Origin: Bolinopsis microptera
Lineage: Eukaryota; Ctenophora; Tentaculata; Lobata; Bolinopsidae
Length of the DNA stretch: 64,000 nt
Direction of reading: 5' to 3'
NCBI RefSeq assembly: GCF_026151205.1
Contig: NC_087084.1
Location: 6,069,538-6,133,537, forward strand
Below the pieces are notes generated by a model that saw only the letters and a program-made list of their open reading frames with translations, was not told the DNA's origin and searched no databases. Below, one piece after another: positions 1 to 64,000 of the stretch; the first letter of the stretch is position 1, and the number at the start of each line of letters is the position of its first letter. A program made the position numbers and the translations under genes.

Positions 1-321
1 TCCTAGGCTGAGAGTGTAGCCGGTGTTGCAGATACAAGCAGTGCCGTTAATGTGTACTCGTCCATTCTTGCAAGAGACGTGTTGCGTCTCTGGCGATGCT
101 GCCGTCTGTCCAAAAACTCCTGAGATGATTTGTTTAAATCCTTTAAACTCATCTTCTCGAAAAAGTGATGGCTATTTGGATAATTTGGCTGATAATCACA
201 ACTTGAATCTGTGTGGCACCACAAACAAGCTTTCTTTTCACCTTTTTCCGTTAATCGTACCTGTTGTTAAGATCTGTAGATTTAAGATCGCCACTAGAAG
301 TATCGTTAAAGAAGGCTGCAT
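1..321 (-). CDS. Small half-EGF/TM membrane protein, cluster member 1 (partial)
   Basis: The 3' part is cut off by the window edge. Exon 1 (261-321, 61 nt) encodes a signal peptide, M-Q-P-S-L-T-I-L-L-V then a hydrophobic run ending L-T-T-G. It is followed by a GT donor, a 141-bp phase-1 intron and an AG acceptor. Exon 2 (from 119 down to the edge) reads VFGQTAASPE, then CKNGRVHINGTACICNTGY and SLG, which is the start of the four-cysteine module seen in the other members. The fourth Cys, TM helix and tail lie outside the window. By linker and cysteine spacing it belongs to the subfamily with members 4, 5, 6 and 8. Seen: exon structure and homology to neighbours. Inferred: a surface protein. 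Function unknown. Confidence 0.72.
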
Positions 322-330
322 GGCTGTGAT

Positions 331-811
331 ATTTTGATTGCGGTGATAGAAAATAGAAATCAACTATTCAGCAATGATGGAATTGGAAAAGGTAACAAAC
401 GATAAATAATGATATTATGAGCTTCTTTTAACTTTTCTTAAATCAAAGTGTTGATACTTCCCTGCTTCCCACAAGTATTAAGACTAATATAAACAGTGCA
501 AAATCACGGGAAGACGACGAACACCAAAGACTAAAGGAGTAAAGAATATATGATAGCACATATTATACTTTCTAAGGAAAACCGTTTTAGGTTGTGCGGC
601 ATGTCATCTAGACACATTGATTGTCTGACATTCTCTGCTCTTTTGTACCAGAATTGAATTCCATTAATTTAATCTCCGATAGTGTTGGCCATAATCTCAT
701 CGACTGCAGATGACTCACGATTTCCTGTACAATAGTCTTATTGTAATCCTGCGAACAAACAGCCGTGTAAATCAGGGCGCGGTAAATCGCGGTATTATAA
801 TTTACTGCGTA
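331..811. other. Intergenic, no gene seen
   Basis: This is upstream DNA of cluster member 1. I see no open frame with coding character and no clear repeat; it ends at the terminal repeat of the next element. Confidence 0.5.
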
Positions 812-2190
812 TTACCTTACTCGGGATTATTATGACCGGGATTAAGTGGTGGGTTTAGGGTAATTTCGCCATATTTTTCCCGAACCACATTTTCACCGGT
901 CGTTAATAAACCCGCCTACTCAGCTTTTAGGGTTCCCAAGGGGTATGGGTGCTCATATTTTAATCGTTGTCTTATATTCACTAAAGAAGACTATTGGGAC
1001 ACTTGTTGTAGGTTTTTCGACTTCATTTGGCTAAAATTGCAAAAAATTCACCTTTTTGCCCAATTCTTGTCATATATCCTTATTGTCAAATTTGATTTAA
1101 ATACCTTGGCGGTCCGAAAATATGGCGAAATTGAACAAAAACCGTCACATTTCGGACGTCACAGAAAATAAGGGTGTTTTTCATCATTTTGTTTTCTGAC
1201 ACAAAGGAAATTCAAAATTTTCTAAAAATCGGTAAAATCATGTTGAAACAAAATGAAACTTATAAATCGATTTCTTCATCTTCCTCTAAGGGGTCCGGCT
1301 CGACTCTTTCAGTTTCACTTATTGAGTTTGGTATTAAATTGTTTATCTTGACTTAGTCTCTTATAAGACGTTTATGTTAGCACATAAATGTAATTTATTG
1401 TAAATTTAAAAGGTATTACTTGACATTAAATTCATCATGGAATATTGTGTTTATTTGTCCCACCATCATATCACTAACTTTTCAAGAACAAAATGAATCG
1501 ATGAAGCCACACTAATTGGAATAAGCTAAAAATAATGCGACGGATTCTATTACGACGACCGAAATTTTGGCGGTCCGAAAATATGGCGAAATTTCGGGAA
1601 AACCGTCGCATTTCGTACGTTATGAAAAAGTCTTGTAAGGTAGGCCAATTTTTAATTTCTTAGGTATTGACTATCTCTACATAATGAAATAGGACTCAAA
1701 GTAAAAGTAACAGTTAAATTAAAACTTGAATTAATTAAAACTGATGAAAGGGATAATCCAGATGAAGATAACGAAGATGATTACAACTTATTGGAAGACT
1801 AAACAGCTCTCCCTTTATCTTAATATCGATCTGGTTGTTACGCTTCAAATGTTAAAAATTATTTTCCATATAGTTTGATTAACCACGAGTCATTATTTCT
1901 GTCTACGTTCAACAATTATTGATAATTCGACTTGTTTCACAAGTTTTAACAATGCGAAAATTTCGAAATAAAAAATTTCTAAATAAAAAATTTCTAAATA
2001 AAACTTGCTTATCTCTAATAAGGAAATTTACATCTGAGACAAAATTTTTGAATCTAAAATTGAAAGGTTGGACACCGGTAAAATGGCGACCGGGAAAATG
2101 TGGTGGGTTTTGAGCAATTTCGCCATATTTTCCCGAACCATATTTTAACCGGTCGTTAATAAACCCGTCGTAATAATCCCGAGTAAGGTA
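812..2190. mobile_element. Non-autonomous DNA element with inverted ends
   Basis: The left end reads TTACCTTACTCGGGATTATT. The right end is its reverse complement (TAATAATCCCGAGTAAGGTA). Just inside both ends lies a related block with the motifs TTTCGCCATATTTT, CCCGAACCA and ACCGGTCGTTAATAAACCCG. A second internal direct repeat (GGCGGTCCGAAAATATGGCG and following bases) occurs near 1108-1164 and 1568-1624. No transposase frame is visible, so it would need an enzyme supplied elsewhere. Superfamily unknown; I did not find a convincing target-site duplication. Confidence 0.6.
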
Positions 2191-2928
2191 GACATTTCTG
2201 ATCAATTACTCACTTTTACTGAAATAGTCCACTGTTTTAAAAGTTTAAAGAAAGTCAACAAACCGAAGCATCAGCATAGATAATTATTTTCTATATTGAA
2301 AGTTATATAATTCGTCAAGGCGGCCGAGGCTTGCAGTATTTGTTCAGTAATAAGTGGAATTTTTAGCACAAAAACATTCCATTCATTGTTCATCTTGGTA
2401 TTAATAAAAACCGTCATTTACTCTCATTGGTATGATTTTTTAGTTAGCTATCTATGATCTATGATCGACCAGTGAAATGCCGAGCTTTTCAAGAAACTTT
2501 ACTCATATATTTCGAACTTACACATTTATTCTCTAAGAAGTAAAAATACGTTATATAGTTATATCACGCATGTATTACTTATATTCAATATAAAAATCCA
2601 TCCCAAGATCCCTTCATTTATTAAAATGTAATATGTACACAATATTAATAATATAGAACAAATGAAACAAAGTTCAAATGGCAAGTTCTACTTCAAGTTT
2701 CATACTATAGCAATTAAACTAAAGCAATTGTCAATATTAATAATGTATTTATCTTAACCTGAAGTTCGATAAGATATTATGATGTTTTATCGAAAACTCT
2801 TCGAAATGCTTTGATTCATAGCAGTATCAGCAATATTAACCGTCAACATTTCAAAGAAACAGATACAAAATGTTTCGAACTAAAACCTTGTATATTGAGG
2901 TATTTAAGTTATATATACGTATGTGAGG
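2191..2928. other. AT-rich spacer, no gene seen
   Basis: Low-complexity AT-rich sequence between the inverted-end element and a minisatellite. Only short chance frames are present. Confidence 0.5.
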
Positions 2929-3032
2929 TATTTGAGGTATACGTATGTGAGGTATTTGAGGTATTTGAGGTATACGTATCATGTGGGGTATTTGAGGTAT
3001 ACGTATGTGAGGTATTTGAGGTATTTGAGTTT
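2929..3032. repeat. Minisatellite, GAGGTATTT/ATACGTATGT units
   Basis: Tandem copies of GAGGTATTT and GAGGTATACGTATGT-type units. Translated frames across it are repetitive and are not taken as genes. Confidence 0.8.
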
Positions 3033-3424
3033 TGATAGTGCTCCTTAATGACTTCAACATTATGCAACATTTGTTTCTCTTATCTTATCTTTCCCTGCAG
3101 ATTATTGAGTGTTTTTAATCAGATAGTTTTTGAGTTGTCATCTCATCAACACATGCACCCTTCTTAAGAGGAATTGTACAAGATTCAGCTTCAAGATCAC
3201 AAACACTAGTTTTCAGCCACGGACAGAGCATTTCCTTACTCACTTATCACTATCCAAATTAGAAGATATCACTAACATCACTGATTCCAGCATACCACGA
3301 CAAATGTCTCCTACAATACTATCCATATCTTTCATCACTTGTAGTAAACCTTAACTGTTAATCTCACCATCCACCTTCAGCTCATATTTCCTCACACTAG
3401 ACAGCGATTCTCCGTTTTAACCGG

Positions 3425-4266
3425 TCAATTTGGTGGCATAAGATTCTCAATTCCACCTCTCTTCCTCTCGTGATGCATTATAAGACCAGAGATCACCAGC
3501 AGTGCCACAACTATCACACACACCGAAACGAATATGAAGAAGGCTATTGTCTTGACACATGTTCCCAAGCTCAGATGGTATCCGTCGTCGCACACACAAT
3601 CAGCACCCTTCGCAACGTATCCTTTCTTACATTGGTCCTTCTCCTCCTCTGGTGAACTTTCCTCTTGTCCGTAAACTCCTGATAAAGTGAATATTTATTT
3701 AATATGGTTTATATCTTTTCTACTCATTTTCTAACAGAGTTACCATGTAGATTGTATAAGGTGCGGTGATATTATGTAAATAGTGCGATTCCGCACCTGC
3801 CTAAAACTGTTTTATGTGCGGCAGATTTGGGGGCAAAAAACACCACAACTATGCCGAAAGATTCGCTAAATTTGTAGCCTTTAGGTGCTCTCAGGTTTCG
3901 TCGTTCAACAGCGTACTGTACAGTATATAACATTGGCTTACACCAGTAATTTACAAGGTTACTGTACTATAATTTACACCGAGTTGCCTGACAATTCAAG
4001 ATGTATAATTAATGTAGAATTATCCTCTTAGAAGGTTTTACAATCAGATGGCCTAGATGACTGGGTTTGTTGAGCTGGTGATGAGCATGATTGGGGCAGA
4101 CTATTATTTAAATTAACTTTATAACATTACTAGTTTCAGTTCAGAGGAATAATTTGCTTCAAGTTTCAAGCTAAAATTCCAGATTTGAAATTAAATTAAT
4201 CGTACCTATGGTTAGGATCTGTAGATTTATGATCACCACTATTAGTATCGTTAAAGCAGTCTTCAT
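3425..4266 (-). CDS. Small half-EGF/TM membrane protein, cluster member 2
   Basis: Complete gene of 104 aa. Exon 1 (4206-4266) is 61 nt and encodes the signal peptide MKTALTILIVV...LTIG. Intron 527 bp, phase 1. Exon 2 (3425-3678) gives VYGQ, an acidic linker (EESSPEEEKD), then C-x10-C-x-C-x10-C (CKKGYVAKGADCVCDDGYHL and SLGTC). A TM helix of about 22 residues follows (IAFFIFVSVCVIVVALLVIS), then a short basic tail HHERKRGG...PPN. The start ATG was chosen because all members share this 61-nt exon. The N-terminal half should lie outside the cell and the tail inside. Closest relatives are members 3, 7 and 9 (subfamily with an acidic linker and a tail starting LIMH/RHE). Function unknown; it could be a receptor, a ligand precursor or an adhesion or recognition protein. 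Confidence 0.85.
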
Positions 4267-4446
4267 AGCTGCGATGTATTTGTAACGATTAAAACAAAAC
4301 AACAAGGAATTCAGCAAGGCTGTACCTACTTACTTACTGATGAACATTCTCACAATCAACACTCCTATTGGCAAATAATCCAACAAGTTTCTTTCTATTT
4401 AATATATCTTTGTATAATATAATATGACTTTCATTCCAACAATCAC

Positions 4447-4950
4447 GGTATAGTTACTGGCTAGAAGCCAGAACAGAACTAACCACAGTGTGGTTACTTG
4501 CTACAAGCCATAACAGAACTAACCAGTGTGGTTACTTGCTACAAGCCATAACAGAACTAACCACAGTGTAGTTACTGACTACAAGCCAGAACAGAACTAA
4601 CCATAGCATAGTGTGATTACTGGCTACAAGCTAGAACAGAACTAACCACAGCGAAGCTTTTCAGTACAAGCCAGAACAGAACTAACCACAGTGTGGTTAC
4701 TGGCTACAAGCCAGAACAGAACTAACCACAGTGTGGTTACTGGCTACAAGCCAGAACAGAACTAACAACAGTGTTGTTACTGGCTACAAGCCAGAACAGA
4801 ACTAACAACAGTGTTGTTACTTGCTACAAGTCAGAACAGAACTAACAACAGCGAAGCTATTCAGTACAAGCCAGAACAGAACTAACCACAGTGTGGTTAC
4901 TGGCTACAAGCCATGACAGAACTAACCACAGCGAAGCTATTCAGTACAAG
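4447..4950. repeat. 40-bp minisatellite with internal hairpin
   Basis: About a dozen copies of a roughly 40-bp unit containing GGCTACAAGCCAGAACAGAA and AACCACAGTGTGGTT. The second block is itself a palindrome. Units vary (some carry AGCGAAGC), so the array is not freshly amplified. It lies upstream of member 2. Confidence 0.9.
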
Positions 4951-5149
4951 CACATACGGACAATGTAAAGTTGTGAATGACACCCCATCGATTAACACCC
5001 CAGAGTATAGGATATAAAAGTGTGCTATAATAGCATACACTTTCACACTGTTAACAACATTACCCTCGCAAAGGGAGCTCCGGTTTTGATAACAGGTTTT
5101 AAGTATAGCACTAGTACTGCAGTACGTGCCTTGACTGTTTAACATTGTG

Positions 5150-6179
5150 CGCTTACACTTTGTAGTAATCCAACAAAACTATAAGCATTTTGTTTTTACA
5201 ATGAGATTGAATTGAATTATATTCTATTTTATATCTAGTGTCATGGGAGCCATTTCGCTGTAGCAGGACTCCAAAATCACAGAGCTATCGAGACTTTGTA
5301 GACACACACAAACGGGTAGAACAAAATACGGATATCATCATTAACAACGTTAACATTAGCTATCACGAGCAGGTAATTGAGAGTGCGGCGTATTACATGC
5401 TATAAACTTCAGGAGACCAGACCAACTACAAGCAAGACATTATATATAACTATATATACACTGTCTAATATGGTATAATAGGCAATTATAAAGGATGGCT
5501 GACATTTGGCCTAGATATGGCTTACAATATGTCTAATATATATGCTTATATGCGCGCAGTGTCCGTAGAACGCCTTTAAAGTAAAGGTGAACTAAGAGAC
5601 ATGGATTTTATTTAGATATTGCTGTGCCACAAGGATATATTTTAGAATTTATTTTGGGACCGCTGCTCTTTTTTTACACGTGATCTGGAATCGATCGTTA
5701 CTAAAAAATATTTTTCTTAGAAATTAAACAGTAGATTAGCATAAACTTCTTAATAATAATAAAACCAAAACTTAATAAAACGAAAACGACTTGTGATCAA
5801 CAAGTATTGCATACCTATTTGCGCACGTCACATTTAGTCATGTAATAATTGTCGGAGATTTTAATTGAAGTTAAACTAGCTTTGGCTGAAAAGTTTGAGA
5901 CAAAAGAGAAATTTTCCGAAGCAGATTAGTTTGTAACGTGTGCATTTAATAATTAACGTTAAAATAGAAATCAATTAGGTTTAAGATAAAATTAAAAACA
6001 TTATTCTTGCCACATGTCCCTTCCTGCGCGCGCGAGGAAAATCAGAAAATCGGCAACGGTCCCAACACTACTAAACCACAAACATATACCTGCTCATCGA
6101 AAAAGCAGCCGCGTGAATCGTGATCGAACTCATGGTAATTGATGACTGTAGGACTGGAATGTGGTTGTTTTTAGGAGAA
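5150..6179. other. Intergenic AT-rich DNA, no gene seen
   Basis: No coding frame or recognisable repeat apart from AT-rich runs. Confidence 0.45.
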
Positions 6180-6189
6180 GGAAAATTTG

Positions 6190-6860
6190 AGAGGACTGGG
6201 AACTGATAGTTTTTAGGAGTAGTTGTAGTTCGCTGCTGAACTGGATGGTTTTTAGGAGTAGTTGTAGTTCGCTGCTGCACTAGATGGTTTTTAGGAGTAG
6301 TTGTAGTTCGCTGCTGCACTGATAGTTTTTAGGAGTAGTTGTACTTGTAGTTCGCTGCTGCACTGGATGGTTTTTAGGAGTAGTTGTAGTTCGCTGCTGC
6401 ACTGGATGGTTTTTAGGAGTAGTTGTAGTTCGCTACTGCACTGGATGTTGTTAAGGAGTAGTTGTAGTTCGCTGCTGCACTGGATGGTTTTTAGGAGTAG
6501 TAGTAGTTCGCTGCTGCACTGATAGTTTTTAGGAGTAGTTGTAGTTCGCTGCTGCATTAGATGGTTTTTAGGAGTAGTTGTAGTTCGCTGCTGCACTGGA
6601 TGTTTTAAGGAGTAGTTGTAGTTCGCTGCTGCACTGATAGTTTTTAGGAGTAGTTGTAGTTCGCTGCTGCACGGATAGTTTTTAGGAGTAGTTGTAGTTC
6701 GCTGCTGCACTGGATGTTTTCGGGAGTAGTTGTAGTTCGCTGCTTCACTGGATGGTTTTTAGGAGTAGTTGTAGTTCGCTGCTGCACTAGATGGTTTTTA
6801 GGAGTAGTTGTAGTTCGCTGCTGCACTGGATGGTTTTTAGGAGTAGTTGTAGTTCGCTGC
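6190..6860. repeat. 39-bp minisatellite
   Basis: About 16-17 copies of a unit of roughly 39 bp with the core TTTTTAGGAGTAGTTGTAGT and TCGCTGCTGCACTGGATG, with small indels that shift its reading frame. Three open frames on the minus strand are only translations of the repeat and are not called as genes. Confidence 0.92.
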
Positions 6861-7090
6861 TGGCAGGTCTCATCATGAGTTGTTCTTGCTTCCTTAGCTT
6901 GTGGTAATTGGTTGATATCAGTATCAGTGTTTGGGTGCTTCTAGTAGTAGTGGATGTTTGCAAGGCTATACTAATGGGTTGTTTTTCTGATTAACAGGGT
7001 GCTGACAATAAGATTAGAGTTGGTCGTTTTTAGGACTTAGTTAGTAGATATATACAGATATCAAGAGAATAGAGGCTGAATAGTTGTTTT

Positions 7091-9447
7091 GAGGAAGTAG
7101 CGGGTGGCTCCGATCATTATTTGGTACGGGGTCAATTTAGAGTCAAACTTATGGCAGTTCAAAAAATGAACGCCTCTCGTAGGATATCTCCAGCAATTGA
7201 GAATCTTAGAGATCAGTCCAAGGTTGAAGAGTACTGCATTGCTCTTCAAAATCGTTTTAGCTGCCTACCAATGGAGGAGAATCTTGATGGAGAATGGACA
7301 TTAGTTAAGGATACTATTAAAGAAGTGTCTATGGAGGTACTGGGTGAGCGCCCCCGGCGCAGAAGGCAACAGCATTTGTCTCAGGAGACAAAAAGCCTTA
7401 TTGCAGAACGCAGTAAGATTAAACAGATGGCGCCTAGTGACAACAACAATAGGAGTGAGTATTCTCGGGCCAACAAACTTGTCAAAAAGAGCTGCAGGAA
7501 AGACGACGAGAATTGGGCTCTTAGAGTTGCAGCAGATCTGGAAACAGCTGCTGTCCATGGCCGGCAAAGGGAAGTCTGGCAACGGATAAAAACACTGTCC
7601 GGTAAGAAGAATCGAAAATCAACTGCTGTTAGAGACAAATCCGGGAAGTTGATTGCTGATCCCTCTGCTCAGAGAGAGAGATGGGGAGAACATTTTTCGG
7701 AGCTATTAAACCCTCCTCCCACGAATGCGGATATGTCTGACCTGGACCAACTTGAAGTGGTTCCATGCTTTCCCTATCTTGGTGATGGTGATGGTCCCCC
7801 CACTAGACTTGAGATTTTAAACTGTCTCAAAAAATTGAAGAACCACAAAAGTGCTGGGATTGACGAAATCTCTAATGAGCAGTTAAAGTATGGGGCAAGT
7901 GGTCTTGTGGATAGGATGGAGAAATTGTTCTCTAAAGTTTGGAATTCAGAAGCAGTGCCTGACGACTGGTTGAAAGGCATCGTGATAATTGTACCAAAGA
8001 AGGGTGATACCTCTCATTGCTCCAATAATAGGGGGATCACTCTAAGATCTACAGCATCTAAACTGTATCAAATCATCATATTACAACGCATGAGTGACGG
8101 TTTAGAAAGTTTGCTACGAGACAATCAGTGTGGGTTTAGAAAGAACAGATCATGCATTGATCAGATTTATTCACTCCGCACTATTATACATAACTGCATT
8201 GAATATAATCTCCCCCTGTATGTAAATTTTGTGGACTTCAAAGCAGCTTTTGATTCCATCGACAGGAATTATATTTGGAAAGCTTTCAGTCATTATGGCC
8301 TGCCATGTAAATACATTCGAATAATACAGGCATTCTTTAATGGAACTGTTAGTGCTGTTAGACACAATCGTGAACTATCAGAATGGTTTGAAGTAAGTTC
8401 AGGCAGTGGCCAAGGAGACATTCAGGGTCCCCCACTTTTTAATGTCTGCCTCAATGTGGCTGCTGAGAGAACAGAAAGCAACAAAGTGGTGTCCCACGGA
8501 GCGGTTCTTCAAAGATCTATCAGTCCGCTTGTTGGTGATATCACTGTGTTAGATACAGATTATGCAGATGACATGGCTGTACTGGATAACAGCGAGGAAG
8601 GTCTTCAAGAAACAACTGACCTTTTGTGTATGTATGGTGCCCAGGGAGGTCTTAGAATCAATGGTAAAAAGACTGAGGCTATGGTCATTGGTTAAGCAAC
8701 CTCTCAACGGCCATACACGAAAGAAGCCACAGTGAACATCACTGTTGAAGACACGCCAGTGCAGCAAGTTAGTGACTTTACGTACTTAGGTACAATTATT
8801 TCCAGCGACGGTACTATCGACCGTGAGCTGTCAGCTAGGATTCAGAAAGCTTCCGGAGCCTTCAATCAACTGAGTAATATATGGAAAAACCGCAACATCC
8901 AGTCTTATACAAAGATCAGGATTTATAAGGCAGCGGTTTTGACAATATTGTTATATGGTAGTGAGGTTTGGAACACAACAAAAAAGCAGCTACATCGCTT
9001 TGAGGTGTTCCATCAGCGTTGCTTGGGGAGAATACTTAGGATAAGATGGCTTGATCGGGTTAGAAACACTGAAGTGCTGGAGCGTGCAAAGATAAATCCA
9101 GTAGAGACGTACATAGGAGCAAACCGCCTGCGTTGGTTTGGCCATGTCACCAGAATGCCAGACACTAGGCTTCCTAAGTACCTGCTTAACTGGACCCCTG
9201 CCCATGGGAGAAGATCTAGGGGCCGTCCAAGAAAGAACTGGAGGAAATGTTTGCTGGAAGATGCTGCAGCGTTTACAGGAAACACTGACATAGACCTAGA
9301 AGGAGCGAGCGAGATGGCTAGTGACCGCAAACTTTGGAGGGAGATGATACGTCACAAACGGGAGTTCATTGGTGCAGGCCACTCGAATGATTGAGGAGAC
9401 CTAATCAAGTACAAGTACAAGTAGTGCGGGTGTTAAGGTGTTTTCAG
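7091..9447 (+). mobile_element. 5'-truncated RTE-like LINE with flanking 18-bp repeat
   Basis: The insertion is bounded by the 18-mer GGCTGAATAGTTGTTTTG at 7074-7091 and 9448-9465, read as a target-site duplication. Inside lie only the last residues of an endonuclease domain (GGSDHYLV, containing the usual SDH motif), then the reverse transcriptase and C-terminal region. A short tail of (ACAAGT)n-like repeats is followed by about 25 bp before the duplication. Loss of the 5' part with intact flanks is typical of target-primed reverse transcription. The copy looks fairly young because one stop codon is its only obvious break. Confidence 0.85.
7100..9394 (+). pseudogene. RTE-like reverse transcriptase ORF, one in-frame stop
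   Basis: The frame runs from the end of the endonuclease domain through a linker to the RT domain. RT motifs seen: DEISNEQLKYG, KGIVIIVPKKGDTSHCSNNR, QCGFRKNRSC (finger), the motif A region VNFVDFKAAFDSID, GSGQGDIQGPPLFN (motif B), and the catalytic TDYADDMAVL (motif C). The C-terminal part has the usual LINE tail motifs YLGTIISSDG, NRLRWFGHVTRMP and RRSRGRPRKNW. A TAA at 8693-8695 interrupts the frame between the RT and C-terminal parts; the same frame resumes at once and continues to 9394. Known of the family: RT copies element RNA at a nicked target. The missing endonuclease and the stop make this copy inactive. RTE clade is my best call; a sister clade is possible. Confidence 0.88.
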
Positions 9448-9465
9448 GGCTGAATAGTTGTTTTG

Positions 9466-10479
9466 GGGTAAGTGGATTAGATCTTAAGATCATGTTCCCA
9501 GAACTTCCCATGGCAGTATGGAGTTTTTTTAATGCAGTTGACATATCACTTGTATGCAGAAGCCCTCGCCATCAGACAGTTTCATTGAAAAACATGTGAC
9601 CCAGAGACGGATAGTGGTCTGCCATCTCCTCTTCTCTATTTACACACCTTTCTCAAGAAGCAAAACTTTATCCCCTCTCAGCTCACTAACTGGGAAGTGG
9701 TGGTCATGATTACACAATATGTTATTTTCAATTAATGCAAACTGGTAGGTGCTTTAACACAGTTTCTTATCGTAGAATTGAGGAGACCATGACGAATTGA
9801 TTCAGACTCTTCGGACCTTTGTCTCTGAGTATTTTATTTAGTTATTATTTCACCAATACTTCTGGTGAAGGTAAGCGAGCTGAATGATGGCTCACAAGCC
9901 TAGAATATAAACTAGGTTGATAAGTTTTCAAATAATTTAGGATGAATTGTGTTTATAAGGGTCAGAACTATTAACAATTAAGTCATTTAAGACTCAGTTA
10001 TTGTGTCTAAGATTGTACAAATGCATTTAATAGTGAAAATATAATGTAAAATCTTCCCCAAAAACAACGATACATTTTGATTTATGAGTTTAAACGGGGT
10101 TAAAATCCCCCATCCAATATATAAACATTAAGTAATAAAGCTTAAATTGAAGTTTATTCAATGTTTCTTGATGTCTAACAGTGCTTGTCCGTGTTGTCCG
10201 TGACGGAAACTGATTCGTTGATCGCAGCCATGTGCCAGAAACTATTTGGTTCACCACCTAGTTTATACTTTACTATAGCTTAATAGTAGTTTACTCCAGT
10301 ATCCCTGGATCTATAGGGCATGTTATACTTATAGTATGCCAAATAACCTTCCCAAAATGTTTACTAATCACAGTTAAGGTTCGCACCTAAACCAATATAT
10401 ATCTTTTTTAGGTGGTAAATTGTAGCTTGTTTGGTCCTCTATCTTGAAACACAAGAAATCTGAAAGTAACAGAACCTCT
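9466..10479. other. Intergenic, no gene seen
   Basis: DNA between the LINE and cluster member 3. No coding frame recognised. Confidence 0.45.
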
Positions 10480-11087
10480 TCAACATTTCGAATTTGATCG
10501 ATTTTTGATTGATCGACATTTCCCCCGTTCTAAATGCATTATAAGACCAGAAAGTAGAAGCAATGCTACCACTACCACACAAACTAAAATGAATATAATG
10601 AAACAGATTGTATTGACACATTTTCCTAAGCTCCGGTGATAGCCGGTGTCACAGATGCTGCATCCTGAGTCAGTGCCGTTTTTTACGTATCCATTTTTTA
10701 CGTATTCGTTTTTTACGTATCCTTTCTTGCATGGATTTTTAATGCATTCAGTGCCGTTTTTTATGTATCCTTTAAGTTTCTTGCATGGATTATCTTCTAA
10801 TTCTTCTTCCTCTGATGAACCTAAAACTCCTGAGTGGAAACAGTTTTAATCCTTTGTAAACAATAATTGTTCTAATGATGAATTATTTGGTAAAGTTGAT
10901 AACTGCAACTTGACTCTGTTTAGGCAACAAAAAAGATTGTTCGGGATGTTCTGCAGGGAAGGCTTTGTTTCAAAGTTTAAAATCCTCATGTTCAATTAGC
11001 GACCCTTTATTAATCAATAATCATACCTGTTGTTATGATCTGTAGATAGATAATTACCACTATTAGTATCGTGACAGCAGACTGCAT
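10480..11087 (-). CDS. Half-EGF/TM membrane protein, cluster member 3 (expanded ectodomain)
   Basis: Complete, 136 aa. Exon 1 (11027-11087, 61 nt) is a signal peptide (MQSAVTILIVV...ITTG). Intron 197 bp, phase 1. Exon 2 (10480-10829) has VLGSSEEEELEDNP, then a first half-module CKKLKGYIKNGTEC joined to a second, CKKGYVKN. An EYVKN-GYVKN insertion follows, then GTDSGCSIC, DTGYHRSLGKC, a TM helix (IFILVCVVVVALLLLSG) and a basic, serine-rich tail ending SKC. The ectodomain thus has the front half of the cysteine module duplicated, plus a small KNGY/KNEY repeat expansion, giving seven cysteines instead of four. Closest relative: member 9. Likely surface protein, role unknown. Confidence 0.83.
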
Positions 11088-11125
11088 GACTTTGATGTTT
11101 TTTGCAACGATTAAAACAACAAAAA

Positions 11126-11416
11126 CAAAAATACTGAACTTGCTGAAGAAAAAGTGATATTTACTACAATGATAAAACAAATCAACGAAGCAGTCAATGA
11201 TACTGAATTTGCTGAAGAAAAAGTGATATTCACTACAATGATAAAACAAATCAACGAAGCAGTCAATGATACTGAACTTGTTGAAGAAAAAGTGATATTC
11301 ACTACAATGATAAAACAAATCAACGAAGCAGTCAATGATACTGAACTTGCTGAAGAAAAAGTGATATTCACTACAATGATAAAACAAATCAACGAAGCAG
11401 TCAATAATACTGAACT
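11126..11416. repeat. 69-bp tandem repeat, four copies
   Basis: Four near-identical units with the core GAAGAAAAAGTGATATTCAC and AATCAACGAAGCAGTCAATG. Because 69 is a multiple of three, every frame stays open. I take these frames as by-products rather than genes: there is no start context, no homology, and both strands are open. Confidence 0.9.
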
Positions 11417-11665
11417 TCCGGGTACCGGGTCAAGATATCAGTCAGCTTTAAATTAAATGATGCGATTAAATAATCTAATACAAGACACTAGTATGTCAAG
11501 GTCAAAATAAATACAAAACCTCTAAGTGTGGTTAATCATTTAATTAGGTAATGTAAGACAAGCCTGCTAATGTGTCTCTTCTTACAGTGTAACTTTACCA
11601 GAACCACAGTGTAACTCACTAAAAGCACCAACAAATAAAGATAATGGTACATTAATGTAATACAC

Positions 11666-12140
11666 ATGAGCACTGAACAGTGTCCAGTACGACAGCACAT
11701 ATGCACTGAACAGTGTCCAGTACGACAGCACATATGCACTGAACAGTGTCCAGTACGACAGCACATATGCACTGAACAGTGTCCAGTACGACAGCACATA
11801 TGCACTGAACAGTGTCCAGTACGACAGCACATATGCACTGAACAGTGTCCAGTACGACAGCACATGTGCACTGAACAGTGTCCAGTACGACAGCACATAT
11901 GCACTGAACAGTGTCCAGTACGACAGCACATGTGCACTGAACAGTGTCCAGTACGAGAGCACATATGCACTGAACAGTGTCCAGTAAACAGTATACAAAT
12001 AAAGATAACTCCTGATCCTGGTACGACAGCACATATGCACTGAACAGTATCCAGTACGACAGCACATATGCACTGAACAGTGTGCAGTGAACAGTGTACA
12101 AATAAAGATAACTCCTGGTACGACAGCACATGTGCACTGC
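11666..12140. repeat. 33-bp tandem repeat array
   Basis: Ten-plus copies of a 33-bp unit (core TGCACTGAACAGTGTCCAGT and ACGACAGCACATA) with two interruptions carrying ATAAAGATAACTCCTG. The unit contains the near-palindrome CACTGAACAGTG. Since 33 is a multiple of three, long frames are open on both strands and are not taken as genes. Confidence 0.92.
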
Positions 12141-12529
12141 ACAGTTTCCAGTGAACAGTATACAGGACAGTACACATTATCCTTGTGAAGGAAGCAGGTT
12201 TTAATACCCGTGTTTACCCAGTCATCACATGACAGTCCAACGAATAAAGGCTCTGTTGATTTGACAATGCGTTTTAATCGAATAATTGTATTCAATGTGC
12301 AATGGTGTAAGCTGTCATTATTTTTGGTACTCTGTACTATGCAACACATAAGTTGTGTCCGCATTGTCAATCAAACAACACTAACAGAACAATTACACAA
12401 TATTTCCCGACAGTCAACTGAGCTAACACTCTAACAGTGATTCTCAGTTTTCATTGGTCAATTGTTTTTTACCACAGTATAACATGTCAGAAAATCAAAT
12501 GTGTTTCGCCAAACCACCACAATCCAGAA

Positions 12530-13280
12530 CTACAGAAATGTTCTCTTATCAAGTTTAAGGTTCCCGCTGGAAACGGCATTATTAAGTAGCAGGAGAGCGG
12601 AACTCGATCCTTCCGCGTTAAATCGTGCCTTGGTCGGCAATTCGGGATCCTCATTTCTGATACGACAAGAACTCTGAAACTGGCTCATAATCTCAATTTG
12701 ATTAGATTCTTTCGTATCTACATGTCTCCCTTCTCTGTACATGAAAACACTGGAGACCAAAATAAAAGCCACCGTCACCGCCCCTACTATGATGAAACAG
12801 GAGAAGTAAACTGTATTGATACATTGTCCCAAGCTCAGATGGAAGCCAGTCTCGCAGATACAGTTGGTTCCGTTGTGTACTTGTCCTTTCTTGCAAGATA
12901 TGTCTTGCTCATCTGGTGTTACCATGGTGATGTTATCTGATGAACTAACTGTTTGTCCGGATACCCCTGACATATGTGAGTATTCACTACAATATTTGTC
13001 GTACAATCAACAAGTTCATAAAAGCTATTGTTTTTAGCAGTGCCCATGGAGGTTTTTATTTTTTAAACTGATTATGATGTATACAATAAATTAGTCCATT
13101 AAAGACACTCTCCTTACAAGGGGCTTTCAATCGATCAGTCGCTGCAATAAAGTTCAAATATGTTGTATGGAACTCATGTCCTTGTGACCTCAGGACTAGG
13201 TTTTGATTGTGAAACGTACCTGTTCTTATCACCTGTAGATTTAAGATTACCACTAGTAGTATCGTTGAAGAAGGTTGCAT
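12530..13280 (-). CDS. Half-EGF/TM membrane protein, cluster member 4 (long tail)
   Basis: Complete, 165 aa, the longest member. Exon 1 (13220-13280, 61 nt) is a signal peptide (MQPSSTILLVV...VIRTG). An ATG three codons upstream is in frame; I prefer the one that keeps the family length. Intron 253 bp, phase 1. Exon 2 (12530-12966) reads VSGQTVSSSDNITM, then CKKGQVHNGTNCIC and ETGFHLSLGQC, with exact C-x10-C-x-C-x10-C spacing. A TM helix follows (FIIVGAVTVAFILVSSVFM), then an about 75-residue tail starting YREGRHVDTKESNQIEIM and ending with SSALLLLNNAVSSGNL. The NGT in the linker and module could be glycosylated. The tail's SNQIxIM and ALLLLxNAVSSGN blocks recur in members 5 and 6, which suggests a conserved intracellular function. 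Function unknown. Confidence 0.86.
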
Positions 13281-13299
13281 AACTCTCATGTTTTATATT

Positions 13300-13440
13300 G
13301 TAATGGTGGAAATAACTCGACAAAATATTCAACGATGATGGATAAAGCCACGATCAAATTATCAAAGCTTTAGGGAAATCCTCGGTTGAAATAAAATGAC
13401 ATTAGTACTGTCCTGGACCTGCCAACTATTGTTTTTAATG
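13300..13440 (-). promoter_or_regulatory. Conserved upstream block of member 4
   Basis: Sequence upstream of the member 4 start matches that of member 5 (15130-15300) over about 130 bp, including AATCCTCGGTTGAAATAAAA and AAGCCACGA/AAGGCCACGA. It includes the likely promoter and 5' UTR. Inferred from similarity only; recent duplication alone could explain it. Confidence 0.4.
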
Positions 13441-13444
13441 AAAA

Positions 13445-13990
13445 GCTATTTATTTAGACTGCTACCAACTGCTACCAATTTAAATTGTGCTTCTTCCATT
13501 GTTGTCTAATAAAGAACGGACGATTTGTCATTAAAACATAGTTATCAGTTGAACAACGGTTGAACTTTCAGTTTTGACGGCCCCAACGTTAATGTGGCTC
13601 TTGCTATGTGTTAGTTCAGCCGAATTAATTATTATATAATCAAGTTTATTTTTTTTGTTTAGATAGTTGTCATTCGGCCACACATTAAGCAACTATTATG
13701 TTGCAGTACCATTTTGATTTATCAATTAATATATCAAAATATGTCACTGTAATTTTGCATCATGGCTGAAATGTAACACTTGATTTATATATATAATAAT
13801 TAATTGAATTTTCAAATAACATGATCATTAATACTGGAAATCTTTACAAAGAAAAGCAATTTAGGATAATTTGTGCATACTGCAGATGAACTGGTAGTTT
13901 ACGGGGCAGTATTGCTATTCGCTTTCGTGTGCACCGCATACACCACAACTATACTGTTCTGGGATTTAGAAAGGAAGTGTCAGGCTTGTG
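13445..13990. other. AT-rich spacer, no gene seen
   Basis: No coding signal. Confidence 0.45.
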
Positions 13991-13991
13991 T

Positions 13992-14215
13992 AACAGTGGA
14001 GTTCCCACCTACGAGTGGTGGCTGAGAGGTGGCGCGCCTGAGAGGTGGCGCGGTGTATGCAGAGTATGATAATGTCAGCCTTGCCGCGGACGCAATAATT
14101 CAAACGTAATGTCAGCCTTGCGGCACGGCTGACATTATCATACTCTGCATACACCGCGCCACCTCTCAGGCGCACCACCTTTCAGCCACCACTCGTAGGT
14201 GGGAACTCCACTGTT
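13992..14215. repeat. Foldback (inverted repeat), ~88-bp arms
   Basis: Left arm 13992-14078 and right arm about 14127-14215 are near-perfect reverse complements (CAGTGGAGTTCCCACCTACG ... GGCTGACATTATCATACTC). The GTATGATAATGTCAGCCTTG motif also recurs in the spacer. GC content is higher than the surroundings. It is likely a small foldback element; no gene inside. Confidence 0.85.
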
Positions 14216-14506
14216 ATGGGGGTCATATTAGACAGCATCAATAATACACATTTTAATATATCCACAACATACAATTAAGAGCATTCTTCACAGTCCACAC
14301 AAAGATACAAGTAGCCAAAGTATCGGCTAGAATGAGAATTAAAAAGCTAGTTTCTATTCAAGAGAACTGTACATTTCTTACTCATGTTCTTTTCAAAATG
14401 GATAATCCTTTTGAAGAAAGTAAGTTTCAGATATATATACCATTTGCCCCAAATGGGCCACACATTGTTTTGCAAAATGTTCATTTTTGAATTAAATATT
14501 AAGGTT

Positions 14507-15113
14507 TTAAGTTGAAACAGCGTTACCGAGTAGGGCGAGAGCATTAGTAGTGATTTTTGAGGGAGGCAGTAACTTGCATGGGGCTGTATCTGCAAGTTCA
14601 TCGTCACTTGCACGACCAGAATTTTGGAAATGGCTGAATCTCCGCATTATTTGAATTTGATTGGATTCAGTTGTGTTGACATGTTTCCCTTCACGGTACA
14701 TTACAACGCTCGAGACCAGAATAAAAGCCACCACCATCGCCCCTACTATGATGAAACAGGAGAAGTAAACTGTATTGATACATTTTCCCAAACTCAGATG
14801 GAAGCCAGTCTCGCAGATACAGTTGGTTCCGTTGAGTACTTGTCCTTTCTTGCAAGAGATCTTTTGCGTCTCAACTGAACTCAGCTCTTGTCCTAAAACA
14901 TATGGAGTAGATAATTATTCACTATAATATTTGTCCCTCAATCAAACAATGAACAGGTCCATGAAATCTACTCACAGCAATTTAGTTTAAGCATGTTGTG
15001 TAAAACTCATGTTCTTTTGACCTCAAGACTCAGTTATGATTGTGGAACATACCTGTTGTTATGATTTGTAGATTTAAGATGACCACTAGTAGAATCGTTA
15101 GAGAAGGCTGCAT
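14507..15113 (-). CDS. Half-EGF/TM membrane protein, cluster member 5
   Basis: Complete, 148 aa. Exon 1 (15053-15113, 61 nt) is a signal peptide (MQPSLTILLVV...IITTG). Intron 160 bp, phase 1. Exon 2 (14507-14892) reads GQELSSVETQKIS, CKKGQVLNGTNCIC, ETGFHLSLGKC, TM (FIIVGAMVVAFILVSSVVM), then a tail YREGKHVNTTESNQIQIM...CKLLPPSKITTNALALLGNAVST. The ancestral acceptor, aligned with member 6, would be 9 nt further upstream. Its AG is mutated here, and the next AG (GTTTTAG then GACAAG) restores the same frame while removing three residues. The intron is almost identical to that of member 6, so this is a recent duplicate. Function unknown. Confidence 0.85.
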
Positions 15114-15119
15114 AACTGC

Positions 15120-15300
15120 GATTTTTTTAATGCAATGATGAAGTTTAATCTACGAAAGATTCAACAATGTTGGACTGATGGAAAAGGCCACGACCAAAAT
15201 ATCAAAACTATTGGGCAATCCTCGGTTGAAATAAAATAACAATGGTCGTGTAGAGTGTCGACCTATCAACAATTGGTTGTATGGACATGCTATTTATACT
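15120..15300 (-). promoter_or_regulatory. Conserved upstream block of member 5
   Basis: Counterpart of the block upstream of member 4: AATCCTCGGTTGAAATAAAA and flanking words align in the same order and at a similar distance from the start codon. Likely promoter plus 5' UTR, or simply unsplit duplicate DNA. Confidence 0.4.
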
Positions 15301-15309
15301 TTAATTTTG

Positions 15310-16350
15310 TTTACAATATTTTACACTATTATGCAGCCATTGTATTCTAATAATGAGTTTGTCACGTATGTCTAATATCCGGATATTATCCAACTATCAG
15401 TATTTCAATCAGGAGACAGCGAACTACTCCATCATTTCACCACCCAATTAGAAGTCAATGACGTCATAAACCACATAAGCATCATATTTTCATCGTTAAA
15501 TAAATTTGTTGATTCTGCAAAATGTGCTAAAATTAAATTTCTTGTTTTCCTTCCTGAACGTGTCAGACTTAGGTTATGAAGGTCTTGGATCAAGGAAGGA
15601 AAGTACCAAGATACAGTAATATTATTTTATGACTGGTTTGATCTGTCGTTCTTTAATGGTTTAAAGAAGTTAAAAATGTTTTTTTTTCTAGGTGTTAAAT
15701 ATATAAAGTAGAAAATAATGTTTTGAACCATTTATATCAACGATGCTATAAATCTTTATTTAAAATCCTCTTCGCTATAATATGAATCAATCATAAACAT
15801 GAAAAGAAAACATAGATAAATGAAAATGTTTAACATTTGATATATCCTCAACATGCCTCACAACTAATATCTACAACATACGTTACATTTAATATATCAT
15901 CAACATACCCCACTTAACTACTAATATAAATATCTACAACATACGTTACATTTCACACAAGTAGCTATTGGCATCCACAGTATCGGCTAAGTTAAAAACC
16001 TAAAAGCATCGAAGAGGTATGCATGTTAGCAAATTCTATTCAAAAGAACTGTCGAATTTCCATGTTCTTAACAAAATTCATACTTTAGAAGAAAGTAAGT
16101 TTTGCAAAATGGTGGATAATTTTAAATCCTGTTGAAATATGATATGCTTTAAACTAATATTTGGAAGGAATTACCAAAATGTTTCTTGGCAGTAAACACA
16201 CAGTCACAAACCAGCTACTCCCGGATATGATTGGTCAATGTCAGCAACTGGTTGGTTTATCACAGTACGGATCATTAAAAAATAGTTCTCATTATCACCA
16301 ACGTACAGATCTACAGACCACTTCACCCAAGCAGGCCACACATTGTTTTG
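15310..16350. other. Spacer, no gene seen
   Basis: AT-rich; contains a local duplicate phrase (CATACGTTACATTT twice near 15880 and 15940). No coding frame recognised. Confidence 0.45.
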
Positions 16351-16358
16351 TAAAATAT

Positions 16359-16924
16359 TCATTTATCAATGTTAAGATTTCCACTTGAAACAGCATTACT
16401 AAGTAACGCGAGAGCGTAAGTTGTGACTTTGGAGGGAGGTGGTAACTTGCATGGGGACTGAATCATGACTTGGATTTGATTAGATTCTGTTGTATCTAAA
16501 ATTGTCCCTTCACGGTACATGAAAACACTGGAAACCAGAATAAAAGCCACCAACACCACCCCTACTGAAATGGAACACGTGAAGTAAATTGTATCGATAC
16601 ATTGTCCCAAGTTTAGATGGAAGCCAGTGTCACATATACAAGCAGTGCCGTTTTGTACTTGTCCTTTCTTGCAAGAGATCTTTTGCGTCTCCATTAAACT
16701 TTGTTCTTGTCCTAAAACACCTGAGATATTCACTACAATATTTGTCCCACAATCAAACAATGAACAGGTCCATGAAATCTACTCACTGCAATTTAGTTTA
16801 AGCATGTTGCGTAAAACTCATGTTATTTTGACCTCAGGAGTCAGTTATGATTGTGAAACGTACCTGTTCTTATCACCTGTAGATTTAAGATTACCACTAG
16901 TAGTATCGTTAAAGAAGGTTGCAT
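16359..16924 (-). CDS. Half-EGF/TM membrane protein, cluster member 6 (mosaic)
   Basis: Complete, 140 aa. Exon 1 (16864-16924, 61 nt) is almost identical to exon 1 of member 4 (signal peptide MQPSLTILLVV...VIRTG). The 143-bp phase-1 intron matches member 5 instead. Exon 2 (16359-16720) gives VLGQEQSLMETQKIS, CKKGQVQNGTACIC, DTGFHLNLGQC, TM (SISVGVVLVAFILVSSVFM), and a tail YREGTILDTTESNQIQVM...CKLPPPSKVTTYALALL and SNAVSSGNLNIDK. The tail lacks part of the member 5 sequence between QIQVM and CKLP. Upstream similarity to other members stops a few bases before the start codon, so its promoter is different. Function unknown. Confidence 0.86.
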
Positions 16925-16939
16925 AACTGCACACGAATT

Positions 16940-18190
16940 TGAACAAAACCAATCAATACAAAGCACCAATGGTTGGTATTATACCATGAAACTTTGTCAG
17001 CCGGGTGTTTCGCTTGTTTGATGTAGTATAAAGATATTCCTCTTTGTTAAAATCCAGCACTGAACAAATTGGTGAACAAAAGCCATGAAATCATGCCCAT
17101 TGATTCTACTGAAGGCGAAGCAGTGCATTCTTTCTACCTTACAAATGCTACCTTAACGGACTTAATTTGGACGAACTTTCACGGATAAATCTTGAGATAA
17201 TTTAAATGCAGCAAACAATATGAATAGGCTTTCATAATCACTTATCAACATGCACAGCTGCAAGTTAACATAAACATGTTAACAGAGTTACACCTTTGTA
17301 AGAGGGTAACCACCTCTGGACGCGAGCAGGTATTCAGGATCAAGTTTCCACGCGCATTTTGAAAATTTCGCATCACTCGCCACTATTCGTAGGTGTGGTC
17401 GACACGACGATCACACCCTTAATAACTTCTAGAAAATCGGTCCTCATTAATACCACAGAATCTGTTCATTAGTAACGATTAATTAGGGATGTGATCGATG
17501 GATAGAATTTATTTGACCTAGAAATAGGGTAGATCTTAGGAACAGTCACCAAAATGAGCTTATAACAAGGTTGTTATTTTGGTTATTTTCAAGCTCTATA
17601 GATCAGAAATAAATCTGGGCTTTTATAGGGGTTAATAAGAGCTACACTGTACTGGTACACTGTACACCATACTCAAATTCACATTTCACAAGCGCGCGTT
17701 CGAACTGTCAAAAATGTATTTCAATGACGTACTATTTACACATTATTTTTGTTTACAATATTTTAGACTATTATAAACTTCAGCACATTCTTTTCACCCT
17801 CATTGTTTTCTAATAAAGTAATAAACATTTTTCATATTTCTAATGGACAAGTTAAATGCGGATGTTTAAACCTTTAGAGAGAGATTACTGAAAACATATC
17901 ACATAAGTATTCATTCACTAAAAAATAAGTTATGTTACGTAAATATTACGTAAATGATAGATCAAATTCCATCACTCTGCTCAAAGTTCGTTACAATATA
18001 CTAATATAATAATATTTAACTGAAGTTCGATAATGTATATCACAATCAGTGTTTCTTGACACTGGCAATGATTCTCGTTTTTGATCGGTACATTTTCAAT
18101 GTTCATAGCTGATTGGTTAATTACAATCATGTGCCTAAAACAATTTGAGTCACTTAGTGCCACGAAACTTTAGATCCAAAAACAATTTAA
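16940..18190. other. Spacer between members 6 and 7, no gene seen
   Basis: No supported coding frame. Its minus-strand side nearest member 7 should hold that gene's 3' UTR. Confidence 0.45.
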
Positions 18191-18204
18191 ACAATTTAAA
18201 CAAT

Positions 18205-19065
18205 TCACCCGAAATAAGTTAAATAACTCTCCCGCTCAAGGTGCATGATGACACCGGATAACACCAGTAATACTACCACTACCACACAAACTAGAATAAA
18301 TATAAGGAAAGAAATTGTATTGACACATTTTCCTAAGCTCCGGTGGTAGCCAATGTCACAGATACACTCGGTGCCGTGCGGTACGTATCCTTTCTTCAAT
18401 TTCTTGCACGGATTCTTTAAGCTTTCCTCCTCCTCTGATGAACCTTTGTTTTGTGCTAAAACTCCTGAAGTGGGAACAGTTTGAATCCTTTGTACACAAT
18501 AATTGTTTTAATGATTTGGTACGTATACTTTCTTACATGAGATCTTTTCCTTCTCTGAATGTCGTTCCGATACCCCTATAAATGGATATACCTTAGTTCT
18601 CAAAACTGCTGCAAATTAGATTAATGGAAAATAAACAAGGCCAAATGTCCCCCCAAATATTTGGCACACAAACTTATTGAGCCCAAATGTTTGGCACATC
18701 AAATTTTGGGAACTAAGGTAGCTTTATTTGTTTTGACAACAGGAAAACAGAATTATTCGGAATGTTTAATCAATGCTTAATTTGTGTTAAAGTTAAAATT
18801 CTTTATTTTCAATCTCGAACTTTGCTGTTGAGGGGTCGTTCACATATTATGTAATCACTATTTGGCCAATTTGTATCCCCCACCTCCATAATCAGTATTA
18901 CACATAGCTATTGTGTCCAAATTACACTAGCGTAATCATTTGGAAACCCCCTCCCCCCTCAGCTAATTACGTAACAATATGCGAATGACCGCTAATCGTA
19001 CCTGATGTTACGCTCTGTATATTCATGATACCCACTAGTACAAGTATCGTTAAACCAGGCTTCAT
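18205..19065 (-). CDS. Half-EGF/TM membrane protein, cluster member 7
   Basis: Complete, 107 aa. Exon 1 (19002-19065, 64 nt) is a signal peptide (MKPGLTILVLVGIMNIQSVT-SG). Intron 537 bp, phase 1; it contains a MITE and a stray piece of another family exon. Exon 2 (18205-18464) reads VLAQNKGSSEEEESLKNP, CKKLKKGYVPHGTECIC (three extra residues before the second Cys), DIGYHRSLGKC, TM (FLIFILVCVVVVVLLVLSG), and a very short tail HLERESYLTYFG. It belongs with members 2, 3 and 9. The tyrosines in the tail (SYLTYF) could be phosphorylated, but that is speculation. Function unknown. Confidence 0.83.
18518..18575 (-). pseudogene. Fragment of a cluster-family exon 2 inside the member 7 intron
   Basis: After an AG (TATAG), the minus strand reads GVSERHSEKEKISCKKVYVP. 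This is the linker and start of the cysteine module of the family. It stops where similarity to the intron of member 3 resumes, so it is a truncated leftover of an unequal exchange. It could also act as an alternative exon, but no donor in phase is obvious. Confidence 0.6.
18832..18991. mobile_element. MITE, ~160 bp, GGTCGTTCACATATTA ends
   Basis: Ends GGGGTCGTTCACATATTATG and, inverted, GGTCATTCGCATATTG...ACGTAAT. The internal blocks TAGCTATTGTGTC and TTACACTAGCGTAATC recur in the halves of the same MITE around the foldback element near 29.2 and 30.8 kb. It sits about 10 bp from the exon 1 donor of member 7, within its intron. Confidence 0.75.
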
Positions 19066-19079
19066 AATAATGATATCTT

Positions 19080-20240
19080 TTATTGAAAAAGTATAAGGAA
19101 AACAACGGAAGATTCAGCAACGCACTGCACTAACATTTAAAAAGGTTACTATCAAGGATGTTTTGCAATCCTTCATTTATAGAAAAGGTTACCGGGTTAC
19201 TGTCAACTGTCAAGGCGAATTTTTGCAATCCTTCATCGGAATATATAACAATGGATCCTTACGACAATTGGTTTTAATGACATTCTATTGATGACATTAT
19301 ATTTTATCTAGTGTCCAATAGTTTAACCTATTATTGTAAACAGCACAGAGCTTTCGGCCCCTTTGTTTGATGAATAACGGAGTAATGAATAGTAATTTTA
19401 TCTCTTTGTTGTTAAAACATTTTAAACCCCGATTTACCGCGTACCGATCTACTGAAAATCCCGATTTGCCACAACTTTCAATTTTATCATATATTTATAT
19501 ATATTGCATTTGGACATGAAGGGAAACACACAATGTTAGGCTTGAATCATTCGTAAATAAACTACATCTTTAGAGCCTCAAATTATTTGTTATATATAAC
19601 AAATTTATACAAATATAATTATATTTATACTATATTTTAAACTTGACGAAATCCCCCCGGGAACGGGGAAAAACACTGAAAATTGACCAAAAACCGACCC
19701 TTCTTTGTGGTCAATTTCAGCTCGCAAATGGAGTTGGAACCTCGCGATCTTTAGCAGGATCGATAAAAAGGAAATTCACCCGTTATAGCATTCTTAGAAT
19801 TTTGATTAAGGCTTTAGATTTTAGATTGGCCTTAGATTTAAGATTACACTTCGAATCATATTGGAGATTAACACAAATCAAGCTGAAGCTCCTTATAAAA
19901 TGTCACAGTCAATATTTTTTGACACCTTATCTGAAATTAATTGACACCAATTATTTGGAAGCTTCTGAAACGGAATACTGTCGTATCAATAATATGTTTC
20001 CAGAACCCCTCCTACCCAGTGATCCCCAGTTTTTAAAAGTCGATTTCGAAAGCTTACTGATTTATCACAGTAAATGAAACGTATCAGAAGAAAGGTGGTT
20101 CACCTACCAAACCCACCATTAACCTTACACAACCAGAAGCTAGATATATAGATATAGTAGGGTACAATTAGTTTTGCAAAATGTTCACTAATCTACTAAT
20201 CAATGTTGAGATTTCCACTTGAAGCAGCGTTATTGAGTAG
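19080..20240. other. Spacer, one doubtful open frame
   Basis: Holds a 144-codon plus-strand frame (19643-20077) with a repetitive D-F-R-L-A-L-D-L-R-L stretch and no domain I recognise. I do not call it a gene. Confidence 0.4.
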
Positions 20241-20250
20241 TATGAAAGCG

Positions 20251-21436
20251 TTAGTTGTGATTTTGGAGGGAGATGGTAACTTGATCAGGCAGAATGATCG
20301 GCAAATCAGGCTCCTCAACTTCTGAACCCTTCCCGAACTCCCCAACTCCTGAGCGATAGGAAAACATTACAACACCGATGACCAGAATTAAAGCCACCAT
20401 CACCATCCCTATTGTAATAAAACTGAGTTTGAAACATTCTTCTAGATTGAAAGTGTATCCGGTGTCACGGACACAGTCGGTTCCGTTGTGTACGTGTCCC
20501 TCCTTGCAAGAGATGTTTTGTGACTCTGTTGGTGCTACTGTTTCTCTGCTAACTCCTGTAATGGATGATTAAAACAGTTATAAGCATTTCATCTTCCGAT
20601 TTGACCGGGAAAACCATACAAAATGTGGAAGATTTCGTATAACTAATATAAGCTTTTGGATTGAGAGCATAGATAGGGAGAACATGAGGATAAAGAAGGA
20701 ACAAGCATGGGGTGCCCTCAGCCCTACATACTTACATAGACTGAGTGTTATCCGGAAATCCAAACTTTCCAATAAGCTTATATCAAGATCAGATTGTCCA
20801 TTGCGGCATGCGAATCAGAACTGCTTCATGGATCAGAAACCTGGAGACTGACAAAGCTTCGGGAGAACTATTAGGACGGGGTATACACAATTATGTTGCT
20901 GGGCATCTCAAGGAAGTTCAAGGACAGGAAGGGCAACCTACCAAGGTTGTCGAACAAGATACGAAGCAGGAGATTGAAAATGGTGGGACACTGCATTAGA
21001 TATCCTGAGCTACTGGTCAGTTATATACTGATATACTGATATAGTCATAAGGGAACCTGTGCAAGTGTGCATGGTAGAACACAGTAAGGCAGACCGAAAT
21101 AAAGCAGAAATCTATTTTACTATGTTAGTGTTACTGTTTGGGATAAATTCTAAAGAGGAACTGCAAGCTCTGATGCGGGACAGGGATATACGGAGAGGGT
21201 TATCTGACGTAGATTGTACTTTCGACCTAGTAGTAGCAACGGTTCATTAAGCATAGGTTTTTACTAAAATATAGTTTTAATTTGAAACCAGGAAAACAAG
21301 ACAGATCGAAACGTTTTACAGAAGATTTATTTGCTTTAAAACTGAAATTCCTCTTTTTTGCCTCACTACTCGTACCTGTTGTTATGATTTGTAGATTTAA
21401 GATGACCACTAGCAGAATCGTTAAAGCAAGTTGCAT
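20251..21436 (-). CDS. Half-EGF/TM membrane protein, cluster member 8 (divergent)
   Basis: Complete frame, 121 aa. Exon 1 (21376-21436, 61 nt) is a signal peptide (MQLALTILLVV...IITTG); an in-frame ATG lies three codons upstream. Intron 820 bp, phase 1, the longest of the family. Exon 2 (20251-20555) reads VSRETVAPTESQNIS, CKEGHVHNGTDC, VRDTGYTFNLEEC, TM (FITIGMVMVALILVIGVVM) and a new tail FSYRSGVGEFGKGSEVEEPD. The third Cys of the module is Arg, leaving three. The tail ends in VTISLQNHN, while the +1 frame of the same DNA still reads KLPSPSKITTNAFILLNNAA, the old family tail. So a frameshift has replaced the tail. It may be decaying or newly adapted. Confidence 0.72.
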
Positions 21437-21439
21437 ATC

Positions 21440-22067
21440 AACCATGTAAAACTAGGGATGAAAATAAATTGACGAAAATTCACCAATATCATTTATCACT
21501 CTCTATAATCAAGGCTTTGGATTCTACAGAAGTAACGAATAGCACATGATGATTTATAATAATCTCTAAGAACGCCGGTTTAAATGACCTTTGGTTCTCA
21601 GTCATTTATCGCTAACAAAAGCACAATAAGTTCCAATGAAAGTCTCTTTTATGTAACCTAATTCGATAATTTATTATGGATACTTCTTCTCCATTGTTTG
21701 CTTACAAAAGAAATACCTGTATTTCCATTGTTTTCTAACAAACGAAATATTTATAGAAATCAACAGTTTCGCCTTTATTTGTTGTTTTTGTTATGAAGTT
21801 ATGAATACAAGAATTGTGAAGAAACACTTTCTCTGGAATGTTTTCTCTTAACGAAGTCAAACTTCCAGTACACCTCGATTGTGTCCTAACTCCTATGCCA
21901 TCCATAGATTAATAAGTATCCAGACAAAATTTCAGTCAAATCTGTGATTTTTGTTCCAGTTCCATCTTTAATATTTGAAAATTAGACAAAAAAAAGACAA
22001 TATTATTTTTCCATTTTGCAATGCTTTCTCCGGGAAAGAAACAAAGACATTCATATTGATATTTAAC
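21440..22067. other. Spacer, no gene seen
   Basis: Upstream DNA of member 8 and downstream DNA of the GPCR gene. No feature recognised. Confidence 0.45.
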
Positions 22068-23130
22068 TTAGCATGCGGTTATTTGTTCGCTCTGATCAGT
22101 CACCAATGTTCTCTTACTAATCTCTGATGCACCAACCTGCCTCTTCTGCAGAACCCGCCTCCCTCCCACAACCAACTCTACTACAAACCCTCTGAAACTG
22201 GGCACAGTCAAGCTGTATATGTAGAAGTTAGACATGACGTTAAGTAAGAGCAGGTACTTTGCAGCCCTCATGTAGGGAGCAAAAGTAAGAGGATCTAACT
22301 GGAAGGTAGTTCTCACGAAGTACCGCTCTGCAACGGAGTAAGCACCATAGGGGAGACTGGAGAGAAAGTAGACAATAGCAGTGGCGAGGACAGTCACCAT
22401 CCCTTGCCATCTGACCTGACCATGTGACCGTAGTGAAGCTCTCCTTGCTCTGATTAGGTGAACCAGTGTCCGCATAGTGGTCAGGAGTACTATTATGTTA
22501 GCTGACATGGCGAAGAAGAAGTGGATCCGGCGGAGGAACTTGGTCCAGATTTCTGCGGTGAACTTGTAGTCGCAGCTGTAAATCCTGTAGTCGTACTGTA
22601 CGTCAGACTTGTCCACTATCAACATTGAGACAGGGGGACCCAAGCCAGATCAAAACACACACGAGGTTTGCTCTTGTCTTGGTGAAATACCTGGTATGTA
22701 GAGGGTACTCCAGGATCAGGAGCTTGCTAGAGGTGAGCAGGCACACCAGATTAGCACTGCTTCCAAAGGCAGCGTAAACAACATAGACCCTGGAAACACA
22801 TATGAAGTGAGACATAATCTCACAGTCTGCAACCAGTGACAGTAAGTTAGGGAACACGTACACCACAGACAGGATGAGGTCACAGACCGCTATATGCTGG
22901 ATCACTGCCACCAGGAACTTGTGCAGCTTAAACGCGTTGAACTTGATGGACCCAACCAGGATAGCAGTGTCTCCGAGGAGAGAGGAGAAGAGGACGAGGG
23001 TGTGGTATCCTGCCCAGAGGTACCTTTCTGTGGGGTTGTGTATTCCATATATGGTATGGTTAGAGTAGTCAGGTAATGTTGCCATGGTAATGTTATCTGG
23101 AAATTTTGGGGTATTGTTATCAGTGATCAT
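22068..23130 (-). CDS. Class A-like GPCR with one frameshift
   Basis: Single-exon receptor of about 350 aa. The N-terminal frame (22603-23130) starts MITDNNTPKFPDNITM and has NIT and NHT glycosylation sites. It runs through TM1 (HTLVLFSSLLGDTAILVGSI), TM2 (AVIQHIAVCDLILSVVYVFP), an extracellular loop with C, TM3, and SKLLILEYPLHTRYF in place of the DRY region, to TM4 (VCVLIWLG). The second frame (22068-22643) carries the Cys-containing loop (YRIYSCDY), TM5, a basic third loop (LIRARRASLRSHGQVRWQ), TM6, TM7 with SNFYIYSL in place of NPxxY, and a basic tail. The frames join inside the GGGTCCCCC run near 22632-22640, where one base too many is present. That is either an assembly error or a young pseudogene. 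Known: such receptors couple to G proteins. Ligand unknown. Confidence 0.82.
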
Positions 23131-23325
23131 GCGCAGAGATGATATTTTCCAGCGTGCTAACTGAATGAAGCTAAATTGTACGTGTAGTAATATTGTATTA
23201 CAATCAATTCTTCAGGATTATAACATAACACTGACTTGTCATTTTTGATACGTCGCTCATTTAGTCTCAGTAAACTATAGGTAATTATATAATACTCCAT
23301 TGCCAAAGTAAATCTTTGCATCTGA

Positions 23326-23592
23326 TCGGTAAATTATTGTCATTTGTCAAAACAATCAGGCCCCATTTACAAACAGCTGGCCAAATCTGCTACCATTTTA
23401 AGTGGGCACCAGACGCAATACATCCACAGGGTAAACTTAATGTTCATCATTAATTACAAATCTATCAAACTAACTTATAAACAGCCCAACCATAACATTA
23501 ACGCAAAGATATATGACAATGTTCAACTATCCTACATCACTGGGAAGGTACACTAAATGAAAACATGGTGCGAATGTGAACCATTTTCTACT
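23326..23592. repeat. 267-bp direct repeat, copy 1
   Basis: Nearly identical to 24971-25237 (one base difference noticed, ACGCAAAG/ACGTAAAG). It lies downstream of the ORF1-type gene on the minus strand, so that gene is bracketed by the two copies. Both copies contain an open plus-strand frame (MSKQSGPIYKQLAKSATILS and on) preserved by their identity; coding status is uncertain. Confidence 0.9.
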
Positions 23593-23902
23593 GATTGATT
23601 GGGAACTGGGTTTTACTACCCCAGTTAATGTTTACTAAAAATAGATATTGAACAGCAATTTAAAATTGTAAATATACATATGAAAGTATGTATAAAGGCT
23701 GCACCAGCTGACTAAGAGTAATGAAACAGCGATCTCTGAACAAGATTCGCCTAAAACCAGATTAACCCCTTGAAAACTATACAGTTTTGTATAAGTGAAA
23801 TAAAATGGTTAGATCCTTCGACAAAAACTAAGCACACAGAAGACAAATACTCATAGAGCTAAACTTTTTGATTTGCTCACAACACGAAAAATATTTAGAA
23901 AC

Positions 23903-24778
23903 TCATTTTTGCCTCTCAAGGCTACAAATCTTCCCTTCACGAATGAAGAGTTTTTTGTCCTTCTCAATACCAGCTCTTCTTTTTAGCTCTAGGACAAGTT
24001 CTTTACGCTGAGCTCTCTCTTCTGCTGTACGATCTGGAGCTAGGAACACCCTCTTAAATCTCTCTGTTCCACACAGTTTACTCGACTTCTTCAGTATTTG
24101 TTGCACAATCGAAGAACTGGAAAAGGAAACTTTAACCGGTCTTGCAGCTGACGGTGATTTCTTGCCGATTCTACAAGCCTCAACTCGGGGTTTCTCTCCC
24201 AATGATTCCAATACTTCAGCGACTTTTGTATTGATCTCCTCATTGACCTCCTCGCATAGCCCAAAGACCATGATGTTCCTACCCAACTCCTCCTCCAAAG
24301 CAATTTGCTTGGCAACTGATTTAATGGATTCTGTAGAAATCGCAGCTGAGTTCTCGATACTACCGGATTTCACCACATCGCTAAAACTTTGTTTAACTGA
24401 ACTGACTTCTTTCTGAACACCCTCAAAAAACTCAGTCTTGAGATGTTCGTTAAACTCTATTGCCTTAGAAAGTCCTTCTTTTGCAGATAATAGTTGCTCC
24501 TGTAGTTTTATAACTTGGTCCTGCAGCTGTATCATACTAGACTGATACTGACTAACGTGTACCCTCTGATTTATGATCATGTTATGCTGTCTCTCAATGA
24601 GCTGCATGGCTTGCAAAAACTTTGCCGCTAAATCCCCCTTGTTACCAATTTTGTTCACGCTCTCATGATTTAGTTCTTGAACACAATCGACTTTACACTG
24701 TTTCACGGTATCAAGTAGGAACTTTTGTCCATCGGTCTCTACTAAGTCAAATTTGAAACGTTCTGCTACTGTCGGCAT
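23903..24778 (-). CDS. LINE ORF1-type RNA-binding protein
   Basis: Uninterrupted 291-aa frame. Residues about 60-135 are a coiled coil (IERQHNMIINQ...LQDQVIKLQEQLLSAKEGLS). Residues about 170-225 resemble the RNA-recognition region of non-LTR retrotransposon ORF1 proteins (RNIMVFGLCEE, VEACRIGKK, RPVKVSFSSSSIV), followed by the basic C-terminal KELVLELKRRAGIEKDKKLF. Known of the family: trimeric RNA-binding chaperone of the element. No endonuclease or RT follows on either side, so this is an isolated ORF1 copy. The frame is intact and bracketed by 267-bp direct repeats. A host gene derived from ORF1 is also possible. Related, broken copies lie near 56.9 and 59.4 kb. Confidence 0.8.
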   Translation of the reverse strand: MPTVAERFKFDLVETDGQKFLLDTVKQCKVDCVQELNHESVNKIGNKGDLAAKFLQAMQLIERQHNMIINQRVHVSQYQSSMIQLQDQVIKLQEQLLSAKEGLSKAIEFNEHLKTEFFEGVQKEVSSVKQSFSDVVKSGSIENSAAISTESIKSVAKQIALEEELGRNIMVFGLCEEVNEEINTKVAEVLESLGEKPRVEACRIGKKSPSAARPVKVSFSSSSIVQQILKKSSKLCGTERFKRVFLAPDRTAEERAQRKELVLELKRRAGIEKDKKLFIREGKICSLERQK

Positions 24779-24911
24779 ATCGTTGATCAGTTATACACAG
24801 TGTATAGTATCCGTAAAACAAGCTGTAGCTGCGAGTATGAGATAGTTGTTGAGATGATAAGCGCTGCTGATAACAGAGGCACAAATTAGCAACGAAATAA
24901 AAGCGTGTATA

Positions 24912-25287
24912 ACTCACCAGTGGTATTGGTAATATGGCACTTCAGCAATTATATTGTAGCCCCCGGTAAATCGGTAAATTATTGTCATTTGTCAAAACAA
25001 TCAGGCCCCATTTACAAACAGCTGGCCAAATCTGCTACCATTTTAAGTGGGCACCAGACGCAATACATCCACAGGGTAAACTTAATGTTCATCATTAATT
25101 ACAAATCTATCAAACTAACTTATAAACAGCCCAACCATAACATTAACGTAAAGATATATGACAATGTTCAACTATCCTACATCACTGGGAAGGTACACTA
25201 AATGAAAACATGGTGCGAATGTGAACCATTTTCTACTCACCAGTGGTATTGGTAATATGGCACTTCAGCAATTATATTGTAGCCCCC
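24912..25287. repeat. 323-bp partial tandem duplication (B-A-B) next to poly-C
   Basis: A 53-bp block (ACTCACCAGTGGTATTGGTA...GTAGCCCCC) at 24912-24964 recurs at 25235-25287, with the 267-bp repeat between. The unit is thus 323 bp, duplicated with a truncated second copy that runs into C23 at 25290-25312. Confidence 0.88.
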
Positions 25288-25289
25288 AG

Positions 25290-25312
25290 CCCCCCCCCCC
25301 CCCCCCCCCCCC
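25290..25312. repeat. Poly-C tract
   Basis: 23 uninterrupted C residues directly after the duplicated block. A second, shorter C-run lies at about 54234-54250. Length may be unreliable in the assembly. Confidence 0.9.
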
Positions 25313-25319
25313 ATAACAT

Positions 25320-26160
25320 AACGCTTTAGTGCATATTGCATATGCATTGTCGCAATCTTCCACTAGAGAAAACAACACGGTCTTTGGCACCTCAGATAAT
25401 TCTTGGCAAGGGTGCCTCCAACACGTGTGTGAGACTATTAGGTCAGAGATCACCGTGGATGTGTCAGATTCTGATATTTGAAGTTGCAAGATTTGATCAT
25501 TCTTATATTTAATATTTCCATTCTGACAATGCCTGTACTCGATATCTATTATCTATGCTACCCTCAGATTTTTTGGTTGCATACAAGGTTTTTTCCCGCT
25601 GTTATGGATTTTTCACATAATTATGGAATCTTTTCTGTCATTGATTGAATTAAAAGATTTCAATAAAATGTTTTAAAAACACTCATATTAATGCTTTTCA
25701 TACAAAGTTACAACAAAGTCTTCATGTAATATATCCTGGGTTTGGACAGGATACTACCCGCTTAAAATATTTCCATCGCGTTACATAATATTAATACTCA
25801 ATAAATGCAATAGATTTGTAGTGTTGTAATTAGTTTAAAACTAATTACTTTTAAAAAGTTATATCAACCTATAAAAAAACTCGACTATTCGGTAATCTTT
25901 CGATGGTCGCATAACACACGGTTAACGCACGTACTTAACGCGTGCCTTAACCGTACGTTATGTGACCATCGACAGTTTACCGAATTGCCAAAAATTCAGG
26001 TATTATAAAAGTCTCTTCTGTAAAAAGTTTATTCAATTTTCATAAGATGAAATTAAACAGGACTGTTAACATTTAACCCTCTGAGTTGATTCAACATTGC
26101 TTAGTACTTCAGAAGTGCGAGAACGTAACTTATGCGGTTTGGGTCGGAGGCCAATTGTCT
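25320..26160. other. Spacer with a short hairpin, no gene seen
   Basis: A foldback (AACTCGACTATTCGGTAATCTTTCGATGG versus its inverse near 25965, around GTTAACGCACG/CGTACGTTA) at about 25880-25985. Otherwise nothing recognised. Confidence 0.5.
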
Positions 26161-26167
26161 GGAGCTC

Positions 26168-26713
26168 TCAATGATTTGAATTTGATCTGTTTCTGATTGA
26201 TCGACATTGTTCCTTTTCATGCCGCATTATAAGACCAGATATCACCAGCAGTGCCACAACTATCACACATACTGAAATAAATATGAAGAAACAAATTGTA
26301 TTGACACATTTTCCTAAGCTCATATGGTAGCCGATGTCGCAAATACTGCATTCTGATTCGGTGCCGTTTTTTACATATCCTTTCTTGCATGGGTTTTTAA
26401 TGCATTCGATGCCGTTTTTTACGTATCCTTTCTCGCATGGGTTCTCTTGCTCCTCTAGTGATCTTGGCGTGTGTCCAGAAACACCTGAATAGATATAATC
26501 TGAATAATCGGCCTTTGTAGTTTGTACACATTTTCTAATTATCAATTTGTGAAATGAATTTTAAAAAGCTTGAATGATTGAATTGTTGATTTGGGGGATA
26601 ATCTCAGTCTGTTGTAATTCCGGAAGCCAAAAGTGTGTTATCGTACCTGTTATTATGATATGTAGATTAGACATAATCGCTAACATTATCGTTAAACTTA
26701 ATGCAGACGGCAT
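26168..26713 (-). CDS. Half-EGF/TM membrane protein, cluster member 9 (double module)
   Basis: Complete, 127 aa. Exon 1 (26647-26713, 67 nt) is a signal peptide (MPSALSLTIMLAIMSNLHII and ITG). Intron 162 bp, phase 1. Exon 2 (26168-26484) reads VSGHTPRSLEEQENP, a first half-module CEKGYVKNGIECIKNP, a second CKKGYVKNGTESECSIC, then DIGYHMSLGKC, TM (FFIFISVCVIVVALLVISG) and tail LIMRHEKEQCRSIRNRSNSNH. The tail closely matches member 3, and the doubled front half-module is shared with it, so the two descend from one expanded ancestor although about 15 kb apart. It is separated from member 8 by the GPCR and ORF1-type genes. Function unknown. Confidence 0.85.
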
Positions 26714-26719
26714 AGCTGT

Positions 26720-27490
26720 GATTTTTTATTGCAATGATTTCATTTCATTCAACGATAAAAATAAATCAACAAAAGAACCAGCAATGCTGTGTCAACGTAA
26801 TCGACGCTTCAATTAATATGGCAAAACGATAATGAACCATTCTACTAATATGTCTTAACGTTGTATTTATTCAAACACGTGCGAACGAAGAGAAATCATA
26901 GCATGACGAGGAAGAATGCAGGACAATGTATAATATCCTTTCAAAGGAGGTCGGTTTTATTTACTTTATCCAAGATATTCATCACGAGGTGCATGGCCGT
27001 CCAACACATGCTAACAATCAAACAATAGCCCTAGAGTCTAGACTTTACTTCGGGAGGTTCTAGATCGGAATAAACATTAAACAACAAAAGCCCCGTCGAC
27101 TGTAACTTTAATGCGATTCTATTTTCTTGAACATCCAAAAGTTTAAGCTATAGACTGCAGCACATATCTGTACTACATCCTTTGTTTTCCAAACAATGAA
27201 ACATTGTACTCCTATTCCTTTTTAAAATGATATATCAGCATGACAAAATATCACTTGAAGTTTCTGACTATGGCTCAGTATAAGGCGGGATGATTCCTCA
27301 TTATAAAAACATTTCATTCATAATATGTAAAGGCATTTTATCTATTGCATGTTCACTAATCAGTATAATGCATCGGCTTTGTCACCTAGATGAATAGGAT
27401 GGGTTGGAACCATCCATCCCCTTTACATATTATGTCAAATAAAGGAACCATGTGACAACATAATTATCTGCCCATTCAAACATAAATGTG
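26720..27490. other. Spacer, no gene seen
   Basis: Upstream DNA of member 9. No coding signal; the 5' exons of the gene at 27.7-28.4 kb were searched for here and not found. Confidence 0.4.
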
Positions 27491-27505
27491 TCATTACAAC
27501 TTTGT

Positions 27506-27680
27506 CACGTGACGTCATAAGCCCTGATAACGTGACGTCATAAGCCCTGATCACTTGACTACATAAGCCTTGATCACGTGACGTCATAAGCCCTGATAAC
27601 GTGACGTCATAAGCCCTGATCACTTGACTACATAAGCCTTGATCACGTGACTACATAAGCCCTGATCACGTGACATCACA
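27506..27680. repeat. 23-bp tandem array carrying CRE-like and E-box motifs
   Basis: Eight units of GATCACGTGACGTCATAAGC-CCT type. Units 4-6 repeat the order of variants in units 1-3, so a 69-bp higher-order unit exists. Four units carry the exact CRE palindrome TGACGTCA and several carry CACGTG. The array ends about 20 bp before the acceptor of the next exon. Confidence 0.88.
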
Positions 27681-27697
27681 CTACTGTTTTTTTCCAG

Positions 27698-28401
27698 GAT
27701 ACGACTACGACGAAGCGATGTTGTTCATTTCCAAGTCTAGGAAGTGTGGGTACAAGTTCCCGGAGGAGGCTACCCTGGAGACTTGGCTAACTGGTTAGTC
27801 GTCTTATTGTTTATCAACTGGCTTGTTCTTCCGAACATTGTGTTAATGATTTAATTTATTTGAGAAGCAAGAAATGTAGGCAAGAAAATAAGTTTAAATT
27901 ACATCGTCATAATGATATTCACATTATTTAGTATTCTGCAAATTCACATTATTTAGAATTCTTGACAATTGAAATCCAGGCGCATTGGACGGGAGCCTTA
28001 GTCCGGATTTCAAGCTGAAGGATCTAGAAGGCTCCAAATACCAGTACCAAGATATCTACTACAAGAACCAGTTTCGGGTGTTTGAACAGAGTGTCAGGTA
28101 TGTGCGGTATTTTTAAAAATTATTTAACTAATTTTCACCGGATAAAACCTAATAAACTGTAAATAAAAGTGGTACACACTGATTTGGTACCCAGAAATGT
28201 TAACGCAAATTTCCAAACTTTGTGGTCTTGTGGACTGGGATTTTACTACTTACGTTTTTTAAATCACCAGTATTGGGAGCTAGGCACGTTTTCTTCTTGA
28301 TAATTGATTTTATATCTAGATCGATGAGAAAACATGTGGACGAGATGAATCAGAATCTTGGCAGATATTCTAGCGAGTGGAAATCACATCAAGAACTTTA
28401 A
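27698..28401 (+). CDS. Unknown protein, last three exons
   Basis: Exon A 27698-27793, exon B 27980-28097 and exon C 28320-28401 have matching phases and GT-AG junctions, and end in TAA. Together they encode 98 residues: YDYDEAMLFISKSRKCGYKF, PEEATLETWLTGALDGSL, a lysine/tyrosine-rich stretch (SKYQYQDIYYKNQFRVFEQS) and a likely helical end (MRKHVDEMNQNLGRYSSEW). No domain recognised. The 5' exons are not visible upstream, so either they are far away beyond the cluster or this is a fragment. The short introns and consistent phases argue that it is real. Confidence 0.6.
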
Positions 28402-28409
28402 GTGAAAGT

Positions 28410-29220
28410 GAAACCGAAAGTAAACTCGAAAATGATGCATGACAGTTGTATTTAACTTTTACAAATTTCGATAAACTTTATGTATAGATCATAATTATAT
28501 TTAACAGATCATATTATTTAGTATTTAATATTTATCTCAAGTTTAGCTATTATTGTGGTTTCCATTGTTTGAAAAATTATTTATTCTATATTGAATTATT
28601 TTAATCTTTTAATGATATAGCTCTTTAATTTAATTTTAATTACTCTGAAAAGGATATAAGTTGAAATATGCTACATTATCCAGTTGTCAACAAAAATCGC
28701 AAAATACCTGTAAATTATATGAACGTATTTTTTTGATTTTTCTCCTGATCAGTGAATCTTCCGTAATCATTGGTTTACAACTGCAGTATTACCATTTCAT
28801 TCTATTTAATTTATCGAACTACCGTACTTTAATATTTATAAACATTGCTGTTATAATCGTTGAATTTATTCGACAATATGTTGAATGTTTAAAACGAAGA
28901 ATTTAAAGTGATATATTCAAGTGCAGTGGTAGGATTACAGAAATGTATAAGTGGTAAGATTTTTTTTTACTGATTAAGAGTCTATAGGTACATTATATAA
29001 TTAACATTATTATTATTAACAGTGAATGGATTTTATATTGTAACTTTTTGCTTATTCGCACGCAAGATTTAGGCGTTTTCAGCTCTTATATAGCTTTATA
29101 GACATAAGTTAAGAAAAAAGTGTATTTAGACAGACATCAGTGATCAGTCGATCAATCCATTATAACATTATTTTAAAAACCAATGTATATAATTATTATA
29201 TTTGAACAATTTATTTGATT
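28410..29220. other. AT-rich 3' flank, no gene seen
   Basis: Probably contains the 3' UTR of the preceding gene. No coding frame supported. Confidence 0.45.
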
Positions 29221-29221
29221 T

Positions 29222-29283
29222 TGGGGTCGTTCACATATTACGTAATCAGCCGTGGGGGGAGGGGGTTTCCAAATTATTACGCT
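29222..29283. mobile_element. MITE, left half (interrupted by foldback)
   Basis: GGGGTCGTTCACATATTACG and the G-rich block GGGGGGAGGGGGTTTCCAAA match one end of the MITE at 18832-18991 (inverted). The match stops at ATTACGCT, where the foldback begins, and resumes after the same 8-mer at 30717. Confidence 0.75.
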
Positions 29284-30716
29284 TGTTCTTTTATTCAAAT
29301 TTCTGATTGTTTCTGAATAGACTCAGTGAAGACAGATTCTAATGGAAATAAATAGCTCAATAACCTATCGACATTTCTACGTCATACTCATATTCTGAAA
29401 TAGTATTAATTCAATTATAACGATCAATATGTACATTAAACATTTGACGACGAAATTTATTTCAAACAAAATATATAACTGTAATTTATAGTTATCTACT
29501 GTAAAATAGTTTTTAACGAAATCAGAGCAAATATGAACAAAAACTGACAAAATTTATCAAATAGGGCTCATCTGAAAATTAAAGAATAGCGTGACGTGTA
29601 CAGGAGATAAAAGATTAAAAGAGATAAAAGAAAGTAGACAATTGCACCGAGAACTATGGTGGGGAAACATACAGACCACTCAAGTGCAGGTTCGACGAGC
29701 ATTACCGTAGTGCGGCAAATTCAACAGCAAAATCTTACGAAGATAAGCCACTAGCAAAGCACTTCAGGGAAAGTCACCCTCAGCACACAGGCCCCCCAAA
29801 GCTAAGACTTCAAATCGTCGATAGAGGAACATCACTCATCAACAGAAAGATTAAAGAAGCCCGATTTTTAGTTGAAAAGAAACCAACACTCAACGACAAA
29901 ACAGAGTTGAGTGCTTGACAGCAGAGGGGTGAAATTTAAACGAAAATATTACTATTTAAACGTCACTCAACTAAAAACTGCGTTAGATTGTTCAACTCTG
30001 TTTTGTCGTTGAGTGTTCACTGTTCATGGTTTCTTTTCAACTAAAAATCGGGCTTCTTTAATCTTTCTGTTGATGAGTGATGTGACGATTTGAAGTCTTA
30101 GCTTTGGGGGCCTGTGTGCTGAGGGTGACTTTCCCTGAAGTGCTTTGCTAGTGGCTTATCTTCGTAAGATTTTGCTGTTGGATTTGCCGCACTACGGTAA
30201 TGCTCGTCGAACCTGCACTTGAGTGGTCTGTATGTTTCCACACCATAGTTCTCGGTGCAATTGTCTACTTTCTTTTATCTCTTTTAATCTTTTATCTCCT
30301 GTACACGTCACGCTATTCGTTAATTTTCAGATGAGCCCTATTTGATAAATTGTGTCAGTTTTTGTTCATATTTGCTCTGATTTCGTTAAAAACTATTTTA
30401 CAGTAGATAACTATTTTACAGTTATAACTGTAAAATAGTTATCTACTGTAAAATAACGAAATTTATTTCAAACAAAATATATAAATATATTTTGTTTGAA
30501 ATAAATTTCGTCGTAAAATTTTTAATGTACATATTGATCATTATAATTGAATTAATACTATTTCAGAATATAAGTATAACGTAGAAATGTCGATACGTTA
30601 TTCAGCTATTTATTTCCATTAGAATCTGTCTTCACTGAGTCTATTCAGAAACAATCAGAAATTTGAATAAAAGAACTATCAAAATGAGACTCAATAACAC
30701 TACACGAATCCACCAG
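29284..30716. mobile_element. 1.4-kb foldback element with 8-bp target duplication
   Basis: Almost the whole element is one palindrome: 29284-29925 folds on about 29980-30680, with a central loop of some 50 bp. The 8-mer ATTACGCT flanks it on both sides (29276-29283, 30717-30724) inside an interrupted MITE, as expected for insertion with an 8-bp duplication. The right arm is about 40 bp longer at its outer end. Each arm carries a GIY-YIG nuclease fragment. Confidence 0.85.
29649..29918 (+). pseudogene. GIY-YIG nuclease fragment inside foldback arm
   Basis: Ninety codons open to TGA: ENYGGETYRPLKCRFDEHYR, then KPLAKHFRESHP, then IVDRGTSLINRKIKEARFLV and KKPTLND. The YxGET...R..EH.R...LAKHF..HP pattern and the RKIKEA....KPTLN ending match the C-terminal GIY-YIG endonuclease of Penelope-like or similar retroelements. 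The GIY start is missing (position read as ENYGGET). The mirror copy lies at about 29985-30260 on the minus strand with small differences. Likely non-functional DNA captured by the foldback. Confidence 0.72.
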
Positions 30717-30830
30717 ATTACGCTAGTGTAATTTTGACACAATAGCTATACAATTTAAAACTGATTACAGGCTAAAAATTGTCCAAAAGGTGATTACGTA
30801 ATACGTGAACGAGGCCGCTTATCATATTAT
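30717..30830. mobile_element. MITE, right half
   Basis: Begins with the duplicated ATTACGCT, continues AGTGTAATTTTGACAC and ends GATTACGTAATACGTGAACG, matching the other end of the MITE at 18.8-19.0 kb. Confidence 0.75.
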
Positions 30831-31557
30831 GTAATCTTAGTCTTACTCAAGTCCGAATTTAATCTTTTGAAACTCTTAAAATGCTGATAAATAATCGTTT
30901 TAATTGTCACATTGCACATGTTAGGGAATAATGCATAGTTAGGGAATAATGCAAAATGTCTGGGAAAAAATTTGCAACAAGCTGATTTTTACAGGAATGT
31001 GTTGTCCATAGTGGCAGGAACCACCCCAAAGAGTTTCCAATCTGGATCTGTTGAGCAAAAAAAGTTACAGCCAATTTTCTTCAGGCGTGTATGTCAGCCT
31101 GAGGACCGCACTTGAAAAACTCGTAACTATCGTAATAAAGACCCCCAGGAGCACCATAGGGGGTGCAAAATGACCGCAATAGTGACATTATGTGGGGCGA
31201 ATCTCAATCAGTGTTTTAGGGTCGTCAGATCTTTACTTATTGAGATAATTTCATTTTTATAGGCTAACCTCTCAAAAATTTACTAAAATTTTGAAATTTT
31301 ACTTAAATTTGGAAATTTAGCAAAATTGTTGTACAATTAAAACATTGTCTAGTTATCAGTATTCAAATTCTAAAATTTACTTTCAATTGTCAATTGATCC
31401 TTATATTAGTATAGTAAATAATATACATATCACATCAAATTCTGTAAAAAAAGGTCCTGAATTATTAGCAACTATTAGGTCACTTCTGGCTATCCCATTT
31501 CCTCACAGTTGTTTGATTCTCCTGAATCGTCCTGTCTTTCGGGTGCATTAGTGCAAC

Positions 31558-33830
31558 TTAATCCATGACATTGGCCATATATGCAGGTAGACATTTAAAG
31601 CCATACTTCCGGCAGGAACACCTTAAGTACTTATAAGGGTTCTCAACCTCCACCGAGCAATTGCAGCAAATGAGGTTGAGCATCCCTGTCGCAGTTTTAG
31701 TCGGGATTGGCCGGTAGTATCCTTCAGAACTCATCTCCCATCCATAATGTAGTGGATTTAGACTTGCAGTGTCGAGTGTCACCCAGTTATGGTACTGAAG
31801 ATATGATCTTAATATATGCTCAGTTGCAGAGGATGTAGACGGTGGTAGCCTTGATGGGTTGAGTTTTTTCTTTGCTATCATTCTACTGTAGCTGAGAAAT
31901 CTGAGAGTTTCAAGTGCCTTGGTTTTATCTCCATATATATGTTGAAACAAGGAGAGGCCAGCTTCAATTACTTCATTTGTTGAAACTCTCACAGAGAGTA
32001 ATGATGCTAAATGACCCTCCTCATGAAAAGAAACTGCCTTTTTCAATATCTTCACCTTACCAAAGCCATGTATACTGCTGACCGTGTCACATCCTGAGAA
32101 ACTGTGATCAAACAGTAATATGCGTTTTATGTTGGCATCAAGAGCATTTACTATTTTACTGATCGAGTGTGAGCCGTTTCTGGTCGTCATTACAATTTCA
32201 TTGTGATTCTCAGTAAAATGATGAATAAGGAGGCAAAGTATATCAGTATCCTCTGCTTTTACCTCAACATCTTCGTAGAGGGACAAGTTTAAAGCTTTAC
32301 TAGCTACCATGGTATCAGCATCATCAGTAGCTACATGTGCTTCAATGTTCTGTAAAAACGTTCGACAGAAGCTTTATAAGCTCATGCTTGTTCTTTGAGC
32401 TTTTGAGTTGCTGAACAGTTCTTTCATCGGAACTGTGCACACAGTAGTACTTTTAAATTTTAATAGCTATATCAGAGCAGTATGCCTTGATTCTTTGCTG
32501 ATGCTCATGATCTTTTGTTGATCGGGCATAGCCATCAAACACAACAATCACTTTCCGCTGTTCGGATTTCGGAACTAGCTTAAGGTATTCAATATTCATT
32601 AGCTATGTCGCCGTATGTTTCAAAGCCTGTGAACGAGGTAACTTGATAGAGTAGCCATCCATCATCAATTATTAATGGGGAGGATGGGTTGCTAAATGTC
32701 ACAGTACAATCAACAACATTCTTGAGATATTGCCCAAGGGCTGCCTTGTTTGCCTTTCTCATCATCTGCTCATTGTTAAAAAGACTCATCGGCATTGCTG
32801 TGAGCTCATATTGCAAGCTTTCCTCCAGTGTAGACTCTCGTTCAGATGCGAAGACAAGCCGATTAAAAATTGCCAATGAGTCTATAACAATGTCTTTTTC
32901 GTTCACCCTCACTGTCCTCTTTAGAAGGGTCAAGTTTCCGACTTTGCCTTTAACTTGAAACTTATCGATAAAGCTTTTGCCATCGAGCTCTTTCTGGAGG
33001 GCAGTACCAACTGAAATGCAATCTTCTGGGTTGACATTATCCTTCTCTTTCTGTGATATGAGACCCGTTGAGTACGATAGCATTTTAGTCTTGTCTTCAG
33101 ATTCGTCGAAATCAGCTGTATCTTTAAACCAACACAACAGCTTGGTAAACACTGCAATATTTTTCTGTACAGAAGATTTGCTAAGATCTGAGTGATTAGC
33201 ACTAGAGGCTTTTGTTGTTGTTCTTTTATTGGATAAGTCTGCAATAGCTTCATCGACACTCTCGTTTATCAACGCCATTTGATTGAGGGTTGCAGTCCAT
33301 AACTTATGGGCAGATTCATGAGTTCGCATTCTCCTTCCAGACAAACCCCCTGATGACTTTGCAGCCTTCATTAGTCGCTGTTCGATCGACAGGTCTGTCC
33401 ACACACCAGATCACTCGTGTTCATTATATCGAACTGTGTGCAGACCTACGACCTTGAACGTTTTGACTAGTGCCCCATACTGGATCTCAAGTACGGTAAT
33501 CTGCTCAAGATACAGCCGTAGAGCTTTGGAGTACTGACCTCGACCTGCTGCTGCAAAGATAGGCAACATCTTAGCCACAATTGCAAGATGTAGATCGAAG
33601 TCATGTAACCGTTCTGCTCTTATGAAATCTTTTATTGAGCAAATGAAACCATGATAAGTTGTCCAAAGAGCAGCTGTGCGGCTGTTCGACGATAACATCT
33701 CGAACTTCAGTTTCTCTTCATGAGGAGGGTCATTTAGCATCATTACTCTCTGTGAGAGTTTCAACAAATGAAGTAATTGAAGCTGGCCTCTCCTTGTTTC
33801 AACATATCTATGGAGATAAAACCAAGGCAC
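31558..33830 (-). pseudogene. Transposon-encoded protein, broken ORF
   Basis: Three open blocks in order: 33830-33411 (SIKDFIRAERLHDFDLHLAI, FAAAGRGQYSKALRLYL), 33404-32589 (VWTDLSIEQRLMKAAKSSGG, LSGRRMRTHE) and 32310-31558 (EDTDILCLLIHHF, HSFSGCDTVSSIHGFGK, C-terminal Cys-rich CCNCSVEVE...LRCSC). A TGA at 33411-33413 separates the first two in the same frame. Between the last two, another frame still reads VIVVFDGYARSTKDHEH, showing frameshifts. I recall multi-copy invertebrate proteins with WTDL.IEQ.LM...GGL and EDTDxLxLLLHH...GCDT motifs but cannot name the family with certainty. This copy cannot make the full protein. Confidence 0.75.
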
Positions 33831-34285
33831 TTGAAACTCTCAGATTTCTCAGCTACAGTAGAATGATAGCAAAGAAAAAACTCAACCCATCAAGGCTACC
33901 ACCGTCTACATCCTCTGCAACTGAGCATATATTAAGATCATATCTTCAGTACCATAACTGGGTGACACTCGACACTGCAAGTCTAAATCCACTACATTAT
34001 GGATGGGAGATGAGTTCTGAAGGATACTACCGGCCAATCCCGACTAAAGCTGCGATTGCCCCGGCAGGGATGCTCAACCTCATTTGCTGCAATTGCTCGG
34101 TGGAGGTTGAGAACCCTTGTAAGTACTTAAGGTGTTCCTGCCGGAAGTATGGCTTTAAATGTCTACCTGCATGTGGCCAATGTCATGGATTAAGTTGCAC
34201 TAATGCACCCGAAAGACAGGACGATTCAGGACCTTTTTTTACAGAATTTGATGTGATATGTATATTATTTACTATACTAATATAA
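33659..34285 (+). pseudogene. Inverted copy of the transposon protein C-terminus
   Basis: From about residue 16 the plus-strand frame repeats the C-terminal ~165 residues of the minus-strand protein (HEEGHLASLLSVRVSTNEVI and on) with few changes, including AIAP inserted before AGML. The first 15 residues come from the opposite strand of the unique region, so it is a chimera made by the arm duplication, not a gene. Confidence 0.8.
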
Positions 34286-34769
34286 GGATCAATTGACAAT
34301 TGAAAGTAAATTTTAGAATTTGAATACTGATAACTAGACAATGTTTTAATTGTACAACAATTTTGCTAAATTTCCAAATTTAAGTAAAATTTCAAAATTT
34401 TAGTAAATTTTTGAGAGGTTAGCCTATGAAAATGAAATTATCTCAATAAGTAAAGATCTGACGACCCTAAAACACTGATTGAGATTCGCCCCACATAATG
34501 TCACTATTGCGGTCATTTTGCACCCCCTATGGTGCTCCTGGGGGTCTTTATTACGACAGTTACGAGTTTTTCAAGTGCGGTCCTCAGGCTGACATACACG
34601 CCTGAAGAAAATTGGCTGTAACTTTTTTTGCTCAACAGATCCAGATTGGAAACTCTTTGGGGTGGTTCCTGCCACTATGGACAACACATTCCTGTAAAAA
34701 TCAGCTTGTTGCAAATTTTTTCCCAGATGGTCCTGTATTAATGTTAATTGTCCCTAACTGATTAAACTT

Positions 34770-34914
34770 GTATGCATTTGAAACTAAGTATCGATCTTTG
34801 TTAAGCGATTGCATTGTCGGTCAGAAATGTACATTTTGAATTTTAAATTAAAGCACGGTTACCACACAATGGCTACTTAAGGCACGGTTAAGGAACGGAC
34901 ACTTAACGCACGTG
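34770..34914. other. Spacer, no gene seen
   Basis: Short AT-rich stretch with TTAAGGCACGG-like words that recur up to 35.3 kb. Confidence 0.4.
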
Positions 34915-35110
34915 TAAAATCCGGATTGGAGTATTGTTTATGAGTCGCCTGGTTGTAATGTATTCTGTGTAAAATTATATTTATCCCGTTTACTGCGACA
35001 AGTAAAAATCCTCTTATTAGGGAAAAGGAGTTTACTAATAAGACCATTTTTACTTGTCGCAGTAACCTGAACCGGGATAAATATAATTTTACACAGAATA
35101 CACTTAACGC
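34915..35110. mobile_element. Dispersed element, foldback version
   Basis: Shares ATCCGGATTGGAGTATTGTT and TTTATGAGTCGC with 48910-49123. It contains an inverted repeat (AATTATATTTATCCCG ... CGGGATAAATATAATT and ACAAGTAAAAATC...ATTTTTACTTGTCGC). Flanked by short CACTTAACGCACGGTTA-like words repeated several times between 34.85 and 35.33 kb. Confidence 0.7.
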
Positions 35111-35119
35111 ACGGTTACA

Positions 35120-36070
35120 CTTACAGTTACGGTATAGTACGGTTATTAGTATTACGCACAATTAATGGACAGTGGGCACTTAACGCACGGAATTACGCCT
35201 AAGGCACGGTAAACGCACGTCACACAATGGTTACTTAAGGAACGAACATTTAACGCACGGTTAACGCACAATGGTTACTTAATTGGCGCTGTTAAGGAAC
35301 GGACGCCTAATGCACGGTTTCTGCACTTACGGAAAGGTTATTAAGCTGAAAGCTCTTCTAAAACATTCGAAATGATCAACAGTCGGTTCTTCTACTCCAC
35401 AATATTGATTATTATGTATAACTATTAACTATAGAACTATAAGCATGTGATCTCGAGAGAATTGGGGCGATACTATTATTTTTATTTATTTCTGGGGTTC
35501 TTTTTGTCATTTAGCTGCATTACAATTACATTGTTTAATGCAAAATTTGCTTTGCTAACTGGTCTTCCATGAAAGCCTAGCAATACTTTATGATTATACT
35601 AGAAAACCCGTGGTCATAGGGAGGAAGCTAATAGCATTTCTGTTAGTAATTTTAAATCGCGTCAAAAAATATCCTACACAACCGAAGATACAGCCGATTA
35701 AAATGTTGCTCGCACTAAACACAACGTAATATCAACAAAATTACCGATAAAAACGCCGTTTTAACAATCTTTGCACGTGCACGTGCGTGTAACAACCCTC
35801 GTTACCATGGTTACTTGGTAACCTTTTGCTTTTTACTTAATTTGCACGTGGGCGGTCGTACAAAGATTGTACAAAGGGAATTCTCTGAATTATAATATAG
35901 TGGGAAAGTCAATACCGATTAATTTTCAGCCTCAATTATGATACGTTTTTTTAAACGGTTCATTGATTTTGTGGTCACTTAAAATGCAATGCACATCGCA
36001 CCGCAGGCACCTTGAGTTTGACCTAGTCTTAAAATGTCCTCCTTTGCTCGAATAAGGTATAATATATCAA
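35120..36070. other. Spacer with AACGCACGG-like simple repeats, no gene seen
   Basis: Irregular copies of TTAACGCACGG/TTAAGGAACGGAC to about 35330, then unstructured AT-rich DNA. Confidence 0.5.
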
Positions 36071-36075
36071 TTTGA

Positions 36076-36462
36076 ATAACTGTTCAGGTTCTCAAAATGA
36101 TACCGAGAATGAAATCGGTCGCTCATTTTCCCTTACTAATATACATTTACGGCTTACGAATTGTAATACGTTTTGGATTATTACATCTGCATGCAACCAC
36201 ACTTTGTGACATCTATTTGGGTTGCTAAGGGCCAATACCTGCAGTACTTTGGGATACCTATAAAATTAAAAGGGACTAGGGGTGGTAACTAACTGGTAGT
36301 TAGTGTCCAATTAGCTGAGGTTTATCGAATCGTTATTGCCGAGTACAGCTGCCTCCGGGTAGTTTTCATTAATCTATTATAATTGTAAATGAATGGGAAA
36401 AGCGAGCGACCGATTCGCGCGATTTCATTCTCGGTATCATTTTGCATTTGAGAACAGTTATT
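36076..36462. mobile_element. MITE, ~390 bp
   Basis: Inverted ends: AATAACTGTTC with CAAAATGATACCGAGAATGA and AATCGGTCGCTC on the left, and their inverse on the right (GAGCGACCGATT...ATTCTCGGTATCATTTTG, GAACAGTTATT). A related, inverted partial copy lies at 49265-49490. No coding capacity. Confidence 0.8.
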
Positions 36463-36790
36463 ATTATTTCCTTTTGTTTAAGTGTTTAGGAAAGAGAGAC
36501 ATGATGTGGCACTTTAACCAATTATGGGTTTTGGTAAAATATCATTCTTTTTGGTTAATGTCAGGGTCCTTAAAAAAGTCGAAATTTAAAACTGAAACTT
36601 CATTAATATAATAAATAAGAGAAAAAGGAGAAAATTTGACCTTATAAACCGTTTCCTTGTGTTTGAGTTATCATATTTGTCGATCTGCATAAAATATTTA
36701 TATTTTCAAAACTTATCCAAACTTCAATTAAATAATGAGTGGTATTCAATTTATATAAGATCACAATTATTCTAACACTCGTAGTGTAAC

Positions 36791-36880
36791 TTTACTTGGG
36801 GACTTCAGGCTATCATGTTCATATTCATAAACATAGAATAGAGATTCGGCGGAATGACAGGCTGAGCGCGGCCCAGTAAA
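36791..36880 (+). repeat. 85-bp dispersed repeat, copy a
   Basis: TTTACTTGGGGACTTCAGGC ... GAGATTCGGCGGAATGACAG, GCTGAGCGCGGCCCAGTAAA. The ends are imperfect inverted repeats (TTTACyTGGGG.C and TTTACTGGGCCGC), so it may be a very short MITE. Four copies in this window. Confidence 0.85.
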
Positions 36881-36889
36881 GTGTAATTA

Positions 36890-38030
36890 TACATTTAAAC
36901 AAACTATACTTGACACTTCGACTAATAACTTAATAACTTACTTACTAAAGGTGTCAAAACTGCATGTTCCTCAGTCTGTTAGATGGTTCCTATCCTAATG
37001 ACGTTATTAATACTATGGTTATCGGCCACTTCGTTTGCAGGTTAGGGACCGATTTTATAATACTTGGTTACTGGTAAGTTGTTTTAGATATGCAGTGCAA
37101 ATATTTGTGATTTTTCATGAGTAGTAGAATTGAATTTAACTAGCTTTTTACTCACGCAGTAATTTTATTGCAATGTCATGGTTTGTCTTCTATTGTTAGG
37201 GGGTGCACCATAAAAATAAACTTGCTCGGATTTTAAAATTTTTTGTACCATTGTTTTCTAGAGACTGTGAGAATTTTCACGATACTAAATTTGTCATACC
37301 TTTTTTGGAAAGATCAGTGAGTTTCGCCTAGGTGCCATATTTGATGGTGCGCGGCTTTTGGAGCAAAATTAGCTGTAAAACTCGCGTAATTTGACCAAAT
37401 TTGACCAAATTCGTTGATTTTTGTCGTATTATTTGGATATATCTTCAGTTCCTTGAATGAGATCATTCTGAAAATTGGCGACGACCTTCCAATAGGGCTT
37501 TCACAACTGTCCGAAAAATTTGGTGGATATCGGAGTTGATATAGTGATCAAAATGGAGCAAAATACGCTGCTTTTAGCTGTAACATAATGTCTGATGGTT
37601 GGATATGCTTTAAACTTTTCGGACACTTTCCTTGTAAGTCTATGAGTAAGCTTACCAATTTTTGGTGCAATCGGAGGTCGGGAAGGATACTTAATATCTA
37701 TTTGTTTGAAGAAAATTGTGCTGGCCGAAATTATCGCTAAAAAACCATCCTACAGTCGGCACGCGCGGCTCACTGTCGATGGCGCACTACCTACAGTATT
37801 GTGGCCCTTATATTTTTACGATAGATTGAAAAAATCACGTGACAGTCGAGTGTAGAACTAGAGTGATTAATCATCATCCATACATTTATGCTTTTAGCAT
37901 GACTCTTCCGGCCACTATAGCCATAGGCGCACGTCGCTTTTGATCTTCGTTAAAGCTTTATTTAGACTATTATAATTAATTTAAGGGTCAGTTAAAATGA
38001 TCCAAAATTAACTCATAATGCTTCACAACT
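36890..38030. other. Spacer, no gene seen
   Basis: Contains repeated short words (TTGACCAAATTTGACCAAAT) but no coding exon I can support. The 5' exons of the following gene, including a signal peptide, should lie here or further upstream and were not found. Confidence 0.4.
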
Positions 38031-38041
38031 TTATTATTCAG

Positions 38042-41000
38042 GTGACGCAGATTGGAAAGTGGTGCCAAGAGATGTCGAAACAGCCGCCAATCTCCAAAAA
38101 AACAAGCTTCAGATAAAAACAAGTTTTGCCGGGGGAAGCACAAAACAGATATACATATTTCTGGGGCATAAAAGTCCTGGAGGAGTTTCATATATAGGCC
38201 TGCTTGGTATTTTGTTTCAGATCCCGATAAGTTACCATATGACTAATTGCAACAAAATGTACACTCCTTTCAATTTCTCTCGCGTAGCAGTAGCACCACC
38301 AAGTGAAGCAACTACCAATGTTTGGGGTATTGGCAAGACAGAAACAGGACTGGAAATAGAGTGTAACGGGGTCACAGTTCTACATTACAACACCTCTTCC
38401 TGTGAGGACAGTGAAATGTGGGGACGGGAAATAAATATGATCAAATTTAGTAAATTTGACTCAGCGTCGGAGCAGTACAGGCTTATATCTGTCCACCCCT
38501 CATACCTTACAAGTCGGAGTCCACGCTTCGTATCACCCTTCATATCAGAAGGTAAATTAAAATCATATATGTTTTTTAAATTAATTATTTATTACTACTC
38601 ACTGTATTACCTTACGAGACATATTATATTTAAAAGGTAGTTACTAAATGCGGTGGTACTGGTTTTCCGAAAAAAAAACAACATATTTTCGGACTACCAA
38701 AATTTTATCATACGTTCTATGACCCGCTTGTATCGTAGAAACTCTACTAGCACTAGTACTATAGTGAAGCGACAGTGGGGGTCACCACGTGATACAACCA
38801 AAATTTAGGTCACCGCATAATTTTTTTCCCAAATTTTTTCACACAGTTTCTTTAATTATTAATATTATGACTTTGTCGATTTACTATCATTATTATAGTA
38901 AGCTATCAATTTGATTCACGATGTCAATCCTTCGCATCTCGCCGATCTGCATAAAATTATTGGAGAAGCATTATTGGATGCGCGCGCGACCCAGTAGTGT
39001 ATTGCACTACAACTACAAGTACAAGCTATCATGTATCAATATGTTTCTGGTTTCATTTAACAAATGAACACTAATAGTAATATTACACCGGGGACTTCCA
39101 TATTTTCGTCCGCCTCCCAAATCATTTAGTTCATTGGAATTTCGTACTTTTTTGATATGTCTTGTAAGGTATATTTATTTAAAATATTTATGAACGTTTA
39201 AAATCGTTAAAATTGATCATTATTTAAAAAATAATGAAATACGGGCTTTACATTTAATATATCTGTAATCATGTAATGTAATAACTTTATAAGGTTCTTA
39301 TTCTTCTTATTCATGGCCTGGTCGGCGCGGCGTCGACTGTAAGCCTGCGAGCGTGCTAAATCACTCTGCAGTCGATCTTCGAGATTGTTCTAATAGGGCC
39401 CCTGATGGTTCATGCAACCAACTTCAATCGATGTATTTCGGACGCTGATTCCGAATCACCCCCGGCCCCATGACATAGGGTTAAAATGCTCTCCTGACGA
39501 GATATTGGCGAAAAACTGTATCGATCACGTGATATGACCGTAACTAAGGAAGTTAGTATACTTTCTCGTTATAGGGTTATGGTTACAGCATATGTTTTTG
39601 TTAAGGATTGGGTTAGGGTTAGGGTTGGGATCAGATTAAAGGGTTAGGGTTTCGAAAAGTCGTTCAGAACCAGCTAGAGAATGGGTTAAAAAAGTCACGT
39701 GACAGTCGAGTGTAGAGTGATTAATCATCATCCGTAAGCCTGCCCGAACAGCGTCTTTCACAACAGCGGCTTTCACAACGCGTCCCTACGTCTCCAACTC
39801 CTGCTACTGGGTCTGGAGAGAGAGAGACTCCCAGATGCATGGTATATACCATATTCATATTAATCATAGATATCGGCAACAGACTCCTGGAGTCTTGAAG
39901 CTGTGTTACCACCACCCCTGGTGCAACCCCATCGGTTTAGGATGGAGAGACAGGGACTTCCATGAGTGGTCGTTGCCTTATATTTGCAACTCGTGTGAAT
40001 TTACCTGGGGACTTCAGGCTATCATGTTCATAAACATATGAATAGAGATTCGGCGGAATGACAGGCTGAGCGTGGCCCAGTGCAGTAAGTGTGAATATGC
40101 AATTTTCCTGAGCGGTTATGCTGTGGTTCTAAGTTAGTATAGCCATATGCTAGAGCCTTTCCTTTGTTGTAGAGATGTATAATCCCTTCATTTGCATAAG
40201 TTAATACCATGCATCTCGAGGTATTCTTAAGGCAAGTCTTTTTTTTGTGTGGAGTTATTTAAAAAATCTATTTATTTTTCTCACCCAAAATTATCACGTG
40301 ATTTGGGTTTTAACGTTTTGCATAAACTCTTACCTCTAAGCACATGCTAAGTTTCTACGAATGACCCCTTAGAGCTCGGTTTTTGGACCATTTGTCTCAC
40401 AAGCTCAATTTACTTAACAATGGAAGATCTTCACAGCTATAGCTACTCCGTATTTTTCCATACATGGAATAATGCACGGTGGCCACATCAGATACGTCAA
40501 CCGTTTCATTTATAGTACGTGTTCTGGTTCATTCTCCAATGGCAATGCCAATAGAAAACGGTTTCGGGGCCGGGAGAAATAAAGCGTAGAAATTTGAAAG
40601 AGGAGGAGTTGCACGCCAGTGCCACACTAAATTGGTAAATGTAATAGAACGATTTCCTGGTTGAAATTTTCATTTTACATGATTTGCACGTGATTTGAGA
40701 TCAAGCAGTTTCCGAAGGTGTCCTAAACTAAATACTTTCTAAAACTGGACTGGCTAATTTATTGTAACTTATAACATATAACTGAGTTGCTTCTTATCTT
40801 TTTTTTCGGTAACACGACTTTTGTCCGACTGCGACTCTTGTCTTCGAAATTAAGTTTTTTTAGACGGTTGCTATCTGATACTGCGATAGTGAGATGGCTA
40901 TAAGTATTATAAAACGAATAATCTGTGCAAGTTAGTAGTATACATAATGGTACTTATACCCCACCTAAAATGGCGCACCTGATTTTGTGTATAATTACTT

Positions 41001-42427
41001 ATGTTAACTCTAATTAGTTAGTCACTAAATGTATATTTTTTATACGGTACATTTTGTTAGGGATGGTGTAATTATTACGTACGCAAAATAGGAGTTTTAG
41101 AGCCCAAAATTTGGACCCCAAATTTTGGGCTCTAAACGCTAATTAAATAGGTAATAATTATTTTCGTCTCTTGAGTCTTGACACCATTGTAAAGTTATAC
41201 AGGTTCCGGCTATAATGCCTGAGGTAATGGAAATATTTTCTTCCAGGGACTTGGAGCAAGAACGCTGGTAAATATCTGAGCGGCTACAGCGCAGGAACCG
41301 CCATATACGACAGTCTTCTGAAGGCTAAGAGCGAATGTCTCAAACGATCCGGTCAGTTCAAACTTGCAGTTAATTTGATGATAAATTAGAAAATTAATTG
41401 GTTATCTTGAAATTTAATACACAAAAGATATACAGAATCACTGGTAAAATATCAATTCACCTTAAATGCCACCTTCTCCTACTAGACTGTGGAGGTATCA
41501 CATACGAGACCACATCCAAAAAGTATACTCTGCGAAAAGGAATCGACCTCAATAACAGTACTTCCAGTGAAATCTCCTGGATTGCTATCTCAAGCGATGA
41601 TGAAGGTAACCAATTATTTTTGGCGCTAGATAGCGCCAGCTGCTGTTGATAGATAACACCCTGTCAAAAAAGTTTCAGTTGTATATCTTTCACGGTTTTT
41701 GCGGAAAGTCGCGTTAAAGTTGATGCCGTGCTGTCAGTAAAATGGTACGGATCCATCCATATATCCATATATATCGTCTCGCTTTAAATATAGTAAGATG
41801 ATAATGAGGAGTAAACACACTCAATTAGGGTCATTGGATACAATTAACAATTAGTATTAGCAAAAATCACCACTAATTAGGGTTAACATATGTAATTATA
41901 CACAAAATCAGGTGCACCATTTTTCGGTGGGGTGTAAGTACCATTATGTATACTAGAATCAAGTTTGGACGAATTTCTATTACCAAATTTGAAATATCAC
42001 TTCAAACACAAATCAGTGGTTTGCAGTGGTTATACTTACAACGCGACTTTTCAACGGTACATTTTTATCCCAAAACTGAGTTACAGAAGGGGAATACTGT
42101 ATATTACAGTTACACTGAATCACTGAAACCGTTATATCAGGTACAGAAGAAAGCGCCCAACCGCAACCCATAGCATGGATCCCAATCTGTTTAGCCGGAT
42201 TGTTTTTCCCCACTACAGTTTTTCTCGCAATTTATGCTACCAACAGATTGCTTGGTAAGTCAAAGTGCATTTGCTTTAAGCATACAGTCACTACGCAACC
42301 CACTGTTATTACGCGACCAACCTCTTCAACAGAAATTAAGCTCCCCAAAGTCCCCAAAGTCCCCCAAGTCCCCCAAGTCATAGCACTGAGCCCATTTGCA
42401 AATTTCGTGGAATTCGGCGCCTTTTAA
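38042..42427 (+). CDS. Type I membrane protein with PAN/apple-like module (5' incomplete)
   Basis: Four exons with matching phase-1 junctions: 38042-38551, 41247-41351, 41486-41605 and 42141-42427. Exon 1 encodes an uncharacterised extracellular domain (GGSTKQIYIFLGHK, VWGIGKTETGLEIECNGVTV, LHYNTSSCED, SEQYRLISVH). I believe similar domains occur in cnidarian proteins. Exons 2-3 encode a PAN/apple-like module (WSKNAGKYLSGY, AKSECLKRSDCGGITYE, YTLRKGIDL, SSEISW). The last exon has a linker, a TM helix (WIPICLAGLFFPTTVFLAIY) and a cytoplasmic tail with repeated valine-proline steps (LPKVPKVPQVPQV). The first intron is 2.7 kb and holds repeats. The signal-peptide exon is not seen. Likely a surface protein; binding partner unknown. 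Confidence 0.72.
39610..39653 (+). repeat. Short interstitial telomere-like repeat
   Basis: GGGTTAGGGTTAGGGTTGGG and, 15 bp on, GGGTTAGGGTTT. Only about four degenerate TTAGGG units, within an intron. Confidence 0.7.
40001..40087 (+). repeat. 85-bp dispersed repeat, copy b
   Basis: Second plus-oriented copy (TTACCTGGGGACTTCAGGCT ... GATTCGGCGGAATGACAGGC), inside the large intron of the PAN-like gene. Confidence 0.85.
40937..41017. repeat. ~80-bp inverted repeat, left copy
   Basis: AGTATACATAATGGTACTTA, CACCTGATTTTGTGTATAAT and GTTAACTCTAATTAG; its inverse lies at about 41870-41954. The pair encloses both PAN-module exons. Confidence 0.82.
41096..41136. repeat. Perfect 19-bp-arm hairpin
   Basis: TTTAGAGCCCAAAATTTGG, a 3-base loop (ACC) and the exact inverse. 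It could form a cruciform or hairpin in RNA. It lies 110 bp before the first PAN-module exon, inside the inverted-repeat pair. Confidence 0.85.
41870..41954. repeat. ~80-bp inverted repeat, right copy
   Basis: CTAATTAGGGTTAACATATG, ATTATACACAAAATCAGGTG and CCATTATGTATACT; inverse of the left copy. Confidence 0.82.
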
Positions 42428-42429
42428 AG

Positions 42430-44480
42430 GAATTCGGGTGGTACTGGTATTCCCAAATCATGTTGTGGCCATAATCCCACATCATTTTACTGCGGACAGC
42501 TTGCCTTTGCCTCTTCCACATCCTTCAGATTATTCTTTAAAATGATAAATATTCATTATTATATCCCTATATTATGAAAACAGAACATTTGGTTTTGAAA
42601 ATTTGATTGAAAAGACACTATTTTCAGCAAAAAACCCTCGTTTCAAATGTAAGATTCTTTTCATTTTTAAGGTATTATGTCAACCTTCATATTTAAACTA
42701 TTTAATTTTTACAATTACAATTAAATACATTTATTGAAGAAGCGATGTAACAGAGTCGATATATTTTAATGTTATGGGGTGGCAAGTCTCTATTCATCGC
42801 AGCCCGATAGTTTTCCTGCCTCTCAATACTATTATTAACTCCTACAAGAACTTCTCCAAAGGATTATATGATTGAGTAATGGATGATCAAGTTCTAATCT
42901 GATTAGACTATTATAGCGAGAGCTAAGAGAAAAAGAATTACGATTTTGTTGCCCCGAAAAACTGTTACGTAGATGCTACCAATCGTACAGTTTTTGAGAA
43001 TTTGAGATATCGTTCCACAACTGCTTTTGAGTATAACTGAAGGTTTTGGACTAGTTTTTGCTGCTGAATTTTTCAGAATTTTGAGATTCAAAGTGTTTTA
43101 AAATATACGTGTTTAAATGGCCAAAAATGACTGATCCGTTATTAAGTTACTTTGAAATGATTTTTACAGAATTGTAAGCAGCTTGCTGGGACGAAACTTA
43201 TAATACCAAATTTATGATATTTGAAGAAAAATTATTTGAAACATTTTTCTAGCTCGAACACAATATAAGGGTTTTCCCAAGGGCTTAAGGCCCCCACACG
43301 CTGTTTAAATTTTGTATTAATTAAATTGTACACATTTATGAAAAACTCAAAACATATTTAAAAAGTGTTTTTGTTTATATTTGCCAAATATAAAGTCATT
43401 TGCCGGGAACAATTAAAAACGGGTTAATCTGGTGTATGTGCCCTCCAGCAGTAAAACTAAAGCAGTAAAAATTAAAATGGTGATTATCCTTGCCACCAAA
43501 TTTGTATTTTTCAATTAAATATTTAAAATGATTGCGTAATAATTTAAACCTTGACCAATGACTGAGAAATGAGTCTAAATTATCGAAAAAAAAACCTATC
43601 ATATGGTCGATTACTGAGAAGTGTATACGGTCTGACTATGGTGCCATGCTTACAGTAAACCAAAATAACTAATAGAATAAAGTCGGTGGCTTTATTTATA
43701 TTGTTTCTTTGTTGATTTCATGACTGATATGGTAGTTCAAACATTAACATATCCCAATGTTGTCAAGGAATTGCTATTTGAACTTTTAAATTCACCTTTA
43801 GAAAAACTTATTGTTGTTTGTATCTTTGGATAAATCCAATTTTCTTGTTCCAATTGTCATCGGTTGCTCTCTGCATCATCTCAATGCTAATATACCTGAA
43901 ACTAAGTCCGACGAGCGGATCAAAATATGATAATCATTAATCATCGCAATAATGACAAACTGTAAATGACTACGGTGCACTTCAAGGGTTTAACATCATC
44001 AGTATAGCTCCAAGCCGTCCATGAACTGTAGTCTGTACTAACTCGCCGAAAGAACAGAAATAGAATTAATATATATAATTGTATTTACACTTTATTATTT
44101 GTGTTTACACTTTACAGCAACTTGTGAAGGAACGTTAGACTTAGACTGAGAATTATTTACTGTGGAGCAGTTTCCTGTTTTGTTATGTTTCATTTTTTTG
44201 CTACCTCAAGGTCAGTTCAATATGTGTTTTGTGAATTCTAAACACTAAAACGAATCTGTAGTAGTTGTACAGCAATACTAATGTAATGGGACTACTGCAG
44301 ACCCTCTACCGGCCAAACCTTGTTAACAAAGCCGCAGTCAAGGTTCGGTGAACGGTAGTTAAAAGCGCTTAAGGGACATAACTACATAAGTCAAAGTGGT
44401 AGAGCAACATCATGTAGTGTTTTGGAAAACGAAATTAGATATATTATACATTATAGTATTACAGGTTATATATTATGAAC
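42430..44480. other. AT-rich spacer, no gene seen
   Basis: Includes the 3' UTR of the PAN-like gene. No further exon supported on either strand. Confidence 0.45.
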
Positions 44481-44484
44481 ATCA

Positions 44485-45277
44485 TCATTTCCAAAATAAA
44501 AACCAGTCCGTGGGACTGAAAAAATTAGTTGACTTTCGATTCGAAAGAGTTAAATTATAAATCATCCATATGTTAGATAATTCGCCGGTTTTATTTGAGG
44601 TATTTCTAGATCCTCTAATGCACAATAAAATTAATTTCCTAATCAAAAATGATAATTTACACCGATAATAATTTATGATATCGTTGTATTTCTGTTTTTT
44701 TTTATAAGCAAGTTTGTTGCATAGCAGTTTCTCGGCTTGAGGTCCCATACCACCTGTCACTGAGTAAACTAATGGGGCGAATGATCCATGCTCTACATTA
44801 AGAATTCTCTCGTTGTAGCATCGTGATTTCTGTCTCTCGGCATTCTCCATGGTCTTCTTTGTCGAATGTTGAAGGTAGGAATTAGAATCAGGATTAATTA
44901 CCTTAACATCGAAAAAGCCACTTGGCCCGGCCTATAGAAACCACGAGCTCTAAAATCCGGTCTTGCCGACTTGCCTGGTAAGTGTGGTCAGTGTGGTCAC
45001 CCGTAATTAGTGTTGAGGACCTCGTGAACTGCTCTCCTTCTAGTTCTTGAAGCTGGGGTTCAACTTCCACGTCCGAGCAAATAGCCTTCAGCAAGCCAGC
45101 TAAAAAATCCCTAATTTCGTTGTGTCTGATAGTGATAATGATGTAGCCACCAAGGTGGCAATTTAGAGAATGGTTCACATCAAACGTTTCCGCATAATAT
45201 TGCTTACATTCAATTTTACGTAAAGGTGTCACGGTCGTGTTTGTTATAGTTTTGTTTGAGTTACACAAACTAATCAC
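44485..45277 (-). pseudogene. Retroelement protein, C-terminal relic
   Basis: Two broken minus-strand frames in order. The first (45277-44903) has HEIRDFLAGLLKAI-like residues and DVEVEPQLQELEGEQF. The second (44850-44485) has MENAERQKSRCYNERILNVE, GSFAPLVYSVTGGMG and YRCKLSFLIRKLILLCIRGS. I recognise these as the conserved region downstream of RT in a common invertebrate retroelement family (patterns YNERV...FTPLVFS..GGMG and K.SF...RS.LLCIRGSR). The RT domain is missing and a gap with a frame change separates the halves, so it is dead. Confidence 0.7.
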
Positions 45278-45484
45278 TGTTAAATTAACTGTACCAACTA
45301 AAATGTATAGGTACAGATTTTAGTACAAAACAATAATGACAATAAATATAATTAAGACGCCGATTTCTAAGTATTGTTAGGTTATGTTATTATTATATAA
45401 TATAGTGTTACGTCATTATATAATATATATGTATTAGTTTATGATGTTAGTCAGTCTGAGTCTGAAACAAATGTCTCGTATCTA

Positions 45485-45585
45485 AGTTTTATATCTAAGT
45501 GTTATATCCAAGTGTTATATTCAAGTGTTATATCCAAATGTTATATCCAAGTGTTATGTCCAAGTGTTATATCCAAGTGTTTATA
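45485..45585. repeat. 13-bp tandem repeat
   Basis: About eight copies of CAAGTGTTATATC with small changes. Confidence 0.85.
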
Positions 45586-45589
45586 GTTC

Positions 45590-47030
45590 CACTATATATG
45601 GGGTTTCCATTGTTTTCAGCTTGACTTCAAGTCAAGATGAGAAAAACCACACGAACGTATTAAGTTACTGAATTTCTCATTGACCATAGTCTTCATAGGT
45701 GGAAGATCACGTGACCAGCAGTCACGTGTCCTCTCTAGCTTATGATAAATTACGCCTTAGAGGAGTTTTGTAGATTTAGCAACTATACTAGAATTTATCA
45801 CCTCTACTATAACAGTATAACGCACTATATATGGGGTTTCATGCTTTGAAAATATCACTTATTCCTTTTATCATTTTTGAAGATCCTAAACACAAACCTT
45901 ACTCTTTTACAAAACTACAAAGTATTTCAGCGGAAATAAAAGTATGCAACAAAGTATTGGATGTAACAGCTGGTGATGAAGAAACATCATACGAAGTTTA
46001 GAGAAAGAATAGCAAGGGAGTAAGTATACTGTGGGTCTGCTCTGGTAACTAGATATTTGAAGATGCAGACACTGTCACTCCTATAAAGTAACCAGAAATT
46101 TCATCGTTGTCCTTTGAGAATATTTCCCTGTTTATCGGTAGGAAATTTTCATTAATTTCCTTTCTTTAAAGGTTTCTCCGGATATTCAGCTTCCAGTTAT
46201 ACCTCGATGGTGACTTGTGTCAGTCACACTGACCTCACTGATTGGTAGCTAGTCAAAATTCAATCAAAAATGTGAAATTTCGTTCAAGCAACCGACAAGA
46301 AAGCTTTTACTAAAAAATATTCAAAATTTCACTTTCAATTTATTCTGATGATTTTTCCATTTATCATAAAGGTATAAAAGCTCGGAAATTTACTAGCTTC
46401 CAGTACCTCAATTTTGAACCAAACACGACTCAGGAGTTTTTCTCATATTTGAAATAACTTCTTGCAGCTCCGAAAATGATTTGCTTAATTCCATTTTTCA
46501 TGGAATTAAGCAAGAAATTCTTTCAATAAAAAACTTATAATAAAGTTTTTTGTTTGTACAATACAGCGATTGTGTGACTTGCATTTATTTATTAGAAGTA
46601 GTTTCTGAATGTAAATTGTGCTTCGGAGACTCACGCAGGTTTAATTTGTGTTTTCCTTGAGATATAAGCTAAACTTAAACTTAAAGATTGCTATATAGGG
46701 AAAATTATTCATAATTGTTTTATTTGGACACGAAGTGACGAAGGGAAACACACCATAAGCGGCTTTAAATCTTCACAAAAAAGACTTTATCATGAGAACC
46801 TGCATTTGAGATGCAAAATTCGTATAACATAAATTTATAAATGATTTATATGAGTGCAACATAAATAATAACTTTCTTACCAAGAACAATATTGAAAGTA
46901 TATTTTCTAATCTTTATATCAACCAGCCAACAGCTGAAGCGCCAAAAATTCGATCGTTGTAAAAAATTTCTTGTTTGTATTTGTCCATCTTTCCTCCGTC
47001 GCCCCTCCTTTCTTGGTCAACTGCAATTTC
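45590..47030. other. AT-rich spacer, no gene seen
   Basis: The phrase CTATATATGGGGTTTC occurs twice (about 45590 and 45823). No coding frame supported. Confidence 0.45.
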
Positions 47031-47036
47031 AATACT

Positions 47037-47117
47037 TTTTACTGGGCCGCGCTCAGCCTGTCATTCCGCCGAATCTCTATGTTTATGAACATGATAGCCT
47101 GAGGTCCCCAGGTAAAG
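47037..47117 (-). repeat. 85-bp dispersed repeat, copy c (overlaps a stop codon)
   Basis: Minus-oriented copy. Read on the minus strand it begins TTTACCTGGGGACCTCAGGC and supplies the last residues and TAA of the gene that ends at 47083. Confidence 0.88.
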
Positions 47118-48619
47118 TTTTTTTTGCTACCATTTCCAAGTCCGGAGATTCCGCAATGGACTTTTTATTGCGTTTGTAGATCACGAGCACGGCAAGGATA
47201 TACAGCACGTTTGAACCAACCAGCATAATGATCAGTGCGATGACTTCTGAGGAGAGACTTTGGGCTTCTCTATCATCTACATCTTTCAATACTCTTTTTG
47301 TTTTCGGTACTTTGGCGATTCTCGAGCAGGGGTATGGTTTTACATTTTCAGAGCAGACAATTTTTTGGAGGGATGTGTAGTTCCGGGCTTTGACACCAAA
47401 TCCTTCTCTGCACACAACAATTACTGTAGATCCTGGCAGAAACCACGGTAGATTCGCATCATTTATTACTTCTCCATGTGGAATTTTGAGCCGAGAAATA
47501 GAACAGAAATGTGATTTGGTATAATTATCAGGATCCTGAAAAAGAATTTGTTCTAGGTACTGTTGTTGTTTGCCAGTGCTAAGCATGCTATTCCCATGCT
47601 TCCGAATTAGTCCATAAGAATGGATAGAAAAGCAATCTGTCAAAGTGTTGTCAATAATATACTTTTTCACAAACATCATCTGCATTTTGTTGTTATCTAA
47701 TTCTATGATGCTGCTATTAGTTTCACAATCATTCAGCACGGCCACGGGTATTTGGTGTCGTAACTCCACATCCAAGCAATGTGTTGGATACTTGGCTGGG
47801 GAGAACTTGTAAAATTGTCCTTTCAACTTTTGTATCATCCATCTCTTTGCGCCATAGCAGTTACCCCAAGATAAACCAAACGAATTTTTGTTGTTATTAT
47901 CTACGTTTTCTGTGGGCACTAAGCATTTGTTCTGTCGTTTTATCCCCTGCATCATAAGGACACCTCCTTTTTCAAGACTCATGTTTAACGCCATTTCCAT
48001 GTCCATTCCAGTTCTTGTCATTGTACACAGTTTCTCGAGTGATAGACTTTTTCTACCATTGTATTCGTCATAATATTCGTCATAAACTATGTCGTAGAAT
48101 CCGGTAAACAAACTGCATGTAGAGTTCATGATGCAGAAGGAAACTGCTTTACAACTATCAGAAGTCTTGCAGTACCGCCAGCAGTCATGGCTTCCAGCCG
48201 TCTGGAAACTTGTCACAGTGCCACCTGTTGAAATGTTTTAATACTTTTAACACTACTATATAATATAACAAATAATTTGAGAATTTGAGTATGATGTAGA
48301 AATGTCGATACGTTATTCAGCTATTCATTTCCATCAGAATCTGTCTTCACTGAGTACTTTCAGATACAAACAGAAATTTGAATAAAAGAAATATCAAATC
48401 ATGAGACTTAATAATAATACTCGACTCAATAATCACACCACCTGTTGAAGACTCAGGAACGAGGAAAGCTGTTTTGAAGCAGGCCACTTCTTGATCACTT
48501 AAAGGTGTGATATTGCTGGGTTGTGTATTTTGCAGTTTGGACTCGTCTGCTTGCACGTAACACAAGCACACAAAGATAGTTATAACAAGCTGCTTATTGT
48601 CTGAGATCATAGCAAACAT
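47083..48619 (-). CDS. Receptor-like type I membrane protein (PAN, ricin-like, sushi-like)
   Basis: Two exons. Exon 1 (48441-48619) has a signal peptide (MFAMISDNKQLVITIFVCLC) and EVACFKTAFLVPE. Exon 2 (47083-48224) continues in phase 1. It has a PAN/apple-like segment (CWRYCKTSDSCKAVSFCIMN), a ricin-B-like stretch (KCLVPTEN, WGNCYGAKRWMIQK, GQFYKFSPAKYPTHCLDVE) and a sushi-like module (CSISRLKIPHGEVIND, PGSTVIVVCREGFGVKA, C-x5-C). Then come a TM helix (VIALIIMLVGSNVLYILAVL) and a short tail. About 440 aa; several N-glycosylation sites (NST, NMS, NSS, NYT). The 216-bp intron resembles foldback DNA, and the final residues LPGDLRLSCS are encoded by an 85-bp dispersed repeat. Probable cell-surface receptor or adhesion protein; ligand unknown. 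Confidence 0.8.
48225..48440 (-). mobile_element. Intron derived from foldback/MITE sequence
   Basis: About 140 of 216 bp resemble one arm of the 29.3-30.7 kb foldback (TTTTATTCAAATTTCTG, CAGTGAAGACAGATTCTGAT, TATCGACATTTCTAC). The 3' part (CAAATTATTTGTTATAT) resembles the element at 48910-49123. The 12-mer TTCAACAGGTGG spans both splice sites. Confidence 0.72.
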
Positions 48620-48909
48620 CAGGAATATAGGAGCCGAGTCTGTATTAAATACCGAGGAACATAAATAAACAGCTTTAAATTGTCTGCGATCTTGCTCGAA
48701 ATGTAGCACTTATAAAGATTTTATTCTTATGCTGATGTTCGCTTGCAGTACACTCATACAATAGTACAATAACGAACCGTGAGCCAATGAAAATACCAGC
48801 TTAAAGGTGCGGTTTGTAGTCGAAATTTTGAAATACAAAGCATTGGTGTTACAAAAAGCCCCGGGGGAGGGGGGAGGGGGGGAGGTTTGGGTCAAATTAT
48901 ACCATATAT

Positions 48910-49123
48910 GATATATGTTAAATCCAGATTGAAGTATTATTTATGAGTCGCATTGTTGTAATGTTTCAATACTTGCAAATAATTTGAGATATAACAAATA
49001 ATTTGAGATCATGAATACGATGTAGTTACATTGAAACGTCGAGTAAACTCCTTTCCCTAATAGGAGCATTTTCACTTGTCGCAACAACCGGGATAAAGAT
49101 AATTTTACACAGAATACATATAT
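48910..49123. mobile_element. Dispersed element, second copy
   Basis: Shares both ends with 34915-35110 (TTTATGAGTCGC...TTGTAATG; CTTGTCGCAACAACCGGGAT, TTTTACACAGAATACA) and interior words with the intron at 48225-48440. Confidence 0.7.
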
Positions 49124-49124
49124 G

Positions 49125-49190
49125 ATATTTATATCATATATGTCTACACCATACTGATTACCATTTATAAATGGTAATCAGTATGGTGTA
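49125..49190. repeat. Hairpin, ATACTGATTACCATTTA
   Basis: TCTACACCATACTGATTACC ATTTATAAAT and its inverse: a near-perfect palindrome with arms of about 30 bp. Confidence 0.8.
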
Positions 49191-49264
49191 GACCAATCTA
49201 AATCAATAATTTATTTGCATTGTTTGTTCAGAACTTTATTTTTTGTATATTATTTTGAATGACC

Positions 49265-49490
49265 GTCCGCAAATGCAAAATGATACCGAGAATGAAATCG
49301 GTCGCTCGCTTTTCCCATTCATTTACAATTGTAATAGATTAAGAAGAACTACCCAAAGGCAGCTGTACTCGGCAATACCGATTCAATAAACATCAGCTAA
49401 TTGGAGTTGGACACTGACTACCGCCCTTATCCCGAAATGTACTAGGTGTCGACCTGAAAGCAACCCAAAGAGGTCCACTCTACCCAATTA
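49265..49490. mobile_element. MITE, partial inverted copy
   Basis: Inverse of the right two thirds of the MITE at 36076-36462 (CAAAATGATACCGAGAATGA, CAGCTGTACTCGGCAATACC, GCTAATTGGA). One end is missing. Confidence 0.75.
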
Positions 49491-49803
49491 TGGGTTTTGG
49501 TAAAATAATCATATCATTTATTATTCTAAATAGCTGTATGATATAACATTCTGAGATTTTCAATTGAAAAAAGACGCAAAACAATTTGGACACGTGATAG
49601 TATAAATCATACGCAAAAATTATTTACAAAACATGAAATGATATCAAAGTATAACATTGTATTCCAAATCAAAAATCATCGACCTATAATACTAATAGTG
49701 TCTTAGCGAGCCTTTCCCTCAATTCAGAGTCTGACGCACTTGATCAATCATTGCAGAGCAGGTCTATATCTCAGACTTCGCTTGATAAGGATTTTCTGTT
49801 TAT

Positions 49804-51782
<1,979 letters not shown>

Positions 51783-51873
51783 GGCAGAAAATAGTTGATA
51801 AAACTGGGACTAACTTTAAAATATAACTACTGGTAAAATGCTTGGTCTGCTCTGGTTTTAAGAGGCGGCGAGG

Positions 51874-51882
51874 TTTAATATA
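51874..51882 (-). promoter_or_regulatory. TATA-like box of the actin gene
   Basis: TATATTAAA on the minus strand, about 92 bp upstream of the ATG, after a CG-rich block. A consistent position for a core promoter with a short 5' UTR. Whether a 5' UTR intron exists cannot be seen. Confidence 0.5.
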
Positions 51883-51899
51883 GCTTCCTGAAAACGGAA

Positions 51900-53070
51900 A
51901 CAGCTAGCCAGCAGAAATTTTACCACCAATTGGTTCCCGTGGACCACGTGATACAAATTCTCGGGATTTGAAGAAAACTTTCCTTTTATGGGCATTAGAA
52001 GCAAAATTAATTGAAGAAATAAATATAATTAATTAAAGATTAATTAATTTTCTCAGTTCGGCCGGATACGCACCGTGTTTTGCAGGCTTCCTGGCTCACT
52101 GGTCGAAGCGCTATTGTCATAATATTACCTAGAACATACCCTCTCAAAACTTGAAAATTATAAATACGATACTTATCGTATCGGGTTTATGAAAGGAATA
52201 AGGTCTTTAGCTGAATCTACTCAATCAAAAAGTAGTATGTCATGATTATTAGTTCCTTATACCTGCAGCTGAAGAATTTGGCTACGTAAGATAATTTGTA
52301 GGCTTCCTGACCCAGCGCACTACTGCTATCATTCCAGGAACTTGGTTAACTTGGAAAATTATCAAAAACATGCTTTGCTAATTATTAACTGATTTGTGTT
52401 AATACTGGAGAACAACAACGTGAAGAATTTTTACAAACTTACAGAATACCAATAAGCCTGGATTTTGATAAAATGTATGTTAAAGGTTATGAGAGTACGG
52501 AACAGTATTCGTATAGTGATGATTATGAAAGGAACTGAAAGCTGGACCAGATTCCATCTATGATTGAATTGTAACTTATCATTTTAAATTCCAGGACAGT
52601 TTGAAGGTCAAGAATAATTCAGATTAACGTTCAGTGTTGACTGATTATAGTACTATTAAAGTTTAATTATAGATCTCGTGAGGTAGAGCGTGAGTTTTGA
52701 ACAATGAGTAGAAAGCATTACGGATTTAGCAAAAGGACAATCAGCATGAGGAGACGTTGATTGCTTTCATTTCACCAGTTATTTTGTCTGATTTACTGTC
52801 AGAAAAAAGCCGTGATGCTTCTTAGTAAACACTACAAGAGGGTAAACATTATTTAGAAGCACATTATAAAGGAGCAGTTAATAAATTTAGTCATACATAA
52901 ATGATGATGGCTTGATCCCTTCAAACAATTCTGCAGAAAACAGCCTCAAATTCCATGGCAAAAGAATAACCTGTTCCCATGAATAAATTATAAAATGAAT
53001 ACAAATAAATTATAAATTTAAATTTAAATATATTAAAAATCAAAAAACTGACAGATCATAAAAACCCCTC
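51900..53070. other. Spacer between actin and sulfotransferase, no gene seen
   Basis: Actin upstream region, then the 3' flank of the sulfotransferase gene. No exon supported. Confidence 0.45.
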
Positions 53071-53076
53071 TGTAGT

Positions 53077-55552
53077 TCAAATTTTCCCGTCAAATAATTG
53101 ATAGTCAAACGTTTGAAAGAATGCACTGCAGGCATTTTCGATGATACGAATTTTTTCAACATCCATATCTCGCCATTTCTCTGATACGGCTACTGAATCT
53201 TTGATTACCTAAAAGTGGAAAAAAAGATTGTTATAGGTGATTGGCAATTATTAAATGATAATAGTTAGTTTCTATAAGGTTTTCTCGGACATAACTAAAA
53301 CCACAATGTTATACAATCGAATATTCGGTGGAGGGAGGAACCACGCAATAATGACAACTAACTAAATCATGAAAATTAGAATAGAATCGACTTTGAGTTC
53401 TGTGAAGAAAAAAAAAAACTCACGTCGAAATCGGAAGAAGTTTTTTTGCCGTTCATCGAAGTTGCTACAAACTTAATAACTTTTTCTGTCACTGGCTTGT
53501 TCACAAATTTATACAACTCTTCTAGCTTTTCGTAGGGTTTATCGACTATCTGTAAGATATCGTGAAGGAGCCAAACTAAACGTAGAATGAATAATCGACT
53601 TCTTAGAATTGGAATTTGAACCACAAACATTAAACCTTAAATAGTTAAATTCAATTCTAGTCTGAAACTTTCATTTTTGTTGTTGCTTACTTACATCTTG
53701 GTAGTGTACTGCCATGTATCTGTCTTTTAGCCAAGGTTCCTTGGCTATAGCCCTATAACTTACAATATTTGAGCACAACTCAGCTGCTGCTTTGTAGATC
53801 TCATCGTCACTAAACTCCTGAATTTAAAATTATTGTTAGCACTGTCACAAGCTTGCTAGGATAGCAAACAACAATGCAGTGATCATTGAAAATAGTTCAA
53901 TGCTTCAACAATTGATTGAATTTACTCTTATATCAATCCTTTTTAATCTTGTATAATCGTGTTTAATCGTGTTTAATACTGTTCAATCCTGTGTAATCCT
54001 ATTAACTACCTCAAAAATGAAAGAAAATAATCTAGATAGAAGCTTCACAGGGTTCCAAGGGAATCTGTTCTGCGGAGAGAAGATTACAAATTAATTAATA
54101 ACTTTAAATTATGTAAATTAATCAATTAACTTTCATTAGTTGTGATGTAATTTAAAGTTACTATCTGATTACTTACTAGGCTATTCATTTAAAGTCACAT
54201 TCATTACATAACAGTGGCGTAACGTTGCCTGTTGCCCCCCCCCCCCCCCCGCACAGCGGGGTTGGCGGGGCCCTTCGTTAGCCACTGTTACATAAATTCT
54301 AGTAATTAATTAATGGCATGACCTGAAAAGGATAAATCTAGTATCCATCCTTGATCTAATAACAGCTCTCGGATCCCGTATCAACTGAACAACCTGAAAA
54401 ACTGAAATCAATATCTTATTATTGTAGTGCTACTGTTGTGCTATGCTCCATATCACATACAAAAGTGGGCTCCGGGATGGAATACTACTGCACCATCAAA
54501 CACCAGTAGAATACACAGTACGAATTCAAATTTTTCCGCTTAGTAAGATCACTGAATGAGTAGTTCACCACAGTAGGTTCTCGAGTAAGTGTTCAGTACC
54601 GTTAACAGTTAAGTTATTGGACTACATTAAAAAAATTTTGAAATAACATTATATTTACGCAATTGTGACCTTGAATTTGGTACAGCCCAGCTCAGGGAGT
54701 CGTTTGAGGATTGATATGTCCGGTAACCTTATACATTTCGGCATCACCACAGAAAACTGGGAACAAAACGCCTCCATCTGATCCTGGCCCTCTGCGAATG
54801 TTACATGAGTTTAATATTTTATTTATATTGAGTCATCAAGGTGCAAAAAGAAGAAGAGAAAAGAAAATAAAATAAGTACGGACATATTATTGTTGCAGTC
54901 GGAGTGTTTCACACATGTTGTAAACACGGACCGCGTATACAGGATGTTTCTTACTGGGCGGCGCTCAGCCTGTCATTCCGCCGAATCTCTATTAGTATTA
55001 TGTTTATAAACATAATAGCCTAGGGTCCCCAGGTAAGGTGTTTCAAGACTCGTGTCCAAATTTTGAATGGCCCTTAAATCTAGCAAATAGGTCAAACAGT
55101 TTTTTATATTTTTTTATTATAAATATATTATTATTGAGTACGTGAACTAATGTAATATATGATTACAATTTACATGCGCAAAGTATGCTTATGATACGGT
55201 AAAATAAAATGAAGATGTCAACAAATATTAAAGCTATTGTAGCTTAGCACGGTCGGTAGTCCCAGTTATCTTACTCTGGGCAGGCGGGCTTAAAACATTT
55301 TCAATATTGTTTGATTTTTCTTTAATCTAATTAAAATTATAAATTAACAAATAACTTAAATTAAATTTCCCTAATAAACTTACTCTTAACTTCTTCATGT
55401 AGATTGTAAAGAGTGTGACTTGACGTTATTCTCGTTGCCACTGCCTTTCCGAAGGCTTGTATCGTCTGAAACTGGCACGTGCACAAACTTAACAGTACTT
55501 TCAACTTTGATTCTTCTGACAGCTGTCTTTTGTCGTGAGGATCTAGTTCCGT
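53077..55552 (-). CDS. Carbohydrate sulfotransferase, 3' seven exons
   Basis: Exons 55384-55552, 54670-54791, 54323-54393, 54010-54064, 53695-53817, 53424-53549 and 53077-53208 have compatible phases and give 265 residues. The 3'-phosphate-binding motif is clear (FKVVQLIRDPRAVIRSRMDT), preceded by a Cys/Lys region (VVMPKCIRLPDISILKRLPE). After it come the family's C-terminal blocks: LCSNIVSYRAIA, PWLKDRYMAVHYQD, LYKFVNKPVTEKVI, and a WR/C pattern (SEKWRDMDVEKI, NACSAFFQTFDYQLF). Known: Golgi type II enzymes that use PAPS to sulfate glycans (chondroitin, keratan or GlcNAc). The 5' exons with the TM anchor and 5'-PAPS loop are not found before the transposons at 56.5 kb. The acceptor of the fourth listed exon was taken at GAACAG to keep frame. 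Confidence 0.82.
54234..54250. repeat. Poly-C tract
   Basis: 17 C residues followed by a G-rich inverse (GCGGGGTTGGCGGGGCCC), inside a sulfotransferase intron. Confidence 0.75.
54951..55036 (-). repeat. 85-bp dispersed repeat, copy d
   Basis: TTACTGGGCGGCGCTCAGCC ... CCTAGGGTCCCCAGGTAA. Contains a 9-bp extra block (TTAGTATTA) in the middle. Lies in a sulfotransferase intron. Confidence 0.85.
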
Positions 55553-55559
55553 CTGAAAT

Positions 55560-56480
55560 ATTAAGTTATAAGTCAACCTAAGGTGTCAACATATAAATAT
55601 AATCTGTGATTTCAACATTAATTCACACGCCCCTAATAATTATTGCGTTATAACATTTATTATAATATAAGATGCGTGGCATTATATTTATAAGTACGTA
55701 CTTTAACTTTAAGTCTATTTCAAAAGTACGCATATTTCGTAATTCTTAACTTCGGTACATATGTTATTTTCGAAATAATAAACCAATCATAAGAAAATTC
55801 GCTGGATGAATTCATAATTTCATAATCATAAGTTTATTTCAACAATATATTTAATTTAATTAACAATTTTCCTTTTTAATCCGTTATACATGCTGACAAT
55901 ACTAAAATAAATAATGACCAGGAGGATGAACAAGGTAGGTAAGGACTAACCCGAGGGTAACCCTAGTGTGGTTGGTTTTATCCGATTTTTTTAGATTTTT
56001 ATGGAGGTTGTACCATTGTAAAACTTACATTGTGACAGTATAGATGGCGAAATATTTTTGAAAATGGTCCTAACACAGCTTTGATCGTAACAATAACATT
56101 GGGTGAATAGATTGGGTGAACAAACTATGAAGCAGGCAATTATATGTGCTCATCCATCATTCTGCATATGTAAGCTCAGTAGTTTAATTGCTGATTCATA
56201 CTCAATGGTGAATCGATAGAATTCATGTGTCGGAGATCTCGTGAGAACACCTTTTAATAATTATAGCCCTCAGGATCGCATTATCCCGATCCGGCCGTAA
56301 TGTGTATTGAGGTATGCACTAATTGTAGTGGTGAACGGTTGCAGCTCAGGCTATGTTTCAGTATAACTATATATCAGAGATCGCAGTATATTTACATTCT
56401 ACTCGGATTGCAGATTGAAATATTTTCCTGTTGGAACCATGACACATGCAGGGGAATACCAAAATATTAATTGTAGTTGT
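55560..56480. other. Spacer or unseen intron, no exon found
   Basis: Searched on the minus strand for the 5' sulfotransferase exon (RSGSSF-like loop); none recognised. Confidence 0.4.
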
Positions 56481-56490
56481 ACAACTAATA

Positions 56491-57201
56491 TGATCAATAA
56501 TTAATAACGGCAACGCTAATTTGTCCTTATTGGACTTTATTTTTACGGACATAAGTTAATAGTTGCTGCAAATGCCAAATGCTACAACTACAAGTTAAGC
56601 CCTATAAGCGTTCATTTTAATGTCCGTTCATTTTAATTTTAATATCCGTTCGAATATTGGCGGACGTTTTAAATTGTAATTAAATAGACCATTGAGCGGT
56701 CGCGTTTATTTTAATGTCCGCTCAAAATTATTCCCGTTCACATTATTTCCGGTTGCAGTACGGGTAAAATAACGTCCGAATAAAGCTATCCGATAAGCTC
56801 AGGCAGAGCTTTCGGACTGCGTAAAACTAAACAACTTAAAACGTTGAAGAACGCCGTTAAGACATCTGTTGTTAACTCACCTAAAACACAAACATACGTC
56901 ATACAGTCCAATGGCGAAGAATTCACAGCCAACTGAGCAAGTCATAAGCTCGGAAACGCTCAAAAGCGTAGTAAAACGTGTTGTCGAGGAAGAGGACCGC
57001 AGTCTAGTCGCAACGTCATTGTATTTGGTCTGTTACAAGGGAGCGAGATATATAGAGAACTTATTGACACAGTTAGCGTGATTTTCCAAAACATTGGACA
57101 GAAACCGAAGATTGTTGAAGCGTGCAAAATTGCCAGAAAATCTAAGGACAATTTAGTTACAGCATCATTAATAAATGAGCAATTACGTTATTCGTTTAAG
57201 T
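56491..57201 (+). repeat. ORF1-derived repeat, left copy
   Basis: Direct repeat of 59061-59732 with many small changes. It includes several TTTTAATGTCCGTTC words, then a broken ORF1 fragment (ETLKSVVKRVVEEEDRS, then RNVIVF after a 5-base CTAGT insertion, and IFQNIGQKP in frame shift). The RNxxVFG motif relates it to the protein at 23903-24778. Confidence 0.82.
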
Positions 57202-57891
57202 TATTGCAAAATATTTGATTCCAATAAATAAAATCCGCCTTGTGCCGCGTGCGCTAATTTACTAATTCTGTACTCGCCTGCGTACACTGTACTGTACAGT
57301 GTACAGCAGGAGCAGGCCTGCAGGCATCATGCTACATGCGATTTTACAAATAATGTTCGACTTCAATTTAGACTTTCAGTTGTTGTAGTTGTACTGTATA
57401 CTTAGGGCCGTATTTACCAAATTTGCTTAAAGTACGACCTTAAAGGAAGAATTTTAAGTATCACGTTAAAGTGACACTTAAAAAGTTGGACCTTAATCGA
57501 AATTCGTATTTACCAACTGGAAATAGCTCGTACTTTAATTTATAGGTTGACCTCCCACTTATGCTCTAAGTGGGAGGTCAACCTTTAACTAAAATTGTTA
57601 TTCACCAAAATTTTATCACTGAACTGACACTTTAAGTGCAGAATTAGATGTATTGTAATGTATTGTATAAGAAGATGATGAGTATCAGGAGGTAATTAGG
57701 GGAAAATAGACTGCTGAGAGATTAAATAGAGAGCAAGATTAACAAATTTTACTAATTATCAGGAGAGCTGTTAGCACAAAGCTATCAGGAGGTAAACCAA
57801 TGTTTGCGAGTTGCTGTAATATGTTTCTGATCGAAATCCGTTTGTCTGATTTGTTTACTCCTGATTAAACTTTAGTAAATTTGAATAATTA

Positions 57892-58257
57892 ATGAGTATT
57901 GAGTACGACGACTTGTTAAACCTACAACGGCAGCGGGTAGAATCTAGAGTTATTCAGCGCAGGCCTGTCTCACTAAGAGACCGATTTAACCTACTGGAGG
58001 CATACGATGACGTAGATTTTTACTACCGATTTCGAGTCAAGATAGAAGGTTTCCTTCTCATCCTCCAAGCCGTAGAGCCCCTACTTTCTCAGTACAGGAA
58101 ACAAACCAATTCCTCATTGAGCCCGGTACAGCAGCTCTCTGTGGCGCAACGGCTTTGCAGATCTCTTGTGGCGACATTCAGCAAGCTCAAAGAAAAAACC
58201 CTCGTTGGGAGTGAAGAACGAGGTAAAGAATTTTCCTGCCTCGTCATCTCACCTTAA
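57892..58257 (+). pseudogene. HARBI1-like transposase, N-terminal fragment
   Basis: 121 aa ending in a stop. DVDFYYRFRVKIEGFLLILQ, AVEPLLSQ, LSPVQQLSVAQRLCRSLVAT match the N-terminal region of Harbinger nucleases (F..R......L......L......LSP..QL...LR.LA). The DDE catalytic domain is missing, and the frame then runs into unrelated residues. Confidence 0.68.
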
Positions 58258-58555
58258 GTTTAACTGTAAGAGGACAACAACAGAAGAGACGTACCAGGAG
58301 CGGGCAGAAGAGATACATCAAGCGAGAATGGGGATGCTGACCACGCAGCAAATACAGATGTCAGAAAGGCATGAACTGTGGATGGAGATTTTGAAGGGCC
58401 TTACAGTCAATTTGGTGCCAACCTCATCCCGATTACCATTTTCAGGTGGCCTTCCCGCCGAGCTTGAGGGTGAAAACATAGCTGATTTTTCATTTTATTA
58501 TGAATATTTTACTTTCACTTCAATATTTACTCTATTTTTACTCTTGAAACGCTAG
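58166..58555 (+). pseudogene. Harbinger accessory (Myb-like) protein fragment
   Basis: The middle of this frame (SHLKFNCKRTTTEETYQERA, EEIHQARMGMLTTQQIQM, SERHELWMEILKG) resembles the coiled, Glu/Gln-rich C-terminal part of Harbinger DNA-binding accessory proteins. Its first 30 residues overlap the transposase fragment in another frame and are not real. Confidence 0.45.
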
Positions 58556-59060
58556 TGTTTTTATTGTTTTTCACACGGTGCAAGTACATAATTAACCGTT
58601 AAATGAGTAGAGATCTTAATTGTAAATGAGTCAAAATCAATACGTTTAGCTGTAATATGACAGCTATAATATAACCGCTAATCATAACCAACTATAATAT
58701 ATTTTAGAATATAACTGTTACATATGTAACAGATTTTAAACTTTAAGTATGAGGTCTGTAGATTAAGGGTGACATAGGTGTACCTTAAAAATAGTCGTTT
58801 TAAGTGTGAGTTTAAGTACGAACTTGAGTATGACTCGATTTGGTAAATACCAATTTTGAGGGATTTTAAGTGTGACACTTAAAAATTAAGGGTGACACTT
58901 AAAAGAGAATTTCGTGAATACCATTTGTAGAGTTGCCACTTAAACTCCTTTTTAAGTGCGACCTCATCCTTAAACTGCTGTTTAAGTATGACCTAAATGT
59001 TGGTAAATACGGCCCTAATTGTGTCGGTTTATATATTTACCAGGCGGCGCTCAAATTGCA

Positions 59061-59730
59061 TGATCAATAACGCTAATTTGTCCTTATTGGACTTTATTTT
59101 TACGGACATAAGTTAATAGTTGCAAATGCCAGATGCTACAAGTTAAGCACTAGCGTTCATTTTAATGTCCGTTTATTTTAATATCCGTTCGAATTTTGGC
59201 GGACGTTTTAAATTGTTAGTAAATAGAGCATTGAGCGGTCACGTTTATTTTAATGTCCTCTCAAAATTATGGCTACGCCCGTTCACATTATTTCCGGTTG
59301 CGGTACGGGTAAAATAACGTCCGAATAAAGCTATCCGATAAACTCAGGCAGAGCTTTCGGACTGTAAAACTGGACAACTTGAAATGTTGAAGAACGCCGT
59401 TAAGACATCTGTTGTTGACTCACCTAAAACACAAACATACAGTTCAATGGCGAAGAATTCACAGCCAAAGCTGAGCAAGTCATAAGCTTGGAAACGCTCA
59501 AAAGCGTAGTAAAACGTGTTGTTGAGGAAGAGGACCGCAGTCGCAACGTCATTGTATTTGGTACGTCACAAGGGAGCGAGATATATAGAGAACTTATTGA
59601 CACAGTTAGCGAGATTTTTCAAAACATTGGACAGAAACCATAGATTGTTGAAGCGTGCAGAATTGCCACGAAATCTAAGGACAATTCAGTTACAGCATCA
59701 TTAATAAGTGAGCTTACGTTATTCGTTTAA

Positions 59731-59732
<2 letters not shown>
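59061..59732 (+). repeat. ORF1-derived repeat, right copy
   Basis: Matches the left copy from TGATCAATAA, CGCTAATTTGTCCTTATTGG to TTACGTTATTCGTTTAAG. Here the ORF1 fragment continues across VVEEEDRSRNVIVFGTSQGS and EIFQNIGQKP before a stop. The element's 3' end runs straight into the TCTG microsatellite. Confidence 0.82.
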
Positions 59733-60160
<428 letters not shown>

Positions 60161-60164
60161 AATT

Positions 60165-60935
60165 TCCGAGCGGCTTAATTAAGAAAACGGTAAGAGTTAC
60201 GGCAGTCTCTATATTTACTAGGCGTTTTTAATGCTAAATGTGTTTCACTTTCAGTGTTTCATAGGTAATGAAACATATTAACATAATATTAATATTATGA
60301 ATTGGGTCATGCCATGTGAATTTTATATGCTAATCTGCATTCATCACGCTTTTTATACTAATAAATTATTCTTATGTAATGAGTAAGCACGAGAATTTAC
60401 CTATGATACTAATACTAATAATAATAATTAGAACCCATAGATTTATTTTTTCTGGCATTACCATTTAGTGACAAAATTCGTGCTACCCAGGGTCTGCAGG
60501 CCACCTGGCCACCCATGATGGGGTGTCATAATCATGTATTTGTAACTTGCGGTGGATCGAACAAGTAGCCTCAAAACTATTTGGACTGTAATACTAATAT
60601 GTAATAGCCCCTAGGCTTATTAAACAACATAACTCATGATGCTAATTTGCTCAAAAGACACTTTTAACACATTTCTCAAGGTAACTTCATGATAGCTATT
60701 AGAGCCTCAGACGTGTTACCGAAGCTCTAATGTTCTACAAAAAAATGTATAATCATGTTTTTGGCTAATACTATGACAAAATTAAAAACTACTCTTTTCG
60801 TAATTCATTTATTTGCAAAACTTTGATTATCAGAACAGTATTTCAATAATAATAGTAATACTATTTTCCAAAACTGCTTATCTATCAAAAGTTTATTAAC
60901 ATCTACTTTCAGTTTATAGATTACACTAATCTTAA
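60165..60935. other. Spacer, no gene seen
   Basis: Downstream flank of the transposase-like gene; probably includes its 3' UTR on the minus strand. Confidence 0.45.
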
Positions 60936-60940
60936 GTCTA

Positions 60941-63923
60941 TTAATCGAAATCCTTAAATAATTCCCTGTTAAAGGGCGTATCTTTAACTTTCTTCGACTT
61001 TGGAGTCGAGTCTGTATCAGTTCTGTACCGCTTGTGCGTTACTCTACCCGAAAACTCTTTCCGTGCAGCTCCTATCTGGAGGACACTCATCAATTGAGTG
61101 TCTTCAGTCCGTCGTCGTTGAACAGCGTGGGACACAAGTGCGACAGTGTGCTCCACAGATTGACTATGGCAAGGAATCCTACAAATCAGAGGGGCTTCCC
61201 GTATCTTTTCCAGTTCAGCACTTGACATTACGGAGAGGAGGGGAGGGCACGTTACTCGCTCCCACTCATTGTCGTACGTCTGGAAGAATATCTTCATTGG
61301 AACCGGACCGTTCTCTTTCTGAATGAAGGGCAAATTAGTTATTTGATCGGTAAATCGTAATAATAATATAACTGAAACAGGGACAGAGTTCGTGGTATAT
61401 TTGACAGACTAGGTAGACTCAGCAAATTAGTTAACAAATTCTGCATTCTGCTAGTTCAGTAGAATGAACGCACAGTCTTACTTTTCGTTTGTCAGATTTT
61501 GATGCAAAAGCATAATATCGGCAGACTTACTAAGTCTGCCGATCACTTAACATGGTCACTTAACATGGTAAAGTATCGTCAATTGGTTTGGAAATCAAAC
61601 CATTGCATAATTACAATATCACTATAGTTATACATGCTCTATAAACTCACCTCAACTTTCATTCTGACCATCTCAAAATATGTCGTACATTTGAAGACTA
61701 TCTTCGGGCACTTGAAATGTCGGATTCGTCTAGGTCGCCGAACGCCAGACTCTCTTTCAACGTGCTTGTCCCACTCCTCTGAACGACGAATATTCTTTAC
61801 GATCCCTATTCCTTTCTCTCGATGGTCTCTGTTGTGATCGCCTGGATAATAAATATGTATATAAAGTTTTTTACAATAGATGTAAAATATTGTTGGTTGG
61901 ATATTGTGTTAAAGTCAAGTGTGCAAGTGAATTTATAACCGCAAGAATTCGGACGTAAGCACAGAATACCACTACCAGCTGAATATTCACTGCTCTGATA
62001 GTAATAGTATCATATTGTTATTTTAAGTGTGCCTAGCTATATTACCCACTTTCCGTATTCATTTTTTGTTGTTGTTATTCTTACCTAGCATGGCGAGTAT
62101 CACACTCTCGGGATGAGCCATATAGCCGTTCTGTTGTATTGACTCGAATATGACCTTACGCTCTGCTGGTTCGCAGTGTTCTCTTGTGAACCGTATTTGG
62201 TCAAATAGGTGGGCTGGGGCGTCTATTAAGCTGCTCTTCATCTTGATGTTGGCAAACACCTATTGAGATTTAGTCCAATTTAATAGAAATTCTGAGTAAC
62301 TTTGGTACTTAAGGGAAACATAGGCTGAACATTCTCTGATTTTCATCAATATTGTAAGAGCATTTAAATTTGAATAAACATTAGCAATCAATTCACAAGT
62401 GCCAGCACTGTAATCTGATTTTTACCTTGTAATAGACATTTACAATAAAGTTGACCATCCTCTCTAAACACTCCGAAATATGGGAGTTGTAGGTAAGATC
62501 CCCCGAAATGTAAAATCGGAGGATTCTGGCCCCAAACGTAATCCACCGAGCAGTGGAGCAGTTTCCTATCGCGTTATACACGAAGTCGTCGTGTAAACCA
62601 GTCTCGACAGTGATGCAGTACTTATACATAAGTTTTGCATCATTTGACATCTTACTCAGCGTCTGAAAAAAAAACAGATTGTTATTAATTTTAACGTTGC
62701 TAGGTAAGAGCTCTATGATTTTGTCGAACATTATCGCAATGATTGATAAACATGGAACTGCAAAACGGTTCAGTAAGTTATCTTCCCAGCAAATTATAAA
62801 CGTAGTTACTATCTAACAATAAGATTATCCATTATTAACCATATCAATTTTAAATTATATATCACCTCTTGGGGCAGTCGAGGAAAACCTTTGCCAATCT
62901 TTTTAAATACTCTAACTGGTTTCAGCCAAAGTTCGTTGGACATAATGAAGGGCCCCATAGGTCCGTCAAAGTCACCAGGTGCTGTAATGATATATAATAA
63001 TGATATACACGTTATTTTGAGTGTAAGTGTAAGAATTAACGATGATAATATTAATTGTAAAGTGAAATTTATTGGCGTAGTTATCGAGGAAATCCCTGCA
63101 ATCGTTATAGTAATAAGGAATGTTTAATACTGTGGAAATTCTGAACTGTTATTTTAAAATACTATAACATATCTCTAAATTTAAAATAAATAACACACCC
63201 TTGGTACTTCCTCCATAGTGAAAGTACAATTTTCTCAAGGGGAGTTCCACTTGGTGTAAGAGGCACAGGGCTCTTTGGAGTGTTCGATGTAGCAGAACCT
63301 CAAACTCTCGAAAAGCACCTCCCTGAAAATTGTTTATTTTAATATGTTTTAACGAACGAAATGGTTGTCTAATAGTATCCAATGCTCAGCTAAAAGATGA
63401 AAAGTTCCTTATCTGAAATGAAAAATAAGTTATTTACTTACCAGATAGCCAGAATTAACACTAGTGTTGTCTCCACCTATACACAATGTTTTGTCCGTGC
63501 TTATCCCTCGACTTTCAAAGTAGTTACACAATCCCAGAGCAAGGCCTTTACCTGTGGTATGAAGATTAAGTAATCAACAAAGAATCGGCATAAATGTAAC
63601 ATTGTAACTGCAGAACCTATTCCGGAAATCTAATGCAACATTAAAATGGAACGAGACATATATAACGTTAGTCGTTAGACCGTTTATTATGTACCAATGA
63701 TCAAAATAACATCGCAATGTATAAAAATATATTCATCTAAGTATAATCTTTATCTAGTGCTTACCAGTCGATTGCTCAGGAACAAACATCCCCAAAGGGA
63801 TCGCACCAGGCTGTTCTACCACAGAGTAGTGGCTCCGTTTCCCCACACTATGTCGTATGTGACCTTTTTCATCTTTTTGGCTCATCCTTATATTCTTATC
63901 CTCCTTTCCGTCAAAGAATATTG
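60941..63923 (-). CDS. Transposase-like (hAT/RNase H-like) multi-exon gene, 5' incomplete
   Basis: Eight exons: 63765-63923, 63442-63551, 63199-63322, 62866-62981, 62426-62662, 62085-62259, 61651-61841 and 60941-61318. All junctions are GT-AG with matching phases, giving 495 residues with no stop. Order of motifs: IFFDGKEDKNIRMS, SHYSVVEQPGAIPLGMFVPE, CIGGDNTSVNSG (acidic catalytic-type site), HRTLQRALCLLHQVELPLRK, GPMGPFIMSN, STARWITFGARILRFY (cf. the RW motif of hAT transposases), AHPESVILAMLG, and a basic C-terminus (RTDTDSTPKSKKVKD). I recall multi-copy, usually intronless invertebrate proteins with these motifs. Introns and an open frame suggest a host-adopted copy. The 5' exons lie beyond the window. 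Confidence 0.8.
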
Positions 63924-64000
63924 CTGCAAAATAGCTGTTTTTAATCTAAAGCGTACTAATTCTAATGGTAAAGTTAATGTCGCTGTTTATTTTTAAAATT

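Follow-up and report, generated by a model that had tools for sequence, protein, structure and literature searches.

The window analysed here, a 64,000-nucleotide stretch of the ctenophore Bolinopsis microptera genome (contig NC_087084.1, positions 6,069,538 to 6,133,537), was found to carry within its positions 1-26713 nine related two-exon genes, G1 to G9, all on the minus strand and arranged head to tail. The common plan consists of a signal-peptide exon 1 of 61-67 nt, a phase-1 GT-AG intron of 141-820 nt, and a single exon 2. This plan had been proposed in a sequence-only reading of the same DNA and was borne out for all nine genes, each of which has a GT donor and an AG acceptor in phase 1. 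The signal-peptide exon measures 61 nt in G1 (261-321), G2 (4206-4266), G3 (11027-11087), G4 (13220-13280), G5 (15053-15113), G6 (16864-16924) and G8 (21376-21436), 64 nt in G7 (19002-19065), and 67 nt in G9 (26647-26713); an additional in-frame ATG is present 9 nt upstream in G4 and G8. Exon 2 is located at 1-119 for G1, which is truncated at the window edge and ends about 290 bases further left (L009), and at 3425-3678 (G2), 10480-10829 (G3), 12530-12966 (G4, a 165-aa protein), 14507-14892 (G5), 16359-16720 (G6), 18205-18464 (G7), 20251-20555 (G8) and 26168-26484 (G9). The acceptor of G5 is displaced downstream with the frame maintained.

DNA profiles of exon 1 and exon 2 were run with nhmmer against 84 kb, consisting of the window and 20 kb to its left. 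Nine copies of each exon were recovered, exon 2 of G3 and G9 in pieces, and the next match after the members had an E-value of 0.88 for exon 1 and 4.6 for exon 2. One extra short relic, comprising the beginning of one more exon 2, was detected on the minus strand within the G7 intron (18515-18576; E 1.1e-5). Averaged over pairs, ungapped identity is 0.73 over 58 nt in the conserved exon 1 and falls to 0.33 in the intron and 0.37 in the 5' flank, neither of which is conserved. We interpret the locus as a family of real genes that arose by tandem duplication at one site, and we are highly confident of its anatomy with respect to both structure and clustering.

At least six relatives, P0001 to P0006, were found among 5.8 billion protein sequences. 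P0006, encoded by a 1026-nt contig, corresponds to G1 with the intron excised exactly and spans the exon junction, with 3 differences in 156 residues (98% identity). Because the intron is missing, we regard this contig as a probable transcript; it may instead be a processed gene copy. At least one splice junction, that of G1, is thus probably transcribed, which counters the possibility that no member yields a spliced transcript. A closest database protein exists for six members. Five of these pairs have a tree support of 0.89-0.996, while that of G5 with P0002 is weak (0.31), and members with a database relative mostly appear to pair one to one. Since one protein search scored just the 7996 candidates with the most words in common with the query, and since G5 as a single-member query retrieved P0001 and P0002 alone, absence of the family from other animals is not established.

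Within the genome itself, clear matches were confined to this cluster and one stretch on C8 (C8:11143706). The latter aligned with window positions 22172-29720 with 89.7% identity over 7883 columns, including 535 gap columns versus 279 mismatches; as a gap-ridden copy of that region it was rejected as a dispersed copy and dropped from the member count, and it is most likely an assembly artefact, in which sequence of the alternate haplotype was left uncorrected and assigned to C8. A genome search with the P0003 query gave 49 matches at E-values up to 10. The best one outside the cluster and C8 was C2:19053694 (E 0.008), a TNFR/ephrin-receptor-like gene, and weak matches on C5, C4, C9, C10, C12 and C13 (C13:7340950) had E-values of 0.03 or worse. 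Matches on C3 fell within long tandem-repeat frames. An exon-1 DNA query of the genome recovered six of the nine known copies and gave no match outside the cluster; the three missed copies show the limited sensitivity of that search. As to the position of the genome among animals, a full-length glutamate-receptor frame matched vertebrate kainate receptors first by whole-sequence score. Its ligand-binding part alone matched ML032222a of Mnemiopsis best (230 bits; next 193), and frames of this genome reach 81% identity to ML032222a over 113 residues, a value that speaks against Mnemiopsis itself. A sea anemone, tunicate or mollusc origin, considered at first, was rejected on this comparison.

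In each of the nine proteins a hydrophobic stretch is present at the N-terminus and a second one follows the cysteines, with one uncharged helix per protein. They are probably small, type I membrane proteins; topology, disulfides and localisation are here predicted from sequence. The ectodomain is about 44-74 residues in size. Its loosest part is a stalk of about 15 residues with both substitutions and indels, and the cysteine module that follows directly abuts the helix. The motif C-x10-C-x-C-x10-C, initially ascribed to all nine genes, is exact in G2, G4, G5 and G6 and does not hold in the other five. The first cysteine gap is x11 in G1 and x13 in G7. Four cysteines are present in six of the nine proteins; the third cysteine is lost in G8, leaving three; and G3 and G9 have six, the N-terminal half of their module being repeated internally, with the spacing C4-x2-C5.

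The tree splits the members into subfamily A, consisting of G1, G4, G5, G6 and the probably decayed G8, and subfamily B, consisting of G2, G3, G7 and G9, with a support of 0.999. Among B ectodomains the repeat number varies, with two units in G9 and P0005 and at least four in P0003, and the B stalks contain an acidic run within ectodomains near neutral overall. As to the tails, measured from the end of the most hydrophobic 19-residue segment, the short tail described earlier was confirmed for subfamily B (17-23 residues) but not for G1, G4, G5 and G6, in which the tail is 53-72 residues long. This long tail is conserved and ends with ALxLLxNAVS, followed by SGNL in G1, G4 and G6. Shortening of the B tails apparently arose from changes of an ancestral frame or stop. 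The tail of G8 is 36 residues, and the expected tail is present in another frame at 20282-20199; G8 is therefore probably decayed, unless an assembly indel lies at the site.

The defects of G8 (third cysteine and tail frame), the relic exon in the G7 intron, and the truncated B tails would all be expected if most of the cluster were duplicates in decay that now do little. Eight of the nine genes, however, retain an open frame and an even cysteine count in the ectodomain, all nine retain their splice sites, the pN/pS of the cysteine module is below 1, and P0006 looks like a transcript. General decay is thus improbable.

The comparison of dN/dS along the ectodomains proposed in the sequence-only reading was performed between paralogues as pN/pS, for four genes each of A and B and with G8 left out, and gave no sign of ectodomain diversification. 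For the cysteine module, pN/pS was 0.34 (0.15-0.77) in A and 0.25 (0.13-0.45) in B, values that derive from heavily changed synonymous sites (pS up to 0.63) and from pooled, non-independent pairs, and that indicate that, from one paralogue to another, the module has evolved under purifying selection. The stalk gave 0.59-0.68, the B helix 0.25 (0.12-0.40), and the A tail 0.53 (0.41-0.68). Constraint was not clear for the A helix (0.61; 0.37-1.05), and the B signal peptide gave a value above 1 (1.28; 0.76-3.25). Exchange among the gene copies is likely.

These values bear on the proposal, made in the same reading, that the cluster serves in self/non-self or microbe recognition, the proteins being variable surface receptors with diversifying ectodomains and signalling tails, and the tail-less forms being decoys or co-receptors. 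The tandem cluster, the loose and indel-prone stalk, the differing repeat number in B, and the presence of both long-tailed and truncated subfamilies agree with it. Hydractinia Alr and Botryllus fester/BHF are allorecognition loci with Ig or Sushi domains, and resemble the present locus as tandem clusters of single-pass surface proteins. Neither domain was found among the best 25 of 26 families in the Pfam tables of our members, in which, unlike those systems, the ectodomain is small and the module is under apparent purifying selection. In addition, the family occupies just one nine-gene locus, five members form well-supported one-to-one pairs with database proteins, and none of the nine tails contains an ITAM- or ITIM-type motif, the one ITIM-pattern match being located in the G3 signal peptide. 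With the module under purifying selection and the database pairs mostly one to one, variable recognition is unsupported, and we consider it unlikely.

No family was assigned by searches of Pfam, NCBIfam and PDB sequences. The best Pfam matches (E about 0.003; DUF7332, DUF1218 and Giardia VSP, each in few members) look like chance matches of helix and cysteines, and the best E-values otherwise were 0.014 for NCBIfam and 0.52 for PDB sequences. That none of the three collections gave a clear assignment to a well-described family supports the initial view of a lineage-restricted family of small membrane proteins. The signals obtained, weak as they are, point to EGF/TNFR-type cysteine modules. The EGF_2 pattern is C-x-C-x2-[GP]-[FYW]-x(4,8)-C, and a fitting ending, C-x-C-x2-G-[FY]-x6-C, was detected in six of the nine members (absent from G3, G8 and G9). 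With this ending, and with the module adjoining a single helix, the proteins resemble the C-terminal half of an EGF-like domain. In contrast to a complete domain, the four-Cys members are without the first loop, and the six-cysteine order C..C..C..C.C..C was found in no member, including the two with C4-x2-C5 spacing. Among the best 25 of 26 Pfam families, EGF profiles stayed short of the curated cut-off (Pvs28, EGF_MSP1_1, FXa_inhibition and cEGF; E 0.06-0.4).

A structure model of G6 exon 2, which is poor (mean pLDDT 61.3, pTM 0.29), consists of two beta-hairpins followed by a long helix, and an equally poor model of a six-Cys member (60.0 and 0.30) did not show the full EGF fold. By Foldseek with the G6 model, 16 of 24 PDB rows were titled EGF or TNFR-type, none of them significant; with this poor query, TNFR-type folds gave E-values of 2.7-9.7 at a probability of 0.47 or below, and DcR3 an rmsd of 1.2 over 34 columns at E 3.3 or worse. 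In a profile comparison, the C2:19053694 gene, with the Pfam domains Ephrin_rec_like and TNFR_ELAPOR1, matched the family with a probability of 47% and a pairwise E-value of 0.0002 over 23 columns. TNFR/ephrin-receptor-like proteins likewise have small cysteine modules next to a helix, but in an array and not singly, and the similarity is too weak to claim descent. RAMP, KCNE and FXYD proteins are small single-pass accessory subunits, to which our proteins may be likened in size, single helix and short glycosylatable ectodomain. Neither these families nor a TNFR/ephrin-receptor-like profile appeared among the best 25 of 26 families in the members' Pfam tables.

In the EGF/TGF-alpha architecture, a signal peptide is followed by one EGF-type module, a helix and a short tail. 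The parts of the present proteins stand in the same order, and the EGF_2-like ending of six members would suit tethered growth-factor-like ligands for a receptor kinase on adjacent cells. This possibility is a doubtful one, since those six have two cysteines fewer than the six of an EGF domain, the module lies so close to the helix that little room is left for shedding, and no EGF family matched at threshold.

The structure of the genes, their clustering, the constraint among paralogues, the division into two subfamilies and the single intronless copy resembling a transcript are observations. Our best reading of them is that the locus encodes small half-EGF-like proteins tethered to the membrane, a family so far undescribed, with one subfamily having a conserved long tail and the other a truncated one. 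Each gene would give rise to a signal peptide, a loose stalk, a four- or six-Cys EGF/TNFR-like module held on the membrane, an uncharged helix and a cytosolic tail. The proteins may serve as tethered mini-ligands or as accessory subunits, located either on the cell surface or in membranes of the secretory system, and their conserved module, together with the helix in subfamily B, would touch a partner; the tail of subfamily A would reach cytosolic machinery, and B-type proteins would be without this connection. For the whole statement, including this mechanism, we estimate a probability of about 0.4.

Among the matches listed in a search of the ctenophore literature, with subscription papers mostly outside its coverage, no title or abstract opening described this family, which appears to be undescribed and fairly ordinary in being lineage-restricted. 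In Mnemiopsis, 29% of gene models (4,766/16,548) are ctenophore-specific (PMC6278862), so that an orphan ctenophore family by itself is expected. In the same study, the colloblast candidates are enriched in genes restricted to ctenophores, in signal peptides and in transmembrane domains (PMC6278862). This enrichment, and the acidic run in the B stalks, would fit structural or adhesive parts of secretory or glue cells such as colloblasts or mucus glands, the EGF-type knob packing cargo or anchoring glue. Single-pass proteins are, however, not reported there as enriched among the candidates (PMC6278862), and we hold such a role to be rather unlikely.

What makes the locus useful is the pairing of a long-tailed with a truncated subfamily, together with the variation in repeat number. 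Should the proteins prove to be genuine ligands or receptors of the cell surface, the nine two-exon genes at one locus would be a small set open to genetic work. With them one could study how minimal cysteine modules are used for signalling at the cell surface in ctenophores, which have been proposed to be sister to all other animals. A more specific arrangement, which we regard as a long shot, is that of receptor and decoy: the A proteins with the ALxLLxNAVS motif and the tail-truncated B proteins with varying CKKGYVKNGTECIKNP repeats would share a binding knob, and B would tune or block A. Such an arrangement, if true, would be an independently evolved, ctenophore-specific signalling set. 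The tails of G9 and P0005 are identical over 18 residues.

The window (C13:6069538-6133537) carries nine two-exon genes, all on the minus strand between positions 1 and 26713 and numbered G1 to G9 in order of increasing coordinate. The first exon, 61-67 nt long, codes for an N-terminal hydrophobic stretch and exon 2 for the remainder of the protein. The introns are in phase 1, with a GT donor and an AG acceptor in all nine genes; in G5 the usual acceptor is lost and one slightly downstream is used, with the frame unchanged. Searches with profiles of both exons over 84 kb (the window and 20 kb leftward) recovered the same nine copies of each, confirming the gene structure proposed in the sequence-only reading, and detected one short exon-2 relic in the intron of G7. 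Mean ungapped identity among the copies was 0.73 for exon 1, 0.33 for the intron and 0.37 for the 5' flank. Conservation of exon 1 beside an unconserved intron and 5' flank exceeds what chance or simple recent duplication leaves.

Each protein was also said to carry the motif C-x10-C-x-C-x10-C and a short tail, and both statements hold for part of the cluster only. The motif is exact in G2, G4, G5 and G6, but differs in G1 and G7, where the first gap is x11 and x13, respectively, in G3 and G9, where repetition of a segment like CKKGYVKNGTECIKNP brings the number of cysteines to six, and in G8, where the third cysteine is gone and the tail is out of frame. At least four CKKGYVKNGTECIKNP-like units were found in P0003, one of six database relatives (P0001 to P0006). 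After the best hydrophobic window, 17-23 residues follow in G2, G3, G7 and G9, but 53-72 in G1, G4, G5 and G6. In a tree of the nine cluster proteins and the six database proteins, subfamily A (G1, G4, G5, G6, G8) was separated from subfamily B (G2, G3, G7, G9) with support of 0.999. The long tails of A have ALxLLxNAVS in common, followed by SGNL in G1, G4 and G6. The short tail of B is probably a truncated derivative, since the tblastn alignment of G6 continues through the stop of G9 and a second frame of G3 resembles, by eye, an A tail. It is nevertheless probably in use, as judged from the 18 identical residues between the B tail of G9 and P0005.

The same tree paired cluster members with database proteins: G4 with P0001 (0.996), G2 with P0004 (0.995), G1 with P0006 (0.987), G9 with P0005 (0.945) and G3 with P0003 (0.887). 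The pair G5-P0002 was weak (0.309); P0002 is 81% identical to G5 as against 62% to G6. P0006 (156 residues), retrieved by a protein search with an alignment as query, corresponds to G1 with exons 1 and 2 fused at the predicted junction and with three substitutions. This one intronless copy lies on a 1026-nt contig, which would most simply be a transcript, with a processed copy of the gene as a possible alternative. P0001 to P0005, which start near the start of exon 2 or within it, resemble genomic exon frames.

Pooled pairwise pN/pS was calculated for four A and four B genes, G8 being left out, with codon-bootstrap 95% ranges. For this comparison among paralogues, not alleles, limited by saturation and non-independent pairs, the A values were 0.32 (0.08-0.89) for the signal peptide, 0.59 (0.32-0.91) for the stalk, 0.34 (0.15-0.77) for the cysteine module, 0.61 (0.37-1.05) for the helix and 0.53 (0.41-0.68) for the tail; the B values were 1.28 (0.76-3.25), 0.68 (0.39-1.20), 0.25 (0.13-0.45), 0.25 (0.12-0.40) and 0.69 (0.41-1.23) in the same order. 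The cysteine module is constrained between paralogues, while the stalk is looser than the module, with residues gained or lost. Pairwise values vary along the genes, suggesting that copies exchange sequence: for G4-G6, dS was 0 over the signal peptide and 0.57 over the module; the corresponding values for G4-G5 were 0.39 and 0.07.

Protein queries of the own genome (264.65 Mb) detected nine members, in this cluster, a count to be taken as a lower bound. The exon-1 DNA query, which itself recovers six of the nine known copies, gave no match outside the cluster in this genome. A single match on chromosome C8 was rejected as a further member, because it belongs to a stretch (C8:11139000-11148000) that duplicates window 22172-29720 with many gaps (7883 aligned columns, of which 535 are gaps and 279 mismatches), best explained as uncorrected haplotype sequence misplaced there. 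This copy is likely an alternate haplotype of raw-read quality put on another chromosome. Other matches were weak, from E 0.008.

The data establish the anatomy of the genes, their clustering, the constraint among paralogues, the two subfamilies and one intronless copy. As to location, partners and role, we infer that the proteins may be tethered mini-ligands or accessory subunits; the self/non-self or microbe recognition suggested in the sequence-only reading is considered less likely. This view is favoured because the ectodomain is small, the helix carries no charge, no ITAM or ITIM was found in the tails and the repertoire is small. A partner would be bound through the cysteine module, and in B through the helix as well; a function of the tail would be restricted to A. 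One YxxPhi motif is present in G1. The literature search gave no description of the family among the matches listed. Lineage-specific genes are common in ctenophores, accounting for 4,766 of 16,548 Mnemiopsis models (PMC6278862), and the cluster family would be a further example.

Several other elements were observed within the cluster. Minisatellites are located at 4453-4931, 6205-6862, 11131-11417 and 11663-12088, with units of 40, 39, 69 and 33 nt, respectively; the 69-nt array ends upstream of the first exon of G3, at a distance of 44 bases. Between G2 and G3, stop-interrupted reverse-transcriptase frames of a non-LTR-looking element occupy 7073-9394 on the plus strand, the first matching PF00078. 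Two hydrophobic frames at 22068-23211 (minus strand), without Pfam match, together appear by eye to be one seven-helix receptor gene split over two frames. Between G8 and G9, direct repeats of about 270 bases (25236-24969 and 23592-23325) surround a 295-aa frame (23903-24790, minus strand) without match in the Pfam scan, and the whole (23325-25236) looks like a terminal-repeat mobile element.

Beyond the cluster, frames at 30959-34759 lie between terminal stretches that are inverted relative to each other and about 140-170 bases long, perhaps representing a DNA transposon; neither of the two frames scanned matched Pfam. A 384-aa frame at 47083-48237 (minus strand), cysteine-rich and lectin/PAN-like by eye with a hydrophobic stretch close to its end, also gave no Pfam match. 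Actin exons lie at 49994-51617 (minus strand), PF00022 being detected for 51135-51617 and the frames at 49994-50960 being actin-like by eye, and a long (GTCT)n run of about 107 copies at 59731-60160. Elsewhere in the genome, 32 PF10613 matches mark glutamate-receptor frames; of these matches, 10 fall in open frames longer than 900 codons and several form tandem groups (for instance C12:11782391-11809362 and C3:15860547-15936263). For a full-length frame, vertebrate kainate receptors were top by score. The best PDB match of the ligand-binding part was ML032222a, a Mnemiopsis protein, to which frames of this genome show up to 81% identity.
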